This document shows, piece after piece, positions 1-64,000 of a DNA stretch of 64,000 nt (position 1 is the first letter of the stretch; each line of letters starts with the position of its first letter). A program made the translations under genes and the position numbers. Below the pieces are notes generated by a model that searched no databases, had not been told where the DNA came from, and was given only the letters and a program-made list of their open reading frames with translations. The stretch covers positions 2,046,001-2,110,000 of the forward strand of contig NZ_CP041247.1 in the NCBI RefSeq assembly GCF_006711645.1, given 5' to 3'. Source of the stretch: Klebsiella electrica. GTDB lineage: Bacteria > Pseudomonadota > Gammaproteobacteria > Enterobacterales > Enterobacteriaceae.

Positions 1-1587
1 CAGCGATTGCTGGCGTTCGCGAAACTCTTCCCCGCCGTCAAGACCGTAAATTTGCGCCACATCGGCGAATTTAGCGTTGGCGTCGAGAATAAAGTCGCCG
101 AAGAAGCGCTGGTCGAGCGCCACCGGTGGCGACTGGCTGAACATTTTGCCCAGCGCCGGCAGGTCGTGCTCGCGGCCGATCACGCAGAGAATATCGCCTT
201 CGAGCAGCCGGGTGCTGCCGGTTGGGTGCAGCAGAATATTGTCGCGGAACAGGGCGGCAATGCGGGTTTCCGGCGGCATATGCAGATCGCGCAGCGCCGC
301 GCCGACGCACCATTTATCGGCGCTCAGCTGGTAAACAAACTGCTCCCAGGGATTTTCCGGATGGATATCCAGCCCGACGCGGGAAATGGGCCAGCCCACC
401 GGCGGAACCACCACTTTGGCTTTTTTCGCCGCCCACGAGAGGGAGGTTCCCTGCAGCAGCAGGGAGACCAGCACCACGAAGAAGGCGACGTTAAAGAACA
501 GGCGGGCGTTATCAAGACCGGCCATCATCGGGAAGACGGCGAGAATAATCGGCACCGCGCCGCGCAGGCCAACCCAGCTGATAAACACCCGTTCGCGCAG
601 AGTAAAGCCGCGAAACGGCAGCAGGCCGGCAAAGACCGACAGCGGGCGGGCGACGAAAATCATCCACATCGACAGCAGCAGCGCCGGGATGGCGATAGGC
701 CACAGGTCCGATGGCGTGAGCAGCAGACCGAGTACGAGGAACATGGCGATTTGCGCCAGCCACGCCAGCCCGTCAAAGTTCTGCAGGATCCCGTGACGGT
801 TGCGAATCGGCCGGTTGCCGAGCAGGAAGCCGCACAGATACACCGCCAGAATACCGCTGCCGTCCAGCGAGGTGGTGACGGCAAAAATCATAATCCCGCC
901 GCTTAGCGCCAGCAGCGGATAGAGCCCCGCAGGCAGCACGATGCGGTTAATCATCTGCAACAGCAGATAGCCGCCGCCGAGACCAATGACGATGCCGAGA
1001 CCGAACTGCTGCACGATGTGCACGGCAAACATCCAGCTCAGGCCGGTTTGATGCTGCTGAATCATCCCGATAAGGGTAATGGTCAGGAATACCGCCATCG
1101 GATCATTGCTGCCGGATTCAATCTCCAGCGTGGCGCCCACGCGCTCGTTCAGCCCTTTACCGCCGAGCAGCGAGAAGACCGCCGCGGCATCGGTGGAGCC
1201 GACAATCGCGCCGATCAACATCCCTTCGATGAGATTGAGATGGAACAGCCATGCGGCCATTATCCCGGTCAGACAGGAGGTGATCAGCACGCCAACGGTC
1301 GCCAGTGACAGGGCGGGCCAGAGGGCGACGCGAAACGAACTCGCCTGGGTGCGCATACCGCCGTCCAGCAGGATTACCGCCAGCGCCAGGTTACTCACCA
1401 TGTAGGCGAACGGGTAGTTGTCAAAAGGGATGCCGCCGATACCATCGACGCCAGCCAGCATACCGATGGTGAGGAAAATAACCAGAATCGGGATGCCAAG
1501 GCGTGAGGAAAAGGAACTCAATAAAATGCTACAGGTTACTAATACAGAACCCAGAATAAACAGACTAATGACCGCACCGGCGTCCAA
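1..1587 (-). CDS. cvrA: K+/H+ antiporter CvrA (NhaP2 family), 3' end outside window
   Basis: Inner-membrane cation/proton antiporter (CPA1 family, YcgO/NhaP2) involved in potassium export and osmotic adaptation. The reverse-strand translation follows E. coli CvrA closely from its first residues (Asp-Ala-...-Val-Ile-Ser-Leu) through the hydrophobic antiporter domain into the C-terminal TrkA_C-like cytoplasmic domain. The last visible residues match the E. coli segment before the final ~50 residues, so 529 codons are inside the window and the rest lies to the left. The start is a TTG, chosen because an AAGGAG ribosome site sits nine bases upstream and the E. coli protein begins at the same residue. 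It is in the same orientation as ldcA, as in E. coli. Confidence 0.93.
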
Positions 1588-1679
1588 AGTTGACGTACTC
1601 CTTACTGGCGTAAAGGTTTTATGAAAGTGACATTATTTTAACAACCCGCAGAGTATCCGAAAATGTGTAACCGATGTTT

Positions 1680-2594
1680 TTATTCGGTCAGTACCGGATG
1701 CCCGCTGAGCGTTAAGGTGGTGGTGGCCGCGTTGTTCACCAGCAGCGCGTTCGCGCCGAGGGGCAGGGTCACGGTCCGCTGCTCGTGGCCGAAGTCCAGC
1801 CCGCTGATAAGAGGAACAGCGAGCTGCGCGCGGAGATAGTCGCAGACCTGCGGTAAATCATAGCCCGCGTCGTAATCGTTAGGCCGGGCGCCGGTAAAGC
1901 TGCCGAGGACAATGGCGCGCTGAGCGGCGAGGATACCACTATTAAGCAGCTGCAACAGCATCCGTTCGACGCGGAACGGATGCTCGTTAATATCTTCCAG
2001 CAGCAGAATACCGTTGCTGATTTGCGGCAGCCACGGCGTGCCAATCAGCGAGGTTATCATCGCCAGATTGCCGCCCCACAGGGTCCCCTTGGCCCGGCAA
2101 TCCGGTCCGTCGCCCTGCCACTCGAGGGTAAATTCCGGGCTGCGCAGCGCCTGCCAGAAGTGCTGTTCGGTAAACGGGTCCATGACTTCGGCGCCAAAGT
2201 TACCGGCCAGCATCGGACCGCTAAAGGTGATTATGCTACCCTTGGCCAGCAGGCCCATTTGAATCGCTGTAAAATCGCTGTGTCCGCAAATGATTAGCGG
2301 GTTTTGCCGCTGGCGCGCAATGAGCGCCTGCCAGTCGATGTGCGGTAGCAGGCGGCTGGCGCCGTAGCCGCCGCGTACCGCCATCACGATGCGATTAGCG
2401 CCTTCGAGGGTCGCCAGCTGGTTTATGTCGTTCAGGCGCTCATGCTCAGTTCCGGCAAACCGCTGCTGGCGGCGGGGGATGACCTCCTGGTGCAGGACCT
2501 GATGCCCGGCTTCCTGCAGACGTTGAACGCCGCGGTGCGCTGCCTCCTGGTTGACGCAGTAACCTGAAGGGGCGACCAGATAAAACTGAGACAT
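1680..2594 (-). CDS. ldcA: Murein tetrapeptide LD-carboxypeptidase
   Basis: Cytoplasmic serine peptidase of family S66 that removes the terminal D-alanine from murein tetrapeptides during peptidoglycan recycling. Its 304 residues equal the E. coli LdcA length. The catalytic triad is intact at the known positions: Ser106 in GHSDFTA, Glu200 in LLLEDINEH and His270 in LDFGHEQR. It is divergent from emtA, another murein enzyme, and upstream of cvrA in the same direction. This is the E. coli gene order. Confidence 0.97.
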   Translation of the reverse strand: MSQFYLVAPSGYCVNQEAAHRGVQRLQEAGHQVLHQEVIPRRQQRFAGTEHERLNDINQLATLEGANRIVMAVRGGYGASRLLPHIDWQALIARQRQNPLIICGHSDFTAIQMGLLAKGSIITFSGPMLAGNFGAEVMDPFTEQHFWQALRSPEFTLEWQGDGPDCRAKGTLWGGNLAMITSLIGTPWLPQISNGILLLEDINEHPFRVERMLLQLLNSGILAAQRAIVLGSFTGARPNDYDAGYDLPQVCDYLRAQLAVPLISGLDFGHEQRTVTLPLGANALLVNNAATTTLTLSGHPVLTE

Positions 2595-2689
2595 GACAAT
2601 TCCTTGCTAAGAATGAAAGGGTTATCATGCCGCCTGGAGCGATTATTGTCATCTCCAGGCGGCAAACTTCAGCCAATAAGGATAGATGT

Positions 2690-3301
2690 GTGAAATTGAG
2701 ATGGTGTGTTTTTATCGTTGTGTTGTTGGCCGGTTGTAGCTCAAAACAGGATTACCGTAACCCGCCGTGGAACGCTGAAGTTCCGGTTAAGCGGGCGATG
2801 CAGTGGATGCCTGTCAGTGAAAAAGCCGGCGTGGCGTGGGGCGTTGACCCGCAGCTGGTGACGGCGATTATCGCCATTGAATCCGGCGGCAACCCGACGG
2901 TCATCAGTAAATCCGGAGCGGTTGGCCTGATGCAGCTGAAACCCTCGACATCCGGGCGCGATGTCTATCGGCGCATGGGCTGGCGCGGTGAACCATCGGT
3001 CAGCGAGCTGAAAAATCCCGAACGTAATATTTCGATGGGCGCGGCCTATCTGAGTATCCTTGAAAATGGCCCGCTTGCCGGGATTAAAAATCCGCAGGTG
3101 ATGCGCTATGCGGTAGTGGTCTCCTACGCTAACGGCGCCGGGGCGCTGCTGCGCACCTTCTCCGCGAATCGTCAGGATGCGATTGACGAGATCAACACTC
3201 TGGATGCCGATGAGTTCTTCGAGCACGTGGTGAAAAAGCATCCGGCTCCGCAGGCCCCACGCTATATCTGGAAGCTGCAGAAGGCGCTCGACGCCATGTA
3301 A
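2690..3301 (+). CDS. emtA: Membrane-bound lytic murein transglycosylase EmtA (MltE)
   Basis: Outer-membrane lipoprotein endo-transglycosylase that cleaves glycan strands of peptidoglycan. The GTG start at 2690 follows an AAGGAT ribosome site and gives 203 residues, the exact E. coli length; longer in-frame starts upstream are less likely. The N-terminus has a lipoprotein signal ending in the lipobox LLAGC, so Cys16 would be lipidated. The SLT domain follows, with the catalytic Glu in IAIESGGNP and the GLMQLK motif. It diverges from ldcA across about 95 bp. Confidence 0.96.
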
Positions 3302-3306
3302 TCGCC

Positions 3307-3369
3307 TCCGCTCGCGCTGCGTTTACCGGGACACGCCCGGTGTTATCCGCAGAGCACAGCGCGAGCGGA
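3307..3369. terminator. Nested inverted repeat between convergent emtA and TonB receptor genes
   Basis: A 13-bp perfect outer stem (3307-3319 with 3357-3369) encloses a second 6-bp stem (ACCGGG 3325-3330 with CCCGGT 3336-3341). No T-run follows on either strand. It occupies the whole gap between two convergent genes, so it is either a bidirectional transcription barrier or a REP-like palindromic unit. Confidence 0.6.
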
Positions 3370-3387
3370 ACGCTTTTCAGACAATTC

Positions 3388-5508
3388 TCAGAAGTCGTAG
3401 CCGACGGTGGCGATCACGCTGCGCCCGGCTCCCCAGTAACAGTTGCCGGTTCCGTAGCAGCCGGAGACAAACGCCCGATCGCCGAGGTTATTGGCATTAA
3501 CCTGCACAAAAGCTCCTTTCAATGATGGCGACCAGACGCCGAGGTCGGCGCGCACCATCGCATCCAGTAAGGTGACCGACGGCAGGCGCTCGGTATTGGC
3601 ATCATCTGCCCACTGCTTGCCGATATAGCGTACGCCAGCCCCTGCACTAATGCCGGCCGGGAACTGATAGCGCGCCCAGAACGAGGCCATCTGATCCGGC
3701 GTCAGCTGCGGCGTGTTGGCGTTGGTGCCATCTTTGGTGTCCTGGAAGCGCAAGCGGTTCCAGGTGTAGGAGGCAAGGGTGCTCAGCTCAGGCGTAATCT
3801 GGTTGCGCATCTCCAGCTCCACGCCCTGGGAATGGACTTTTCCAGCCGGAATAAAGGTCGCGGTAGCAATATTTGGATCGCGCGTCGCCACATCTTTTTG
3901 CGTCAAATCGTAGATGGCAATGCTGTACATATCGGCGGTACCCGGCGGCTGGAATTTCAGCCCCGCTTCCACCTGCTCTGCGGTCGTGGGCTTGAGCAGC
4001 GTTCCGTTGGCACCCGGCAACATGGCTGGCGTAATCGCCTGGCTATAGCTCAGATACGGCGAAAGGCCATTTTCCAGCGCATACAGCAGCGATGCCCGGC
4101 CGCTGATATGGCCATCGGCGCGGCGGCTGGAGGTGCCGAAGGTATTGCTGACCTGTTGCGAAACCAGGCGATCGTACCGACCGGACACATCCAGATGCCA
4201 GCGTTCCCAGACCATTTCGTCCTGCAGATAGATCCCAGTCTGCTCATAGCGGCGGTTATTGTTATTGCTGTAGGTCACGGTATGCCCGCTCTGCGCGGTA
4301 TAGCCGCTGAACGGGTCGAGGGGTGATGCGCTGCCGGCGCCGGTCCACAGATCGTTGCGGAAACGGTGATACTCCCCGCCGACGATCAGCGTATGGGCCA
4401 GCTCGCCGGTGGTGAAATCGGCGCGCAGGCGGTTATCGGTAGACCAGGCATCCAGCGAGCCGCGCGAGCCGCTGTAGCCGCGCGCCAGGCTGTCGCTGCC
4501 GTCAATCCAGCCGACCTGATACACCTGATCCAGCGAGACGTTGGTGTGGGTATAGCTCCCGGCGGAGTAGGCCGACCAGACGTCATTGAACTGATGAGTA
4601 AACTCGTAGCTGTAGATCTGCTCGCGGCGCCGATACCCGTCTGACGGGTCACCTTCATTGGTGCCAGTGGCGAGCTTACGCCCGTTGTGGGCATAGCGGG
4701 TGCCGTCCAGCGGCAGCGAACCGTGATAACCGCCCGACGGATCTTTTTGCAGGTAGGCGCGCAGCAGCAGCGAGGTATCGGTATCCGGTTGCCAGAGCAG
4801 GGAAGGCGAAATGGCATAGCGCTCTTCGCGGGTATTATCGTATTGAGTGTCGCTGGTGCGCGTCATACCGATAACCCGGTAAGCCCATTGATCGTTGAGG
4901 GCATCGGTATAATCGAAGGCGGCCCCTTTGGTGTTCTGCGTCCCGCCGCTGAGACGGAAATGGCCTTCCGGGGCAAACTGCGGACGTTTCGACGTCATAT
5001 TCACCACCCCGCCCGGCACGCTCTGACCGTACAGCGCCGAAGAGGGGCCGCGGATGACGTCAACCCGTTCAATAAACCACGGATCGATTTGCAGGACGTT
5101 GTGGCTACCGCCATCGCTCATCAGGCGCATGCCGTCGAGAAACAGGTTATCAACATCGCCGCCGTGGTAGCCGCGCAACGACACCGTATCAAAGCGGGTT
5201 GTGCCGCCGCCGAAGCTGGAGTAAACCCCTGGGGTATATTCCAGCGCCTGGCTGAGGGTATTGGCTCCCCGATCCGCCATCTGCTGACGGGTGATGACCG
5301 AGACCGACTGCGCGGTGGTAATCAGCGGCCGATCGGTTTTTGTCGCGCCGGTGGAGGTTCTGGCGCTATAGCCCTGCGTTGGCGAGACCGCCGAGTCGAC
5401 GGGTTGCGCGGTGACGATAACCGTCTCTTCCGCCAGGCTGGCAAGCGGGAAGGCGGCGGCCAGCGCGTATAACAGCGCCGGGCGTTTGCAGATGACGCGA
5501 GCGGTCAT
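3388..5508 (-). CDS. TonB-dependent ferric hydroxamate siderophore receptor (FhuA/FoxA family)
   Basis: Outer-membrane receptor that imports an iron-siderophore complex using TonB energy. The ATG at 5508 gives 706 residues with a signal peptide (MTARVICKR..., cleavage near LASLAEE), a TonB-box-like ETVIVTA segment, a plug domain (QSVSVITRQQM, VDVIRGPSSALYG, PGGVVNM) and a 22-strand-type barrel ending in an aromatic residue. The C-terminal Cys-x(5)-Cys-Tyr-Trp-Gly pattern is typical of the FhuA/FoxA group. A longer in-frame start at 5643 would place non-signal sequence in front and overlaps the Fur box, so I reject it. The exact siderophore cannot be read from the sequence; ferrioxamine-type is a guess from family resemblance. 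Confidence 0.9.
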   Translation of the reverse strand: MTARVICKRPALLYALAAAFPLASLAEETVIVTAQPVDSAVSPTQGYSARTSTGATKTDRPLITTAQSVSVITRQQMADRGANTLSQALEYTPGVYSSFGGGTTRFDTVSLRGYHGGDVDNLFLDGMRLMSDGGSHNVLQIDPWFIERVDVIRGPSSALYGQSVPGGVVNMTSKRPQFAPEGHFRLSGGTQNTKGAAFDYTDALNDQWAYRVIGMTRTSDTQYDNTREERYAISPSLLWQPDTDTSLLLRAYLQKDPSGGYHGSLPLDGTRYAHNGRKLATGTNEGDPSDGYRRREQIYSYEFTHQFNDVWSAYSAGSYTHTNVSLDQVYQVGWIDGSDSLARGYSGSRGSLDAWSTDNRLRADFTTGELAHTLIVGGEYHRFRNDLWTGAGSASPLDPFSGYTAQSGHTVTYSNNNNRRYEQTGIYLQDEMVWERWHLDVSGRYDRLVSQQVSNTFGTSSRRADGHISGRASLLYALENGLSPYLSYSQAITPAMLPGANGTLLKPTTAEQVEAGLKFQPPGTADMYSIAIYDLTQKDVATRDPNIATATFIPAGKVHSQGVELEMRNQITPELSTLASYTWNRLRFQDTKDGTNANTPQLTPDQMASFWARYQFPAGISAGAGVRYIGKQWADDANTERLPSVTLLDAMVRADLGVWSPSLKGAFVQVNANNLGDRAFVSGCYGTGNCYWGAGRSVIATVGYDF

Positions 5509-5589
5509 GACATAATCCTGAGTTGATGTAGCCTGGTACTCCTGTACGCCGCTACGCAGTAAAAACGAAAGTGTCATCTTTCGTAAAAA

Positions 5590-5608
5590 TGTAATGCGAA
5601 TTATTATC
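5590..5608 (-). promoter_or_regulatory. Candidate Fur box of the TonB receptor
   Basis: On the minus strand the 19-mer begins GATAAT and carries CATTA in its second half. It matches the Fur consensus GATAATGATAATCATTATC at about 12 of 19 positions. It lies about 80-100 bp upstream of the receptor start, consistent with iron-responsive repression. Confidence 0.6.
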
Positions 5609-5757
5609 GTTTGCTTTCTCGAGATCAAGCCGGTTTTTGTCACGCCCGCTGGGAAAAACCATGATAAATATCAGGATGATGCTACGTAATGGGCGCTTTA
5701 TGCGCCCCGGGGAAAAGAGGGGGAGCCCGCGCCGGTGAATTCAGGTGGGGAACATGT

Positions 5758-6549
5758 TCAGCGACGGCAACTCCAGCCGATCAGCGCCCAGTCCCGGGCA
5801 TCAACCTGAATGGTCTGCGGGTTTTGCTGCGGATACCACCGTGCGAGACGTTCCCGCTCCGCCGGGCTGAGCGCGCCGAACGCCGCCACCACGTTGCGCT
5901 CAAACAGCGGATAGCTGCTGTTATCCTGAGGGTCACCATCAATAAAGTCGACGCTGGCATGAATCCCCATTTGATACAGCACGTTCACGGCATACATATA
6001 GTTCGGCAGCGTCGCGCTGTCTCGTCCCAGCACGCGCAGGATAGTCGACGAGGTAAACCCAGGGTTAACCAGATGAGTGGTGTAGACCCGCAGTCGCGCC
6101 TGACGATCGAGCTTTTGCATCGCATCGCGCATATCCGCCACCAGGGTGGAACGGGAGGCCACGGCGATATCGCAGCGCGGCAGCCCCTCCCAGCTCTCTT
6201 CCCACGCCCGCTGGTGCCAGACCGCGTGGCGAACGCCTTGCGCCGTAGCCCGACGAGCGGCGACATCGAGCATTCCCTGGCTGTAATCGACGCCGCAGAT
6301 CTCGTTGAGCTGGCTGGCCAGCGCCAGCGCGACGGTACCCGGCCCGCATCCCATATCAAACAGGCTGCTGGCGCCGTGCAAATCGATTTTTGCCAGCAGT
6401 TGCCGCAGATAGCTGTCGATGACCGGGGCATCGACGATGGCGATGTGTTCCGCCCGGGCATCCCAGTGGGCGGGCGGTTTCTCTTTTCGCCCCGCCAGAG
6501 CAAGCTGCTGTTGGTAGAGGCGGGCAAAATCGATATCGTCAATCAACAT
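5758..6549 (-). CDS. Class I SAM-dependent methyltransferase
   Basis: A 263-residue Rossmann-fold methyltransferase with motif I DMGCGPG at residues 65-71 and the acidic ribose-binding residue in VDYS (87-90). The substrate is not identifiable. It lies about 250 bp upstream of the TonB receptor in the same direction, with a GC-rich hairpin (GGGCGC-TTTAT-GCGCCC near 5690) and the receptor's Fur-box promoter between them. The two may share a siderophore-related role, but separate transcription is likely. Class I methyltransferases beside siderophore receptors have been noted in enterobacteria; I infer no more than that. Confidence 0.8.
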   Translation of the reverse strand: MLIDDIDFARLYQQQLALAGRKEKPPAHWDARAEHIAIVDAPVIDSYLRQLLAKIDLHGASSLFDMGCGPGTVALALASQLNEICGVDYSQGMLDVAARRATAQGVRHAVWHQRAWEESWEGLPRCDIAVASRSTLVADMRDAMQKLDRQARLRVYTTHLVNPGFTSSTILRVLGRDSATLPNYMYAVNVLYQMGIHASVDFIDGDPQDNSSYPLFERNVVAAFGALSPAERERLARWYPQQNPQTIQVDARDWALIGWSCRR

Positions 6550-6651
6550 AAGAGTCTTCCATCAACGCGGGCGACCTGAAAACAGCAGACTAACGCGATT
6601 GGGGCCTGGAGGGGAGAAATAAACGCGGCGGTGGGCCCGCCGCGGGAGGAG

Positions 6652-8397
6652 TTACGGCGCCGTTTTTTTATCCGCTCCGGCGATGGCATCGTTGGCGGCT
6701 GGCTGGGTGCTGACGGTGGCAACGGTTTTTTCCACCTTGTCGAGCGGGCGCGAGGCCGGCAGTGAATCGCACGGTTTCTCCTGCGGGCAGACAAGATCCA
6801 GCATTTTCAGCGTCACGCCGTTGGTCCAGCCGAAACCGTCCTGCAACGGATATTCACCGCCGCCGCCGCCGGTGCCTGTCGAGCTGACATCATACTTTTC
6901 GACCAGCTTTTGCTGACTGTCGTAGGTATGCTGGACATTGCTGAGAAAGCGCCAGCTCACCTCCACCGCCATTTTCTGCTGGCCGTAGTTTTGCAACCCC
7001 TGGGCGGCAACCCACTGCAGCGGCGCCCAGCCGTTCGGCGCGTCCCACTGCTGACCGCTGTGCACGGTGGTGGTGGTTAATCCTCCGGGTTTTAGCAACT
7101 GCGATTGCGCCGCACTGGCAACCTTCGCCGCCCGCTCGCGGGAAGCGGCGTTGACATACAGCGGGAACAGGGCCGCGGCGGTGAGCTGATTACGCACCTT
7201 ATGGCTCTTGAGGTCATAATCGGCGTACCAGCCCGTTTTATCGTTCCACAGATATTTTTCCATGGCCTTCTGGCGGTCGTTGGCCAGGGCATCGTACTGC
7301 GCCGCTTTGGCGTTGTCGCCGTCGGCTTTGCTGGCGCGCGCGAGGGTTTTCTCCAGATGGAACATCAGGGCGTTGAGATCGACCGGTACGATGCTGGTGG
7401 TGCGGATGGTCCCCAGTTTTTGCGGATCATCCATCCAGCGCGAGCTGAAATCCCAGCCTGAGGCGGCGGCAGAACGCAGATCGCGATAGATCTCGGTTGC
7501 CGGACGATTTGGGTTGTTCTTCGCGGTGGTGACATCATCGAGCCACGATTCCGGACGCGGCGTATCGTTATCATCCCAGTAGCGGTTCAGCAGCGCGCCG
7601 TCTTCCATACGCACCACCCGCTGGTTGGTTTTTCCCGGTTCCAGCGTATCGGCGCCTTTCATCCAGTACTGGTACTCTTTTTCCAGCTGCGGCCGCCAGG
7701 TTTTCAACACCCGATCGCCATCATGGGTCGCGAGGAGCTCCACCATAAACGAGAAAAACGGCGGCTGCGAGCGGCTGAGATAGTAGCTGCGGTTGCCATT
7801 GGGGATGTGGCCCCAGGCATCGATCTCCGCCGCGAAATTGGTCACCATATCCTCAATTTTATCCCAGTGCCCGCTCTCCGCCAGGCCCAGCATGGTGAAG
7901 TAGCTATCCCAGTAATACACTTCACGGAAGCGACCGCCTGGCACCACGTAGGGTTTGGGCAGCGGCAGCAAAGAGTCCCACTTTTCGACCTCAACGGTAC
8001 TGCGGGTCAGCACCGGCCACAGGCCGTCGATATGCTGACGCAGCGTCTGGCCCTTTGGCGGAACGTAGCGATCGTTGTCTTGCGGCAGGGTGAAGTTCAG
8101 CTCGACGAAATGGCGCAGGTCGAAGCTGGTCTGGTTTTTTTGCATGCGATAGTCGGCGAGGATCATCAGCGGGTCGCTATTGGGGATCGCATCGGCAAAG
8201 GTTTTCTGGTCGGGGAAGAGCCTGGCGCTTTGCACATCATTAAACAGCGGGCCGAGCATCACATCCGGGGATGGCGGCACGGGTCTGGTTTCCGCGGCCT
8301 GGGCGGTCAGCATCGATAAAGCGAAGATCGCGCCGCCGATCGCCAGATGTAAAGCGTAAGGCAATGTTGCGGGGAGACGTGAAACCGATCTCGTCAT
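6652..8397 (-). CDS. treA: Periplasmic trehalase
   Basis: Glycoside hydrolase family 37 enzyme that splits trehalose into two glucoses in the periplasm, allowing its use at high osmolarity. The 581 residues begin with a signal peptide (hydrophobic stretch ending near TAQA-AE). The trehalase signatures are present in order: [25 protein letters not shown] and the glycine run before [13 protein letters not shown]. By homology the acid/base Asp is the one in SGWDFSSRW and the partner Glu is in GGGEYPLQ. E. coli TreA is slightly shorter (565), the extra length being a C-terminal tail. It stands alone and diverges from the hydrolase gene. Confidence 0.96.
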
Positions 8398-8615
8398 GGG
8401 GAATTCTCCTTATCATTTCAGACGGTCTTGCCACTGCGTTTGACCATCAGAAAACCTTAGACGAATATCCGTCATCCGGGGTGTCGCAGGTAACATTTTG
8501 CGTGAAAACAGACAATTTACCTGCTTGCACGGGCAGGCAAAGGCGAATAAAAGAGCCGTGGAGAGCGCCAGGTTAACGCGGTGCGCGGTTGAGTAAAGTT
8601 TGAGGAGAACGATGG

Positions 8616-9509
8616 GTGAATCGACGTCATTTTCTGCTGTTCAGCGTGGCATCGCTGTGGGCGGCGACACGTGTTGAGGCCAGCGGCCTGCGGGAGGAGG
8701 TGCTCCGTTTATGGCCAGAAGAACCGCCGGGCGGCGGCGGGCCTTCGGGAGCGCCGTGGCGCTCTGCGCGCGGCGCGCTCAGCCATATTGCCCGGCCGCA
8801 GCTGGCGGTGTGGCGACCGGCGGTACCTCGCGGTCATGGCGTGCTGATTGCAGCCGGGGGCGGCTACCGACGCATCGAAATGGCGAAAGAGGCCTGGCCT
8901 GCCGCGCGCTGGCTGACGGCCCGCGGCTATACCGCCTACATCCTGAGCTACCGGCTTCCCGGCGAAGGGTGGGGCGCCGGGGCGCTGGCACCGTTGCAGG
9001 ACGCCCAGCGGGCGCTGCGGCTGATTCGCGCGCGGGAGAAACAGGTCAGCGTACTGGGGTTTTCCGCCGGCGGGCATCTGCTGGGGATGGCCGCCTGCCG
9101 GGCCGATTTTGCTGCTTATTCGCCGCAGGATGCCCTCGATGACCACCCGGCGCGAGCCGATAAGGCCGCGCTGATTTATCCGATTATTTCGCTGATGTCG
9201 CCCTACAGCCATACCGCGACGCACCGGATGCTGGCGGGAGTCCACGCCTCACAGGCGGTTGACCGCGCCTGGTCGGTGCAGACCTATGTCAATTCGCAGA
9301 CGCCGCCCTGCTTTCTGGCCCAGGCGGAGGACGATACGGTGTCCGATCCGCATAACACCCTGATCATGGCCGCCGCCTGTCGGCAGCATCAGGTCCCGGT
9401 TAGTCTCTATCGCTATGCCCGCGGCGGGCACGGTTTTGCCATGGGGCGCCCCGGTACCCCGACCGTCGAGTGGCCGGCGCATTACGCGCGCTGGCTGGAC
9501 GGGATCTAA
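8616..9509 (+). CDS. Secreted alpha/beta hydrolase (esterase/xylanase-like)
   Basis: A 297-residue alpha/beta hydrolase of the BD-FAE/acetylxylan-esterase-like type. The catalytic triad is visible: Ser150 in GFSAGGH, Asp240 in EDDTVS and His272 in GGHGFAMG, with an oxyanion AAGGGY motif near residue 80. The GTG start follows TGAGGAG closely; an ATG four bases upstream is out of frame. The N-terminus carries a twin-arginine-like motif (RRHFLLF) and a hydrophobic stretch, suggesting Tat export. The natural ester substrate is unknown. Confidence 0.82.
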   Translation: MNRRHFLLFSVASLWAATRVEASGLREEVLRLWPEEPPGGGGPSGAPWRSARGALSHIARPQLAVWRPAVPRGHGVLIAAGGGYRRIEMAKEAWPAARWLTARGYTAYILSYRLPGEGWGAGALAPLQDAQRALRLIRAREKQVSVLGFSAGGHLLGMAACRADFAAYSPQDALDDHPARADKAALIYPIISLMSPYSHTATHRMLAGVHASQAVDRAWSVQTYVNSQTPPCFLAQAEDDTVSDPHNTLIMAAACRQHQVPVSLYRYARGGHGFAMGRPGTPTVEWPAHYARWLDGI

Positions 9510-9648
9510 CCCTGATGGCGCAGGCGCCCGGCATTTGCTTCATGGTGGTGCAAACCGGGCGTGGCACCGGCTATTGCGGGGATTATTTTTTTGCACAATA
9601 AAGCGGCGCGTTGCGCAGAATTGCACTCGTCTCTCGCCATCAGCTACC

Positions 9649-9664
9649 TGGCATAATAAATGCT
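9649..9664 (+). promoter_or_regulatory. Candidate sigma-54 promoter for the Anbu operon
   Basis: The sequence TGGCATAATAAATGCT has the sigma-54 arrangement GG-N10-GC (GG at 9650-9651, GC at 9662-9663), with TGGCA at -24 and TGC at -12. It predicts a transcript start about 40 bp before the first gene. No good sigma-70 -35 element is correctly spaced here. No clear NtrC site was found upstream, although two TTGCAC half-site-like words occur at about 9590 and 9621. Confidence 0.5.
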
Positions 9665-9714
9665 TATCTCTTTGCGGGGTTACCCCAACGTGAGTATAAC
9701 CGGAGGAGACGGCC

Positions 9715-11154
9715 ATGATAAAAATAACGCTTCCTGACGGGCATTATTATGACGAGATGCTGACCGCGCAGGGACAGCAGCGTCACCACTATAACGCCTG
9801 GTGGCAATGGTTTCACAACACCGATCAATTCTCTATCCGGCAAAAGAAAGAGCAGGCGGAGCTGCTTTTTCACCGCATCGGCATCACCTTTAATGTGTAT
9901 GGGGAAGATGAAGGTACCGAGCGCTTGATTCCGTTTGATAGCGTCCCGCGCATTATTCCTGGCGGAGAGTGGAAAAAGATCGATCGCGGTATTCGTCAGC
10001 GGGTCAAAGCGCTGAACGCTTTTTTGTATGATATCTACCACGAGCAAAACATCCTGCGCGCTGGCCTGATTCCGGCGGAGCAGGTACTGGCCAATGAACA
10101 ATATCAGCCCTGTATGCAGGGAATAAACCTGCCCAATAATACCTATGCCCACATTACCGGCGTCGATATGGTGCGCAACAGCGACGGCCAGTATTACGTG
10201 CTGGAGGATAACCTGCGAACCCCATCAGGGGTCTCGTATATGCTGGAAAACCGCAAAATGATGATGCGTCTCTATCCGGAGATGTTTGAAAATCACCATA
10301 TTGCGCCGGTAGAGCGCTATCCGGGCTATCTGCTGCAAACCCTGCGTGAAAGCTCCCCGGTGGACGATCCCTGCGTGGTGGTGATGACGCCGGGGCGTTT
10401 CAACAGCGCCTATTTCGAACACAGCTTCCTCGCCCAGCAGATGGGGGTTGAGCTGGTGGAAAGCGCCGATTTGTTTATTAAATCGGGCGCGGTCTACATG
10501 CGCACTACCGAAGGGCCGCGGCGGGTGGATGTGATTTACCGACGGGTTGATGACGTCTATCTCGACCCGCTGGCTTTTCGCGCCGACTCGATGCTCGGCG
10601 TGCCCGGCCTGCTGTCGGTGTATCGCGCCGGCGGCGTGGTACTGGCTAACGCGATTGGCACCGGCGTGGCGGACGATAAGTCGATCTACCCCTTCGTGCC
10701 GGAGATGATCCGTTTCTATCTTGGCGAGCAGCCGATACTGAACAACATTCCCACCTGGCAGTGTCGCAAGCCGGAGGATTTGCAGTACGTGCTGGGGAAT
10801 CTGGAGAGGATGGTGGTCAAGGAAGTTCATGGCGCCGGGGGATACGGCATGCTGGTGGGGCCGCGCTCAACCAAAGAAGAGCGGGAGATGTTTCGCCAGC
10901 GTCTGTTGACCAATCCGGCTAACTATATCGGACAGGAGACCCTGGCGCTGTCAACCTGTCCGACTTTCGTGGAAGGGGGGCTGGCGCCGAGGCATATCGA
11001 TTTACGTCCGTTTGTGCTCTCCGGCCAGGAGATTCGCCTGGTGCCCGGCGGCCTGACGCGGGTGGCGCTCACCGAAGGCTCGCTGGTGGTGAACTCATCG
11101 CAGGGCGGGGGCACCAAAGATACCTGGGTGATGGAGGATGATGAATCATGCTGA
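9715..11154 (+). CDS. Circularly permuted ATP-grasp type 2 protein
   Basis: First gene of the Anbu operon, 479 residues, matching the DUF404/DUF407 circularly permuted ATP-grasp family. These proteins are thought to make carboxylate-amine (amide or peptide) bonds using ATP. Family hallmarks seen are the early HITGVDMVR...YVLEDNLRTPSGVSY segment, the VVKEVHGAGGYGML block and the C-terminal VNSSQGGGTKDTWV tail. The start is preceded by GGAGGAG. The stop overlaps the next gene by seven bases, implying translational coupling. The product it makes is unknown. Confidence 0.88.
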   Translation: MIKITLPDGHYYDEMLTAQGQQRHHYNAWWQWFHNTDQFSIRQKKEQAELLFHRIGITFNVYGEDEGTERLIPFDSVPRIIPGGEWKKIDRGIRQRVKALNAFLYDIYHEQNILRAGLIPAEQVLANEQYQPCMQGINLPNNTYAHITGVDMVRNSDGQYYVLEDNLRTPSGVSYMLENRKMMMRLYPEMFENHHIAPVERYPGYLLQTLRESSPVDDPCVVVMTPGRFNSAYFEHSFLAQQMGVELVESADLFIKSGAVYMRTTEGPRRVDVIYRRVDDVYLDPLAFRADSMLGVPGLLSVYRAGGVVLANAIGTGVADDKSIYPFVPEMIRFYLGEQPILNNIPTWQCRKPEDLQYVLGNLERMVVKEVHGAGGYGMLVGPRSTKEEREMFRQRLLTNPANYIGQETLALSTCPTFVEGGLAPRHIDLRPFVLSGQEIRLVPGGLTRVALTEGSLVVNSSQGGGTKDTWVMEDDESC

Positions 11155-12077
11155 GTCGGACTGCGAGTGAACTTTTCTGGATGGCGCGCTACCTCGAGCG
11201 CGCGGAAAGCTATGCCCGGGTGCTTGATGTGACGTGGAAACTGTCGATGATTCCGCGGCACAGCCAGCAGTCGCGAGACCTGGCCTTGCCGCTCAATCTG
11301 TCCTTAACCCACGAACTGTTTCAGGCGCGACATGCGCGCTTCACCATGAGCAATTTGCTCAATTTCTTTGCGCTCGACGGCAACAATCCCTACAGCATAT
11401 ACAGCTGTGTGGAGATGGCCTGGAACAACGCGCATGCGGTTCGCGGCAGCCTGTCCGCCGAGGTGTGGGAGTGTATCAACGCCACGCGGATTGAACTGCG
11501 CCAGCTCCGCCAGCGGGGGATTAGCGAACTGGGCACCGACGGCTTTTTCGACTGGGTGAAGGAGCGGGTGCATCTGTTTCGCGGCGCGGTGCTGGGGACG
11601 CTGCTGCGCAATGACGCCCTGAGTTTTATCGGTATCGGCACCCTGATTGAACGGGCCTACGCCACCACGCAACTGCTGTTGATCAAGGATCAGCAGCTGA
11701 GTAACGATCCGGATTCGGTACGCGAATACTATCGGCTGGACACCTTGCTGAACGCGGTCAGCGCCCGCGAGGCCTACAACAGTATTTTTCGCCAGCCGGT
11801 CACCCGGGAGACGGTGATGGAACTGCTGATTTTGCGCAACGATGTGCCGCGCTCCCTGCGCGCCTGCATCTCCGATCTGGTTGGTCAACTGGAGCACATC
11901 GCCAACGATCGCTCGCACCTGCCGCTGCGCCTGGCGCATCAGCTGAATGTCGATCTGCGTTTTAGCACCCGCGACGATCTGGCGGGCGCCGATTTACAAA
12001 GTTATCTCAACGGACTGCTGGCGCGTATTAATGCGCTGTCCGACAGCATCAGACAAACTTATCTGGAGGCGCTATGA
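11148..12077 (+). CDS. Alpha-E domain protein (DUF403)
   Basis: 309-residue alpha-helical protein of the alpha-E family, recognised by its N-terminus (MLSRTASELFWMARYLERAE) and its constant company of a circularly permuted ATP-grasp and a transglutaminase-like protein. No catalytic residues are established for the family. It overlaps both neighbours by a few bases, so the four genes are one translation-coupled unit. It probably works as a partner of the ATP-grasp enzyme. Confidence 0.87.
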   Translation: MLSRTASELFWMARYLERAESYARVLDVTWKLSMIPRHSQQSRDLALPLNLSLTHELFQARHARFTMSNLLNFFALDGNNPYSIYSCVEMAWNNAHAVRGSLSAEVWECINATRIELRQLRQRGISELGTDGFFDWVKERVHLFRGAVLGTLLRNDALSFIGIGTLIERAYATTQLLLIKDQQLSNDPDSVREYYRLDTLLNAVSAREAYNSIFRQPVTRETVMELLILRNDVPRSLRACISDLVGQLEHIANDRSHLPLRLAHQLNVDLRFSTRDDLAGADLQSYLNGLLARINALSDSIRQTYLEAL

Positions 12078-12889
12078 AACTGGTCATCGATCACCTGACC
12101 CGCTATGGCTACGATGAAGAAGTGAAGTTTTCCACCCAGTACCTGCGCCTGACGCCGCGTAGCACCGGGCGGCAAATCATTACCTCCTGGACGCTGACCT
12201 TACCGGAGGGCGCGGCGGTGACGACCACCGACGCGTGGGGCAATGTCCTGCATGTGTTAACGCTCGACAATCCCCACAAAGAGATTGCCATCCGTGCCAG
12301 CGGGATCGTGGATATTGCCGAGGACAGCGAACAGAGCGATGTGGCGGAAGAGGAGCTGCTCTCGCCGCTGGTCTATTTACGCTGTACGCCGCTGACTCGC
12401 GCCGACGATCGGATCCGCGAGTTTGCCCAGCGCCTGTATCGCCACGACGAGCCGGAGGAGAGCCTGAATCAATTGATGGCGGACCTGCTGCTGAGAATGC
12501 CATACTCACCGGGAGCCACGCAGGTGCAGGACTGCGCCGCAGACGCCTTTGCCAGGGCAAAAGGCGTCTGCCAGGATCACACGCACGTCTTCCTCGCCTG
12601 CTGTCGCGCGCTGGATATCCCGGCACGCTATGTCAGCGGCTATGTTTACAGCGATAATGCCCGGCATGTCGCGATGCACGCATGGGCAGAGGTGTGGGTG
12701 AATGGACGCTGGCAATCTTTTGATATCACCAATAATACCCGTCACCTGAACCAGCATCTGCGGCTGGCGACCGGGCTGGACTATCTTGACGCCTGCCCGG
12801 TACGCGGTACCCGGCTGGGCGGCGGCGGGGAAATAATGCTAACCAACGCTGAAGTGCGCGACCATTCGCAACAGGCACAACAGCAATAG
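12074..12889 (+). CDS. Transglutaminase-like cysteine protease
   Basis: 271-residue protein with an N-terminal beta domain (bacterial transglutaminase-like N-terminal type) followed by a transglutaminase core. The Cys-His-Asp triad is visible: Cys166 in KGVCQDHTH, His202 in MHAWAEVW and Asp217 in FDITNN. Members probably hydrolyse or transfer amide bonds. It starts within the end of the alpha-E gene (ATGA overlap) and is followed 17 bases later by the Anbu gene, completing the usual order. Confidence 0.88.
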   Translation: MKLVIDHLTRYGYDEEVKFSTQYLRLTPRSTGRQIITSWTLTLPEGAAVTTTDAWGNVLHVLTLDNPHKEIAIRASGIVDIAEDSEQSDVAEEELLSPLVYLRCTPLTRADDRIREFAQRLYRHDEPEESLNQLMADLLLRMPYSPGATQVQDCAADAFARAKGVCQDHTHVFLACCRALDIPARYVSGYVYSDNARHVAMHAWAEVWVNGRWQSFDITNNTRHLNQHLRLATGLDYLDACPVRGTRLGGGGEIMLTNAEVRDHSQQAQQQ

Positions 12890-12906
12890 AGCAGGAACAA
12901 ATAACG

Positions 12907-13671
12907 ATGACCTACTGTGTGGCCATGTGTTTAGCGGACGGACTCGTTTTCGCCTCAGACTCCCGTACCAACGCGGGAGTAGATCATATTGCGACCTTTA
13001 AAAAGCTCCATGTCTTCGCCGAGGAGGGGAAGCGCGTGATGGTGCTGCAGTCCGCGGGCAATCTGGCTACCACCCAGAGCGTCATAAGCCTGCTGAGTTC
13101 GCGGATTGCGACTCAGCAGGAGCCTAATCTGATGCAGGTCAGCTCGTTGTATGACGCGGCGATGCTGATCGGTAAAACGCTGCAGGAGGTGATTCAGCGC
13201 GACAGCAGCAATCAGCAGCACTGCGGCAACACCAATTTCAACTGCAACCTGCTGCTCGGCGGGCAGATTGCGGGGGAAACGCATCGCCTTTTCCATATCT
13301 ACCCGGAAGGCAATTTTATTGAAGCCTCGTACGATACCCCTTATTTCCAGATTGGCGAGAGCAAATACGGCAAGCCGATTATCGACCGGGTGCTCAACCG
13401 GGAGACGCCGCTGGAGCAGGCGATGTGCTGCGCGCTGATCTCGATTGACTCCACGCTGCGCAGCAATCTCTCCGTTGGCCTGCCGCTGGACACGCTGCTG
13501 TACCGCAGCGGGAGTTTGAGCGGCGCCGGCCAGCATCGCATCACCGAAAGCGACCCGTACTTCAATACCATTCGCAAGGCGTGGTCGGAAGGGCTGCAAA
13601 ACACATTCCTGACCCTGCCGCCCTATGCGCCGGGCAGCGAGCGCTCAGGTGCGGTCAGCGGTGAAAAATAG
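12907..13671 (+). CDS. Anbu, ancestral proteasome beta-subunit-like peptidase
   Basis: 254-residue Ntn-hydrolase related to proteasome beta subunits and HslV. After removal of Met1 the N-terminal Thr2 would be the nucleophile. Asp18 (in ASDSRTNAGVD) and the Lys pair at 32-33 (FKKLHVF) fit the Ntn triad. Anbu proteins are known to form open or helical rings rather than closed chambers, and no physiological substrate is settled. The neighbours suggest it processes or degrades something made by the ATP-grasp and alpha-E pair. Its 3' end overlaps the convergent AraC gene by 49 bp. Confidence 0.9.
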   Translation: MTYCVAMCLADGLVFASDSRTNAGVDHIATFKKLHVFAEEGKRVMVLQSAGNLATTQSVISLLSSRIATQQEPNLMQVSSLYDAAMLIGKTLQEVIQRDSSNQQHCGNTNFNCNLLLGGQIAGETHRLFHIYPEGNFIEASYDTPYFQIGESKYGKPIIDRVLNRETPLEQAMCCALISIDSTLRSNLSVGLPLDTLLYRSGSLSGAGQHRITESDPYFNTIRKAWSEGLQNTFLTLPPYAPGSERSGAVSGEK

Positions 13672-14423
13672 CGCCCCGGCGTCATGCCGGTCATGGTGCG
13701 GAAAAAGTAGATAAAGGCGCTGTCGCTGGCGAAATCCAGCGTCTGCGCGGTAGCGGTAATGCGCTCCCCGGTGGCCAGCAGCTCCACCGCCTTCATCAGG
13801 CGCCACTGCTGCCGCCACTGCTGATAAGTCATGCCGGTATCGCGCCGAAAAATCCGGCTGATGGTCTTTTCGCTGGCTCCGCAGCGGGCGGCAAGCTGCA
13901 GCAGCATCGGCGGCAGCGCGTCGTCGGCGAGCGGCGCCAGACGCTTATCCTGAGGCAGGGCCAGCATCATTGGCTCCTGCGCCGCGCTGCATATTTCCGC
14001 CTCGCAAAGCGCGGCGAGGTGCCAGCCGGTCCCGGTCCGCCAGTCACTTTCCCACGGGCTGGCGGCGATTCGCTCCAGCAGTTCGCGTAGCAGCGGGCCA
14101 ACGTTAAGGATCGCCGGATGCCGCGGGAGGGCAGGATAGTGGGTCGGGTGAAACCACACCGAGCGATAGTCGACGATGCTTTTCATCTGCGCACGATGGT
14201 CCATACCGGCCGGTATCCAGGCCGCCCGGGTAGGTGGCAGCAGGCACAGCAGCGTGCCGTTGTCGAGAGTCAGCCGCACGCAGCCCTGACGAGTAAACAG
14301 TAGCTGGCCCATCTGGTGCCGGTGGCTGCCGGAATCATGCTGGCCCAGCGCCGAGCACACGCCAATCACCCTGTTATGCACAGCGTCCGGATTGAAGAGC
14401 GCTTTCGCTTCGAGCCAGGCCAT
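13623..14423 (-). CDS. AraC-family regulator with N-terminal cupin (NimR-like)
   Basis: 266-residue transcription factor: an N-terminal cupin/AraC-binding domain (SHRHQMGQLLF, PPTRAAWIPAGMDH) and a C-terminal double helix-turn-helix (GASEKTISRIFRRDTGMTYQQWR and a second HTH ending FFRTMTGMTPGRY). It is divergent from the MFS exporter across a short gap holding an inverted repeat, so it probably controls that gene, much as NimR controls its transporter gene. Its last 49 bp overlap the Anbu gene on the opposite strand. Confidence 0.85.
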   Translation of the reverse strand: MAWLEAKALFNPDAVHNRVIGVCSALGQHDSGSHRHQMGQLLFTRQGCVRLTLDNGTLLCLLPPTRAAWIPAGMDHRAQMKSIVDYRSVWFHPTHYPALPRHPAILNVGPLLRELLERIAASPWESDWRTGTGWHLAALCEAEICSAAQEPMMLALPQDKRLAPLADDALPPMLLQLAARCGASEKTISRIFRRDTGMTYQQWRQQWRLMKAVELLATGERITATAQTLDFASDSAFIYFFRTMTGMTPGRYFSPLTAPERSLPGA

Positions 14424-14449
14424 AATGTCCGATTTCCGATATAAAAAGT

Positions 14450-14465
14450 CATTATGTTTATAATG
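14450..14465. promoter_or_regulatory. Inverted repeat in AraC/MFS divergent promoter
   Basis: CATTAT-gttt-ATAATG, perfect 6-bp arms with a 4-bp spacer, in the 95-bp gap between the divergent regulator and transporter genes. The right arm doubles as a -10-like TATAAT. It is a plausible operator for the adjacent AraC-type protein. Confidence 0.45.
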
Positions 14466-14518
14466 TACGATTCACGCTCCGCCTACAATAGCGCCTCTTT
14501 CTTGTTCAGGAGGTGCTG

Positions 14519-15667
14519 ATGCTCGGGCGTTCGGTCATGGTGCTGGTCACCGCATTATTGATGTTCCCGCAGATCGTGGAGACGATTTACAGTCCGGCGC
14601 TGACCGATATCAGCCGCTATTTTTCCGTCAGTGCGGCAAAGGCGACGCAAACCCTGTCGCTTTACTTTATCGGCTTTGCCGTCGGCGTGCTGTTCTGGGG
14701 CCGATTCAGCGACCGCTATGGTCGGCGTCCGGCGCTACTGGCGGGCCTCACGGTCTATGCCCTGGGCTGTATGCTGGCGCTGGCGGCACGTGATTTCACG
14801 CTACTGCTGGCCGCCCGGATGCTGTCGGCGTTCGGTGCGGCAACGGGATCGGTGGTGAGCCAGACGATACTGCGGGACCGGTTTAATGGTCGCCAGCTTG
14901 CCGCGCTTTTCTCAATGGCGGGCCTCGCGCTGGCGGTCAGCCCGGCGGCAGGCATTTACCTCGGCGGAGCCATCGTCGCCAGCTGGGGAATGCACGGCGT
15001 GTTGACGGCCCTCGCGCTGCTGGCCGCGGTGTTACTGCTGCTGTGCTGTTGGCTGCTGCCGGAAACTCGTCCGCCGCAGCCTGTTCACACCGCCTTTTTA
15101 CCGCTGTTACGCCGGATGGCGACGGATAAGCAACTGGCCCTGGCGGTTTTGCTGGTGACGGCCTTCAACGTCAGCCTGTTCAGCTATTACAGCCTGGCGC
15201 CGTTCATCTTCGCGCAACTGCGTCAGGGGAGCGTGATTTTTGGTTACAGCGGTCTGGCGCTGGCCGTCGGGTCGTTGGCCGGGGCATTGTGCAATCGCTG
15301 GCTGCTGCGCAAAGCCGTCGCGGAAGAGGCAATATTGCTGTTCGCCTGCCTGATACAGTTGATAAGCAGCATCGCGCTGTTTTGCCTGCGGGACACGCTG
15401 CTGTTTCTGCTGCCGATGATCGGCATCACCTTCGCCTACGCCATGGCTATCCCGCTGGTGCTCGGCACGGCGCTGAGCGCCTATGGTCACTGTCGGGGAA
15501 CCGCCGGGGCTATCTTCGGCCTCGCTTATTATGTGTTGATTGGCCTCGGGCTGGCGGCGGTGGGATGGGGGCAATCGCTGGCGGAGGCGCTGATGGCGTG
15601 CGCCTGGGTAAGCGGCATCGCCGGGTTACGCTACGGCTGCTGTTTGCGCAACATGCGGGCGGACTAA
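14519..15667 (+). CDS. MFS drug/metabolite exporter (Bcr/CflA, DHA1 type)
   Basis: 382-residue major facilitator with twelve probable membrane helices. The DHA1 signatures are present: GRFSDRYGRRPALL in the first cytoplasmic loop and an R-D-R-F helix-5-like region (SQTILRDRFNGR). The ATG at 14519 sits 5-6 bases after CAGGAGGTG and is preferred to the GTG at 14513, which lies inside that ribosome site. Its partner is the divergent AraC-type gene. The substrate is unknown. Confidence 0.87.
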   Translation: MLGRSVMVLVTALLMFPQIVETIYSPALTDISRYFSVSAAKATQTLSLYFIGFAVGVLFWGRFSDRYGRRPALLAGLTVYALGCMLALAARDFTLLLAARMLSAFGAATGSVVSQTILRDRFNGRQLAALFSMAGLALAVSPAAGIYLGGAIVASWGMHGVLTALALLAAVLLLLCCWLLPETRPPQPVHTAFLPLLRRMATDKQLALAVLLVTAFNVSLFSYYSLAPFIFAQLRQGSVIFGYSGLALAVGSLAGALCNRWLLRKAVAEEAILLFACLIQLISSIALFCLRDTLLFLLPMIGITFAYAMAIPLVLGTALSAYGHCRGTAGAIFGLAYYVLIGLGLAAVGWGQSLAEALMACAWVSGIAGLRYGCCLRNMRAD

Positions 15668-15681
15668 CCCGCCCGCATGGC

Positions 15682-16767
15682 TTAGCGCGTTGACGCCAGT
15701 CGTTCGCCGCTGACGGCATCGAAGAGATGGATTTTCTCGCGTCGTACCGCCAGCGGCAAGGGCTGACGGAGAGTCGCCTCGAGACGCCCGGCGACCTGGA
15801 CGTGGATCGGGAAACCCTGCCAGTCGAGATGCAGCAGCGTAGACTCGCCGGTGACCTCGACAATATTGACGATCCCCGGCAGCCCTTCGCCAGCAGGCTG
15901 AATATCCTGCGGACGCAGACCAACAATCACCGGCGCCTGACCCTGCTGCATCGCCGCCGGATACCAGCGTTCAGGCAGGGCCAGCCACAGTTCGCCGCAC
16001 TGCACGCCGGGCTGACCATCGCGCTGCTGAATCTTCCCCTCCAGCAGATTCATCGGCGGGGAGCCGATAAAACGCGCCACGAAGGTGTTGCAGGGGCTAT
16101 CGTATATCTCCAGCGGCGCCCCCTGCTGCACGATCACGCCATCGCGCATCACCACTATCTGGTCGGCAAGCGTCATGGCTTCCACCTGATCGTGGGTGAC
16201 GTAAATCATGGTGGTGTTAAAGCGCTGGTGCAGGGATTTGATCTCGGCCCGCAGTTCCATACGTAGCTGGGCATCGAGGTTGGAGAGCGGCTCATCGAAC
16301 AGAAAGACCTGCGGATTACGCACCATCGCCCGACCCATGGCCACGCGCTGACGCTGGCCGCCGGAGAGTGCGCGCGGATAGCGGCCGAGCAGTTTATCGA
16401 TCCCCAGCATACTGGCGATGTGCTGAACCTTGTTTTTCTGCGTCGTCTTGTCGACTTTTTTGACCTGCATATGGAAAGCGAGGTTTTCCGCCACCGTCAG
16501 ATGGGGGTAGAGCGCGTAGCTCTGAAAAACCATGGCGACATCGCGGTCCGCGGGATCGAGATCGTTGATCGGGCGGTTGTTCATCAATATCGTTCCCGCG
16601 GACAGGCTTTCCAGCCCGGCCAGCAGGCGCAGCAGCGTTGATTTCCCGCAGCCGGATGGCCCCACCAGCACCGTAAAGCTGCCGTCCGGAATGGTCAAGT
16701 CCAGCGGATGCAGCACCGTCTGTTTACCGTACTGTTTGGCGACGTTTAGCAGTTCAACGCTGGCCAT
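15682..16767 (-). CDS. Sugar ABC transporter ATP-binding protein (MalK/UgpC family)
   Basis: 361-residue ATPase of a carbohydrate importer: Walker A GPSGCGKST at about residues 36-44, signature LSGGQRQRVAMGRA, Walker B VFLFDEPLSN, then a C-terminal TOBE/OB regulatory domain (VIVGLRPQDI). It is the last gene of a five-gene minus-strand operon and overlaps the preceding kinase gene by 14 bp. The C-terminal domain is typical of MalK-type ATPases that sense transport state. Confidence 0.93.
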   Translation of the reverse strand: MASVELLNVAKQYGKQTVLHPLDLTIPDGSFTVLVGPSGCGKSTLLRLLAGLESLSAGTILMNNRPINDLDPADRDVAMVFQSYALYPHLTVAENLAFHMQVKKVDKTTQKNKVQHIASMLGIDKLLGRYPRALSGGQRQRVAMGRAMVRNPQVFLFDEPLSNLDAQLRMELRAEIKSLHQRFNTTMIYVTHDQVEAMTLADQIVVMRDGVIVQQGAPLEIYDSPCNTFVARFIGSPPMNLLEGKIQQRDGQPGVQCGELWLALPERWYPAAMQQGQAPVIVGLRPQDIQPAGEGLPGIVNIVEVTGESTLLHLDWQGFPIHVQVAGRLEATLRQPLPLAVRREKIHLFDAVSGERLASTR

Positions 16768-17716
16768 AGTCGACCTCCTCGATGTGGTGTTGCAAGGTTC
16801 GCCAGTCCGGATAGCGACGCGGGGATGAACCGATCGCGTACGCGGCCACGGCGTTGCCCCAACGTAACGCCTGTGAGGCCGACTGGCCGTTTAACAAACC
16901 GGCAAGAAACCCGGCATTAAAACTGTCTCCGGCGCCGATGGTGTCGATGACCTCGACCGGTTTCACCGGCGCGTGATGTCCCTGGTCTGCCGTCCACCAC
17001 CAGGCGCCCCCGGCGCCGCATTTGACAATACAGCCGCCCCGGCCGCTGAGACGCTCCGCCAGGCTGCGGGCCGCTGCCGGGAGAGCGTCCTGGTTCGCAA
17101 GGCCAAGCGTTTCGACCTCATTGAGCAGCAGCCAGTCGCAATCGCCGAGCCAGCGGTGGGTCGCCTCACGCAGCGCGCGGTCCCAGTTGTGCGGCGGCCA
17201 GCCGGTATCGACCGCCACCTGAAAACCGCGTTCGCGCAGGGTCGCCAGCAGACGCGGATAGTCCGGCAGCAGCGCGGTGCATAAGAAGGTGCCGCAGAGC
17301 AGCAGAATATCGCCGGGCGTCGCCCTGGTCGGGAGCTGAGCCAGAATATCCTCGGCGGACAGGCGGGTGATATGTCCGTAGTTGCTGAGAAATGAACGTT
17401 CTTTGTCGGGATGGGTCACCGCCACCGTCAGCGAAGTCTCGCAGGGATACTGCGGCCAGCGTTCGGCGCTACCGGGAAAGCGGGCCGCCAGCCAGGCGCT
17501 AAAGGCATCGTCTCCCTGGCAGCCGACGGCGCAGTGGGGGATCTGCATGGCCGCGGCCGCCAGCGCGCAGTTGCCCGCGGAACCACCGGGGCGCAGCGCG
17601 CTGTGTTCCAGCATCACCTCGGTGCCGGGAGCCGGCCAGTGCGCAAGGGTCCCCATAATGAGGTCAATATTGTAATTACCTGCGATATAGAGCACAGGCG
17701 CGGTGAGCGTTTGCAT
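16754..17716 (-). CDS. PfkB-family carbohydrate kinase
   Basis: 320-residue ribokinase/PfkB-like kinase. It shows the N-terminal glycine pair region (LRPGGSAGNCALAAAAM) and the C-terminal signature DTIGAGDSFNAGF with the catalytic Asp. It lies inside the importer operon between a permease and the ATPase, overlapping the latter. The imported sugar or its product is probably phosphorylated directly. The sugar is not identifiable from sequence; binding-protein-dependent import plus a PfkB kinase would suit a ketose, nucleoside or polyol. Confidence 0.88.
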   Translation of the reverse strand: MQTLTAPVLYIAGNYNIDLIMGTLAHWPAPGTEVMLEHSALRPGGSAGNCALAAAAMQIPHCAVGCQGDDAFSAWLAARFPGSAERWPQYPCETSLTVAVTHPDKERSFLSNYGHITRLSAEDILAQLPTRATPGDILLLCGTFLCTALLPDYPRLLATLRERGFQVAVDTGWPPHNWDRALREATHRWLGDCDWLLLNEVETLGLANQDALPAAARSLAERLSGRGGCIVKCGAGGAWWWTADQGHHAPVKPVEVIDTIGAGDSFNAGFLAGLLNGQSASQALRWGNAVAAYAIGSSPRRYPDWRTLQHHIEEVDYGQR

Positions 17717-17718
17717 AG

Positions 17719-18558
17719 TTATCCCTTACTTCCACCGTGAGTGAGGCCGCTGACCAGCGTTTTTTGTAGCCAGATGGCGATAAACAGCGGCGGGACCGAG
17801 GCGAGGATGCCGACCGCCGCCACCAGTCCATCGTCAGTGGCGCGCCCGGCGGTAAATCCGGCAATGGTGACCGGCAGCGTCTGGGCGGCAATGTTGCTGG
17901 TAAACAGCAGCGCATAGAAAAACTCATCCCACGCCAGCAGCCAGCCGAACAGCGCCGATGCTCCCAGCATCGGTTTTGCCAGGGGAAGGGTGATGCGCAG
18001 CAGCACCTGCCAGACCCGCAGACCGTCGAGCCTGGCGGCCTGCTCAATGTCCTGCGGCAGCGCGTCGAACTGATTTTTCACCATCCAGGTGAGAAACGGC
18101 ATAATCAGCGAACAGTAAACCAGTACCAACCCGCTGCGGGTATTCAGCAGCCCGAAGTGTTCGAGGATAAAATAGAGCGGCAGTACGAAGGCCACCGGCG
18201 GCACCATATAGATACCGAGCCCGGCATACAGCCAGCCGTCGCGCCCGGGGTAGCGCGAGAAGCTGAAGGCGGCGGGCACCGCCAGCAGCAGCGACACCAG
18301 CGTCGCGCCGACGGCAACCAGCAGGCTGTTGCGCAGGGCGGGGAGAAACAGCGCACCGGGCTCGCCGGGCTGCAATGACAGCAGACGGGCGTAGCGGCTG
18401 AAGTCCCACTGACGCGGCAGCCACTCCAGCGGTACCCGTGTCAGATCGGCGGTGGCGCTGACGCTCATCAAAAAGAGCCACGCCATCGGGGCCAGTATCG
18501 ACAGCGCGACCAGCAGGGCCGCCAGGTAGCGCAGCAGAATACGCAGTTTACGTTTCAT
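17719..18558 (-). CDS. Sugar ABC transporter permease (MalG type)
   Basis: 279-residue inner-membrane permease with six probable helices and the EAA loop EQAARLDGLRVWQVLLRITLP, which contacts the ATPase. The N-terminus matches MalG/UgpE-type subunits. It overlaps the upstream permease gene by 11 bp and abuts the kinase gene, so the operon is tightly coupled. Confidence 0.92.
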   Translation of the reverse strand: MKRKLRILLRYLAALLVALSILAPMAWLFLMSVSATADLTRVPLEWLPRQWDFSRYARLLSLQPGEPGALFLPALRNSLLVAVGATLVSLLLAVPAAFSFSRYPGRDGWLYAGLGIYMVPPVAFVLPLYFILEHFGLLNTRSGLVLVYCSLIMPFLTWMVKNQFDALPQDIEQAARLDGLRVWQVLLRITLPLAKPMLGASALFGWLLAWDEFFYALLFTSNIAAQTLPVTIAGFTAGRATDDGLVAAVGILASVPPLFIAIWLQKTLVSGLTHGGSKG

Positions 18559-19459
18559 AATCAGTGCTCCGGCGGCGCTGGCGAAGCAGCATAAACAGAT
18601 ACAGGACGATCAGCAGGGCGCACATCAGGGTCATCAGGATGGCGTACGCCGCGCCGCTGCCCGCCCGCAGATAGCTAAAGGACTCCTGGTAGACGAAGAA
18701 ACTCAGCGTGCGGGTACTGTCCAGCGGCCCGCCGCGGGTCATCACATAGATAATATCGAAGACCTTAAATGCGTCGATGGTGCGCAGGATCAGGGCCACG
18801 CCGAGCGGGGCGGCGATTGCCGGGAAGGTAATGGCGCGAAACCGCCGCCACGACGAAGCGCCGTCAAGGCGGGCTGCTTCGTATAAATCCTCCGGAATGG
18901 ATTGCAGCGCGGCCAGCACCAGCAGGGTGACCAGCGGATAGTTCTTCCAGATGTCCGCCAGCATCACCGCATTGAGTGCCGAGTCCGGCGACCCCAGCCA
19001 GCTGCGATAACCGTCGATAATGCCCCATTGACTGAGCAAAGCGTTAATACTGCCGTAGTCCGGGTTGAAGTTGAGCCGCCACATCATCGCGTTAACGATA
19101 GTCGGCAGCGCCCAGGGCAAAATGACCAGCACCCGCAGGAGAGTGCGTCCGACAAATTGCTGATTGAGCAACAGCGCCACCAGCACGCCGATAACCCCTT
19201 CAATGGCGACGGAGACCACGGTGAAATAGAGCGTGCGGGCGAAGGCGGCGCGAAAATCCGGGTCGGTTAACGCATACAGATAGTTATCCAGCCAGAGGTA
19301 ATTGGTCGCATCGCCATTGCCCACCAGCGCGGTGTCGGTAAAACTCAGCCACAGGGTGCGCGCCAGTGGCCAGGCCGTCAGCAGGAACATCACGATCAGC
19401 ATGGGTGCCAGCAGCACCCATGCCTGACGCTGTTCGCGTTGTTGCAAACTCAGCATCAA
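18548..19459 (-). CDS. Sugar ABC transporter permease (MalF/UgpA type)
   Basis: 303-residue permease with six or seven membrane segments and the EAA motif YEAARLDGASSWRRFRAITFP. The N-terminal cytoplasmic stretch (LQQREQRQAWVLLAPML) and length match UgpA-like subunits. It pairs with the MalG-type subunit just downstream and follows the binding-protein gene by six bases. Confidence 0.92.
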   Translation of the reverse strand: MMLSLQQREQRQAWVLLAPMLIVMFLLTAWPLARTLWLSFTDTALVGNGDATNYLWLDNYLYALTDPDFRAAFARTLYFTVVSVAIEGVIGVLVALLLNQQFVGRTLLRVLVILPWALPTIVNAMMWRLNFNPDYGSINALLSQWGIIDGYRSWLGSPDSALNAVMLADIWKNYPLVTLLVLAALQSIPEDLYEAARLDGASSWRRFRAITFPAIAAPLGVALILRTIDAFKVFDIIYVMTRGGPLDSTRTLSFFVYQESFSYLRAGSGAAYAILMTLMCALLIVLYLFMLLRQRRRSTDYET

Positions 19460-19465
19460 ATGTCC

Positions 19466-20713
19466 TTAACGCAGGCGCGCCGCGCTTTTGTCGACGGCTT
19501 GCATCGCGGCGTCCGGGGCGGCTTTACCTTGCAAGACCGCCTGAAGCTGCTGCTGTAACGCGTTGGAGAGTCGCGAGTAGTCCGCGGTTTCCGGGCGCGA
19601 AAGCATTACGTTCAGCGATTTATCCGCTGCGGCGATCAGGCTCTCCTGACCTTTCGCCACGGCCGGGTCCTGGTAGGAGGATTTCCACACCGGCAGGCTC
19701 AGCTTCGCGTATTTATCCTGCACCGGTTGCGAGGTCAGATAGTGGATATACTGCCACGCCTGCTCCGGATGCTGGCTGGCTTTGGCAATACCTAACCCCA
19801 TTGACCCGTTCACCGCCCCGGGTTTGTCCGGCGTATCGCCGGGTGCCGGCATAATGCCGACATCGCCCGCGACCTTACTTTGTTTCGGGTCGTTGGCCAT
19901 GTTGTACATATAGGTCCAGTTCAGGGCAAATGCCGCGTCGCCGTTGGAGAAGGCCTTGCGCACATCCTCTTCCAGATATTCGCGCGAGGCCGGATTGCTC
20001 AACCCGTCATCCAGCGATTTCTTCATCAGCGTGACCGCTTTCAACGACGCCGGGGTGGAAAAATCCAGTTTGCCATTCTGATAAAACTGTCCGCCAAACC
20101 CGGAGACGAGGGTGGTGTAGTCGCACACCAGCGCTTCTGCCTGCGACCAGCTCCACACCAGCGGGTATTTAACGATGCCTTTATCCTTGATGATTCTGGC
20201 GTCATCCAGCACCTGTTGCCAGGTGGTCGGCAGCTGCTTGATCCCGGCTTTGTCCAGCATCGCTTTGTTGTAGTAAAGATACTTGGTGTCGAGGATCCAC
20301 GGCATGCCCAGCGTTTTACCTTTGTAAACCACGGTATTCATGGCGCCGGGGAAGATTTTCTCCCGTTCGGCGGCGGGAATACGTGCCGAGACATCCTGCA
20401 GCAGATCGAAGTGGCTAAATTCGGCAGGCCAGATGGCATCGAACAGCACCACGTCGTAGCCGTTGCCGCCGGCGCCACGCGCAGCAACGATTTTGTCATG
20501 CAACGCTTCGTAGGGGACGAACTCAAGGTTGATTTTGATATCCGGGTTTTGTTTTTCGAAGTCGGTGGTCATGGCACGAATGTCATTTTCGCTGTACGCC
20601 GCCTGGGTCATAAACAGGGCGTTAACCTGAGTGGTGGCTGCCGCCGCACTCCCGCTGATGACCAGCATAGCCAGCAGACCGGCTTTAACCCGCAATGCAC
20701 TGTAGTCGTTCAT
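19466..20713 (-). CDS. Sugar ABC transporter substrate-binding protein (family 1)
   Basis: 415-residue periplasmic binding protein of the MalE/UgpB class with a signal peptide (cleavage near SAAAA-TTQ). The family 1 pattern is seen, including FEKQNPDIKINLEFVPYEAL near the N-terminus and the DVVLFDAIWPAEF region. As first gene of the operon it lies directly behind the divergent promoter and palindrome shared with the ROK regulator. The ligand is unknown. Confidence 0.92.
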   Translation of the reverse strand: MNDYSALRVKAGLLAMLVISGSAAAATTQVNALFMTQAAYSENDIRAMTTDFEKQNPDIKINLEFVPYEALHDKIVAARGAGGNGYDVVLFDAIWPAEFSHFDLLQDVSARIPAAEREKIFPGAMNTVVYKGKTLGMPWILDTKYLYYNKAMLDKAGIKQLPTTWQQVLDDARIIKDKGIVKYPLVWSWSQAEALVCDYTTLVSGFGGQFYQNGKLDFSTPASLKAVTLMKKSLDDGLSNPASREYLEEDVRKAFSNGDAAFALNWTYMYNMANDPKQSKVAGDVGIMPAPGDTPDKPGAVNGSMGLGIAKASQHPEQAWQYIHYLTSQPVQDKYAKLSLPVWKSSYQDPAVAKGQESLIAAADKSLNVMLSRPETADYSRLSNALQQQLQAVLQGKAAPDAAMQAVDKSAARLR

Positions 20714-20750
20714 GTTGCTCTCCGCGGTACTAAAAAGAGGAATATGATTT

Positions 20751-20775
20751 ATTAAATCAATTTGATTGATTTAAT
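20751..20775. promoter_or_regulatory. Operator-like palindrome between ABC operon and ROK regulator
   Basis: Perfect 10-bp arms ATTAAATCAA (20751-20760) and TTGATTTAAT (20766-20775) with a 5-bp spacer TTTGA. It lies about 40 bp upstream of the binding-protein start and 150 bp upstream of the ROK gene. ROK repressors of the NagC/Mlc group bind AT-rich dyads of this size, so this is the likely operator. Confidence 0.65.
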
Positions 20776-20924
20776 CGGGGCGACAATACGGCCCAAACGT
20801 CATTCGTGGCCCTTAGCCTAAGCGTAGCAAAGCTTATGCCACCCGAAAGGCGGGCGGAGAATGTCGTTGCGAGAATTGTGACGCGGGCTAGAATTGCAGC
20901 ATGATGCGACCAGGAAGGGACGGA

Positions 20925-22097
20925 ATGAAAACCTCGGGAACCAACCTTGAACATGCGCGTGTACACAACCGACGGGTGGTGATTGAGGCCGTGCGTCTGC
21001 ACGGTACATTGACCCGGGCGGAGCTGGCGCGAATTACCGCGCTGACGCCGCAAACGGTCTCCAATATTGTCGCCGAGCTACAGCAGATGGCGCTGCTCAC
21101 CAGTCATGAACCGCGCCGCGCGGCAGGGCGCGGTCAGCCGGCGGTGCCGGTGAGTCTTAACCCCGCCAGCGCATGGTCAATCGGGATCCATCTCGACCAT
21201 CAAACCTTAATCATCGTGCTGGTGGATCTCACCGGCGAGATCCATTTCCGTCGGCTCATTCTGGTGCAAAAGCCCCAACCTGGTGCCACCTTTGCCCGCA
21301 TTGCCGGGGTGGTGCAGGAGATGAAAGCGCTACCCGGGCTCGACTGGAGCCGGGTGCTGGGCATTGGCGTAGTGATGCCAGGGCCGTTTGGCGTGGAGGG
21401 CATTTCATCGACCGGGCCGACCACTCTCAACGGCTGGGAAGGGGTGGATGTGGCGTCGGAGCTGGAGCGGATAAGCGGTCTGCCGGTCACCCTGGAAAAT
21501 GACGCCACGGTAGCGGCTATCGGCGAGCGCTTCCACGGCGTGGCGCGACAGCTGCATTCGTTTGTTTATCTGTATATCGGCACCGGGCTCGGCGCCGGGA
21601 TTTTCGCCGACGGCCATATTTATACCGGCCACGCCCACAATGCCGGAGAGGTCGGGCATATCGTGGTGCAACCGGGAGGACGCCCCTGTTACTGCGGCAA
21701 CCAGGGCTGCCTTGAACGCTACGTTTCCCTACAGGCGGCCTATGAGTTTTGCGGCCTCGACCCCTACCGGGCGCTGCCCGAGGATCTGCTGGCGGTGGAG
21801 GCGTCGCTGTTCGATAGCTGGGTGGAGACGGCGTTACCGCCGCTGCGCCAGGCCATTAATATGCTGGAGTGCGTGTTCGATGCGCAAACGGTGGTGGTCG
21901 GCGGGATGATGCCCGCGCCGCTGCTGGAGAAAGTGCTGGCCCGTCTGCCGCCGCTGTATCAGTCGGTGCGCGGGCGCTATCTCCCGGCCATGCGGGTGAA
22001 AATGGGGATGACGGGCACCGACACCGCCGCCCTCGGCGCTGCCGCACTGCCGATCTTCGATGAGTTTAACCCGCAGTTTCAGGCCTTGATGAAGTAG
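20925..22097 (+). CDS. ROK-family transcriptional regulator
   Basis: 390-residue repressor: an N-terminal winged helix-turn-helix (LTRAELARITALTPQTVSNIV) followed by a sugar-kinase-like ROK domain with the phosphate-binding GTGLGAGIF loop and the zinc-binding CYCGNQGCLE motif. The ATG at 20925 follows AGGAAGGGA and is preferred to the upstream ATG at 20901. It is divergent from the sugar ABC-kinase operon and presumably represses it until the sugar or sugar phosphate binds. Confidence 0.9.
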   Translation: MKTSGTNLEHARVHNRRVVIEAVRLHGTLTRAELARITALTPQTVSNIVAELQQMALLTSHEPRRAAGRGQPAVPVSLNPASAWSIGIHLDHQTLIIVLVDLTGEIHFRRLILVQKPQPGATFARIAGVVQEMKALPGLDWSRVLGIGVVMPGPFGVEGISSTGPTTLNGWEGVDVASELERISGLPVTLENDATVAAIGERFHGVARQLHSFVYLYIGTGLGAGIFADGHIYTGHAHNAGEVGHIVVQPGGRPCYCGNQGCLERYVSLQAAYEFCGLDPYRALPEDLLAVEASLFDSWVETALPPLRQAINMLECVFDAQTVVVGGMMPAPLLEKVLARLPPLYQSVRGRYLPAMRVKMGMTGTDTAALGAAALPIFDEFNPQFQALMK

Positions 22098-22170
22098 GCC
22101 CGCCGCGGACATGCAAAAGAGCGTCGGCGGGGGCTCATCGTTAGCGGACAACGCGCTTAAAGGCGCTGAT

Positions 22171-22614
22171 TCACGCTTTCGCCAGCGGCAAGTTGTGGAT
22201 CTGCAGCACCGCTCTGGCGGCCTCCTGGCCCTTTTTGACGAAATGCTGGCTGTAAAAATCGATGAACTCGTCGGCAGGCTGGAAGTTGTGCGGCGTCAGG
22301 GAGACGGAGAACATCGGGACTTCTGTCGCCAGCTGGGCCTGCATCAGACCGCTGACCACGGCCTGGGCGACGAAGTCATGGCGATAGATGCCGCCATCGA
22401 CCACCAGCGCGGCGCACACGATGGCATCATAGCGTCCGCTTTTTGCCAGCTTCTGAGCCAGAAGCGGCATTTCAAATGCGCCAGGGACATCCCAGCTGTC
22501 GAGTGAATAATCAACCTGCTGACGCTCCAGCTCTTGCTGAAAACCGCTCTGCGCCTGGCTGACGATGTCACTGTGCCAGTTGGCTTTGATAAAGGCGACG
22601 TTTAACGATGACAT
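22171..22614 (-). CDS. 6,7-dimethyl-8-ribityllumazine synthase, type 2 (RibH2-like)
   Basis: 147-residue lumazine synthase, the penultimate enzyme of riboflavin synthesis. The sequence is of the alphaproteobacterial RibH2 type (SLNVAFIKANWHSDIV, DVPGAFEMPLLA, LVVDGGIYRHDFV) rather than the usual enterobacterial RibE type. Catalytic His is probably His79 in YRHDF. It is a lone gene with a structured 140-nt leader. In rhizobia and Brucella, RibH2 paralogues are decameric and thought to serve conditions apart from housekeeping flavin supply; a similar accessory role here is inference. Confidence 0.85.
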   Translation of the reverse strand: MSSLNVAFIKANWHSDIVSQAQSGFQQELERQQVDYSLDSWDVPGAFEMPLLAQKLAKSGRYDAIVCAALVVDGGIYRHDFVAQAVVSGLMQAQLATEVPMFSVSLTPHNFQPADEFIDFYSQHFVKKGQEAARAVLQIHNLPLAKA

Positions 22615-22776
22615 GACATACTCCTGTAAAATGACCGCATCAGGCGAGTCTAATTATGTGACCTTCAGGTCTTATACTCCGCGAGCAATTTCAGGCGCCC
22701 ACCGGGCGATACTGTCAATCGGTCGGTTCATGCGCGTTCACACGGAGCTCCGACCGTTAACATTATACTGTAATGT
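22615..22776 (-). promoter_or_regulatory. Promoter and structured leader of the lumazine synthase gene
   Basis: A minus-strand TATAAT (22767-22762) sits within an inverted repeat ACATTA-N5-TAATGT (22760-22776) that could be an operator. The predicted ~140-nt leader holds a 7-bp stem (22720-22726 with 22750-22756), a CGCCC/GGGCG hairpin (22696-22708) and a GACCT/AGGTC hairpin (22660-22671). It does not contain the conserved blocks of the FMN (RFN) riboswitch. Whether it senses anything is unknown. Confidence 0.4.
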
Positions 22777-23003
22777 CATGAGACGATAGCCGTTTTTATC
22801 CGCCGCGCGCAGCGGAACATGCCGTCACGGGCCTGCGGGCGGCGCGTTCGTCGCATGCGGGCAGCTCGCGCGACTCTGCCGGGTGGAAAAATAGCCGCAT
22901 CGCCATTTTCTGGCAAAGCTAAGTGATTTAAATACTTTGTGATTTTCCGCGTTTTCTCACATCTTCTGGAGGAAAAAGTGACGCGGAGAGAGTACCGGTA
23001 GCG
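22777..23003. other. Intergenic segment upstream of the desaturase gene
   Basis: The left half is GC-rich with no feature I can support. The right half is AT-rich and contains a strong ribosome site CTGGAGGAAAAAGTG, which opens a six-codon reading frame (GTG 22978, stop TAG 22999-23001) ending two bases before the desaturase ATG. That may be a coupling leader peptide or a chance match. Confidence 0.35.
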
Positions 23004-23990
23004 ATGACACAGCACTCGTCGAAGTATCTGCATCAGCAGCAGCGGGAGCTGATTCGCCAGCTTTCCCGCCGCTGGCTGTGGCGCAGCGAATTACCCACCT
23101 GGCTAGTCATTATTGCGGTTTACAGCGGCTGGTTTATGACCCTGGCCTACTGGCGGACGCTGGGGCTGTTTCCGGCGACCGTGCTGCTTATCTGGTTTAC
23201 CGCCTGGTATATGTCGTTACAGCATGAGCTGATCCACGGCCACCCGACGCCCTGGCGGTGGTGTAATCAGCTGCTGGGCACGTTACCGCTGGCGGTGTGG
23301 TATCCCTACGGGCTGTATCGCGACTCGCACCTGGCGCACCACCATAACGACCGGCTGACGCTGCCGGTGGATGACCCCGAATCGTACTATTTTAGCGCCG
23401 AAAGCTGGCGCCGTTTCTCGCCCTGGCAGCGTAAAGTGATACATCTGCGCAATACGTTTTTCGGCCGTCTGCTGCTGGCGCCGCTGCTGGATATTGTCCA
23501 GACGCTGGTCAGCGCGGTGAACGCCTTTCGCCAGCGGCAGGGGAGCGCGATGGTCATGTGGCTGGTGCACGGCGGGTTGCTGGCCGCGCTCCTGACGTGG
23601 ATGGCGCACTGTGATTTTTCGCCGCTCTATTTCGTGGTGGTCATCAGCTACCCGGCACTGGCGCTGACCAAAATTCGCGCCTTCTTCGAACATCGGGCCG
23701 CTGACGATCCGCTGGCGCGATCGGTGATCAATGAGGCCGGGCTGCTGTGGCGAGTGCTGTTTCTGAATCTTAACTACCACTCCGTGCATCACGATCTGCC
23801 CGGCGTGCCGTGGTACGGTCTGAGAAAAATCTATCTGCTGGAGCGGGAACGCTACCAGCAGCGTAACCACGGGTTCGTGGTGCGCGGCTATGGCGAGTGG
23901 CTGCGCGCCTTTTTCTTTAGCGCGGTGGCGGTTAATGCTCATCCGGGGATCGGGAAAGCCCCACAGGCAGGAGAGAGCGATGAGTCATAG
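23004..23990 (+). CDS. Membrane fatty acid desaturase family protein
   Basis: 328-residue integral membrane di-iron enzyme with all three histidine boxes: HELIHGH (74-80), HLAHHH (109-114) and HSVHHD (259-264). Several hydrophobic segments lie between them. Such enzymes hydroxylate or desaturate acyl chains or related substrates using oxygen. The ATG overlaps no ribosome site of its own as strong as the one upstream (see the intergenic entry). The downstream PhnD-like gene overlaps its stop by 11 bases, so the two are co-expressed. The substrate is unknown. Confidence 0.85.
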   Translation: MTQHSSKYLHQQQRELIRQLSRRWLWRSELPTWLVIIAVYSGWFMTLAYWRTLGLFPATVLLIWFTAWYMSLQHELIHGHPTPWRWCNQLLGTLPLAVWYPYGLYRDSHLAHHHNDRLTLPVDDPESYYFSAESWRRFSPWQRKVIHLRNTFFGRLLLAPLLDIVQTLVSAVNAFRQRQGSAMVMWLVHGGLLAALLTWMAHCDFSPLYFVVVISYPALALTKIRAFFEHRAADDPLARSVINEAGLLWRVLFLNLNYHSVHHDLPGVPWYGLRKIYLLERERYQQRNHGFVVRGYGEWLRAFFFSAVAVNAHPGIGKAPQAGESDES

Positions 23991-24774
23991 CGTGAATTTG
24001 CCGATGTATGCGGTTCACTCGCTGGAGAATCAGGCGTTAGAAGCCGCGGTGCGGGAGCTGTTGCTCGCCCGGGGCATTGCCGTGAGTTCGCCATCGACGC
24101 CGCCGGGGGACTTACTCTCGCACTGGCGTCAGCCGGATCTGCTGCTGAGCCAGACCTGCGGCTATCCGCTGGTGACTTTGCTGCCGCAGGTGCAGACGGT
24201 TGGCTGTTTTCACTATTCGGCACCCGGTTGCGCAGGGATTGAGTACCGTAGCCTGCTGGTGGCCCGTGCGGCGGATAATGCGCGGCAGCTCGCCGATTTT
24301 CGCGGGCGGCGGGCAATCTGCAATGCGCCCGATTCGCAGTCCGGCTACAACGTCTTCCTGAAAATGGTGGCGCCGCTGGCTCACGAGGGACGTTTTTTTG
24401 CCGCGGTCAATTTTAGCGGCAGCCACCGGCAGTCGCTGATCGGCTTACAGCAGGGGGCGGGCGATATTGCCGCCATTGATTGCGTGAGCTGGGCGCTGCT
24501 GGCGCGTCACGAGCCTGCCGTGCTCGACGGCTTGCGCGTTATCGGCCAGACGCCATCGGCGCCGGGGCTGCCGCTGATTACCGGGCCGCAAACGTCAGCG
24601 CAAACTCTGGCCGGTTTGCGCGCGGCGCTGCGACAGCTGGTCAGCGACGCACGATATCGGGAGCGCTGCGAGGCGCAGTTTATCTGCGGTTTCAGCCCGG
24701 TGTCCCGGGAACCCTATTCCCGGCTGCTGGCGTGGCGCGAAGAGGCGCGCCAACAGGGCGTGACGCAACTCTGA
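23980..24774 (+). CDS. PhnD/SsuA-like periplasmic-binding-fold protein without signal peptide
   Basis: 264 residues with the type 2 periplasmic-binding fold of PhnD-like phosphonate/phosphate binders (QPDLLLSQTCGYPLV, FRGRRAICNAPDSQSGYNVF, GSHRQSLIGLQQGAGDIAAIDCVSWALL). The ATG at 23980, inside the end of the desaturase gene and behind GGAGAGAG, gives no signal peptide. The protein may be cytoplasmic, and no ABC ATPase or permease is nearby. A longer in-frame start at 23890 lies within the desaturase coding region and is unlikely. It may sense or deliver a ligand for the desaturase, but that is speculation. Confidence 0.78.
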   Translation: MSHSVNLPMYAVHSLENQALEAAVRELLLARGIAVSSPSTPPGDLLSHWRQPDLLLSQTCGYPLVTLLPQVQTVGCFHYSAPGCAGIEYRSLLVARAADNARQLADFRGRRAICNAPDSQSGYNVFLKMVAPLAHEGRFFAAVNFSGSHRQSLIGLQQGAGDIAAIDCVSWALLARHEPAVLDGLRVIGQTPSAPGLPLITGPQTSAQTLAGLRAALRQLVSDARYRERCEAQFICGFSPVSREPYSRLLAWREEARQQGVTQL

Positions 24775-24981
24775 AACACCGGACCGGACAAGGCGGCGCG
24801 TGCGTTGCCGATCCGCAGCCAGCTATCGGCGTTTTGCAGCAGTAAACGCCCCCGGTTCCAGGATGATCGTCGTCGCGGATTAGCCGCAGCGCGGTACTAG
24901 TGCCGCCAAACCCTGCCTCCGATGATCCGGCCTGTACCAGCAGCGGCTGGCCCTGCGGCACCCCGTTCGCCGGCGTGAGAT

Positions 24982-25680
24982 TCAGAACGGACTGTCGTTA
25001 CGTGCGGTGACGGGCTCGCCGCTAACAGGATGAACAAAATGCAGTTCGCTGGCATGCAACATGAGCCGCGGTGCATGCGCGCTGCCCGGCCACGTCAGAC
25101 CGCCGTAGAGATCGCAGCCCAGAATCGGGTGCCCCAGTAACTGGCAGTGGATACGCAACTGATGGGTGCGCCCGGTTTCTGGGAACAGCAGTACCCGGCT
25201 CAGCGGCAGCAGAGTCCCCTCTGCGCCTTCGCGGGAGAGACGCTCAGTCACCCGGTAGCGGGAGCGGGCGGGCTTGCCATTGATGGCGCAAATCGTCATC
25301 CGCGGAAAGCGAGCCGGATCTTTGGCAATGGGGGCATCGATCTCGCCTTCATCCTCACGCAGATGCCCGCACAGCAGGGCGCTGTAAACCTTAGTCACCG
25401 AACGCTGGCTGAACTGATGGCTCAGCGCTGCATTAATCGCTTTATTTTTTGCCACCACCATCAGCCCGGAGGTGCCAAAATCGAGGCGGTGAACGAGGGT
25501 ACAGCCGGGAAATTGCTGCGCCAGCCGATAATGCACCGAGTCGAGATTTTGCGGATTTTTCCCCGACAGGCTGAGCAGCCCGGCGGGCTTATTGATCAGC
25601 AGCAGGTGCTCGTCCTGATAAAGGATCCCGATAGGTTGGTGGCAGGGCGGTGCAATAAACGTATCGACGATGGTGGACAT
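24982..25680 (-). CDS. RluA-family rRNA/tRNA pseudouridine synthase
   Basis: 232-residue pseudouridine synthase. Catalytic Asp67 is in the family motif HRLDFGTSG, and the other RluA motifs are present (NKPAGLLSLSG, SRVLLFPETGRTHQLRIHC, GHPILGCDLYG). There is no S4 domain, as in RluA and TruC. I use the ATG at 25680; the longer frame to 25809 adds an arginine-rich stretch of no recognisable family. It is shorter than RluB/RluF types and somewhat longer than E. coli RluA (219), so the exact target uridine cannot be assigned. Confidence 0.88.
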   Translation of the reverse strand: MSTIVDTFIAPPCHQPIGILYQDEHLLLINKPAGLLSLSGKNPQNLDSVHYRLAQQFPGCTLVHRLDFGTSGLMVVAKNKAINAALSHQFSQRSVTKVYSALLCGHLREDEGEIDAPIAKDPARFPRMTICAINGKPARSRYRVTERLSREGAEGTLLPLSRVLLFPETGRTHQLRIHCQLLGHPILGCDLYGGLTWPGSAHAPRLMLHASELHFVHPVSGEPVTARNDSPF

Positions 25681-25834
25681 GAGCAGGCGTCTGAAAAGGG
25701 TGGGGGCGGATGATAGCGAATTTTCCGCCCGCTGGCGATCGCGGCGATGCGCAGGAGGAGGAATATCGGGGCCGCTCCTGCTGTATCGCGTAATGAACAC
25801 CCTCTTCACCGACGCGCGCTACGGCTTTATTGGT

Positions 25835-26872
25835 TCAAGAGTGCGGCGGAGATAAGGCGCCTTCCAGCGCTTTGAACTGCTGCCAACTGACCTCATCAAT
25901 TTCAATACCGTGCTGCAGACGAAATTGCCGCTGCCGTTGCTCCGCCTCGCCGGGCAGCAGCAGCTCGTCGTCGTCCCGCGATGTGCGGGTCCATGCCAGC
26001 ATGTCCGCCACTGCCTCGGCGTAGCGCTCGCCCGCGCCGAGCAGGGACGGCTCGAAGACGATCGACAGCATATTGTTGATGATACCGGGCCCGGCGGGGG
26101 GCGGGGCGCTTTCGCTTTCACCGCCGGTCAACGCCGCGCCGAGCAGGCTGCAAATGAGCGCCAGGCCGGAACCTTTATGGCCACCGAAGGCCAGCAGCGC
26201 GCCGAGAGGCTCCTGCATCAGCCAGCGCGGATCGCGGGTCGGGTTGCCAGCGCTATCCACGGCGCAGCCCGGCGGCAGCTCCCGCCCCGTGTTCCAGGCG
26301 ATCCGCGCTTTGTTGCCGGCAATGGTACTGGTCGCGAAATCAAGCACCAAAGGCGGCCTGTCGGCGACAGGAATACCGACGCAGAAAGGGTTGGTGCCCA
26401 GGCGCGGACGCCGACCGTTGAACGGCAGCACCACCGAGCGGGTGCCGACGTTAGCGAAGTGTAAGGATACCAGTCCCGCCGCCGCCGCTTGTTCCGCCCA
26501 GGCGCCGATACGCCCGAGATGATGGGTCTGCGCCAGTCCCATAATGCACACGCCAAACTGTCGCACCCGCAAAATGGCCTGTTCCATCGCCAGTCGACCG
26601 GTCAGTTGACCAAAACCGTTGCCGCCGTGAAACGAGATGACCGGCCCGGCATCGCGCAGCAGCTGCGGGGTGGCCTGCGGATCGAGTTCTCCGGCGCGAA
26701 TGGCCTCGATATAGCGGGGAATAAGCGTCACCCCATGTGAGTCATGGCCTTGCAGCGACGACTCGACAAGATTATCCGCTACTTCACCGGCAACCGCTGT
26801 TGCTACCCCGGCGTCCTGCAGGCGCTGGCGTAAATAGCGACGCAGCTCATCATGATTAAATACCGGCATCAC
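25835..26872 (-). CDS. Ldh2-family malate/hydroxycarboxylate dehydrogenase (YbiC/HcxB-like)
   Basis: 345-residue NAD(P)-dependent oxidoreductase of the Ldh2 fold, resembling E. coli YbiC (hydroxycarboxylate dehydrogenase B). Matching blocks include GHDSHGVTLIPRY, THHLGRIGAWAEQ, RLGTNPFCVGIP and LLAFGGHKGSGLAL. The catalytic His is presumably in the SHHxGR-like block. It is a single gene divergent from the Ssu/Tau-like ABC operon across 300 bp. The exact 2-hydroxyacid is not known. Confidence 0.87.
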   Translation of the reverse strand: MMPVFNHDELRRYLRQRLQDAGVATAVAGEVADNLVESSLQGHDSHGVTLIPRYIEAIRAGELDPQATPQLLRDAGPVISFHGGNGFGQLTGRLAMEQAILRVRQFGVCIMGLAQTHHLGRIGAWAEQAAAAGLVSLHFANVGTRSVVLPFNGRRPRLGTNPFCVGIPVADRPPLVLDFATSTIAGNKARIAWNTGRELPPGCAVDSAGNPTRDPRWLMQEPLGALLAFGGHKGSGLALICSLLGAALTGGESESAPPPAGPGIINNMLSIVFEPSLLGAGERYAEAVADMLAWTRTSRDDDELLLPGEAEQRQRQFRLQHGIEIDEVSWQQFKALEGALSPPHS

Positions 26873-27172
26873 CGCTCCCTGTTTTTTCCACTCAATAATA
26901 TGAGCGGCAAACTATAGCGCCGTTTATTTCTTAACATAACGACAGAAACTGATTTTATATATCTGGAAAACGCATAGTGATAACCGGGTGTTAATTTCTG
27001 GCATGAAAATAGAGTTGAATGTCATTTTACTGTTATCAGCAGGCGCGCGGGAATAATATATAGCAATAAATAATTTATTAACTCCTGGAAATGACGGCAG
27101 GATAAATCGTCTTTTTAAATACGCCTCAGAACCAGATGGCGAACGGTGGGTTGATTATTGACGGGAGCTTAA
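26873..27172. promoter_or_regulatory. AT-rich divergent intergenic region
   Basis: 300 bp between the dehydrogenase and the ABC importer, clearly more AT-rich than the flanking genes and without a credible reading frame. It must hold promoters for both directions. I see no palindrome strong enough to name an operator. Confidence 0.5.
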
Positions 27173-28204
27173 ATGAATTTACGGCAAGGCAGCAGGAACG
27201 CTTATCGAGGGAAACGGTCGGCAACGGCTTTATTCCTGTTCAGTACCCTGCTGGCGGCGACCGCTGCCAGGGCAGAGGGCACCATCGGTATTGCCCAGCA
27301 ATATGGCATTGGCTATCTGATTCTCGATGTGGTGAGAGATAATCAGCTCATCGAAAAGCAGGGTAAGGCGCAAGGGCTGGACATCAAAGTCGAGTGGCGA
27401 ACGCTTTCCGGGGCCACCGGACTTAATGAGGGGCTGCTTTCCGGCGCGCTGGATGTGGTGGCCGCTGGCGTTCCGCCCGCGCTGACGCTGTGGGACCGCA
27501 CCCGCGGCAAGCAGAATGTGAAAGCCATTGCGGCTCTGGGATCGATGCCGAACTATCTGCTGAGTAACAATCCGGCGGTGCACAGCGTCAAGGATCTGAG
27601 CAGCAAAGACCGTATCGCGGTTCCTGCCGCCGGCGTGGGTTTTCAGTCGCGGACCCTGCAGATAGAGACCGCGCGACTGTTTGGCAACGCTGACTATAAG
27701 CGCTTCGATACTATTACGGTCAGTCTCCCGCATCCGGACGCCAGCGCGGCGTTAATCGGCGGGAAATCGGAAATTAGCGCCCATTTCTCCAGTCCGCCTT
27801 TTCAGTATCAGGCGCTTGAACATGCCGGTATTCATAAAATATTAAGTTCTTATGATGTATTAGGCGGGCCGGGAACCTTTAATTTGCTCTATACCACGCA
27901 AAAGTTTCATGATGATAATCCCAAAACCTATCGCGCTTTTTTCGCCGCCTTAGCGGAAGCGGAGAAAATCATAAAAGCAGATAAGGCCGGAGCCGCCCAA
28001 TCCTATATTCGGGTGGAGCAGTCTAAGCTCCCGGCGGCGTTTATCGAGAAAATGATCGCGGACCCGGAAAATAACTTTACCATTACCCCTCAGCGGACAT
28101 TTGTCTATGCCGACAAGTTGTATCAGCTGGGAATACTGAAACACAAAGCCGAATCCTGGAAAGATTATTTCTTCAGCGAAGCGCATACCCTGCCGGGGAG
28201 TTGA
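27173..28204 (+). CDS. ABC importer substrate-binding protein (SsuA/TauA/nitrate type)
   Basis: 343-residue periplasmic binding protein with a signal peptide (positively charged start, cleavage after AARA at about residue 34). It has the SsuA/TauA-like fold (IGIAQQYGIGYLILDVV, VEWRTLSGATGLNEGLLSGALDVV). It heads a three-gene operon with its ATPase two bases downstream. Family members take up sulfonates, nitrate, taurine or pyrimidine precursors. No monooxygenase gene is next door to point to a sulfonate. Confidence 0.88.
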   Translation: MNLRQGSRNAYRGKRSATALFLFSTLLAATAARAEGTIGIAQQYGIGYLILDVVRDNQLIEKQGKAQGLDIKVEWRTLSGATGLNEGLLSGALDVVAAGVPPALTLWDRTRGKQNVKAIAALGSMPNYLLSNNPAVHSVKDLSSKDRIAVPAAGVGFQSRTLQIETARLFGNADYKRFDTITVSLPHPDASAALIGGKSEISAHFSSPPFQYQALEHAGIHKILSSYDVLGGPGTFNLLYTTQKFHDDNPKTYRAFFAALAEAEKIIKADKAGAAQSYIRVEQSKLPAAFIEKMIADPENNFTITPQRTFVYADKLYQLGILKHKAESWKDYFFSEAHTLPGS

Positions 28205-28205
28205 T

Positions 28206-29060
28206 ATGTCTGAACTATCCGCCGCATTACCGTCGCCTCTGCTGCGCGTTGAGGGCGTTAATCTGCAATACCGCACCCGCGAGCGGCTGGTGCAGGCCAC
28301 CCATGACGTCAGTTTTGAGGTCTGGCCAGGGGACCGGTTTGTGCTGCTTGGGCCGTCCGGCTGCGGCAAATCCAGTTTACTGAAAGCCATCGGCGGGTTT
28401 TTGCCCCCGGTCTCCGGGGCGATCCGCCTGGCGGGAGAAACGGTGAATCGTCCCGGCCCCGACCGGATGATGGTTTTTCAGGAGTTTGACCAGCTGCCGC
28501 CGTGGAAAACGGTGGCAGAAAACATCGCCTTCCCGCTAATCGCCAGTCGTCGGGCGGGGCGAGCGGAGGCGATGGAGCGTGCGGAATACTTTCTGCATAA
28601 GGTGGGGCTCGGCGCGTTTCGCCATGCCTATCCCAATACGCTTTCCGGAGGGATGAAGCAGCGGGTCGCCATTGCGCGTGCGCTGGCGCTGCATCCCCAG
28701 GTTCTGCTGATGGACGAACCCTTTGCCGCCCTCGATGCGCTGACCCGGCGCAAAATGCAGGAGGAGCTGTTGAGCCTGTGGGAAGAGGTGCGGTTTACGC
28801 TGCTCTTTGTCACCCATTCCATCGAAGAGGCGCTGATCGTCGGCAGCCGGGTGCTGCTGCTGTCGCCGCATCCCGGGCGGGTGAAGGCCGAACTGAACTG
28901 TCATCAGTACACCCTGGCGGACGCCGGTGGGGAAGGGTTCCAGGCCGACGTCGCGCGGATCCACGATCTGTTATTTCCGTCCCCGGCATCACCCGAGGTC
29001 GGCGCAAAGCATCATCACTCAGGGAGTCAGTATGAGCAACCTACCTCCTGTCCGGCCTGA
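28206..29060 (+). CDS. ABC importer ATP-binding protein (SsuB/TauB type)
   Basis: 284-residue ATPase with Walker A GPSGCGKSS (49-57), Q-loop FQEFDQLPPW, signature LSGGMKQRVAIARAL and Walker B VLLMDEPFAALD. The C-terminal ~30 residues extend beyond the usual SsuB length. Its last 29 bases overlap the permease gene in another frame, an unusually long but credible overlap because the permease start has a clear ribosome site. Confidence 0.92.
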   Translation: MSELSAALPSPLLRVEGVNLQYRTRERLVQATHDVSFEVWPGDRFVLLGPSGCGKSSLLKAIGGFLPPVSGAIRLAGETVNRPGPDRMMVFQEFDQLPPWKTVAENIAFPLIASRRAGRAEAMERAEYFLHKVGLGAFRHAYPNTLSGGMKQRVAIARALALHPQVLLMDEPFAALDALTRRKMQEELLSLWEEVRFTLLFVTHSIEEALIVGSRVLLLSPHPGRVKAELNCHQYTLADAGGEGFQADVARIHDLLFPSPASPEVGAKHHHSGSQYEQPTSCPA

Positions 29061-29898
29061 ATATCAGCGCGAGCTGCCGCCGTTGGAGAATTTCACGCTG
29101 GCCGAACCGCTGCCGCTGCTCGTGCGTCTGGGAAATCAGGCGTGGCTGCGTAAATCCCTGCTGCTGCTGGTGCTGATCGCCCTATGGGAAGGGGCGGCGC
29201 GCTGGCAAAACAATGACCTGATGTTCCCCGGTTTCTGGCAAACCTTTACCGCTCTGCAGGAGGATATCGCGAGCGGCGAGCTGCTCCACCGGGCGTGGTT
29301 GTCAATCGCCCTGCTATTAAAAGGCTATCTGCTGGGCACGCTTCTGGCGCTGCTTATCAGCGCGCTGGCTATCTCGACGCGTATCGGGCGGGATTTACTC
29401 AGCACTCTGACGGCGATGTTTAACCCGCTTCCCGCCATCGCACTGCTGCCGCTGTCGCTGCTGTGGTTTGGCCTGGGCAACGCCAGCCTGGTGTTTGTGA
29501 TAGTTCATTCGGTTATCTGGCCCATGGCGCTGAATACCTGGTCTGGCTTTATGAGCGTGCCGGAGACGCTGAAAATGACCGGGCGTAATTATGGATTAAC
29601 GGGATGGCGCTACGTGCTGTGGATCCTGATCCCCGCCGCGCTGCCGGCGCTGCTCTCGGGGCTGAAAATCGGCTGGGCCTTTGCCTGGCGGACGCTGATT
29701 GCGGCGGAGCTGGTGTTTGGCGCGTCGAGCGGCAGCGGCGGGCTCGGGTGGTACATTTTTCAGAACCGCAATGAGATGTATACCGACCGGGTGTTTGCCG
29801 GGCTGGTGATGGTCACCGCCATTGGCCTGCTGGTTGAAGGACTGGTGTTTGCGACCGTGGAAAGGCTAACGACCAAACGCTGGGGCATGCAGAACTAG
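29032..29898 (+). CDS. ABC importer permease (SsuC/TauC type)
   Basis: 288-residue permease with about six membrane helices and the SsuC-type core (NPLPAIALLPLSLLWFGLG, MTGRNYGLTGWRYVLWILIP as the ATPase-contact loop). The ATG at 29032 after AGGGAG is preferred to the in-frame start at 28927, which would add a charged stretch overlapping 134 bases of the ATPase gene. It closes the importer operon. Confidence 0.9.
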   Translation: MSNLPPVRPEYQRELPPLENFTLAEPLPLLVRLGNQAWLRKSLLLLVLIALWEGAARWQNNDLMFPGFWQTFTALQEDIASGELLHRAWLSIALLLKGYLLGTLLALLISALAISTRIGRDLLSTLTAMFNPLPAIALLPLSLLWFGLGNASLVFVIVHSVIWPMALNTWSGFMSVPETLKMTGRNYGLTGWRYVLWILIPAALPALLSGLKIGWAFAWRTLIAAELVFGASSGSGGLGWYIFQNRNEMYTDRVFAGLVMVTAIGLLVEGLVFATVERLTTKRWGMQN

Positions 29899-30046
29899 TG
29901 CCGGAATAAGAGGGAGAAGAACGCGAATGGTGGCGATGAAAGTGGCGGAAAATTATCTGCAGCAGGTGGGGGGATTGTCAAAGTAGGGGAATAGGTTGCG
30001 CCGCGTGCCCGCCGGGTATTGCTGGCGGCCCTCAACCGCCGCTAGA

Positions 30047-30079
30047 CGCTGAACGCCCGCGTGGGGCGGGCGTTCAGCG
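30047..30079. terminator. Strong hairpin between convergent ABC permease and GAPDH genes
   Basis: A 14-bp perfect stem (30047-30060 with 30066-30079, core GAACGCCCGC) with a 5-nt loop lies 10 bp past the GAPDH stop. There is no T-run, so it could act bidirectionally by pausing or by protecting 3' ends. The 148 bp to its left hold only a 19-codon frame (ATG 29927, stop 29984-29986) with an AGGGAG-like site, which I do not call as a gene. Confidence 0.6.
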
Positions 30080-30088
30080 CGGACAGGG

Positions 30089-31099
30089 TTAGCGCTCGCG
30101 GCGGGCCATAAACTGCGCCAAATCGACCAGGCGGTTTGAGAAGCCCCATTCGTTGTCATACCACGCGAGGATCTTGACCATATTGCCGCCAATCACCAGC
30201 GTTGACAGGCCATCGATAATAGAAGAGCGCGGGTCGCCCTGATAGTCGCTGGAGACCAGCGGTTCGTCGCTGTAGCCCAGAATACCCTGTAGCGGGCCCG
30301 CTGCCGCGGCCTGGCGGAATGCCTCGTTCACCTCTTCCGCCGTCACCGCGCGCTCCAGCGTGACGGTAAGGTCGACAATCGACACCACCGGCACCGGAAC
30401 GCGCAGCGAGTAGCCGGTCAGACGACCATCGAGCGCCGGAATCACTTTGCCCAACGCTTTGGCCGCGCCACTGGAGTAGGGAACGATGGATAACGCTGCC
30501 GCCCGGGCGCCGCGCAGATCTTTTTCCGGCTGGTCGTGTAGCGCCTGGCTGTTGGTGTAGGCGTGGGTGGTGTTCATCAGGCCATGCTGGATCCCGAAAT
30601 GCTGATGCAGAACCTGGGCGGCCGGGGCCAGACCGTTGGTGGTGCAGCTGCCGTTGCTGACCACCGCATGCTGTTGCGGATCGTAAAGCTCGTGGTTCAC
30701 CCCCATCACGATGGTTAAATCATCATTCTTGCCGGGCGCCGAGATGATCACCCGTTTCGCGCCGCCGCTGTGAATGTGGACCGCCGCTTTTTCACGTTCG
30801 GTGAAGAACCCGGTGGCTTCGATAACGATGTCCACCTCGGCGTCTCGCCACGGAATACGCGCCGGGTCGCGTTCGCTGTAAACGATGATCGGTTGACCAT
30901 CGACGCTAAGTTTTCCGTCGGCGGCCTCCACGGCCACCGGCAGGGTGCCCAGCAGCGAGTCATATTTCAACAGGTGGGCCAGCGTTTTGCTGTCCGTCAG
31001 ATCGTTGATTGCCACAATCTGGATGTCCGGATTGCCCAGCGCCGCGCGCAGGACGTTACGCCCGATTCTGCCGAAACCATTAATACCGACCTTAACCAT
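30089..31099 (-). CDS. Type I glyceraldehyde-3-phosphate dehydrogenase paralogue (GapB-like)
   Basis: 336-residue GAPDH with the N-terminal Rossmann motif GINGFGRIGR and catalytic Cys152 in SNGSCTTNGLAP. The Gly before Ser-Cys and overall sequence differ from the housekeeping enterobacterial GapA (SNASCTTN), so this is an accessory paralogue. The ATG at 31099 follows AAGGAG. It sits next to a GlxA-like regulator in the same direction. Whether it works in glycolysis, gluconeogenesis or on erythrose-4-phosphate is not evident from sequence. Confidence 0.88.
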   Translation of the reverse strand: MVKVGINGFGRIGRNVLRAALGNPDIQIVAINDLTDSKTLAHLLKYDSLLGTLPVAVEAADGKLSVDGQPIIVYSERDPARIPWRDAEVDIVIEATGFFTEREKAAVHIHSGGAKRVIISAPGKNDDLTIVMGVNHELYDPQQHAVVSNGSCTTNGLAPAAQVLHQHFGIQHGLMNTTHAYTNSQALHDQPEKDLRGARAAALSIVPYSSGAAKALGKVIPALDGRLTGYSLRVPVPVVSIVDLTVTLERAVTAEEVNEAFRQAAAAGPLQGILGYSDEPLVSSDYQGDPRSSIIDGLSTLVIGGNMVKILAWYDNEWGFSNRLVDLAQFMARRER

Positions 31100-31177
31100 G
31101 ATCAACTCCTTATTTGTTGTCTCTGGTGGTACTTTAGGTGGTCGGCATTTTGGCGTAAATGACGAATAACGATCACT

Positions 31178-32158
31178 TTACGCCATTTTGCGGCAGTGAA
31201 AGCGCTGGCGATATTCTCCCGGCGTCAGGTGCAGCTGCTTTTCAAAGATGCGTCGCAGGTTGATGGCGCTACCCAATCCCGTTTGCTCCGCGACGCGTTC
31301 CAGCGTGTCGTTACTCTGTTCGAGCCGTTCTCTGGCGGCGGCGAGGCGTGCTTCGGCGACGTAGCGCGCCGGAGAGATTCCGGTTTCGCGGGTAAACACG
31401 CGGCTGAAATTGCGCGGGCTCATGGCGACCTTTTCCGCCAGCGTCTCCACGCACAGGTCGCCGGTAAGGTTGTCGAGAATCCACTTCAGCAGCTCGCCAA
31501 GCGGCCCCGGACCGTTGATTTGCTGGAGGTTATAGCGGCTAAACTGCAGCTGGCCGCCGGGGCGACGCAGATACATCACCATATCCTGGGCGATATCGCG
31601 GGCGAGGCTAAAGCCGTAATCCTCCTCCACCAGCGCCAGCGTCAGGTCGAAACCGGAGCTGACGCCGCCGGATGTCCAGATGGCGCCATCCTGGATATAC
31701 AGCGGCCCGCCTTCGACGCGAATCGCGGGAAAGGTCGCCTGCATCGACTCCAGCAGCTTCCAGTGGGTGGTGGCCCGTCGGCCATTGAGCAGGCCGCTTT
31801 GCGCCAGCAAAAGCGCGCCGCCGCAGATAGAAGCGATACGGCGTGCGTGGGGAGCGGCGAGACGCAGCCAGTCGACAACGGCGGTGCCTTCCTGCTCGTT
31901 TTGCCCTTTGCCGGTGATGATGATGGTATCGAGAGGCTCGCGCGGATCCACTTCGTGAAGGCGGTGGTCAGCAAGCAGGTTCAACCCGGACTGACCGTGG
32001 ATCACCTGATGAGGCTGGGGGGTGGCGACGGCGACGCGATAACGCGGCGCCTGAGCGCCGTCGGCATGCAGTCGGTTTGCCTGCATCAGAATGTCGGCAA
32101 TACCGGCGGACTCAAACAGCATGCCGCCATCGGGGACGATAATCAGTATTTTCTTCAT
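31178..32158 (-). CDS. GlxA-like regulator: DJ-1/PfpI domain plus AraC HTH
   Basis: 326 residues, ATG at 32158. The N-terminal glutamine-amidotransferase-like domain has the nucleophile-elbow sequence SICGGALLL with Cys112. The C-terminal AraC double HTH (SPRNFSRVFTRETGISPARYV, FEKQLHLTPGEYR) follows. Such proteins sense small metabolites and regulate nearby operons. It lies 78 bp upstream of the GAPDH gene in the same direction and may regulate it; it is also divergent from the microcompartment sensor-kinase gene across 465 bp. Confidence 0.87.
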   Translation of the reverse strand: MKKILIIVPDGGMLFESAGIADILMQANRLHADGAQAPRYRVAVATPQPHQVIHGQSGLNLLADHRLHEVDPREPLDTIIITGKGQNEQEGTAVVDWLRLAAPHARRIASICGGALLLAQSGLLNGRRATTHWKLLESMQATFPAIRVEGGPLYIQDGAIWTSGGVSSGFDLTLALVEEDYGFSLARDIAQDMVMYLRRPGGQLQFSRYNLQQINGPGPLGELLKWILDNLTGDLCVETLAEKVAMSPRNFSRVFTRETGISPARYVAEARLAAARERLEQSNDTLERVAEQTGLGSAINLRRIFEKQLHLTPGEYRQRFHCRKMA

Positions 32159-32623
32159 GTCCTGAAAAGTAAACCTTTGACAAAATAAGTCAACAGGGAA
32201 GATGGCGGCGTTGCGCAAGACGATGCGGGCGTTTGAACTCAGTCATCATCACCTTCTCCGGATTTAAGTCAGGAACGTGTCAACGCTATTCAGGACGGAT
32301 CAAATAAAAGCCTACGGCGGGGTTTTTACGGCCATAGAGAGCGAATATTCGCAAAAGATTAATTTCATTGTACGGTTTAATTTAATTGGCAGAACAGAAA
32401 CCGGTTACTGCGCGTCTCTGTGTTATTAATTCATCATGGTGTTGGATGATATTATCACTCGCCAAAATAATGTTAATTAATATAATAAAAAGCACAGGCA
32501 TTACGGTCATTAAATTAACATTTATCATACAACTCATTTTTTTTGTTTGTGAGCGGTTTCATCATTTTAAAACGGTAACCAGGGTATGGTTTAGCGGCAT
32601 TTTGATCTGACCTGGTGGATATC
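32159..32623. promoter_or_regulatory. AT-rich intergenic region ahead of the microcompartment regulators
   Basis: 465 bp, sharply more AT-rich than the flanking genes. It presumably contains the promoter of the PocR-domain kinase and the GlxA-like gene. A 74-codon frame at 32386-32610 has a composition like random AT-rich sequence and no ribosome site I trust, so I do not call it. No clear palindrome. Confidence 0.45.
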
Positions 32624-33865
32624 ATGAAAAATAACTACAAATTACACGAATTCCTTGATGTTGACCGGTTGCAAACGTTACAGGATAATTTTAGTCAATC
32701 AATGATGATTGCGCTGGTGGTGGTCGATCAGGACGGTATTCCGGTTACCCAGGCGAGCGGATTCTCTGATTTTTGCGCCCGCTCGAGAATGAATGCCACC
32801 CTGGCCCGCCACTGCTATGACAGCGACAGCGCCGGAGGGCGGGCGGCGATGCTTGCCGGTGAACCGGTGGTCTACCGCTGTTACTGTGGTTTTGTCGAAT
32901 TTGCCGTGCCCATTATGATCAATAATCATTATCTCGGCGCTTTCATCTCCGGGCAGGTCAAAGTCGAAGCGGAGAAAGAGCAAACCATTCCCTATATCCT
33001 CAACAATAATCATCTGTGGCAAGACAATCCCTGGCTTATCAATCTGCATGAGAATACGCCGCGCATCCCCTACGATCGCTTTGAATCGACGGCCTACACG
33101 CTGCTGCACGTAGCCTCCTATTTGGTCGAGCAGGCCCATGCCAACAACATCCAGCGTGAGCTGCGGCAAAAAGAGCAGGAGCTAACCTGCGAACTGCGTA
33201 AACGCGTGGCGATCGAACGTTCATTGCATGAGGCCGAGTTCAAAGCGCTTTCTTATCAGATTAACCCTCACTTTTTGTTTAACGTGCTGAATACAATAGG
33301 TCGGCTGGCGTTTCTCGAAGATGCCAGCCGTACGGAAACGATGGTGCATGACTTTTCCGACATGATGCGCTATTTGCTGCGTAAGAATAACAATGGTCTG
33401 ATTACCCTTGGCCGCGAAATGAATTATGTCAATTGCTATATGTCAATTCAAAAGGTCAGGATGAATGAGCGCTTTGACTATATTTGCGATATTCCTGAAA
33501 AATATAATGAAACGGTTTGTCCTTTTTTAATTCTCCAGCCGCTGGTGGAGAACTTTTTTAATTATGTTGTCGAGCCGCGTGAAACCAAAAGTCACATTAT
33601 TCTGCGTGCTACCGATGATGGTAAAGATGTGATTATCGAGATAACCGATAACGGGGATGGTATTTCACCCGAGGATATTGAACATATTCTCTCCGGCAAC
33701 CAGAATCGACAGAAAGGCGGGATCGGCATTAATAATATCAACAACCGCCTGCAGCTGTTATTTGGTGAACACTATGGTTTGCAGATAGCCAGTCCCCATA
33801 AGCCGATGCTCGGCACCACGGTCAAACTCCGGTTTCCGCTGGTACCGGCTGAGTCTGGAGTGTGA
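32624..33865 (+). CDS. PocR-domain sensor histidine kinase
   Basis: 413-residue kinase with no membrane segment. Residues ~1-165 are a PocR ligand-binding domain carrying Cys51, Cys64, Cys86 and Cys88 (FCARSR, RHCYDSD, YRCYCGF). A short coiled region and a LytS-type His_kinase domain follow, with His216 in INPHFLFN, then an HATPase domain ([19 protein letters not shown]). The ATG at 32624 is preferred to the GTG at 32615. PocR controls propanediol use in Salmonella, so a diol-type inducer is likely. It overlaps the response-regulator ribosome site, forming one operon. Confidence 0.9.
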
Positions 33866-33867
33866 GA

Positions 33868-34920
33868 ATGTATAGCATTGTTATTGTCGAAGATGAGTAT
33901 ATTGAGTCGGAGTCGCTCAAGCGCATCGTCTCGCGCTGCGTGGAGAACGCTGTCATTCATGAAGCGGCGACGGGGAAAAAGGCCATTCAGCTTATCGATG
34001 AACTTAATCAAATCGATATGATGCTGGTGGATATCAACATTCCGTTACCCAATGGCAATCAGGTTATTGAGTATCTCAAGCAGAAAAATACGCAAACCAA
34101 AGTCATTGTCACCACGGCGAATGATGACTTTGACATTGTGCGTCATATGCTGAGCCTGAAAGTGGATGACTATCTGCTAAAACCGGTTAAGCAGAGTATT
34201 CTCAGCGATACGATTCGTAAAACCTTGCTGGTGGATGAGCAGGGGGCTGTCGCGACGCGGGAGCAGCGGCAGACGATAAACGACCTGATGAGCGATTGTG
34301 ATTATCCCGGCTGGCACACCTGGTTATTCGCTATTCTGGATGCGGCCTGCGCGCAACAGACGTCTGATAACGAAGGAGTGAAGAGGCTGACCAACGTGCT
34401 GGAATTGCTCCAGCAGTACCTTGCCGGGCTCGGCGATAAATATACCCCGTGTCGGTATCAGATTACCGATCTGATTCAGAGCATTCATCAGCACGGTCTG
34501 GCCGCCGGTCGCTACTGGCAGGTGATGGTGGGGTTGTTAAATCTCAGCCGCGCTATCTTTGAGCTGCTGTTTAAAAGTGCCAGCGGCGGCATGGATTTTG
34601 TCGCCAGAGCACGCTTCCATATTGAAAAAAACATGCTTAACAACATGACGCTGGATGATATCGCCGCGGAGTCCTTCGTCAGCCCGTGCTATCTGAGCCG
34701 GGCGTTTAAAAAGAGTACCGGTAGCGGGTTCTCCAGTTACATTACCAGCCGCAAAATCAACATCGCCAAATCTCTTCTGCAATTCAGCGATTTAAAAGTG
34801 AACACCATCGCGCTGGAGCTCTCCTGGCAGGATGCGAACTATTTTTGTCGGATCTTCAAGAAAGAGACCGGCATTGCGCCATCCGATTATCGCCGCATCG
34901 CTTCGCCCGAGGCGGGCTGA
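33868..34920 (+). CDS. AraC-type response regulator
   Basis: 350 residues: receiver domain with acidic pocket Glu8-Asp9, phosphoacceptor Asp55 (LVDINIPLPNG) and Lys in YLLKPVK, a linker of about 120 residues, and a C-terminal AraC double HTH (FVSPCYLSRAFKKSTGSGF, YFCRIFKKETGIAPSDYRR). The ATG at 33868 follows GGAG at good spacing. It is the cognate partner of the cytoplasmic PocR-domain kinase and is expected to activate the microcompartment operon. Confidence 0.9.
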   Translation: MYSIVIVEDEYIESESLKRIVSRCVENAVIHEAATGKKAIQLIDELNQIDMMLVDINIPLPNGNQVIEYLKQKNTQTKVIVTTANDDFDIVRHMLSLKVDDYLLKPVKQSILSDTIRKTLLVDEQGAVATREQRQTINDLMSDCDYPGWHTWLFAILDAACAQQTSDNEGVKRLTNVLELLQQYLAGLGDKYTPCRYQITDLIQSIHQHGLAAGRYWQVMVGLLNLSRAIFELLFKSASGGMDFVARARFHIEKNMLNNMTLDDIAAESFVSPCYLSRAFKKSTGSGFSSYITSRKINIAKSLLQFSDLKVNTIALELSWQDANYFCRIFKKETGIAPSDYRRIASPEAG

Positions 34921-34937
34921 TCGCCACCCGGTCTTTT

Positions 34938-34963
34938 TTGCGCTTGCCCCAGCGTAAGCGCAA
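34938..34963. terminator. Hairpin after the two-component genes
   Basis: TTGCGCTT (34938-34945) pairs with AAGCGCAA (34956-34963). The T-run lies on its 5' side on the plus strand, so a classic terminator would be read in the minus direction. On the plus strand it may simply separate the regulators from the SAM synthetase gene. Confidence 0.4.
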
Positions 34964-35053
34964 GAAAGTCCGCTATCCCGGCAAGATTGTTTACTCGCCG
35001 CCGCGCCGCGCGCCGCTAAGATAGAACACCCTTCTTTATACAATGGCCCTGCC

Positions 35054-36244
35054 ATGGATGAATACCTCTTTACCTCCGAATCCGTTGCCGAAGGGCACCC
35101 GGATAAGATGGCGGACCAGATTTCTGACGCCATTCTCGATGCCTGTTTACTCAGCGATCCGTGGGCCAAAGTGGCCTGCGAGTGCCTGGTCAAAACCGGG
35201 GCGGTGATTGTGGCCGGAGAGATATCGACCGATGCCAGTATCGACCTTGAGCAGATTGTGCGGGCGACGGTGAAGTCTGTCGGCTACGACCACTCGTCGA
35301 AAGGTTTTGACGCCGCAACTTGTGCGGTGATCAGCCTGCTGGGCAGGCAATCTGCTGATATTGCTAACGGGATCCGCGCCCGCGATCCGGCCTCACTGGG
35401 GGCCGGCGATCAGGGAATCACCTTCGGCTATGCCTGCGATGAAACGCCGCAGCTGATGCCTGCTCCCGTTCTCTACGCCCACCGGCTGATGGCGCGTCAG
35501 GCGCAGCTGCGTAAAACGCGCCAGCTGGATGGGTTATTACCGGATGCCAAGAGCCAGGTGACGCTGCATTATCGTGACGGACGGGTCGATCATGCTGACA
35601 CCATCGTGGTTTCCACGCAGCATCGCGCCGATCTTCCGCTGGCGACACTGCGTGAAGCGGTGCTGGAAGAGGTCATTAAACCGGTTATTCCGGCGCGCTG
35701 GCTGACTCCCGCCACGCGGCTACTGATTAATCCTGAGGGGCCATTTATCAACGGTGGACCCGCTGCGGATTGCGGCCTGACCGGGCGCAAAATTATTGTC
35801 GATACCTATGGCGGCGCAGCGCGCCACGGCGGCGGGGCGTTTTCCGGTAAAGATCCTTCGAAGGTCGATCGTTCCGCGGCCTATGCTGCGCGCTACGTGG
35901 CGAAAAATATCGTTGCGGCGGGGCTCGCCACGCGATGTGAAGTCCAGCTGGCCTGGGCCATTGGCCTTTCCCGACCGGTTTCGGTGGCCATCAATACATT
36001 TGGGACTTCCCGGCTGTCGGCGAAGCAGCTGACGCAGCTGGTCGACCATCATTTTGACCTCAGCGTGTATGGCATTATCCGCCAGCTTGATTTGCTGGCG
36101 CCGCGCTATCGCCAGACGGCCTGCTACGGCCATTTTGGTCGGGAGGTCTTCCCCTGGGAACGCACGGATAAGGCGCCGCGGTTGCGTGACGATGCCGCCG
36201 GCCAGCTGCGCGCGTCGGTGTGTGCCCCCTTGCATGAAAAATAA
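35054..36244 (+). CDS. S-adenosylmethionine synthetase paralogue in the microcompartment locus
   Basis: 396-residue homologue of MetK, making SAM from methionine and ATP. All hallmark motifs are intact: [36 protein letters not shown] and [19 protein letters not shown]. It differs from housekeeping enterobacterial MetK at many positions, so it is a diverged second copy rather than the core gene. It is followed 12 bases later by a BMC shell protein. The obvious role is local SAM supply for the glycyl-radical activase, which consumes SAM. Confidence 0.9.
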
Positions 36245-36256
36245 CAGGAGAGAGAT

Positions 36257-36835
36257 ATGTCCGGGCAGAGCTTAGGCTTAATTGAAACCGTTGGCTTAAC
36301 GGCGGCGGTAGAGGCCGCCGATGCGGCAATAAAATCGGCGAATGTCGAACTGGTCGGATACGAGCTGACGAAGGGCGGCGGGCTGGTGACCATCAAATTA
36401 ACCGGTGAGGTTGGCGCCATGAACGCCGCCGTGTCCGCCGGGGTTGCCGCCGCCAGCCGGGTCGGGCAGGTCTACGCCTGGAAAGTGATTGCGCGTACCG
36501 CTGCCGGGATCGACACTCTGATTGCCTCATCGCAAACGTGCGGCGTGCTTCCTGAACCAGCAGCGCCTGTCGCCGAATGCCTCCCGGCGGCAGAGAACGG
36601 CCCTGATGCGAGGATTGCGGTGGTCAATGTTGCCTCTTGCGCAGAGGTCGCCTCCTGCCTGGCCTTCGAGGAGAGCCCGGAGGTTGCGTCGACAGAATCA
36701 CCCGCGGCGGAGAGTGACCCGGCGCTGGTTCAGCCGGTGGGTAAAGAGGCTGAACCTCAGCCTGCACCCGCGGCGCAGACGAGCCCGGAGGAGAAAAAAA
36801 CGGCGCGAACCCGGGCGAAAAACCCCCGGCGCTAA
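36257..36835 (+). CDS. BMC shell protein with long C-terminal tail
   Basis: 192 residues: a single BMC domain (SLGLIETVGLTAAVEAADAA, GAMNAAVSAGVAAA) of about 90 residues, then a ~100-residue Ala/Glu/Pro-rich tail ending in a basic stretch (KKTARTRAKNPRR). The tail has scattered Cys but no Fe-S motif like that of PduK. Hexameric shell proteins with tails may line facets and bind cargo or cell components. It is co-transcribed with the SAM synthetase gene and ends at a strong terminator. Confidence 0.88.
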   Translation: MSGQSLGLIETVGLTAAVEAADAAIKSANVELVGYELTKGGGLVTIKLTGEVGAMNAAVSAGVAAASRVGQVYAWKVIARTAAGIDTLIASSQTCGVLPEPAAPVAECLPAAENGPDARIAVVNVASCAEVASCLAFEESPEVASTESPAAESDPALVQPVGKEAEPQPAPAAQTSPEEKKTARTRAKNPRR

Positions 36836-36853
36836 CCTCCATCGTTTCAGTTG

Positions 36854-36876
36854 AGCCACCTGCGGGTGGCTTTTTT
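36854..36876 (+). terminator. Rho-independent terminator of the SAM synthetase-shell operon
   Basis: Stem AGCCACC / GGTGGCT with a TGCG loop followed by a run of T, 19 bp after the shell-protein stop. Confidence 0.9.
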
Positions 36877-36987
36877 GTCGTTGCGCATCAGGAAAACGGT
36901 GGCGAGAGGGGGCGAGTAGTGTTTGAACCATCGGAATTAAGCGTCGCATGGCGCCAGGGGAGAGGGGGCGGAGCTGAAAAGGGGGGA

Positions 36988-37013
36988 GCACTCCGCAGCG
37001 CGTTGCGGAGTGC
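36988..37013 (-). terminator. Terminator-like hairpin of the minus-strand microcompartment operon
   Basis: Perfect 10-bp stem GCACTCCGCA (36988-36997) with TGCGGAGTGC (37004-37013), loop of six bases. It lies 17 bp past the aquaporin stop. On the minus strand it is followed by a C/T-rich tract including TTTT. Confidence 0.7.
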
Positions 37014-37029
37014 CGGCGCGTCAGGTTAA

Positions 37030-37857
37030 TCATGACAGCGGATGATTCGCCGTCTCCCCGGCGGCTTTGGCGGCAGGGAGGTTGCGCCCGATACCGAAGC
37101 GATAGATAGCCGCGCCGAGGATCCCGCCGATGACCGGCGCAATCAAAGGCACGAGGAAGTAGGGGAGTTCTCTGCCGCCGGTCATGGCAACGGAGCCCCA
37201 GCCGTTCAGAAAGGTAAACAGTTTTGGGCCAAAATCACGAGCCGGGTTCATGGCAAATCCGGTTAGCGGCGCGGTCGCCGCACCGATGACCGCCACCAGC
37301 AGGCCAATCAGCAGCGGTGCCAGCGGCCCTTTCGGCACGCCGTTGCCATCGTCGGTCAGCGCCATGATCAAGCCAATCAGCATCGAGGTAATGACAATTT
37401 CCACCAGCGCCGCAAGCCAGACGCTGATGCTGGCCGCCGGATAGGTCGAAAAGATGCTGGCCAGATACAGGCTGTCCTGACTGCCGCGCACCATCTGGTG
37501 GGCCTGTTCATAATCAGCGAACAGATTGTGGTACAGCAGATAGGTCAGGGCGGCGCCGCAAAATGCGCCAGCCATCTGCGCCAGGATATAAGGCGCGACT
37601 TTTTTCGCCTCAAAGCGGGCGAACATCCATAACGCGATGGTGACCGCCGGGTTAAGATGAGCCCCGGAAATCCCCGCCGTCAGGTACACCGCCAGCGCAA
37701 TCCCCAGCCCCCACACAATGCAGATTTCCCAAAGACCGAAGCTGGCGCCAGCCAGTTTTGCCGCACACAGTACGCTGGTGCCGAAAAACAGAAACAATCC
37801 GGTCCCCAGAAATTCTGCAATACACTGTCCGGTTACTGATTCACGAGAGTCACTCAT
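37030..37857 (-). CDS. Glycerol/propanediol facilitator (aquaglyceroporin, GlpF/PduF type)
   Basis: 275-residue MIP channel with six membrane helices and two NPA motifs (GAHLNPAVT and FAMNPARDFGP). The Asp after the second motif marks the glycerol-conducting branch. It is the last gene of the long minus-strand operon, ending at a hairpin. It would let small polyols such as 1,2-propanediol or glycerol cross the inner membrane, which fits the diol-dehydratase-like residues of the radical enzyme. Confidence 0.93.
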   Translation of the reverse strand: MSDSRESVTGQCIAEFLGTGLFLFFGTSVLCAAKLAGASFGLWEICIVWGLGIALAVYLTAGISGAHLNPAVTIALWMFARFEAKKVAPYILAQMAGAFCGAALTYLLYHNLFADYEQAHQMVRGSQDSLYLASIFSTYPAASISVWLAALVEIVITSMLIGLIMALTDDGNGVPKGPLAPLLIGLLVAVIGAATAPLTGFAMNPARDFGPKLFTFLNGWGSVAMTGGRELPYFLVPLIAPVIGGILGAAIYRFGIGRNLPAAKAAGETANHPLS

Positions 37858-37952
37858 AGTTTTTTTCCTGTATTAAGCGATGCGCTATGCCATCTCTTAA
37901 CGATTGGGGTACAAAGGATAAGAGCGCGAAATCATTTTTTGCGTTGTCAGGA

Positions 37953-38870
37953 TTAGCCGCCGATATGGCAATGAAATCCCATCGATTCAACGAGTTTTTT
38001 CAGGTCGGCCATTTTGGCTTCGGAGTGCGAGCCGACATCCCCCATGGGATAAATGCGGCCCAGCAGGGTATATTTATTTTCGCCAAAGGTGTGATAAGGC
38101 AGGAGATGAATGGTGTCCACCCCGGACATCAGGCGGGCAAATTCAGCAATGCTGCGAATCTCCTCCGGGCTGTCGTTAACGCCGGGAATCACCGGGATGC
38201 GCACAATAACGTGAGTGATAAAGGAGATGCGAATCAGGTTTTCCAGAATCGTACGGTTATCAACACCCGTATTAAGTTGATGAATAGTCGGGTTCACGGC
38301 TTTTATATCCGTCAATGCCAGATCGACCCACGGAAAGACCTCCTCAATCACCGCTTTGCGGGTCATTCCCGTCGTTTCCATCGCCGTATGCCAGCCCTTG
38401 GCTTTACAGGCTTTCAGAAGCTCGCGGGCAAACTCCGGTTGCGCCAGCGGTTCACCGCCGGAGAGGGTAATCCCGCCGCCGGAGCGCCGAAATAAGTTTT
38501 CCTCTTTCTGCAGCTCACGCATCACCTCGCTGACGGTCATGCGTTTGCCTTTCATTTCCAGCGCCTGGGTCGGGCAAACCGCGGTGCATTGGCCGCACTG
38601 AATACAGCGTTCGCGGTCGATAAAGAACGGATTGCCAGGGGAGAGCGCCCGCTGTTGACAGACCTCCACGCATTTTCCGCAGCGAATACAGTCGCTTTTT
38701 TTATAGATTAACTCGGGCTGCGGGCGCTGAGATTCCGGGTTGCTGCACCACTTGCAGGCCAGCGGACAGCCTTTAAAAAAGGGGATCGTGCGGATGCCGG
38801 GGCCATCATGCAGGGAGTAGCGTTGAATATTGAATAACACGCCTTCGGTATCGTATTCGACTCTGTTCAT
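37953..38870 (-). CDS. Glycyl-radical enzyme activase (radical SAM)
   Basis: 305 residues from the ATG at 38870. The radical SAM cluster motif CPLACKWC has Cys35, Cys39 and Cys42. Two ferredoxin-type clusters follow (Cys61/64/67/71 and Cys89/92/95/99), as in activases of diol dehydratase, choline lyase and benzylsuccinate synthase. It abstracts hydrogen from the Gly of the partner enzyme using SAM. It is downstream of the enzyme gene, separated by a strong hairpin that should lower its transcript level. Confidence 0.95.
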   Translation of the reverse strand: MNRVEYDTEGVLFNIQRYSLHDGPGIRTIPFFKGCPLACKWCSNPESQRPQPELIYKKSDCIRCGKCVEVCQQRALSPGNPFFIDRERCIQCGQCTAVCPTQALEMKGKRMTVSEVMRELQKEENLFRRSGGGITLSGGEPLAQPEFARELLKACKAKGWHTAMETTGMTRKAVIEEVFPWVDLALTDIKAVNPTIHQLNTGVDNRTILENLIRISFITHVIVRIPVIPGVNDSPEEIRSIAEFARLMSGVDTIHLLPYHTFGENKYTLLGRIYPMGDVGSHSEAKMADLKKLVESMGFHCHIGG

Positions 38871-38936
38871 AACATCACTCGTCAAAAAAGCGACCACCGG
38901 CAACAGCAAGTCAGCCGCTAAAATCGGGTCTGATAA

Positions 38937-38962
38937 AGGGCCATACGTCGCCGTATGGCCCT
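38937..38962 (-). terminator. Intercistronic hairpin between radical enzyme and activase genes
   Basis: An 11-bp perfect stem (AGGGCCATACG at 38937-38947 with its complement at 38952-38962), loop TCGC. On the minus strand the stem is followed by TTTATC, a weak terminator. It likely allows partial read-through, giving less activase than enzyme. Confidence 0.65.
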
Positions 38963-38978
38963 GGCAGGTCAGGCAAAA

Positions 38979-41522
38979 TCAGAATTGCTGTTCGGTACGG
39001 CTGATGATGTCATCCTGGACTTCTTTCGCCAGCACCACGAACTGCGCGCTATAGCCCGCAACGCGAACCACCAGGTCCTGGTGCTGCTGCGGATTTTTCT
39101 GTGCTTCCAGCAAGGTGTTGCGATCGATAACGTTAAACTGTACGTGCATCCCTTTCTTATCGAAGTAGTTGCGCACCAGACCGCCAAAGTTTCGCAGACC
39201 CTTTTCCCCCGCCAGCGAGGAAGGCAGGAATTTCTGGTTGTAGAGCGTGCCGTTCGAAGCGATAAAGTGATCCAGTTTGGCTACCGAGTTGGCGGCGGCG
39301 GTCGGGCCGAGGGTATCTTTCCCCTGGCGCGGCGATACGCCGTCGGCAAGCGGTTCTTTCGCCAGGCGACCGTCCGGCAGAGCGCTCACGTCTTTACCAA
39401 ACAGCACGTTCGCCGACACCGGATAGATACCGGCCTGGAAACGTCCGCCGCGTGGGTTGGTGTACTTCTCCACTTCCTGGCAGTAGATCAGCGCGCACTG
39501 GCGGGCGACAAGATCCACGTCGTCGATGTCGTTACCAAAACACGGCGTATTTTCCAGAATATGGCGAATCTCTTCATAACGCGGATTTGCCGCCGACGGG
39601 GCCGGACTGGTGCTGGCGAGCTGACGATAGACTTCGTTTTTAATCTCTGCCGGATTCAGCGAACCGTGCCGGTCGATAATGCGTTTGACCACTTCGTAAA
39701 TATCCTGCTCGCCGAGAGAGGATTTTGCCGCCGCGCTATGCGCGGTGCCGCCGACCGGGTAGCCGAAGTTGGCGTCCAGCGCGCCCTTCAGTTCCTGAAG
39801 CGTCAGGCGACGATCTTCAAACACCTGTTTTTGGATGGCGTAGACGGAGTCGCCGGTATCGGCAATGCCGAATGCCTGCGGGCCGGTAAAGTTGTAAATC
39901 GCGCCGCCTTCCTGCAGGGATTTACCGCGGCCAATGCAGTCATCCACCAGCGCGGAGAGGAACGGCAGCGGGCAGCGTTCGCCGTGGGCAATGTCGACAC
40001 TGTTGCACGCCTCGACCAACTGGTGCACAAAGTGCGCCATCTGTTTTTTGAAGGCAGCGAAGAAGTCGTCCATACCGGTGTACTGGGTCATTTCGCCGGT
40101 CATCGGCCCCAGTTGTTTGTCTGCCGAGCGGCCGTTATTAAGGGTGATCTCCAGGACCTTCGCGACGTTGAAGAACGCCGCGTCGTGCCAGCCTTCGGTG
40201 CGATGCGGCGCCTGCGGCTCCACGCAGCCGATGATGCAGTAGTCGCGGGCGTCATGCAGCGAGACGCCGCGGTTTTGCAGCGCCGGGATGATCACCTCAT
40301 CGTTGTACATGGCCGGTACGCCAAGCCCCAGACGGACCAGCTCGCAGGCGCGATAGAGAAACTCATCCGGCGTGCCTTGCCAGACGCGAATCGAGAAAGA
40401 GGGCTGCGGTAAACGCACGTGGGCCGTGGCTTCCATACACATGTAGGTTAGTGGGTTGGTGGCGTCGCGACCATCTTCCGTCTGACCGCCCACGCACAGG
40501 TTCTGGAACACGGCGTAGCCGGCGAAGGCCTGGGCAGAAATCTCATCGCGGGTTTTGTTGATATCGTTAAGCTTGATCCAGCAGCAGTCCACCAGCTCCT
40601 GGGCAAATTCGCTGCCGATGGCGGTATCCGCCGCCAGATATGGATACATGTACTGGTCGAAACGACCGGGGGAAATCGAGTGGCCGCTGGATTCAATCTG
40701 CAGCATGCTCTGAATAAACCAGAAGGACTGGCAGGCTTCCCAGAAGGTTGTCGCGCCGTATTCCGGCACGCGGGTACAGTTGCTGGCAATCTGTTCCAGC
40801 TCGCGCTGGCGGATAGGGTCGCGTTCTTCACGGGCAAGGCGCGAGGCTTCCTGCGCGTAGCGATGGGCGAAGTTGATTGCCGCCTGATAGCTCAGAATAA
40901 CGGCGTTGTAGAACTGCTCTTTTTTGATGTAATCAGAAGTGCGGCGGTCGAGATTCTCCAGCGCGCGGGTGACTTCATCGATGATCCCGCGAAAGCCGAT
41001 TTTCAGTACCTTGCCATAGTCGACGCTGACGTGTCCGACACCGCCAAAGAAGTAGTTGCCGACGGTGAAGACGCCGTTGCTCATGCTCTCTTTCGTCCCT
41101 TCGGACATATAGGCGGCGGCGAGCGAACTGGTGGTTTTACCCGGCCAGTATTTAAAAGCCTGGTGGAGCTCATCGGCGGTTTTTTTCTCAATAATAAACG
41201 GGTCGGCAACACGCTGTGCCATGGTGTCGAACTCATTTTCGACCCACTCATAAGAAAACTCAGGGCAAATTTCTGTTGAACGCGGATTAATCGTGACGGC
41301 GCCGACGATTAACTCGTCAGGGCGAATAGTGACCGGCAGTTCGTTAAATATTTTCTCAACGACTTTTGCCCGACGCATAATAGCGGGAAGCTGTTCATTC
41401 TCTTTATATGCCTCGGTTGCCAGCACCGCACGTTCAGATTCTACATATGGTTTAGCATGCAGGATCATATTTTTAAGTCTTACTACACGATCGGTCGGAT
41501 GAGTAAAGCCTTTCTCTAACAT
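38979..41522 (-). CDS. Glycyl radical enzyme, B12-independent diol dehydratase type
   Basis: 847-residue pyruvate-formate-lyase-like enzyme. The radical Gly is Gly823 in RVAGYSAQF. Thiyl Cys433 and Glu435 are in GCVEPQ. His164 (GVGHVSVDY), His281 and Ser282 (SSGHSIS) and Asp447 (GWHDAAF) fall at the same numbers as the diol-binding residues of Clostridium butyricum glycerol dehydratase. This argues for dehydration of 1,2-propanediol or glycerol rather than choline cleavage. There is no N-terminal extension, unlike the longer type II choline lyases, so packaging would rely on other contacts. It is upstream of its activase in the same operon. Confidence 0.9.
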   Translation of the reverse strand: MLEKGFTHPTDRVVRLKNMILHAKPYVESERAVLATEAYKENEQLPAIMRRAKVVEKIFNELPVTIRPDELIVGAVTINPRSTEICPEFSYEWVENEFDTMAQRVADPFIIEKKTADELHQAFKYWPGKTTSSLAAAYMSEGTKESMSNGVFTVGNYFFGGVGHVSVDYGKVLKIGFRGIIDEVTRALENLDRRTSDYIKKEQFYNAVILSYQAAINFAHRYAQEASRLAREERDPIRQRELEQIASNCTRVPEYGATTFWEACQSFWFIQSMLQIESSGHSISPGRFDQYMYPYLAADTAIGSEFAQELVDCCWIKLNDINKTRDEISAQAFAGYAVFQNLCVGGQTEDGRDATNPLTYMCMEATAHVRLPQPSFSIRVWQGTPDEFLYRACELVRLGLGVPAMYNDEVIIPALQNRGVSLHDARDYCIIGCVEPQAPHRTEGWHDAAFFNVAKVLEITLNNGRSADKQLGPMTGEMTQYTGMDDFFAAFKKQMAHFVHQLVEACNSVDIAHGERCPLPFLSALVDDCIGRGKSLQEGGAIYNFTGPQAFGIADTGDSVYAIQKQVFEDRRLTLQELKGALDANFGYPVGGTAHSAAAKSSLGEQDIYEVVKRIIDRHGSLNPAEIKNEVYRQLASTSPAPSAANPRYEEIRHILENTPCFGNDIDDVDLVARQCALIYCQEVEKYTNPRGGRFQAGIYPVSANVLFGKDVSALPDGRLAKEPLADGVSPRQGKDTLGPTAAANSVAKLDHFIASNGTLYNQKFLPSSLAGEKGLRNFGGLVRNYFDKKGMHVQFNVIDRNTLLEAQKNPQQHQDLVVRVAGYSAQFVVLAKEVQDDIISRTEQQF

Positions 41523-41600
41523 ACAATAACTCCCGAAATGATATAAGCGTGGGGTATTACCACACCTGAGTTTTTTTACCTGACGGTAGTGCCGGGTACG

Positions 41601-42176
41601 CTAGCTAATAGTATTGCTGCCGATTAAACTAATAAATTGACGTAATATTTCCGGGTGCGCCATCCAGGTCGTCGCGGTGACAAGATTGCCGTCATGTACC
41701 GCCTCGTGGTCCGCGGCGCTCACCCATATGCCGCCAGCCATTTCAACTTCAGGCTTCAAAGTGAAATATCCCGTCAGCGTTTTACCTTTTAATATCCCGG
41801 CGGCAACCAGAATTTGTGGTCCATGACATATCGCGGCAATCGGTAGCGAAATATTATTCGCACAGTGGATGATATTTAATACCATCCGGTTGAGGCGTAA
41901 ATATTCCGGAGCGCGGCCGCCGGCAAGATATATCCCACAATATTCCTGCACTCTGACCTCATCAAAAGAGGCGGTTAAGCGCAACAGGTGGCCAGGCTTT
42001 TCGCTATAGGTTTGATCGCCCTCAAAATCATGAATCGCGGTCTTGATATATTCCCCGCTGCGTTTTCCGGGGCACACCACATCCACTCTGAAACCTAACA
42101 TGCTTAATGCCTGCCACGGCACCATGACTTCATAGTCTTCAGAGAAATCGCCTGCCAGTAGCAAAATTCTTTTCAT
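41601..42176 (-). CDS. DJ-1/PfpI-family protein in the microcompartment operon
   Basis: 191 residues from the ATG at 42176. It has the DJ-1/PfpI core with nucleophile Cys117 followed by His118 in AAICHGPQIL and the strand-turn GIYLAGGRAPEYL. Family members act as deglycases, proteases or aldehyde-handling enzymes. Being placed directly upstream of the aldehyde-generating radical enzyme suggests repair of aldehyde adducts, but this is inference. A longer in-frame start at 42230 has no support. Confidence 0.85.
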   Translation of the reverse strand: MKRILLLAGDFSEDYEVMVPWQALSMLGFRVDVVCPGKRSGEYIKTAIHDFEGDQTYSEKPGHLLRLTASFDEVRVQEYCGIYLAGGRAPEYLRLNRMVLNIIHCANNISLPIAAICHGPQILVAAGILKGKTLTGYFTLKPEVEMAGGIWVSAADHEAVHDGNLVTATTWMAHPEILRQFISLIGSNTIS

Positions 42177-42186
42177 AAGCGAACTC

Positions 42187-42501
42187 TCAGAACGTACTGT
42201 CATCATCCTCAATAATACGCATGGCTTCATTCACTGCGGCGATCTCGCCGAACAGCGCCAGCGTCGTGATATGCTGCGGACAGCTGCCAAAGATCTCCGA
42301 TACCGCAACATGTGCGCTTTTACTTGCCAGATCGGCGTAAAAGTACAGATCGGGTACTGGCAACATCATCAACCCGATAGCGTCAATGCGGATGCTTTCC
42401 AGCCGGTTGCGAGCTTCCGAAGGCATCCGCCTTTTCAGCATGGCGAGCGTTTCCGCCGTCGGCGCGTTGATAATGCGTTTTTTCATGATCGGGTCAGCCA
42501 T
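42187..42501 (-). CDS. Divergent BMC-domain protein (PduU/EutS-like core)
   Basis: 104 residues. The core DAIGLMMLPVPDLYFYADLA followed by KSAHVAVSEIFGS and LFGEIAAVNEAMRII aligns by eye with the second half of PduU/EutS-type BMC domains (AIGIMTLTPSEASIIACDIA). It begins with RIINAPTAETLAML, a variant N-terminus that I have seen only with microcompartment genes. It is shorter than PduU and lacks its beta-barrel extension. It may be a minor shell or cargo-binding subunit. It is ten bases from the DJ-1 gene. Confidence 0.65.
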   Translation of the reverse strand: MADPIMKKRIINAPTAETLAMLKRRMPSEARNRLESIRIDAIGLMMLPVPDLYFYADLASKSAHVAVSEIFGSCPQHITTLALFGEIAAVNEAMRIIEDDDSTF

Positions 42502-42511
42502 CCTGCTTCAG

Positions 42512-44014
42512 TCAACGAATATTGAGCGCTTCAACCATTATGCAACGGCGGTGCCTGGCGTAGGAGCGTGCCGAGGTCAGGCCTTCACCGGTCGGACCGG
42601 CGATGGTAAATGTAGAGTGTCCTTCGCCGCCGACGCCTAACCCGGCATACGACGGGCCATTTTTCACAAAAATAGTGGTCTGGATCAGCCGCGCCATTTT
42701 GGTCAGTTTATCGACGTTGGTAGAGTGCATCATCGCCGTGTGACGATGACCATGTTCCACCTTCACCGCCAGATCGATCGCTTCATCGACGTTTTCCACT
42801 CTGACCACCGGCAAAATCGGCATCATCAGTTCGTGCACCACGAAGGGATGGTCACGCTCGGTTTCAATCAGAATAACTTTGATCTCCTCCGGCACGCTGA
42901 TACCGATTTGCTGCAGAATGTAGCGCGCATCTTTCCCCACCATTGCGGTACTCGGACCGTTCCCTTTTTCATTCAGCACCAGCGCCTGTAAGCGCTGAAT
43001 ATGTTGCTTGTCGCACAGCAGCCAGGCGCCGCTTTTTTTCATGCAGTGGATGAGATAGTCCGCCACCTCATTGACGACAATGGCCTCTTTTTCCGCCACG
43101 CAGGGGAGGTTGTTATCGAAGCTGCAGCCGTTGATGATATCGCGGGCGGCTTTCTCGATATTGGCGGTTTCATCAACAACGACGGGAGGGTTGCCCGCAC
43201 CGGCGCCAATCGCTTTCTTACCGGACGACATCACGGTTTTGACTATCGCCGGCCCGCCGGTAGCGACCAGCATATTGATACGCGCGTCGCCGATTAAGGC
43301 ATTGGTGTTGTCAATTGACGGGCTGGCGACCGTGACGACCAGACTGGCGGGGGCGCCAAGCCGGGCCAGCTGTTGATTGATGAGCGTGATGCAGTGTAAC
43401 GACACCTGACGCGAGCGCGGATGCGGGCTAAAGACCACGGCGTTTCCTGCGGCCAGCATACCGAGGGTATTGTTGATAATGGTCTCGGTCGGATTGGTGG
43501 TCGGCGTGATTGAACCAATGACACCATAGGCGGAGTATTCGGTCAGCGTCAGGCCGCCGTCGCCGCTGGTTGCCGCGGTGATGAGATCTTCAACCCCTGG
43601 GGTTTTTTGCGCGGCAACGCGGTTTTTCACCATCTTATCGGCATAGTTTCCCATCCCGGTCTCTTCCACCGCCATGGTCGAGAGCGTGTGCAAAATTTTT
43701 TCCTGCAGGAAAAACTGGCGAATGCCTTCAACAAAGCGGGCGCGATCCTGCATTGAGCAGTGGCGATACTGGATGTATGCCTGCTGCGCCGCCGCAATCG
43801 CGGCATCCATGGTGGCAAACACCCCGTCACCGGCGCTACCGTCGACAGCGGTTGCGGTCTGGCTTGCCAGTACGCTGGCGACAATCGCGTCGATGCTGCC
43901 GCGATCGAGCGGTGTGGTGGCTGCCGGCGCGTGCTGTTCGGGCGCTGGTGCCGTCGTTTTGGTATATTTACTCAGCACGCGGGAGACGGCCTGAGTAATA
44001 TCAAGATCGTTCAT
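42512..44014 (-). CDS. CoA-acylating aldehyde dehydrogenase (PduP/EutE type)
   Basis: 500 residues. Catalytic Cys305 is in DNNLPCVAEKE, with the upstream NPTETIINN and GAGAGNPPVVVD nucleotide-binding regions. An amphipathic N-terminal helix (residues ~2-18, DLDITQAVSRVLSKY) followed by a Pro/Ala linker is a classic encapsulation peptide. It converts the aldehyde product to acyl-CoA inside the compartment and regenerates NADH for the alcohol dehydrogenase. Confidence 0.94.
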   Translation of the reverse strand: MNDLDITQAVSRVLSKYTKTTAPAPEQHAPAATTPLDRGSIDAIVASVLASQTATAVDGSAGDGVFATMDAAIAAAQQAYIQYRHCSMQDRARFVEGIRQFFLQEKILHTLSTMAVEETGMGNYADKMVKNRVAAQKTPGVEDLITAATSGDGGLTLTEYSAYGVIGSITPTTNPTETIINNTLGMLAAGNAVVFSPHPRSRQVSLHCITLINQQLARLGAPASLVVTVASPSIDNTNALIGDARINMLVATGGPAIVKTVMSSGKKAIGAGAGNPPVVVDETANIEKAARDIINGCSFDNNLPCVAEKEAIVVNEVADYLIHCMKKSGAWLLCDKQHIQRLQALVLNEKGNGPSTAMVGKDARYILQQIGISVPEEIKVILIETERDHPFVVHELMMPILPVVRVENVDEAIDLAVKVEHGHRHTAMMHSTNVDKLTKMARLIQTTIFVKNGPSYAGLGVGGEGHSTFTIAGPTGEGLTSARSYARHRRCIMVEALNIR

Positions 44015-44055
44015 GCTGTATCTTCCTTACTTCGCTTCGCTCGTGGGGGCCACCA

Positions 44056-44841
44056 TCAAATGTACGGCGTCGTGGTCGATTTGATGGGCGCCGGATCGAG
44101 CGTCGCCAGCAGCTGTTTCCCGACGTCTCTGGCGGCGATGACCGCCTGGCGTACCGCGCCGGAATCACCGGCGAACGTGAAGATCACTTCGTTACTGAAG
44201 CTGGTGCCGTGCGCCGGACTGGCGTAACCCACCGGTTCGATGACGGCGGCTTTTGCCGCGGCGTCGGCGACCACTACGCCAATCGCCGCCGGGGAAGCGC
44301 AGGTCAGGCCGAAAGATTTACCCAGCGGGGCGCCGAAGGCTTTATTGAGCGCGCTGCTGGCGCGGGCGGTGTACTGGAACTCCAGATGACCGGCCGGGGA
44401 GCCATAAACATCGCCCATGGTGCGTTGAATTTCGCCCAGCGCGACTTCAACCGCGCGGCGCACATCGGAGACATCGGCGGCGCCGAAAATGATCAGGCAA
44501 CCATGCCCGCCGCCGCCCTCGGTATCGCGAGCCAGCTCGATGGAGAGAATTTCACTGTTGGTGGCTTTAATGGCCTCATCCGCGGCAAATATATGCGGTC
44601 CGGCCCCGGTCCGGGCGCCAAGAATACCGATGGAGCGATATTTCTTGTCGATATTCATGACTTCATGTAATTGATGATCAACATTGGCAATAACTAATCC
44701 AATGGTATGCCCAAGGGCCGTGCCGACAAATTCAGTTAAACCGCAACCGATAAAGCTGGCCAGCGTTTTATTATTTGCGCGATCATCAGTCTGTTTGTGC
44801 ATTACTTCAGATATAATCTGCTCAACAAGATTATCTCTCAT
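44056..44841 (-). CDS. PduB-like tandem-BMC shell protein
   Basis: 261 residues with two BMC domains, close to PduB throughout (LTEFVGTALGHTIGLVIANVD, IDKKYRSIGILGARTGAGPH, HLEFQYTARASSALNKAFGAP). An N-terminal helix (NLVEQIISEVMHKQ) before a linker mirrors the PduB segment that tethers cargo to the shell. Trimers of this class form large gated pores. It is 21 bases behind the PduA-like gene. Confidence 0.94.
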   Translation of the reverse strand: MRDNLVEQIISEVMHKQTDDRANNKTLASFIGCGLTEFVGTALGHTIGLVIANVDHQLHEVMNIDKKYRSIGILGARTGAGPHIFAADEAIKATNSEILSIELARDTEGGGGHGCLIIFGAADVSDVRRAVEVALGEIQRTMGDVYGSPAGHLEFQYTARASSALNKAFGAPLGKSFGLTCASPAAIGVVVADAAAKAAVIEPVGYASPAHGTSFSNEVIFTFAGDSGAVRQAVIAARDVGKQLLATLDPAPIKSTTTPYI

Positions 44842-44862
44842 GGTCGGTATCCTCTGGCTTTA

Positions 44863-45144
44863 TTAACTGACAGCTTTCGGCAGGATTTTTTCCACTTCAA
44901 TATGTGGGCGCGGAATCACATGTACGGAGACCAGTTCACCGACTTTACCTGCCGCCGCTGAGCCGGCGTCCGTTGCCGCTTTGACTGCGCCGACGTCGCC
45001 GCGAACCATCACGGTAACCAAACCGGAACCAATTTTTTCATAACCCACCAGCGTGACGTTAGCGGATTTCACCATGGTATCTGCGGCTTCGATTGCGGAA
45101 ACCAGACCTTTTGTTTCAACCATACCTAATGCTTCTTGTTGCAT
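44863..45144 (-). CDS. PduA/PduJ-like hexameric BMC shell protein
   Basis: 93 residues from the ATG at 45144. It is a canonical BMC-H protein ([55 protein letters not shown]). This subunit normally makes most of the shell facets and small-metabolite pores. The 203 bp upstream, before the kinase gene, are AT-rich without a reading frame and may hold an internal promoter for abundant shell expression. Confidence 0.95.
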
Positions 45145-45347
45145 AACGACCTCAATATTTCCAGGTGAGAGTAAAAGCAAGTTATGAATTAACCGACGAA
45201 GGTTGAGTTCATAGACTTAATAAATTCATGCACTACGATGTTATGGTGCCAGAGACAAAATGTTTTGCCCGGCAGAGAGACTTTCTTGTTTTCCCGTTTT
45301 CAGCTGGACAATAAAATCCTCCCCGAATGACTACCTTGAGGACGCGC

Positions 45348-46559
45348 TCAGGCGGCCCCTTCCAGCAAAGGGGCAAGCGCAGCCGCATCTTCGGCAATCA
45401 TCCGCTCTTCATTGGTGGCAATAACCGCCACAAGCGGTGAGCCGGGGAGTGAGATAATGCCCTCCCGGCCGGCGACCATTTGCGCATTGCGCGCGGTGTC
45501 GAGCTGCACGCCAAATATTGCCAGCCGTTCGGCGGTAAGCTCCCGGACCAGCGCCGAGTTCTCCCCGATGCCGCCGGTAAAGATCAGCGCATCAAAGCGA
45601 TGCAGCGAAGCGAGATGGGCGCCAAGGTGGCGGGCCAGTCGGTGTACCATGACATCAATCGCGAGAGTGGCCCGGGGATCGCCGTGGCTGCGCGCCTCTT
45701 GCAGGGTGCGGCAATCGCTGGACAGACCCGACAGACCGAACAATCCCGCCTCGCTATTGACCATCTTGTAAAGTGATTCAATCGTCTGTCCGGTACAGCG
45801 GGCAATATAGGCCGCGGCGCCAAAATCCAGATCGCCGCAGCGCGTGCCCATCACCAGCCCTTCAAGCGGCGTCATGCCCATCGAGGTGTCGACGCTCTGC
45901 CCGTTTTTCACCGCGCAGACCGACGAGCCATTGCCGAGATGGGCAATCAGTATGCCGTGGTTGGCGGGGTTGAGGCCCAGACGTGCGACGGCTTCAGCGG
46001 CGATAAAGCGATGGGAGGTGCCATGAAAGCCATAACGTCGGACCTGATGCTGGTGTAAATACTCCAGCGGGATGGCGTAGGTATAGGCTGCCGGCGGTAG
46101 CGTCTGATGAAAGGCGGTATCAAACACCGCCACCTGCGGCAGCTCGGGTAACAGCGCCATGGCGGCTTCAATGCCAATCAGGTTGGCGGGATTGTGCAGC
46201 GGGGCCAGCGCCGATAATTCCCGGATACGCTCGATAACCTGCGCCGTAAGCCGCACAGAATGTTTGAAGTCATTCCCGCCGTGCGCCACCCGATGACCGA
46301 TGGCGCACACCTGCGGCAGCAGCGCCTGCCCGGCGAGCCGGGCGAACAGCGCCTTTAGCGCACAGGTATGGCTGCCGCCGTTAAGCCATCCGCTGGTTTT
46401 ATTCCCTTGCGCATCGTTGAACGTGATGCAGGCGTCGCGAAGCCCCAGCTTTTCGGCCAGCCCGCAGAGCACCGGGGTCTCCTGGTGGCGCGGGATGACG
46501 GAAAACTTGAGGGAAGATGAACCACAGTTAATAACCAGAACCAGTGATGCTGACGACAT
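45348..46559 (-). CDS. Acetate/propionate kinase (AckA/PduW family)
   Basis: 403-residue acetokinase: N-terminal VLVINCGSSSLKFS, substrate site NPANLIGIEAA, phosphate region GHRVAHGG and the conserved GTSHRFIA. It turns propionyl- or acetyl-phosphate from PduL into acid plus ATP, the energy yield of the pathway. It probably acts outside the shell, since no targeting helix is visible. Confidence 0.94.
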   Translation of the reverse strand: MSSASLVLVINCGSSSLKFSVIPRHQETPVLCGLAEKLGLRDACITFNDAQGNKTSGWLNGGSHTCALKALFARLAGQALLPQVCAIGHRVAHGGNDFKHSVRLTAQVIERIRELSALAPLHNPANLIGIEAAMALLPELPQVAVFDTAFHQTLPPAAYTYAIPLEYLHQHQVRRYGFHGTSHRFIAAEAVARLGLNPANHGILIAHLGNGSSVCAVKNGQSVDTSMGMTPLEGLVMGTRCGDLDFGAAAYIARCTGQTIESLYKMVNSEAGLFGLSGLSSDCRTLQEARSHGDPRATLAIDVMVHRLARHLGAHLASLHRFDALIFTGGIGENSALVRELTAERLAIFGVQLDTARNAQMVAGREGIISLPGSPLVAVIATNEERMIAEDAAALAPLLEGAA

Positions 46560-46586
46560 GATGACCCCTGTCTGTATCCGTTTTCT

Positions 46587-47096
46587 TTAGAGAGACTCAT
46601 TGCATGGTGTGAGCGAAAAACGCTCGCGGCTGAAGCGCGCCAGAGTCTGCGTAGCGATCGCAATATCTTCCTCGACGCTCCCGCCGCTGATGCCGATAGC
46701 GCCGAGCAGCACGCCGGCGCACCAGCAGGGCAGACCGCCGCCAAAGCAGCAAAGACCTTGCGTATGCGACAAGCTATACAGGCTGGCGCCAGGCAATACG
46801 TCGGCCGCGAGCCTGTGGGTCGGCATCCTGAGCGCCACGGCGGTCCAGGCCTTTTGCGTGGCCAGCGTATGGCTGATAAGCAGGGCGTTATCCTGACTAA
46901 AGAAGTAGCGCTGCAGACCGTGGGCATCCACCAGGCTAAAAACAATGGGCACCTTCGCGCTGTTCGCCGCATCGATGGCATAGTGCGCCAGCGATGCCGC
47001 ATCCGTCAGCGTCAGCGAGGCCGGAAGCGGCGCTAACTGACGCGCAATGGCATCGTTGATACGGCGATCCAGTTCAGCATTCAACGTGGTGTGCAT
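46587..47096 (-). CDS. GlcG/HbpS-family protein (PduO C-terminal-like)
   Basis: 169 residues of the heme-binding HbpS/GlcG fold. Signature blocks include AHYAIDAANSAKVPIVFSLVD, LATQKAWTAVALRMPT and a C-terminal IGISGGSVEEDIAIA. This domain also forms the C-terminus of PduO. It recurs in microcompartment loci with a poorly understood role in redox or cofactor care. It sits between the kinase and the vertex-protein gene. Confidence 0.85.
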   Translation of the reverse strand: MHTTLNAELDRRINDAIARQLAPLPASLTLTDAASLAHYAIDAANSAKVPIVFSLVDAHGLQRYFFSQDNALLISHTLATQKAWTAVALRMPTHRLAADVLPGASLYSLSHTQGLCCFGGGLPCWCAGVLLGAIGISGGSVEEDIAIATQTLARFSRERFSLTPCNESL

Positions 47097-47113
47097 ACTT
47101 TCCTCCGTGGCGC

Positions 47114-47386
47114 TTACTGGCCGTTAAGATCGAGCGAGTCGACAATGCCGACTACGGCAGCATCAATCACCGAGTGTTCTTTGCTGGTGGTCATCCGCGC
47201 GGAGCTACCGGTGGTGACGATGACCGTTTCCCCGTTTCCGGCGCCGACAAAGTCGACGGCGACCTGTGCCGTGCCGGTGGGCTGATAGTGTTCATCCAGG
47301 CGGGCGACAATCAGCAGCTTTGCACCATTGAGCGAAGCATGCTTGGTCGTCGACACCAGGGCTCCGGTTACTTTTGCCAGATACAT
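47114..47386 (-). CDS. EutN/CcmL/PduN pentameric vertex protein
   Basis: 90 residues with the vertex-protein pattern MYLAKVTGALVSTTKHASL, GAKLLIVARLDE, VAVDFVGAGNGETVIVTTGSSAR. Pentamers cap the corners of the shell. The gene overlaps the end of the flavoprotein gene by 19 bp. One such gene in the locus is what a closed shell needs. Confidence 0.95.
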   Translation of the reverse strand: MYLAKVTGALVSTTKHASLNGAKLLIVARLDEHYQPTGTAQVAVDFVGAGNGETVIVTTGSSARMTTSKEHSVIDAAVVGIVDSLDLNGQ

Positions 47387-48123
47387 ATTTCCTCCTGGTG
47401 ACCCTGCACCATGACAATACCGCGGTCGCGAATTTCATCGCGAGCGGCGGGAGTGATGAGCGTCCGCGGTCCAACGGACAGTACCGCGCCTGTGGGGTGC
47501 TGGCGCACATCGCTGAGGGTGATCAGCGGCTTACCGACGCGCGTTGCCCGCCTCTGTGCCGGGTTCGCCGTGGGGTGGCCGATAATCGTGATGCCATACT
47601 CCCCGAGGGTGGCGACGTAACGGGTCAGCCGTGCCTGCAATGCCGGGGGGAGCTGGCTGGCGGCGGTGTCCCGGCATTCGGCATTGAGCGTGACGATGAT
47701 GGGGATGTTCAGACTCAGGGCGTGAAAAGCCCAACGGCACACCCGGTTATCGCGTATACCTAAGGCGATTTTGCTCAGGCTGTTAGTGGACAACGCGGGC
47801 AGATACAGGCCGCTGAACGCATCTTCTGCCTTGCAGGGATCCCGGTCGTCGCACAGCGCCTCAACATCGCGATGCGCCAGAGCCTCCAGGCAGGTGGAGT
47901 GCAACGACGCCTGGATGGCGCTATGGGAAAAGGTCATCACCAGCAGATAGCCGCAGGCGTTCAGCGCTGTCAGACAATCCAGCGTCGCCGGGAGCGTGGC
48001 GAGATCCTCCCCGCTTAATACCACGCGCACAACCTTGCCGTGGGCTTGCAGGCGCCGCCGACGTTGAGCCAGCAGGTCGGCAATGAGGCGGTCGAGCCGG
48101 TGTGAGAGTCGCTGTGCATCCAT
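47368..48123 (-). CDS. Flavoprotein-family microcompartment-associated protein
   Basis: 251 residues. I place it in the Flavoprotein (PPC-decarboxylase-like) group found in glycyl-radical microcompartment loci from its context and Rossmann-like pattern (VVRVVLSGEDLATLPATL, YLLVMTFSHSAIQ, LYLPALSTNSLSKIALGIRDN, IPIIVTLNAECRD). The PALSTNSLSKIA block is the best landmark. Its C-terminus (VQGHQEEICIWQK) is not diagnostic. A redox or cofactor-handling role is likely, but no reaction is assigned. Confidence 0.6.
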   Translation of the reverse strand: MDAQRLSHRLDRLIADLLAQRRRRLQAHGKVVRVVLSGEDLATLPATLDCLTALNACGYLLVMTFSHSAIQASLHSTCLEALAHRDVEALCDDRDPCKAEDAFSGLYLPALSTNSLSKIALGIRDNRVCRWAFHALSLNIPIIVTLNAECRDTAASQLPPALQARLTRYVATLGEYGITIIGHPTANPAQRRATRVGKPLITLSDVRQHPTGAVLSVGPRTLITPAARDEIRDRGIVMVQGHQEEICIWQK

Positions 48124-48134
48124 CGTTGTTCTCC

Positions 48135-48395
48135 TCAGCGGCTGCGCATGGCGATGCCAGGCGGCGTCACCAGCCTGGCGGTCAGGAAATCCACCACCAC
48201 GCCGTCTTTCACCGCCCGTGAAGGATGGCTGATGCCGGCGACGGGGTTATCGTTTTCATCCAGCACAACCATGGCGATATTGGCGGTGCCCGGATCGACA
48301 CCCACTTTTAGCGCGCCAGACCAGGCGCGGAATCCGTCCTGGCTGACCAGCTCCGCCAATGCATTCAGTCGCCGGGTTGCTGTGCTGTCAGTCAT
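48135..48395 (-). CDS. Truncated EutJ-like protein (actin/Hsp70-like N-terminal fragment)
   Basis: 86 residues matching only the start of EutJ: a helical leader, then the phosphate-1 motif KVGVDPGTANIAMVVLDEN and VAGISHPSRAVKDGVVVDF. Full EutJ is about 280 residues, so about 200 C-terminal residues including the rest of the ATPase fold are missing. The gene ends 11 bases before the flavoprotein gene and overlaps the PduL end by 8 bp, so the operon was closed up cleanly after the loss. It could be a functional mini-protein or a remnant. Confidence 0.6.
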   Translation of the reverse strand: MTDSTATRRLNALAELVSQDGFRAWSGALKVGVDPGTANIAMVVLDENDNPVAGISHPSRAVKDGVVVDFLTARLVTPPGIAMRSR

Positions 48396-49080
48396 GGCGG
48401 CGTTCCACAAACGCGCGCTGGACGCAATCGCCGTTACGCAAGCCAAAACCGTTGGCCTCTTCAACATCAACATGCATTTCCAGCACCGCGTCCGCACTTA
48501 CCCGAACCACCACGTGGCTGAGAATGCCGCCGCGATAGCCGTCGATACGCACGTCAATTTCCATGCCGTCGCGCAGGGCGTGGCGTTCGGCATCGGCGGG
48601 CGAAATATGAATATGGCGCCAGGCGACAATCGCACCATCCGTTTTGCTGACCCGCCCGCGCGGGCCGATAATCTCGATCCCCGGCGAGTCCTGTAGGTCG
48701 CCGGACATTCTCAATGGCGCCTTGACACCGAGGACAAAGCTGTCGGCGACGGAGATTTCAACCTGGGTGGCGCTGCGCAGCGGGCCAAGGACACGTACTC
48801 TGGTGAGTTCCCCTTTTGGTCCGCGCAGAGTCACCGTCTCTTCGGCGGCATACTGGCCCGGCTGTTTTACCGCTTTCATGCGGGTGAGGGCGGCGCCATA
48901 GCCAAACAGGATGTCCATATCTTCCCGGCTCAGATGAACGTGGCGGTTAGAGATACCAACGGGGATGCGCAAGGTCTGCGCGGCGCAGGGGGAACCGGTC
49001 ACCGCCCCGGCGCCACGGGACCTGAGCTCCTGAAGAATTTCCCGGGCGATTAATTCGGCTTGCTGCTGGGTGTCATTCAT
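48388..49080 (-). CDS. pduL: PduL-type phosphate propanoyltransferase
   Basis: 230 residues from the ATG at 49080. The two PduL-domain zinc motifs are present, RHVHLS (residues 46-51) and WRHIHIS later, with SNRHVHLSREDMDILFG typical of the family. It moves the acyl group from CoA to phosphate inside the shell and recycles CoA. The N-terminal helix (QQQAELIAREILQELRSR) before a linker looks like an encapsulation peptide. The longer in-frame start at 49119 is not needed. Confidence 0.94.
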   Translation of the reverse strand: MNDTQQQAELIAREILQELRSRGAGAVTGSPCAAQTLRIPVGISNRHVHLSREDMDILFGYGAALTRMKAVKQPGQYAAEETVTLRGPKGELTRVRVLGPLRSATQVEISVADSFVLGVKAPLRMSGDLQDSPGIEIIGPRGRVSKTDGAIVAWRHIHISPADAERHALRDGMEIDVRIDGYRGGILSHVVVRVSADAVLEMHVDVEEANGFGLRNGDCVQRAFVERRHD

Positions 49081-49204
49081 AGCGTCAACAACCTGAAAGT
49101 GATGAAAAGAGCGATACAAGCATATTCAGTCCCGCGTTGGCCTTTTTGCGGTTGCGCAGGACTTTTTTGACGCTCCGCCGGTCACAGGACAATCTTGTCC
49201 AGAT

Positions 49205-50320
49205 TTAGCCGGCGATAGCGGTCAGCAAGTGGTCTACATCAGCGGCGCGGGGCTGGCAGGGATTGGTTTGCGTGCAGCCATCCTCTAAAGTTGCCGCGAT
49301 CAGCGCCTGGCGCAGGGATTCCACCGCCGCCCGCTCTTTTCCCAGCGCCTGCAGCGTTGGTGGAATACCAAAATGATGATTGATATCGCGAATGCTGCCG
49401 ATCAGCGCGCGCAGGGTTTGTTCCGGCGTTGCCGCCCGGATGCCCATAATGGCGGCGCATTTCAGGTATCTCATCCGTGCGTGCGGGGCGTGGCGGGCAT
49501 TGTGTTCAATAACTAAGGGCAGCAGCATGGCGTTAATCTTGCCGTGCGGGATATGCAACATTCCGCCGATAGCGTGCGCCATGCCGTGCACTAATCCCAA
49601 TCCTGCCGAATTAAACGCCATACCGGCCATGCAAGAGGCGTTGTGCATATGGCCCCGGGCCGCAAGATTATTCTCATCGCTAAAAACGTCGGGCAGGTGT
49701 TGCCAGACCAGCGCAATGGCTTTCTCGGCGAGCGCGTCGCTAAAATCATTGGCCCCCGTCGACACCAGCGCCTCAATGGCATGGGTCAGGACATCCATGC
49801 CTGTATCCACGGCGACCTGGCGCGGTACGGAGAGAACCAGGTTGGGATCGAGGATGGCGCAGTCCGGGATCAGTTCCTCGGCAATCAGCGGATATTTTCG
49901 GCCGTTTTGCGGATCGGAGATGATGGCGTAGGCGGTGACCTCTGAACCGGAACCGCTGGTGGTAGGAATGGCGATAAGCTCTATGGCGTGGTCGGGGAGG
50001 AACTCTTCCAGCGTAACCTTGATCCCTTTAGCGGCATCCAGAGAAGAGCCGCCGCCCAGCGCGATAATGACGTCCGGTTTAAAACGTTTAAATTGTGCGG
50101 CCCCGGTATGCAGGATCTCAACGCTCGGGTCGGGTTTCACCTCGCTGAAAATAGAGACGCAGGCTTGCGGCATTTCATTAATCAGGTCGCGTGTTTTACC
50201 GGAGGTCACCATAAAGCCGTCGGTCACAATCGCCACCTTTTTATGGTTCAGCCGACGTAAGGTTTGAATCGCGTTTTCACCAAAATAGACGTCAGGAAGA
50301 GAAAAGAAATAGCTCGCCAT
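49205..50320 (-). CDS. Iron-containing alcohol dehydrogenase (PduQ-like)
   Basis: 371-residue group III alcohol dehydrogenase with NAD-binding GGGSSLDAAKG and TTSGSGSEVT. The metal ligands fall in the DTGMDVLTHAIEAL and GLVHGMAHAIGGMLHIPHG blocks. It reduces part of the aldehyde to alcohol (1-propanol or 1,3-propanediol), regenerating NAD for the aldehyde dehydrogenase. It is the first gene of the minus-strand operon, 124 bp ahead of PduL. Confidence 0.92.
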   Translation of the reverse strand: MASYFFSLPDVYFGENAIQTLRRLNHKKVAIVTDGFMVTSGKTRDLINEMPQACVSIFSEVKPDPSVEILHTGAAQFKRFKPDVIIALGGGSSLDAAKGIKVTLEEFLPDHAIELIAIPTTSGSGSEVTAYAIISDPQNGRKYPLIAEELIPDCAILDPNLVLSVPRQVAVDTGMDVLTHAIEALVSTGANDFSDALAEKAIALVWQHLPDVFSDENNLAARGHMHNASCMAGMAFNSAGLGLVHGMAHAIGGMLHIPHGKINAMLLPLVIEHNARHAPHARMRYLKCAAIMGIRAATPEQTLRALIGSIRDINHHFGIPPTLQALGKERAAVESLRQALIAATLEDGCTQTNPCQPRAADVDHLLTAIAG

Positions 50321-50633
50321 CTTTCGATTACCTTATCCGTTAAGCGGATTGCGGGGAGGCAAATGCCGGATGTAATAAGAGAGCGTATTGTGTCACGGGG
50401 ACGAGACGAAGCCGCTGGCAATGCTTGTGCAGCGCGAGGATTAAGTTGCGGTTGTCGGTTATGGCGGACAAAAAAGTGCAGGGGGTGGCGTCGGTTTTTC
50501 TCTTATCCGGCCATCAGCGACCGTCATCCTCTGCTGGTGAATAATATTCACCGGCTCATGCCAGTCTGCGGGCATAGCGGCAGCGAATGCGGGCGCCTAT
50601 CATCCCTGAAACCCCTGGAGAACTGGAGAAAAG
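50321..50633. promoter_or_regulatory. Divergent regulatory region between alcohol dehydrogenase and RidA genes
   Basis: 313 bp without a credible reading frame. It should hold the main promoter of the microcompartment operon (leftward) and that of the RidA-type gene (rightward). A perfect palindrome is listed separately. No sigma-54 or CRP consensus was evident by eye. Confidence 0.55.
50536..50552. promoter_or_regulatory. Perfect 17-bp palindrome upstream of the microcompartment operon
   Basis: GGTGAATA and TATTCACC arms (8 bp each) around a single central A. It lies 215 bp upstream of the alcohol dehydrogenase start and about 80 bp upstream of the RidA start. It is a candidate dimeric regulator site. 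Confidence 0.5.
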
Positions 50634-51035
50634 ATGAGAAAGTCCGCAGATATTGTATTCCCCGCCGCACGCCAGGCGCTGTATGAGCAAAACCGTTACT
50701 CTCCGGCCATTAAATCCGGCGATTTTCTGTTTGTTTCCGGCCAGGTGGGGAGCCGGGAGGATGGTTCAGCGGAACCCGGACTGGAGCAGGAGATCCGCCG
50801 GGCATTTGATAATCTTAATGCGGTGCTGGCCGCCGCAGACTGTACGTTTGCCGATGTGGTTGATGTCACCGTGTATCTGGTCGATGCGCCATCGACTATC
50901 GACGCGGTCTGGAAGGTGTTGCCGGAATACTGGGGAGAAGCCCCCTGGCCGACGCTAACCGGCGTCGGCGTCACCTGGCTATATGGCTTCCGTTTTGAAA
51001 TCAAGGTCACCGCCCGTTTGCCCTCGCGGCAATGA
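50634..51035 (+). CDS. RidA/YjgF-family protein lacking the canonical arginine
   Basis: 133 residues of the Rid fold (YSPAIKSGDFLFVSGQVG, VVDVTVYLVD). RidA deaminases carry an Arg in VARLP near the C-terminus that binds the imine carboxylate. Here the matching region reads VTWLYGFRFEI, so Trp replaces it. The protein is probably not a standard enamine deaminase. It diverges from the microcompartment operon, and its 3' end overlaps the LysR gene by 57 bp. Confidence 0.8.
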   Translation: MRKSADIVFPAARQALYEQNRYSPAIKSGDFLFVSGQVGSREDGSAEPGLEQEIRRAFDNLNAVLAAADCTFADVVDVTVYLVDAPSTIDAVWKVLPEYWGEAPWPTLTGVGVTWLYGFRFEIKVTARLPSRQ

Positions 51036-51941
51036 GCATCGTCCCCGTTCTTTCATGAGATCGATCAGCGCGCGCAGGCTGGCGGGCATATGTCGGTTGG
51101 CCGGAAACCAGAGGCACAAACCCGGAATCGGGGGGCACCATGGCTCCAGCACGCTGACCAGTCGGCCATCCGCCAGCGCGGCGTGGGCGTGTACGTCCGC
51201 GACATAAGCGATCCCCAGACCTTTTATCGCCGCATCCACCATCAGCGGCGAACTGTTTAGGGTCAGCGTTCCCGGCACATCCAGCTGGATGCTTTGACCG
51301 TGGCGGGAAAACTCCCAGCGGTAGCGTTTACCGCTGGGTAAACGCTGGCGAATGCACTGATGGCGGGCCAGATCGTCCGGGCTTGCCGGAGCAGGGTGCC
51401 GGGTCAGGTACGACGGCGATGCCACCGCCAGAAAACGCACATCTTCGCCAAAACGTACAGCCACCATATCCGCAGGGACATCTTCCGCCAGTCGGATCCC
51501 CGCATCAAAGCCCTCGGCGACGATATCTACCAGCCGACCATCCACGACCAGATCCAGCGACACTCCGGGATAGCGCGCCATATAGTCCGGCACCATTGTC
51601 TGCAGCAGCAGATGAATAGCTTCTTCCCCGCCATTAATACGCAGCGTGCCCACGACCTGTCCCTGGGTATCGGCGATCTCTTCCAGCGCTTGCTCCAGCC
51701 CGCTCAGGTGCGGCGCAATGCGCCGCAGCAGCGTTTCTCCTGCCTCGGTCAATGCCACGCTGCGCGTGGTGCGATGCAGCAGGCGAACGCCCAGACGCGC
51801 TTCCAGTCCGCGGATAGCATGGCTTAGCGTGGAACGCGTGACGCCGGAAAAATCCGCAGCGCGCCGAAAGCTACGCTGTTCCGCGACGGCAATAAAGGCT
51901 TTCAGATCGGAAAGCGTCGGGGGTTTGACTGGTGATTTCAT
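50979..51941 (-). CDS. LysR-family transcriptional regulator
   Basis: 320 residues from the ATG at 51941. The N-terminal winged HTH (LSDLKAFIAVAEQRSFRRAAD, TRSTLSHAIRGLEARLGVRLL, TTRSVALTEAGETLL) is followed by a type 2 periplasmic-binding effector domain. It resembles the DsdC/CrgA-like group. LysR genes usually regulate a divergent neighbour; here that position holds only a short gene stub. Its end overlaps the RidA gene on the opposite strand. Confidence 0.92.
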   Translation of the reverse strand: MKSPVKPPTLSDLKAFIAVAEQRSFRRAADFSGVTRSTLSHAIRGLEARLGVRLLHRTTRSVALTEAGETLLRRIAPHLSGLEQALEEIADTQGQVVGTLRINGGEEAIHLLLQTMVPDYMARYPGVSLDLVVDGRLVDIVAEGFDAGIRLAEDVPADMVAVRFGEDVRFLAVASPSYLTRHPAPASPDDLARHQCIRQRLPSGKRYRWEFSRHGQSIQLDVPGTLTLNSSPLMVDAAIKGLGIAYVADVHAHAALADGRLVSVLEPWCPPIPGLCLWFPANRHMPASLRALIDLMKERGRCSLPRGQTGGDLDFKTEAI

Positions 51942-52677
51942 TTCACCCCTGTATGTCATTTGGTGAGTTTGATCATGCTAATCATCATGCCATAGCCTGC
52001 GTCGGTGAGTGAATGACGTTTCTGGAGAATAGCGATGAGCCGCAAAATCAACCGGCCCCGAACACCTGTTGGCGAGGCTCGCCGCGGACGTGGATTATTA
52101 TCTGCGTGGCGATGCGTATTTTGATGGATATTGCGCTATGTGGAAAAATAACTGTTGAATTAACCTTTCATATATAAAGCGTTGTCATCGATGTATATAT
52201 GAAGAATGATAACTATTCTCTGTTATTTTTAATATGTCGAATGTGTTGAATAACATCGCAGTGGCGGCTATCAACATATCGCTTATCAAGCGTCAACCTT
52301 CTGCTGTTGAACGACGATTTTTCATTCTGGTGTCAATCTTTTTATTGGCTTTCGTTTATGCGCAGTTTATATTTATCCCGTTAGTATCAAAATATGCTAT
52401 CGGTATATGTTAAATTGGCGTAATTTTTATACGTACACTTAATGAATACATATTACGCCTAAGCAAATAGGGTTTTGTTAGCGGATTATAGAACGCTTTA
52501 GTCCAACGGAAAAAGGCTAAATTTAGCTGGGTGACGATGATAAAGCTTCATGGAAACCCAACAGGGATAGTGCTTACGCCCTGTTCAAATAGTTGTGTCA
52601 GATGTCATTAATTAAAAATATAAGCAGTTTATTTTGCAGTTTTGTGATGTTTTAGATAGAAAGGCAAGGATAATCAA
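51942..52677. other. Long AT-rich accessory intergenic region
   Basis: 736 bp, markedly more AT-rich from about 52.15 kb on. It contains the stub of an eroded gene (listed separately), a hairpin AACAGGG (52560-52566) with CCCTGTT (52579-52585), and the probable promoter of the secreted-protein gene. No other feature is supportable. Confidence 0.5.
52035..52158 (+). pseudogene. Possible stub of a LysR-regulated gene
   Basis: An ATG with a GGAG ribosome site lies 93 bp from the divergent LysR start, where a target gene is expected. The frame opens with MSRKINRP and then loses sense. From 52060 another frame reads EHLLARLAADVDYYLRGDAY to a stop at 52158, which looks like a genuine protein C-terminus. 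Together they suggest a gene whose middle was deleted. The family is not recognised. Confidence 0.3.
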
Positions 52678-53184
52678 ATGAAAGTATTACTTATTTCTAT
52701 AACGGCTATAATGTTGTTTTCCTGTAGTAGTATGGTTTTTGCTCAGTCTGGCCAGGGCGCAAAGAGTCTCGGGAATAAGAGTAGCAGACTGGATAGACCT
52801 GTCGCCATTATTGTACCGGCCGAAGGACATCTCGCCGACGATAGCGGGAAGTTGTACAAAAGCATTGCACTGGAATGCATTAGCGGTAAACCTGATGGTA
52901 TCTCTTATGGATCGCCCGACAATCATCTTAACGTGGCCGTTAACTCGCCGGTAAATATTGATGTTTCCGTCGATAAACATACGCCTGTTCGTTTCTCAGC
53001 GATCAGAAAGGAAAATAAATCTTTTCCTGATGGCATGATGAGTCGTGCGGATGATACTCATAATACGCTTGTCTTAATACACAACCTCGAAAGCGTAAAA
53101 AATATCATACAGGTGCATGTCACCAATCCAGTCAATGGTAAAACGGAAGCATTTACACTGAAACCGAAAGGTATGAAAGGGTAA
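52678..53184 (+). CDS. Small secreted protein of unknown function, 3' end altered by IS66
   Basis: 168 residues with a signal peptide (MKVLLISITAIMLFSC..., cleavage near VFA-QSG; the Cys at 16 is not in a good lipobox). I recognise no family. The composition is AT-rich and unlike the neighbours. The last three codons (ATG AAA GGG) and the stop TAA straddle the left end of the IS element. Reading across the target duplication without the IS restores an open frame of 12 more residues (MIKEFHSFCEFR), so the original protein was 180 residues. It is probably foreign DNA; it may still be made in slightly shortened form. Confidence 0.7.
   Translation: MKVLLISITAIMLFSCSSMVFAQSGQGAKSLGNKSSRLDRPVAIIVPAEGHLADDSGKLYKSIALECISGKPDGISYGSPDNHLNVAVNSPVNIDVSVDKHTPVRFSAIRKENKSFPDGMMSRADDTHNTLVLIHNLESVKNIIQVHVTNPVNGKTEAFTLKPKGMKG
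53173..53180. repeat. Target-site duplication, left copy
   Basis: ATGAAAGG immediately before the left inverted repeat. An identical octamer follows the right end. Eight bases is the size expected for IS66-family elements. Confidence 0.95.
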
Positions 53185-53262
53185 GCGCCCCATCTGCGAC
53201 GTCTTGTGAAAATTGTCCTGTCTGGCAACAATCGCGCCCATCTATTTTGATGGACACGAACG

Positions 53263-53937
53263 ATGAATTCCCAGACAACAAAAGATATTCCCTGCTTCCG
53301 TTCTTATTTGCCTGATGCCCTGCGTTTAAGATTTGAAGATAAACTGACCATCCGGGCCATCGCTCAGCGCCTCGGTCTCAGTCATTCCACAATACATACG
53401 CTTTTTCAGCGCTTTATTGCATCCGGTATCGCATGGCCATTGCCCGATTCAGTCTCATTCGCTCAGCTTGACGCCATCCTTTATGCCAACAGAAAAAATG
53501 AATCCACTCGCCCTGAAATCAGCGAGGAAAAATGGCGAAAAGAACGGCGAGCCAGCTACAGCCGTGAATTTAAGGTCAGTCTGGCTAAGCAGGCATTACA
53601 ACCCGGTGCTGTTGTTGCCCGGATCGCCAGAGAGCACGATATCAATGATAACCTGCTGTTTAAATGGAAAAGCCAGTACGAGGACGGCTTACTGAGCGAT
53701 GATGATATACAGGAATGCATGCCTGTCCCGGTGGCACTGACTGATACGCCAGAGCCGATCAGACCAGTTACAAATCCCTTCTGGCGTAACAAGCCTGATG
53801 AGTGCCCTGAGTGCGATCCCGAAAACGTCCCACGGTGCGAGCTGCATCTTAAATCAGGTGTGGTAAAACTGTTTGACCCTCTCACTCCGGAACTGTTACG
53901 GGCGCTAATCCGCGAAATGAAAGGCGGTGCCCGATGA
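53263..53937 (+). CDS. tnpA: IS66 accessory protein TnpA
   Basis: 224 residues. It starts with a helix-turn-helix-like region (RAIAQRLGLSHSTIHTLFQRF) and has a second DNA-binding segment (SREFKVSLAKQAL...VARIAREHDI) typical of IS66/IS3 OrfA-type proteins. It is longer than many IS66 TnpA proteins because of the N-terminal module. It overlaps tnpB by four bases (ATGA). Confidence 0.9.
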   Translation: MNSQTTKDIPCFRSYLPDALRLRFEDKLTIRAIAQRLGLSHSTIHTLFQRFIASGIAWPLPDSVSFAQLDAILYANRKNESTRPEISEEKWRKERRASYSREFKVSLAKQALQPGAVVARIAREHDINDNLLFKWKSQYEDGLLSDDDIQECMPVPVALTDTPEPIRPVTNPFWRNKPDECPECDPENVPRCELHLKSGVVKLFDPLTPELLRALIREMKGGAR

Positions 53938-54281
53938 TAACTCTGCCAACCGGTACCAGAATCTGGATCATCGCTGGCGTCACAGATATGCGTTGTGGCT
54001 TCAACGGGCTGGCTTCGAAGGTGCAGAATACGCTGAAAGATGACCCGTTCTCCGGGCATATCTTCGTCTTCCGGGGCCGCAGTGGCAAAATGGTGAAAAT
54101 ACTGTGGGCCGATCGTGACGGGTTGTGCCTGTTCGCCAAACGCCTCGAGCAGGGCCGCTTCGTGTGGCCGGTGACCCGCGACGGGAAAGTGCATCTGACA
54201 CCCGCCCAGTTGTCCATGCTTCTGGAGGGGATCGCGTGGCAACATCCAAAACGGACGGAACGGCCTGGTATACGGATATAA
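53934..54281 (+). CDS. tnpB: IS66 accessory protein TnpB
   Basis: 115 residues of the IS66 Orf2 family (TRIWIIAGVTDMRCGFNGLA, HIFVFRGRSGKMVKILWADRDG). It is required with TnpA and TnpC for transposition. The start is translationally coupled to tnpA. Confidence 0.95.
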   Translation: MITLPTGTRIWIIAGVTDMRCGFNGLASKVQNTLKDDPFSGHIFVFRGRSGKMVKILWADRDGLCLFAKRLEQGRFVWPVTRDGKVHLTPAQLSMLLEGIAWQHPKRTERPGIRI

Positions 54282-54300
54282 CCCGTGATAAAACAGGGGA

Positions 54301-55857
54301 ATGAACAACACACTCCCCGACGACATCGAGCAACTGAAGGCCCTGCTGATCGCACAGCAGGCGGTTATCGTCCGTCTGTCCGGTGAAATAACCGGCTATG
54401 CCCGCGAGATCGACTCACTCAGGGCGCTGGTCGCTAAACTGCAGAGAATGTTGTTCGGCCGCAGCAGCGAGAAAAACCGCGAGAAGATAGAAAAGAAGAT
54501 CGCGCAGGCAGAAAAGCGCATAACCGAGCTCCAGAACAGGCTTGGCGAGGCGCAGTCGCAACTCACCTCAATGGCCGGAGATACGGGATCAAAAACATCA
54601 GACACTCCCGCCCGCAAAGCGCTTCCGGTAACACTCCCCCGTGACAGGCGGGTTATCTCCCCGGCAGAAACCGAATGCCCGGTCTGCAGCGGCAAACTAA
54701 AACCGCTGGGGGAAAGCATCTCTGAACAGCTGGATATCATCAACACTGCGTTCAGGGTAATCGAAACGGTCCGCCCAAAACTGGCCTGCAGTCGGTGCGA
54801 CTGCATCGTGCAGGCACCACTGCCACCAAAACCCATCGAGCGCAGTTACGCCAGTCCGGCTCTGCTGGCACGCATTATCATGGCGAAGTTCGCTGAACAC
54901 CTGCCGCTGTATCGTCAGTCGGAAATCTACGCCCGGCAGGGCGTGGAGCTGAGCCGCAATACGATGGGGCGCTGGGTTGACATTATGGGAGAACAACTTC
55001 GTCCGCTGTATGATGAACTGAACCACTATGTGCTGATGCCGGGTAAAGTGCATGCAGACGACACGCCGGTGAGTGTACTGGAGCCTGGTCAGGGTAAAAC
55101 CCGTACCGGGCGGCTGTGGGTCTATGTTCGTGACGATCGTAACGCCGGCTCAACCATGCCGGCTGCCGTGTGGTTCTCCTACTCTCCCGACCGCAAAGGT
55201 ATCCATCCACAGCAACATCTGGCGGACTACAGTGGTATCCTGCAGGCCGATGCCTACGCGGGTTACAACGCTCTTTATGAAAGCGGGCGGGTAACCGAAG
55301 CGGCCTGTATGGCACATGCCCGACGCAAGCTCCACGATGTTCACGTTCGCCATCCAACGGCGGTAACAGCAGAGGCGCTGAACCGTATCGGGGCGCTGTA
55401 CGCCATCGAATCGGAGATCCGCGGTAGTCCGGCAGAAGAGCGACTGACAGCCAGGAAAGCCAGAAGTGTTCCGCTGATGCAGTCGCTGTACGACTGGATA
55501 CAACAGCAGATGGGCACGCTGTCGCGTCACTCAGATACGGCGAAAGCGTTCGCATACCTGCTGAAACAATGGGATGCACTGAACGAATACTGCCGCAATG
55601 GCTGGGTGGAGATCGACAATAATCTGTGCGAAAACGCACTTCGAGTGGTGGCGCTGGGACGGCGTAACTACATGTTCTTCGGCTCTGATAGTGGTGGTGA
55701 CAGTGCGGCAGTGATGTACAGCCTGCTCGGAAGCTGCAAACTCAACGGCATCGAGCCGGAGGCCTGGCTGCACCACGTGATCAGTGTCATCAATACCTGG
55801 CCTGCCAACCGCGTGAAAGATCTGTTGCCCTGGAACGTCACCCTCTCTGTAAACTAA
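54301..55857 (+). CDS. tnpC: IS66 transposase TnpC
   Basis: 518 residues: N-terminal leucine-zipper-like coiled coil ([20 protein letters not shown]), a zinc-finger motif [13 protein letters not shown] with CSRCDC, and a DDE domain ([40 protein letters not shown]). The Asp-Asp-Glu residues are intact. It ends 32 bp before the right end of the element. Confidence 0.96.
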
Positions 55858-55889
55858 TTTTTACCCCACGTCCTTCACGAGGCGCTTAC

Positions 55890-55897
55890 ATGAAAGG
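55890..55897. repeat. Target-site duplication, right copy
   Basis: ATGAAAGG, identical to the left copy. The following bases continue the interrupted reading frame of the secreted protein to a TAG at 55934-55936. Confidence 0.95.
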
Positions 55898-55974
55898 AAT
55901 GATTAAAGAATTTCATTCATTTTGTGAATTCAGATAGCGCCCGCCGCCACAGTCACCTGGGCGGCGTCAGTCCG

Positions 55975-55994
55975 GAGGCCTTTGAACAGGCCTC
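55975..55994. terminator. Hairpin downstream of lutC
   Basis: GAGGCCT pairs with AGGCCTC around a 6-nt loop. A second GC-rich hairpin (CGCCGCC with GGCGGCG) lies just before it. There is no T-run on the minus strand, so termination strength is uncertain. Confidence 0.4.
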
Positions 55995-56058
55995 GTCGTG
56001 AAGACAGGAAATGTCCACGGTTGTGGGCCGTCCATAAAACAGGGTATGTCTGGCTGAT

Positions 56059-56754
56059 TCAACAATCTTCAACGATAAGATAGACAGCATTTAACGGTCC
56101 GTGCACGCCGACAACCTTAATCAACTCGATATCTGCTGTCGAACTTGGCCCGGCAATAAGATTAATACAGGATGGTAATGCCTCTCCTGATTGCACATGA
56201 TTGCGTAAAGCCTGAGCCAGTTGCGTCACACCCGGCAGTAACCGACTTTTATACAGGACAAATATCGTTGTCGTCGGGAGCAGGCTAATAGCCCGACCCT
56301 GTAAAGCCGAGGAAAAGAGCACTACACCGCCAGTTTCACACAGACCATACCTGGCATAGACCACACCGATGTTGGCCTCTGAAGCTTTACGCAGGTTATC
56401 TTCCTTGTCTGACGGCTCCCAGTACGTTGTCTGAAATTTATCCTGCAGATGAGTCGTGATACCGGTGCCTTTGAGTCGCGCATCGCCGCTAATCAGTAAC
56501 GGACCGCCGCCATAATGTTGGCACAGGCGTTCAGCCACCAGGGGAACGGTCGCCAGCGGGGCCACTTCACAGTGGGCTTGCATCACTTTTGTTGCGTATT
56601 CGACAAAACTTTCGCAGGGATGCTGCTGAATGTGTCCGGCAACCCGGCTTTTAAGCGGAGGCTGTCCGTTAAACGGGAGCGGTTCAGGAACCAGGCGCGG
56701 TTCACGACTCAGTTTCCCGGCCAGTTTTTGCAGAAAAGCATCACGGTTTTCCAT
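56059..56754 (-). CDS. lutC: L-lactate utilization protein LutC (YkgG)
   Basis: 231 residues of the LUD domain family. Matching blocks are NRDAFLQKLAGKL, the GPLLISGDARLKGTG region, GLCETGGVVLFSS and the C-terminal GPSSTADIELIKVVGVHGP. LutC is the third subunit of the iron-sulfur lactate oxidase LutABC, which oxidises L-lactate to pyruvate. The gene overlaps lutB by one base. Confidence 0.94.
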   Translation of the reverse strand: MENRDAFLQKLAGKLSREPRLVPEPLPFNGQPPLKSRVAGHIQQHPCESFVEYATKVMQAHCEVAPLATVPLVAERLCQHYGGGPLLISGDARLKGTGITTHLQDKFQTTYWEPSDKEDNLRKASEANIGVVYARYGLCETGGVVLFSSALQGRAISLLPTTTIFVLYKSRLLPGVTQLAQALRNHVQSGEALPSCINLIAGPSSTADIELIKVVGVHGPLNAVYLIVEDC

Positions 56755-58187
56755 TATGCCTTTTCTCCTTTTTTGCTCTGTCGTTGATGTTTTTTAAACC
56801 AGCTGCGGAAGCTTTCACCGTCAGCGTCAGGCAGATCCCGTGCTTCACTCCATTTACCGATGGCAGAGATATTTATAGGCAACTTACCGTTACGGATCAT
56901 CATCTTCGCTGTGCGTGCACCCGCCACCATACCGATCTTCCACAATCCGTGATGACGGTTGGCATAGTTGAAGAGCTTAACCGTGCCCCTTTCCATTGAG
57001 GGGGTCATCCCGCTTTCAGCCAGTGTGCGCCGGTGCTGAAGGATCAGTGATGACAGGGGGATACGTACTGGGCAGACATCATCGCAGGCGGTGCACAGCG
57101 AGCAGGCATATGGCAGGTTTTTGAAGTCCTCGTAGCCACCGAGTAGGGGTGTCAGGACGGCGCCAACCGGGCCGGGGTAAATTGACCCGTATCCGTGGCC
57201 ACCGATATGACGGTAAGCCGGGCAGGTATTCATGCAGGCACCGCAGCGAATACACCGCAAAATGTCCTGGAAGGGCGATCCCAGTATCTGTGACCGACCG
57301 TTATCGATGATCACCAGATGGAATTCTTCCGGTCCGTCGCTCTCCATGCTGTTTTTGGGGCCTGTCAGCCAGGTGTTATAACCGGTGAGGCGCGCACCGA
57401 CAGCGCTACGCGCCAGCATGGTCAGTATGGTATCCAGTTCATTGAATGTGGGCACGATACGTTCCATACCCATAACGGCAATATGTGTTTTGGGTACGGT
57501 AGTACAAAGACGGGCGTTGCCTTCATTACTCACCAGGCTGACCGTCCCGGTCTCCGCGACAGCAAAGTTACAGCCAGTGATGCCAATATCCGCACTGAGG
57601 AAGTCGGCGCGGATCTTCTGACGAATAAACTGGGTCATCGCTTCTGGCGTTTCGGGGCCCTCGTAGCCCATTTTTTCCTGCAAAATGCGCTGGATCTGAT
57701 GGCGATCCCTGTGGATGGCAGGCACAACGACATGGGAGGGCGCGTCTTTGGCCAGTTGCAGAATATATTCACCGAGATCTGTTTCGATAACCTCAATACC
57801 GGCGGCCTCCAGCACGACATTCATGCCGATTTCTTCGGTCACCATCGACTTGGATTTGACGACTTTGCGGGCCTGTTTCTCTTTGGCAATCTGCAAAATA
57901 TAGCGGGTCGCATCTTCTCGCGTATCGGCGAAAAACACTTTACCGCCGTTAGCGGCGATCTTTTCGCTGAGTTGATAAAGATACGCATCAAGGTTATTGA
58001 GAACATGAGCCCGAATGTCAGCGGCACGGGAGCGCCAGTCATCCCAGTGTTCCAGTTCATCAATCACGATTTGCCGATTATGGCCAATGCGATCCTGCGC
58101 ATTGGCGACGGCAATACGCATAACAGAATCGTCAATTTGATGTTGTATCCGCTCGTAGAAGGGGACATTGCTGGTTTTAAGAGACAT
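56754..58187 (-). CDS. lutB: L-lactate utilization iron-sulfur protein LutB (YkgF)
   Basis: 477 residues: an N-terminal LUD domain (ETGTVSLVSNEGNARLCTT) and a C-terminal pair of 4Fe-4S ferredoxin motifs, CIRCGACMNTCPAYRHIGG and CSLCTACDDVCPVRIPL. It is the electron-transfer core of the LutABC lactate dehydrogenase. It is ten bases downstream of lutA. Confidence 0.95.
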   Translation of the reverse strand: MSLKTSNVPFYERIQHQIDDSVMRIAVANAQDRIGHNRQIVIDELEHWDDWRSRAADIRAHVLNNLDAYLYQLSEKIAANGGKVFFADTREDATRYILQIAKEKQARKVVKSKSMVTEEIGMNVVLEAAGIEVIETDLGEYILQLAKDAPSHVVVPAIHRDRHQIQRILQEKMGYEGPETPEAMTQFIRQKIRADFLSADIGITGCNFAVAETGTVSLVSNEGNARLCTTVPKTHIAVMGMERIVPTFNELDTILTMLARSAVGARLTGYNTWLTGPKNSMESDGPEEFHLVIIDNGRSQILGSPFQDILRCIRCGACMNTCPAYRHIGGHGYGSIYPGPVGAVLTPLLGGYEDFKNLPYACSLCTACDDVCPVRIPLSSLILQHRRTLAESGMTPSMERGTVKLFNYANRHHGLWKIGMVAGARTAKMMIRNGKLPINISAIGKWSEARDLPDADGESFRSWFKKHQRQSKKGEKA

Positions 58188-58196
58188 ACTATTTCC

Positions 58197-58916
58197 TTAT
58201 CGGCTCATCAGAACATCAGCGATATGGAGTACCTGGACGTTGTAGTCTTCGCGTTGCAGACGTCCACCGATATTGAGTAAACAACTGGCATCCGCGCCGA
58301 TCAAATAATCGGGACGGGCATCCATGATGTGTGCGACCTTTTCCTTCACCATCTCACCGGAGATCTCCGCCATTTTGACGGAAAAGGTGCCACCAAAACC
58401 GCAGCAGGTTTCCTGGGCATTGAAGGGGATAATCTCCAGGTCCCGGACTTCGCGCAGCAGCATCATTGGTTCATCACGTACACCCAGTTTGCGAAACAGG
58501 CTGCACGAAGGGTGGTAGACGGCACGGCCTGGTAGACGGGCACCCACGTCCGTCACGCCAAGCTGGTGAACGATAAATGAGGTCAGATCAACCATTCTGC
58601 TGGCCACTTTTGCGGCGCGTAGTGCCCATTCTGGTTCATTAACCAGCCAGTCAGGATAATGGCGAATGGCATTCATGCAGGAGCCCGCAGGTGAGACAAT
58701 CGGATAGTCATTCTCTTCAAACGCCACGATTTGTGCTTTCATACCGGGCACGGCATCGTTGATATAGCCGCTGTTGATCGCGGGTTGCCCGCAGCAACTC
58801 TGTTTTTCGGGAAATGTAATGTTACAGCCGAGTTGTTCAAGCAATAGCACACTATTTCGGGACATACGCGATTTGATCGCGTCGCCGATGCAGGTAACAA
58901 AAAAATTAACGTTCAT
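58197..58916 (-). CDS. lutA: L-lactate utilization protein LutA (YkgE)
   Basis: 239 residues from the ATG at 58916. It carries two CCG domains (SCCGQPAINSGY and TCCGFGGTFSVKM) that bind iron-sulfur clusters or partner proteins in the LutABC complex. It heads the lactate operon, which reads away from the cfa gene. A longer start at 58961 adds residues not seen in LutA. Confidence 0.94.
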   Translation of the reverse strand: MNVNFFVTCIGDAIKSRMSRNSVLLLEQLGCNITFPEKQSCCGQPAINSGYINDAVPGMKAQIVAFEENDYPIVSPAGSCMNAIRHYPDWLVNEPEWALRAAKVASRMVDLTSFIVHQLGVTDVGARLPGRAVYHPSCSLFRKLGVRDEPMMLLREVRDLEIIPFNAQETCCGFGGTFSVKMAEISGEMVKEKVAHIMDARPDYLIGADASCLLNIGGRLQREDYNVQVLHIADVLMSR

Positions 58917-59028
58917 ATTATTTAGCTTCCAGCAGAGATAATTGTATATTTTTGTTTTCATTCAACGGCAGGGTCGTGCTGTTGGTATATTCGTCTTTCG
59001 TGTCAGCGAGCGACGCAAAGGCCGCCCG

Positions 59029-60150
59029 TCACTCCGTGGCTAAAAGGACCTGCCAGAGCTGAATGTTTCTGGCCCGAAAAGCCCCTGCACAGGCGGTGAG
59101 GTAGTAGTTAAACATACGGCAAAATTCGGGTGAGTAGTTATCTGATAACTGTGACCAGGCATCGTTAAAACGGCTATACCAGGCCATCAGAGTTTTATCG
59201 TAATCGGCGCCAAAATTGTGCCAGTCCTCCATCACAAAATAAGGTTCACTGGTATCGGCGATATTTTTTACGGAGGGCAGAAAACCGTTCGGAAAAATAT
59301 ATTTATTGATCCAGGGATCGACATTGTGCTGGGTTTGATTTGAACCAATGGTATGCAGTAAAAAAAGGCCATCAGGTTTGAGGCAACGATCCACTGCTTT
59401 AAAATAGGTGGCATAATTTTTAGGACCAACGTGCTCGAACATCCCGACAGAGACGATGCGGTCATATTGCTTTTGCAGGTCGTGGTAATCCTGAAGCAGG
59501 ATAGTGATATCCATACCGGCCTTGCGGGCGTCGGCATACGCTTTTTGTTCCGCGGAAATGGTGATGCCGTCGACTTTTACGCCATAATGTTGAGCGGCAT
59601 ATTGAGCCAGTCCACCCCAACCGCAGCCAATATCCAGTAACGTCATGCCCGGCTTAAGCTGCAGTTTTTCGCAAATCAGCGCCAGCTTATTCTCCTGAGC
59701 CTGATACAAGTCTTGTGTGTTTTTCCAGTAACCGCAGGAATATTGCATCTGCGGATCGAGCATACGGCTAAACAGATCGTTGCCGAGATTGTAGTGCACC
59801 TCACCAACCTGCCAGGCCCGTTTGCGGGACTGAGGATTGGTCAGCCGGGCAAATGCAATACGAAGAAGATCGGCAAGATTAGCTGGACGCTGCTTGTCCA
59901 GTTCGGCTCGCAACAGCTTTTCAAAGAAGGTGTCAAGACGCTTACAGTCCCACCAGCCTTCCATATAGCTTTCGCCAAGGCCGAGAGAGCCTTGCTGTAA
60001 TACGCGTCTGAAAAAACGTGTGTCATGGACTCGGATATCCCAGGGGGCGGTACCATTAATCATAATGCCGGCCTGCGATAACAGCTCCTGCGCTATTCGT
60101 TGCCAATGGCTTTCTTTACTCATAACATCGACGTTACATTCGTTAGCCAT
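59029..60150 (-). CDS. cfa: Cyclopropane-fatty-acyl-phospholipid synthase
   Basis: 373 residues from the ATG at 60150, which follows GAAGGAAAA. SAM-binding motif DIGCGWGG (173-180), active-site Cys139 in YSCGYWK and the EHVGPKNY and INKYIFPNG blocks match E. coli Cfa, including the Cys number. It adds a methylene bridge across double bonds of membrane phospholipids. It is shorter at the C-terminus than E. coli Cfa (382). The sequence differs enough from core Cfa that it could be a second copy. It lies 113 bp upstream of lutA in the same direction. Confidence 0.92.
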   Translation of the reverse strand: MANECNVDVMSKESHWQRIAQELLSQAGIMINGTAPWDIRVHDTRFFRRVLQQGSLGLGESYMEGWWDCKRLDTFFEKLLRAELDKQRPANLADLLRIAFARLTNPQSRKRAWQVGEVHYNLGNDLFSRMLDPQMQYSCGYWKNTQDLYQAQENKLALICEKLQLKPGMTLLDIGCGWGGLAQYAAQHYGVKVDGITISAEQKAYADARKAGMDITILLQDYHDLQKQYDRIVSVGMFEHVGPKNYATYFKAVDRCLKPDGLFLLHTIGSNQTQHNVDPWINKYIFPNGFLPSVKNIADTSEPYFVMEDWHNFGADYDKTLMAWYSRFNDAWSQLSDNYSPEFCRMFNYYLTACAGAFRARNIQLWQVLLATE

Positions 60151-60264
60151 CTTTTTTCCTTCAATGTTTTCTTTTGTTAGCCGAAAAACCTGCTCGTCAT
60201 TTACGCTCAACCGGTGTGGAAAAAGTGTGGCGCTGTCAATACTGCGGTAAATCAATACAATGGA

Positions 60265-60289
60265 ATAACCTTTTGCTATAAAAGGTTAT
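60265..60289. promoter_or_regulatory. Perfect 10-bp-arm palindrome between cfa and AraC genes
   Basis: Arms ATAACCTTTT (60265-60274) and AAAAGGTTAT (60280-60289) around a 5-bp spacer GCTAT. It lies 115 bp upstream of the cfa start and 133 bp upstream of the AraC-type start, well placed for a shared operator. Confidence 0.55.
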
Positions 60290-60421
60290 CGATCGGCTGT
60301 ATGGGTGATAACGTCTTCATATCCGGGTAAAACATGCTTAATTTCGGTTCATTATTCAGCAAACCCGTATTGCCTGCGCTGCGTTAGCAAGACAAACTTC
60401 ATCGAATAGAGGTCAGTTTTT

Positions 60422-61219
60422 ATGTCTCCCACGCTTGTTTCGCCGCCATGCCAGCCTGTTAGCGGACAACCTGCTCCCGTTTTGCTGTCTCTGCCACGAC
60501 CAGTTTACTTCCGCACCTACCCTTTGCAGGACGATACGGGGGTGGATCAACATCAGCATCCTTTTGCCGAATTTCTGTATGCGCGGGAAGGGAATATGCG
60601 TGTAGAGATTGAAGGTAAGACGATGATTGTTCCTGCCCTTTACGGCGTGTGGATCCCACCCCATATACCGCATCGTATTCTTGCCAGTAGCAACGTGTTG
60701 CTGGAAAGCCTGTATGTGGAAGCGGATTTTGCCGCCATTGAACACAGTGGCAGTAAAGTGGTGGTCGTGAGTGATTTTGTGCGCGAATTTATTCACTACG
60801 CCACGGCACATGTGCCTGAAATGTATGAGCCCGAAGGTGAAGAGGCACAACTGGTCCAGGTGCTGGTGACCTTACTAAGGCGATTACCGGATGCCGGGTT
60901 GTCGGTCCCCTGGCCGCAGTCGCCTTTGCTGATGAAGGTGTGTCAGAAAATACAAAAAACACCGGGCGAGGCGCACAGTATTGAAGAGTGGGCATCCAGA
61001 AGTGGTATGTCAGTACGGACCTTCACACGTCACTTCAAAACGGAAACCGGTCTGGCATTCAGCGAATGGAAAAAACGGGTGCGAATGCTGGAGGCGGTGG
61101 TGATGTTAAAACGCAATCGCAGTGTGACTCAGGTTGCGCTTGAGCTTGGCTACGCAACTCCTGCCTCGTTTACCTTCGCGTTTCGCGGGATGTTTGGCGT
61201 ACCGCCAACACGCTATTAA
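60422..61219 (+). CDS. AraC-family regulator with cupin sensor domain
   Basis: 265 residues: N-terminal AraC_binding cupin (HQHPFAEFLYAREG, GVWIPPHIPHRI) and C-terminal double HTH (SGMSVRTFTRHFKTETGLAFSEW, ALELGYATPASFTFAFRGMFG). It ends abruptly after VPPTRY with little beyond the HTH, which is normal for this subgroup. It is divergent from cfa across a region with a perfect palindrome and is the likely regulator of cfa. A second reading frame runs antisense through it, which I do not accept. Confidence 0.88.
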   Translation: MSPTLVSPPCQPVSGQPAPVLLSLPRPVYFRTYPLQDDTGVDQHQHPFAEFLYAREGNMRVEIEGKTMIVPALYGVWIPPHIPHRILASSNVLLESLYVEADFAAIEHSGSKVVVVSDFVREFIHYATAHVPEMYEPEGEEAQLVQVLVTLLRRLPDAGLSVPWPQSPLLMKVCQKIQKTPGEAHSIEEWASRSGMSVRTFTRHFKTETGLAFSEWKKRVRMLEAVVMLKRNRSVTQVALELGYATPASFTFAFRGMFGVPPTRY

Positions 61220-61660
61220 GGTGTTACCATCCATAATAAACGTGCTGATGGAGAGTGCCTTATCGGTATACCAGCCGCTCTTTTTTCAGCAGTGCGTAGA
61301 CGAAGGTATTGTCATATCTTCCTTTGCCGTCCTGCTATACAAATGAGACGAATTCTTTAAAACAACCTTCTTTACACATATGAAGACTGTCACACAGTCG
61401 CAGGGAGGCCAGAATATAGTCTTCGGGGCGAGCGAAAACCAATATCAACGGAGCCTGGCCACGAAGTCAGGTGTGGCAGAAAAGTGTCATCTCCAGTGGA
61501 GTCGGATTCTGGTTTTTGGAAGGAGAGGCGGCGCAGCACTGTCCACCCCTGTTATTAAGTCGTCCGATGTGACCAGCGGGCCAGCGGCCCGCAATATCAC
61601 CGTCATCACCGTCGTATTGATGGGACAGCACCGAAGACGGACATGACAGCATAGTCTTTT
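61220..61660. other. Intergenic region between AraC and radical SAM genes
   Basis: 441 bp without an intact gene. The left third contains a minus-strand gene relic (separate entry). The rest shows a GC-rich hairpin (GCGGGCC with GGCCCGC around 61576-61593) and nothing else I can support. Confidence 0.45.
61260..61446 (-). pseudogene. Relic of an unidentified gene (3' fragment with in-frame stop)
   Basis: On the minus strand one frame reads PLILVFARPEDYILASLRLC and onward to an internal TAG, then resumes without a shift as QDGKGRYDNTFVYALLKKER and ends at TAA (61262-61260). The residue mix looks like real coding sequence. The family is not recognised. Upstream of this stretch the frame is closed by stops, so it is a C-terminal remnant. 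Confidence 0.4.
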
Positions 61661-63046
61661 CTATTTTTTTATTCCGGAAGCAGCATAAAGACTGGGTTCG
61701 GCATGATACGCCTGGCCGTAACCCTCTTCATCCCATATTTTTATCGCATATTTCTTCCAGTTTTCCGCCAGCTTATCCAGTTCTGCGGCGAGGGTAAAGT
61801 AACTGTCAGAGCCATCATGCTGGGGGACGGCATGGTGTTTTTCGATATGCTCGCGAAATTTGGAGGGGTTATCAATAATGGGGCACGGACGCATCAGGTT
61901 GTTATTGAAGGGAATTTGTTGCTTATAGCCCTCAAAAAAGGGACTTTTCAGGATATCAATAATCCGTTTTTCACGCACATTATCAGTGGCGTACGGCTGG
62001 AAGACACAGGGCTCAGCACCTCCTTTAGCATTGATGTGCAGGTAGTTGGCCCCACCTGACATGCAGCCGTTAACCAGAAAACCGTGATTCCAGAAGTCAG
62101 CCAGGAACCCCAGGCGGCCCGATTTGCGTAACGCTTCGAGGAAATGAAAACGCTCATAGCGCTGCCTGGCGTCAGGAACCAGGTCCATCGTAGCATCACG
62201 ACCCATAGGCATATACTGGAAAATCCAGGCATATTTAACCCCGAGCGTGTCGATGATAAAGTCCCAGAAGACATTTCCACAGATCTGCTCGTGGTTTTGG
62301 GAGGTCGCCATAATAGAGGCGCCGCACATGATCCCGAAGCGCTCAAGCCGTTCGTAAGCGGTAATAATTTTGTCCCAGGTCCCTTCCCCCCGACGCCAGT
62401 CAGTCATATCTTTAAATCCCTCAACTGAAATCGTCACGGCGACATTCCCTAGCTCTGCCAGTTTCTTAACCCGACTCTCTGTCAACATGGTTCCGTTGGT
62501 AAAGACCATAAAGTAGCAGTCGTCGAAGTGGGAAAAGATCTTCATCAGTGGCTGATAGACAAAGGGTTCACCACCGGTAAACGTAAAAAAGCGTACGCCC
62601 AAATCGTAAAACTGTTGAATAAGATCGAATATTTCCTCTTCGGTGTAGTGGAACCGATTTCCGTACAGCGCGGAATAGCACCCTTTGCATTCGAGGTTGC
62701 ATTCATAGGTGGGGGAGATGAGCACCAGAAAGGGAATGTGGGTAGAGTATTTTTCGCCCGCCATGTCTCGCAACTCCGCGCCGGAAACAACGTGGTTGAA
62801 GATCAGATTGGTAATGAGTTTCTTTCTGGCTCTTGGGTTGAGGGAGCGTAAAATGCCCATCCAGCCTTTTACCATAGGGTCGCGATCCCGGCACATATTG
62901 GCTAACTGAATCAGTTCGGCCTTACTATCTTCGGTCATCCGGGCACCTAAGCGAAATATTTTCTCCAGGCCTGACTCATCGACATGGCTGAGGATGGTAT
63001 CCAGAGCAATCGGTAGAGCCCTTTTTGTTAACGCATTGAATTTCAT
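61661..63046 (-). CDS. Radical SAM/SPASM protein of unknown function
   Basis: 461 residues from the ATG at 63046. A ~105-residue helical N-terminal region precedes the radical SAM cluster motif CNLECKGC (Cys116, Cys120, Cys123) and TFTGGEPFVY. The C-terminal region has a SPASM-like pattern, CMSGGANYLHINAKGGAEPC, and a later MRPCPII. An extra N-terminal 50 residues in the same frame (to 63196) lack support. Its substrate is unknown. It shares a neighbourhood with cfa, which also uses SAM on membrane lipids, but no family link is claimed. Confidence 0.85.
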   Translation of the reverse strand: MKFNALTKRALPIALDTILSHVDESGLEKIFRLGARMTEDSKAELIQLANMCRDRDPMVKGWMGILRSLNPRARKKLITNLIFNHVVSGAELRDMAGEKYSTHIPFLVLISPTYECNLECKGCYSALYGNRFHYTEEEIFDLIQQFYDLGVRFFTFTGGEPFVYQPLMKIFSHFDDCYFMVFTNGTMLTESRVKKLAELGNVAVTISVEGFKDMTDWRRGEGTWDKIITAYERLERFGIMCGASIMATSQNHEQICGNVFWDFIIDTLGVKYAWIFQYMPMGRDATMDLVPDARQRYERFHFLEALRKSGRLGFLADFWNHGFLVNGCMSGGANYLHINAKGGAEPCVFQPYATDNVREKRIIDILKSPFFEGYKQQIPFNNNLMRPCPIIDNPSKFREHIEKHHAVPQHDGSDSYFTLAAELDKLAENWKKYAIKIWDEEGYGQAYHAEPSLYAASGIKK

Positions 63047-63333
63047 TTTGTTATCCAGAAGTCGTTTCCATACAAAGCGGCTCGTCAACGACAACGTCAC
63101 CAACCAGTGCGAAGCCATTACATCTCTGCTTATTTGTATGATAAATTGATTGTTGGCTAGCGTCGCGCTCGGCGCCTCCCGGCAAAGCAAAGACACTGTA
63201 ACTCTGTGGTTATTGGTGCAGTTAGATCAGGACCAGCAAAACTGTTTTGCATGAATTCTGTTGCTGGCCCCGCAGTTCGGCTCCGCTGATTGCGCTATCT
63301 CATCGGCACTGTTTAGGGGAAAAAACGATAGCA

Positions 63334-64000
63334 ATGAAGTTTCTCGTAATTATCAGAACATTCGTATGTGTGGTGCAGCTTAAGGGCTTTAGTCCAGCGG
63401 CAAGGGAATTGAATATTGAAACTTCGACGGTATCGCGCCATGTGGCTTTGCTTGAGCAAGATTTGCGTGTGTCGCTGTTTAACCGCTCGACACATGGGCT
63501 GTCACTCACCGAGGCCGGTAAGCTGTTTTACCCCCGGGCGGTGGCGTTGTTGGAGCAGTGGGAAGAAGCGCGCAGCCTGACATCCGGGCTCAATGAGCGG
63601 CCTGCCGGATTACTGAGGATCAGTATGCCGCCATCCTTCGGCAGGATGCATATAATGCCCCACGTTAATGCATTTCTTCAGGGTAATCCTGATATCTCAC
63701 TGGAGATCCTGTTCAGTGATGAGCTGGTGGATTTGATTGAATCCAGTATCGACCTGAGTATCCGCATTGGCCCCTTACCTGACTCCACCATGCATGCGCG
63801 GAGAGTCGCTTCTCATCATCGTTATGCCTGCGCCGCACCCGCCTGGATTGCAGGTAGAGGCGCTGAGGTAACAATGGATTGTACCGGTACCAATGCGCCG
63901 GAACTGCTGATGCTAAGCCATATCAACAGAAGCTGCTGGTATGCGCGCAGGGAAAATACCGGCGATGCCTGGAGGCGTGTGCCTGCAAACTTTCGATTTA
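63334..64000 (+). CDS. LysR-family regulator, 3' end outside window
   Basis: 222 codons visible from the ATG at 63334. The N-terminal winged HTH is recognisable: VCVVQLKGFSPAARELNIET, TVSRHVALLEQDLRVSLFNRS and GLSLTEAGKLFYPRA. The start of the effector domain follows (LLRISMPPSFGRMHIMPHV, SIDLSIRIGPLPDSTM). The gene runs off the right edge with about 80 residues still to come. It diverges from the radical SAM gene across 287 bp, which it may regulate. Confidence 0.9.
   Translation, partial: MKFLVIIRTFVCVVQLKGFSPAARELNIETSTVSRHVALLEQDLRVSLFNRSTHGLSLTEAGKLFYPRAVALLEQWEEARSLTSGLNERPAGLLRISMPPSFGRMHIMPHVNAFLQGNPDISLEILFSDELVDLIESSIDLSIRIGPLPDSTMHARRVASHHRYACAAPAWIAGRGAEVTMDCTGTNAPELLMLSHINRSCWYARRENTGDAWRRVPANFRF

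Follow-up and report, generated by a model that had tools for sequence, protein, structure and literature searches.

Gene content and organization of the locus

The locus spans positions 32615-50320 of the window, by which we mean the whole 64,000-nucleotide stretch of the Klebsiella electrica genome that was analysed. It comprises two convergent gene sets with 18 genes and one gene remnant, four genes lying on the forward strand and the rest on the reverse strand:

32615..33865, +, PocR-domain histidine kinase, GrpP-like (PF10114 E 1e-42, PF06580, PF02518; 81% to E. coli GrpP)
33862..34920, +, response regulator with AraC-type output (PF00072 and PF12833/PF00165; 62% to the E. coli counterpart)
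35054..36244, +, dedicated SAM synthetase, a GrpR-like methionine adenosyltransferase (TIGR01034, 568 bits)
36257..36835, +, BMC-H shell protein with a variable C-terminal tail ending basic (PF00936 over residues 5-80; tails compared)
37030..37857, -, GlpF/PduF-type diol channel of the MIP family (PF00230; best solved relative GlpF 1FX8, E 2e-115)
37953..38909, -, glycyl-radical activating enzyme, GrpN-like (TIGR02494, 391 bits)
38979..41522, -, glycyl radical diol dehydratase, GrpM-like, 847 aa (PF02901 and PF01228; solved chain 9rco)
41601..42230, -, PfpI/DJ-1 family protein, GrpL-like (PF01965 E 6e-38; GrpL position in E. coli)
42187..42501, -, GrpU-type BMC-H shell protein with a GSCPQH pore motif (4OLP E 1e-55; E. 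coli GrpK position)
42512..44014, -, CoA-acylating propionaldehyde dehydrogenase with an N-terminal extension (PRK15398, 714 bits; 5jfl/5jfm E 3e-203)
44056..44841, -, PduB-type tandem shell protein (TIGR04501, 385 bits)
44863..45180, -, shell hexamer, GrpH-like BMC-H (EutM-type, PRK15474 E 2e-37, just under cut-off; 97% to the E. coli GrpH region)
45348..46559, -, propionate kinase, GrpG-like (PRK12379, 617 bits)
46587..47096, -, PduO-C/HbpS-like protein (PF03928 E 4e-29)
47114..47386, -, pentameric vertex protein, GrpE-like (CcmL/EutN E 2e-25, below the equivalog cut-off; E. coli GrpE position, 88%)
47368..48123, -, putative flavoprotein-like protein (weak PF02441 match, E 3e-4, below cut-off; same position as the E. 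coli 'flavoprotein', 46%)
about 48135..48398, -, eutJ-like remnant, 87 aa (alignment to the full-length genes of loci L114 and L116)
48388..49119, -, phosphate propanoyltransferase PduL (PF06130 E 3e-72; 5CUO E 6e-71)
49205..50320, -, iron-type alcohol (1-propanol) dehydrogenase (AdhE/lactaldehyde-reductase-type matches, none above cut-off; PduQ position in E. coli, 71%)

Gene identities, their order, the active-site residues and family membership can be read directly from this locus. Profile searches recover as an open gene every part of the glycyl-radical microcompartment (GRM) named in the initial annotation, including its PocR-domain two-component pair, the kinase of which had been started at 32624, an in-frame ATG three codons inside the 32615 start. 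That parts list had missed the SAM synthetase, the PfpI-family, GrpU, PduO-C/HbpS-like and flavoprotein-like proteins and the eutJ remnant, and its description of the set as complete holds for the named genes but not for eutJ, which is truncated here and full length in two close relatives. Comparison with the starts of relatives makes it more likely that PduL begins at 49080 rather than 49119, with a helix-like N-terminal extension.

Several components bear further features. The SAM synthetase, of which a second copy (64% identical) is encoded elsewhere in the same genome, keeps the GAGDQG and GGGAFSGKD motifs. The activase displays a CX3CX2C motif and two CX2CX2CX3C motifs. In the tailed BMC-H protein no common cysteine pattern was seen by eye among the tails of the relatives compared, and the fold model of the flavoprotein-like protein, built on an 8-sequence alignment, is poor (pLDDT 59, pTM 0.50). 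Positions 30000-54000 of the window gave no Rfam match at the gathering score, and hence no curated cobalamin riboswitch in that interval.

The glycyl radical diol dehydratase

The radical enzyme is covered over nearly its entire length by the solved chains 9rco-9rcr and has its radical-loop glycine at G823. Positions 1-586 can be aligned without gaps to the C. butyricum glycerol dehydratase 1R8W, and H164, H281, S282, C433, E435 and D447 all occur at exactly the numbers first assigned to them. In 79 aligned enzymes (the broken L026 and the partial L056 were left out of residue and insert counts) five of these never vary, and 75 enzymes retain S282; the remaining four, which carry alanine, are all short-insert Clostridium enzymes with no shell genes found nearby. 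Three short-insert enzymes, from L030, L045 and L049, retain the serine. The earlier reading of the six residues as a diol-dehydratase-type site stands; however, they cannot separate propanediol from glycerol, since all six also occur, identically numbered, in the C. butyricum glycerol dehydratase.

Unlike 1R8W, the window enzyme contains a 62-residue internal insert of the encapsulation-peptide type between residues 586 and 649, and it shows no N-terminal extension, aligning to 1R8W from residue 1. An insert of about 60 residues at an internal position has been proposed as the GRM3 encapsulation peptide (PMC5311937), also for the GRM3 of R. palustris BisB18. Among 78 related loci whose DNA was examined, a PduA or vertex gene accompanies 55 of the 71 long-insert enzymes and none of the seven short-insert ones; as six long-insert loci lack any visible shell gene across roughly 22 kb, the insert alone is no proof of encapsulation. 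In a tree of 51 rows (the window enzyme, four other own-genome enzymes and 46 of 80 loci), the dehydratase groups with GRM3-type enzymes from Raoultella and other enterobacteria, away from the genome's own CutC, within the long-insert GRM3 clade and outside the branch holding six of the seven short-insert enzymes. The four own-genome rows are on very long branches, and their mutual placement is unsure.

Assignment to the Grp/GRM3b compartments

A GRM is defined in PMC6325248 by a glycyl radical enzyme (pfam02901 and pfam01228) with its cognate activase beside BMC shell genes, and in the window precisely such an enzyme and activase adjoin shell genes. The ancillary genes listed for GRM3/GRM3b, namely SAM synthetase, peptidase, flavoprotein, DUF336, two-component pair and EutJ (PMC4207490), are all found, EutJ as a remnant only and the flavoprotein as a match below cut-off. 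The presence of GrpU (E 1e-55 to 4olp) places the locus in GRM3b, where GrpU is reported in 53 of 55 cases and PduS/PduT in a minority (PMC6325248); profile searches identified no locus gene as PduS or PduT. With a probability of roughly 0.94, the locus encodes a microcompartment of the Grp type (GRM3, subtype GRM3b) that ferments 1,2-propanediol independently of B12. The profile scores (e.g. PFL-like, E 6e-244) and the synteny conserved in other genera exclude chance.

The compartment itself is already known as GRM3/GRM3b and from the E. coli grp operon, and is not a new system; the window locus being an orthologue of it, a real, largely intact and ordinary Raoultella-type copy of the described organelle, no discovery is claimed for it. 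Relative to the grp operon annotated by RefSeq in E. coli strain L73, order and strands are the same for 18 of 19 features, with the channel as the exception, and identities are 88% for the radical enzyme, 77% for the aldehyde dehydrogenase, 88% for PduB and 82% for GrpU. Of 5426 complete E. coli genomes, 535 carry the Grp enzyme gene; the E. coli Grp strain of the literature is CFT073. According to a review citing it, Lundin et al. 2020 reportedly described the Grp system genetically, as 21 genes with one transcription direction; by contrast, both the window and E. coli L73 carry four genes on the opposite strand.

The window resembles the GRM3 of R. palustris BisB18 in that the best solved relatives of its aldehyde dehydrogenase and PduL, 5jfl/5jfm and 5cuo, come from R. 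palustris; the presence of GrpU, which fits GRM3b, distinguishes the window from that system. GRM4 of Shewanella, and a similar plasmid locus of Enterobacter kobei that its gene content suggests to be GRM4, share with the window a radical diol dehydratase, activase, MIP channel, PduA, PduB, PduL and a PocR-domain protein. They differ in a radical enzyme only about 58% identical, the presence of PduM, another gene order, and the lack of any gene named metK or GrpU in the annotation.

The assignment of 1,2-propanediol rests on published GRM3/Grp work and on the propionaldehyde-type downstream enzymes. If instead the enzyme were mainly a glycerol dehydratase, the compartment would handle 3-hydroxypropionaldehyde, a reading in line with the six residues shared with the C. 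butyricum enzyme, the GlpF-type channel and 58% identity to a Clostridium relative (L045) that has no shell genes in 22 kb. We consider this very unlikely, given the position of the window enzyme in the tree and the PduL and propionate kinase of the locus. Moreover, according to PMC5311937 the R. palustris GRM3 enzymes convert 1,2-propanediol via propionaldehyde to propionyl-CoA, and formed no 3-hydroxypropionyl-CoA when glycerol was substituted. By the same paper, the B12-independent glycerol dehydratase of C. butyricum is not associated with a microcompartment.

Choline and B12-dependent alternatives

The same genome also carries a choline-lyase glycyl-radical locus, in which CutC is encoded with BMC and PTAC genes at 4596-4606 kb of contig C1. 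A choline TMA-lyase compartment (GRM1/GRM2) has the general glycyl-radical microcompartment layout in common with the window locus; however, the window dehydratase scores 559 bits against the CutC equivalog model (cut-off 1050), where the genome's own CutC, as positive control, scores 1665. The two enzymes are 36% identical and do not cluster in the tree, where grouping with choline lyases would have spoken against the original proposal, and the CutC residues at the six sites are D, T, G, C, E and S. Membership in GRM1/GRM2 was rejected on score, tree and residues, leaving this reading with next to no probability.

The large subunit of B12-dependent dehydratases (PF02286) gave no match in the K. 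electrica genome, nor in 14 control genomes, while the same search returned matches in 12 of 20 genomes of the genus and 46 of 392 of the family. A B12-dependent PDU system was rejected on this search, and Grp is the sole 1,2-propanediol dehydratase found in the genome. Accordingly, the original suggestion of B12-independent 1,2-propanediol use, distinct from the pdu and choline pathways, is retained as the best reading.

Among the 392 family genomes, 25 carry a Grp radical enzyme (identity at least 80%; G104, G333 and G389 broken or partial) and 46 carry PF02286, with no overlap (p 0.04); adding 14 genus genomes gives 29 and 57 carriers in 406 with one overlap, G122 (p 0.06). Two genomes with PF02286 and a 56-58% identical radical enzyme (G320, G379) were not counted as Grp. 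This avoidance is a hint only, as relatedness is uncorrected and PF02286 also takes in glycerol dehydratases.

Proposed functioning of the compartment

The substrate, the regulation, encapsulation and the flow of electrons are extrapolated from the described relatives. On this analogy, the PocR-domain two-component pair would sense the diol and switch on the two convergent transcription units, with the diol entering via the GlpF-type channel. The activase, using S-adenosylmethionine and helped by the dedicated synthetase, is predicted to install the glycyl radical on the dehydratase, which the internal insert may hold in the shell. The radical enzyme is expected to be oxygen-sensitive and 1,2-propanediol to be fermented without vitamin B12. 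The dehydratase would convert 1,2-propanediol to propionaldehyde, to be oxidized inside the shell to propionyl-CoA and, via PduL and the kinase, to propionate with a gain of ATP; alternatively, the aldehyde could be reduced to 1-propanol with recycling of NADH. GrpU might provide an iron-sulphur site in the shell.

Variation at the periphery of the locus

The neighbouring LysR gene is confined to four of the 20 genus genomes (E 1e-100), all of them Grp carriers, so that no empty insertion site was read. Within the locus, eutJ has suffered a 558-bp in-frame deletion relative to the full-length genes of two close relatives (L114, L116), and E. coli EutJ is likewise full length; the letters of a 7-base repeat at the deletion ends do not match fully, and no repeat is claimed. 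The truncation could mean that the locus is slightly impaired. A decaying, non-functional copy, to which this deletion might point, is nonetheless very unlikely: the remaining 18 genes all have open reading frames, with 80-100% identity to their counterparts in R. ornithinolytica (L016), and several related loci that lack eutJ seem undamaged in other respects. In all, eutJ is truncated or undetected in nine of 20 compared sequences, a set made up of the window plus 19 selected loci; some members are close kin (e.g. two Rahnella) rather than independent, and some stretches end inside the locus.

The second difference from E. coli grp is the GlpF-type channel, which occupies the slot held there by GrpO, an unrelated permease. 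We hold at even odds the proposal that the Grp periphery is modular, with the actin/Hsp70-like EutJ dispensable, the channel and GrpO interchangeable in the import step, and Grp and B12-dependent diol/glycerol dehydratases perhaps tending to avoid each other across Enterobacteriaceae. The eutJ deletion, the channel in place of GrpO and a genome in which no B12-dependent diol dehydratase was found are minor new details; natural eutJ loss and the channel/permease swap offer a simple way to ask which accessory parts are required by a radical-enzyme compartment.

Gene organization and relationship to known systems

The locus (window 32615-50320) consists of two convergent gene sets, one on each strand:

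+ strand: PocR-domain kinase, AraC-type response regulator, SAM synthetase, tailed BMC-H
minus strand, first half: alcohol dehydrogenase, PduL, eutJ remnant (48135-48398), flavoprotein-like protein, vertex protein, PduO-C-like protein, propionate kinase
minus strand, second half: shell hexamer, PduB, aldehyde dehydrogenase, GrpU, PfpI, radical enzyme (38979-41522), activase, GlpF-type channel (37030-37857)
36853-36872: terminator-like hairpin (consensus match only), between the ends of the two sets

Every part named in the initial annotation is found here, along with six further ones, and GrpU carries the motif GSCPQH. The gene list given for GRM3 (PMC4207490) includes acetate kinase, peptidase, flavoprotein, EutJ, SAM synthetase, DUF336 and a two-component pair; GrpU is reported in 53 of 55 GRM3b loci, and the GRM3, 4 and 5 enzymes as 1,2-propanediol (1,2-PD) dehydratases (PMC6325248). 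In the E. coli L73 operon, annotated mostly with grp names, order and strands are as in the window, and 18 of 19 window features have counterparts with 46-97% protein identity, the exception being the channel. The radical enzyme gene occurs in 535 of 5426 complete E. coli genomes (at least 80% of length, 80-90% identity), and the ten E. coli matches listed are annotated as grpM. For the fermentation of 1,2-PD by the Grp system in CFT073, a 2026 review (PMC13210347) refers to Lundin et al. 2020; the review's statement that 21 genes run in the 'same direction' is at odds with the strand layout of both L73 and the window. By these sequence comparisons, the locus is a genuine and well-formed Grp/GRM3b microcompartment orthologue. 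The initial proposal of B12-independent 1,2-propanediol use is supported; its novelty is not. A literature search that named Raoultella gave no paper on the Raoultella locus; the one paper it listed deals with trimethylamine producers.

The radical enzyme and its likely substrate

The radical enzyme has 847 residues, of which 1-586 align one-to-one with C. butyricum glycerol dehydratase (1R8W). The two share all six residues singled out in the initial annotation, H164, H281, S282, C433, E435 and D447, which we take to be the catalytic and diol-binding residues. Among 79 aligned enzymes (the window and 78 of the 80 fetched loci) five of these show no variation. S282 is found in 75 of the enzymes; the other four have Ala at that position and are all short-insert Clostridium enzymes with no shell genes found nearby. 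At the six sites the genome's own CutC, recognised by a score of 1665 bits on its NCBIfam model (cut-off 1050), has D, T, G, C, E and S. The six residues of the window enzyme point to a diol, and away from choline, as the substrate. They do not favour propanediol over glycerol, since C. butyricum glycerol dehydratase carries the full set.

A maximum-likelihood tree built from 51 enzymes pairs the window enzyme with its Raoultella ornithinolytica counterpart (98% identity), within an enterobacterial clade that excludes the CutC of this genome; the latter sits on a very long branch.

A GRM4-like locus, with a radical enzyme about 58% identical, lies on the Enterobacter kobei plasmid pIB2020_L with ISSpu2-family transposase genes on either side, and similar enzymes are encoded on Citrobacter, Kosakonia and Salmonella plasmids. 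GRM4 is described as known from only two Shewanella species (PMC4207490).

The internal insert and its proposed role in encapsulation

Between positions 586 and 649 the enzyme carries an insert of 62 residues, a region proposed in R. palustris to be an internal encapsulation peptide (PMC5311937). The alignment to its best PDB matches, chains 9rco-9rcr (titled only 'Glycyl radical protein'), jumps directly from query residue 591 to 645, and that chain therefore lacks the insert.

The insert is at least 40 residues long in 71 of 78 related loci, and in 55 of these the fetched stretch includes a gene for PduA or a vertex protein. Ten of the other 16 stretches are shorter than 16 kb. The remaining six (L039, L058, L060, L061, L085 and L090), all with long-insert radical diol dehydratases, span about 22 kb and gave no shell gene even with five shell queries; their shell genes might lie elsewhere or have been missed, or the insert might be used outside compartments. 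A PduA or vertex gene was found in none of the seven shorter-insert loci (about 22 kb each). One of these, from Erwinia mallotivora (L030, 9932-12427), lies in the enterobacterial clade: its radical enzyme is 77% identical to that of the window and the activase is kept, the shell is represented only by a 39-residue GrpU-like fragment, and the insert measures 23 residues versus 62. In Erwinia mallotivora the shell and most of the insert seem to have disappeared together, which hints, from a natural case, that the insert serves encapsulation.

Variable accessory components

Accessory genes were compared across 20 sequences, the window and 19 chosen loci. GrpU is present in all 20 and PfpI is absent from six. 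The eutJ-like gene of the window has a 558-bp in-frame deletion relative to its close relatives L114 and L116, leaving 87 of 272 residues; across the set, eutJ is full length in 11 sequences and a short piece in two (including the window). The other seven gave no match to the E. coli query; the Raoultella query picked up a piece in one of them (L118). The GlpF-type channel takes the position at which E. coli has GrpO, a permease unrelated to it and without a Pfam match. The channel is found in 12 sequences, GrpO in seven, neither in one and both together in none of the 20.

Genomic context

The genome (5.79 Mb, six contigs) holds a second glycyl-radical microcompartment locus at 4596-4606 kb of contig C1, whose four BMC-domain matches, CutC (1130 aa) and PTAC gene fit a choline-type GRM2. 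A B12-dependent diol dehydratase large subunit was not found in this genome; the same search detected one in 12 of the 20 genomes from the genus and in 46 of the 392 from the family. Since a second SAM synthetase, 64% identical, is encoded elsewhere in the genome, the copy in the locus is probably a dedicated paralogue.

A LysR gene (50982-51959, -) and a RidA-like gene (50634-51035, +) adjoin the locus. At E 1e-100 the LysR gene has matches in only four of the 20 genomes of the genus; all four carry Grp, and in three the match contains a single TGA. The Grp carriers G122 and G123 gave no such match. Directly downstream of the LysR gene, three consecutive genes (53263-55857, +) resemble by eye an IS66-type transposase set. 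Three genes at 56059-58961 (-) resemble, also by eye, a lactate-utilisation (LutABC-type) iron-sulphur oxidase cluster.
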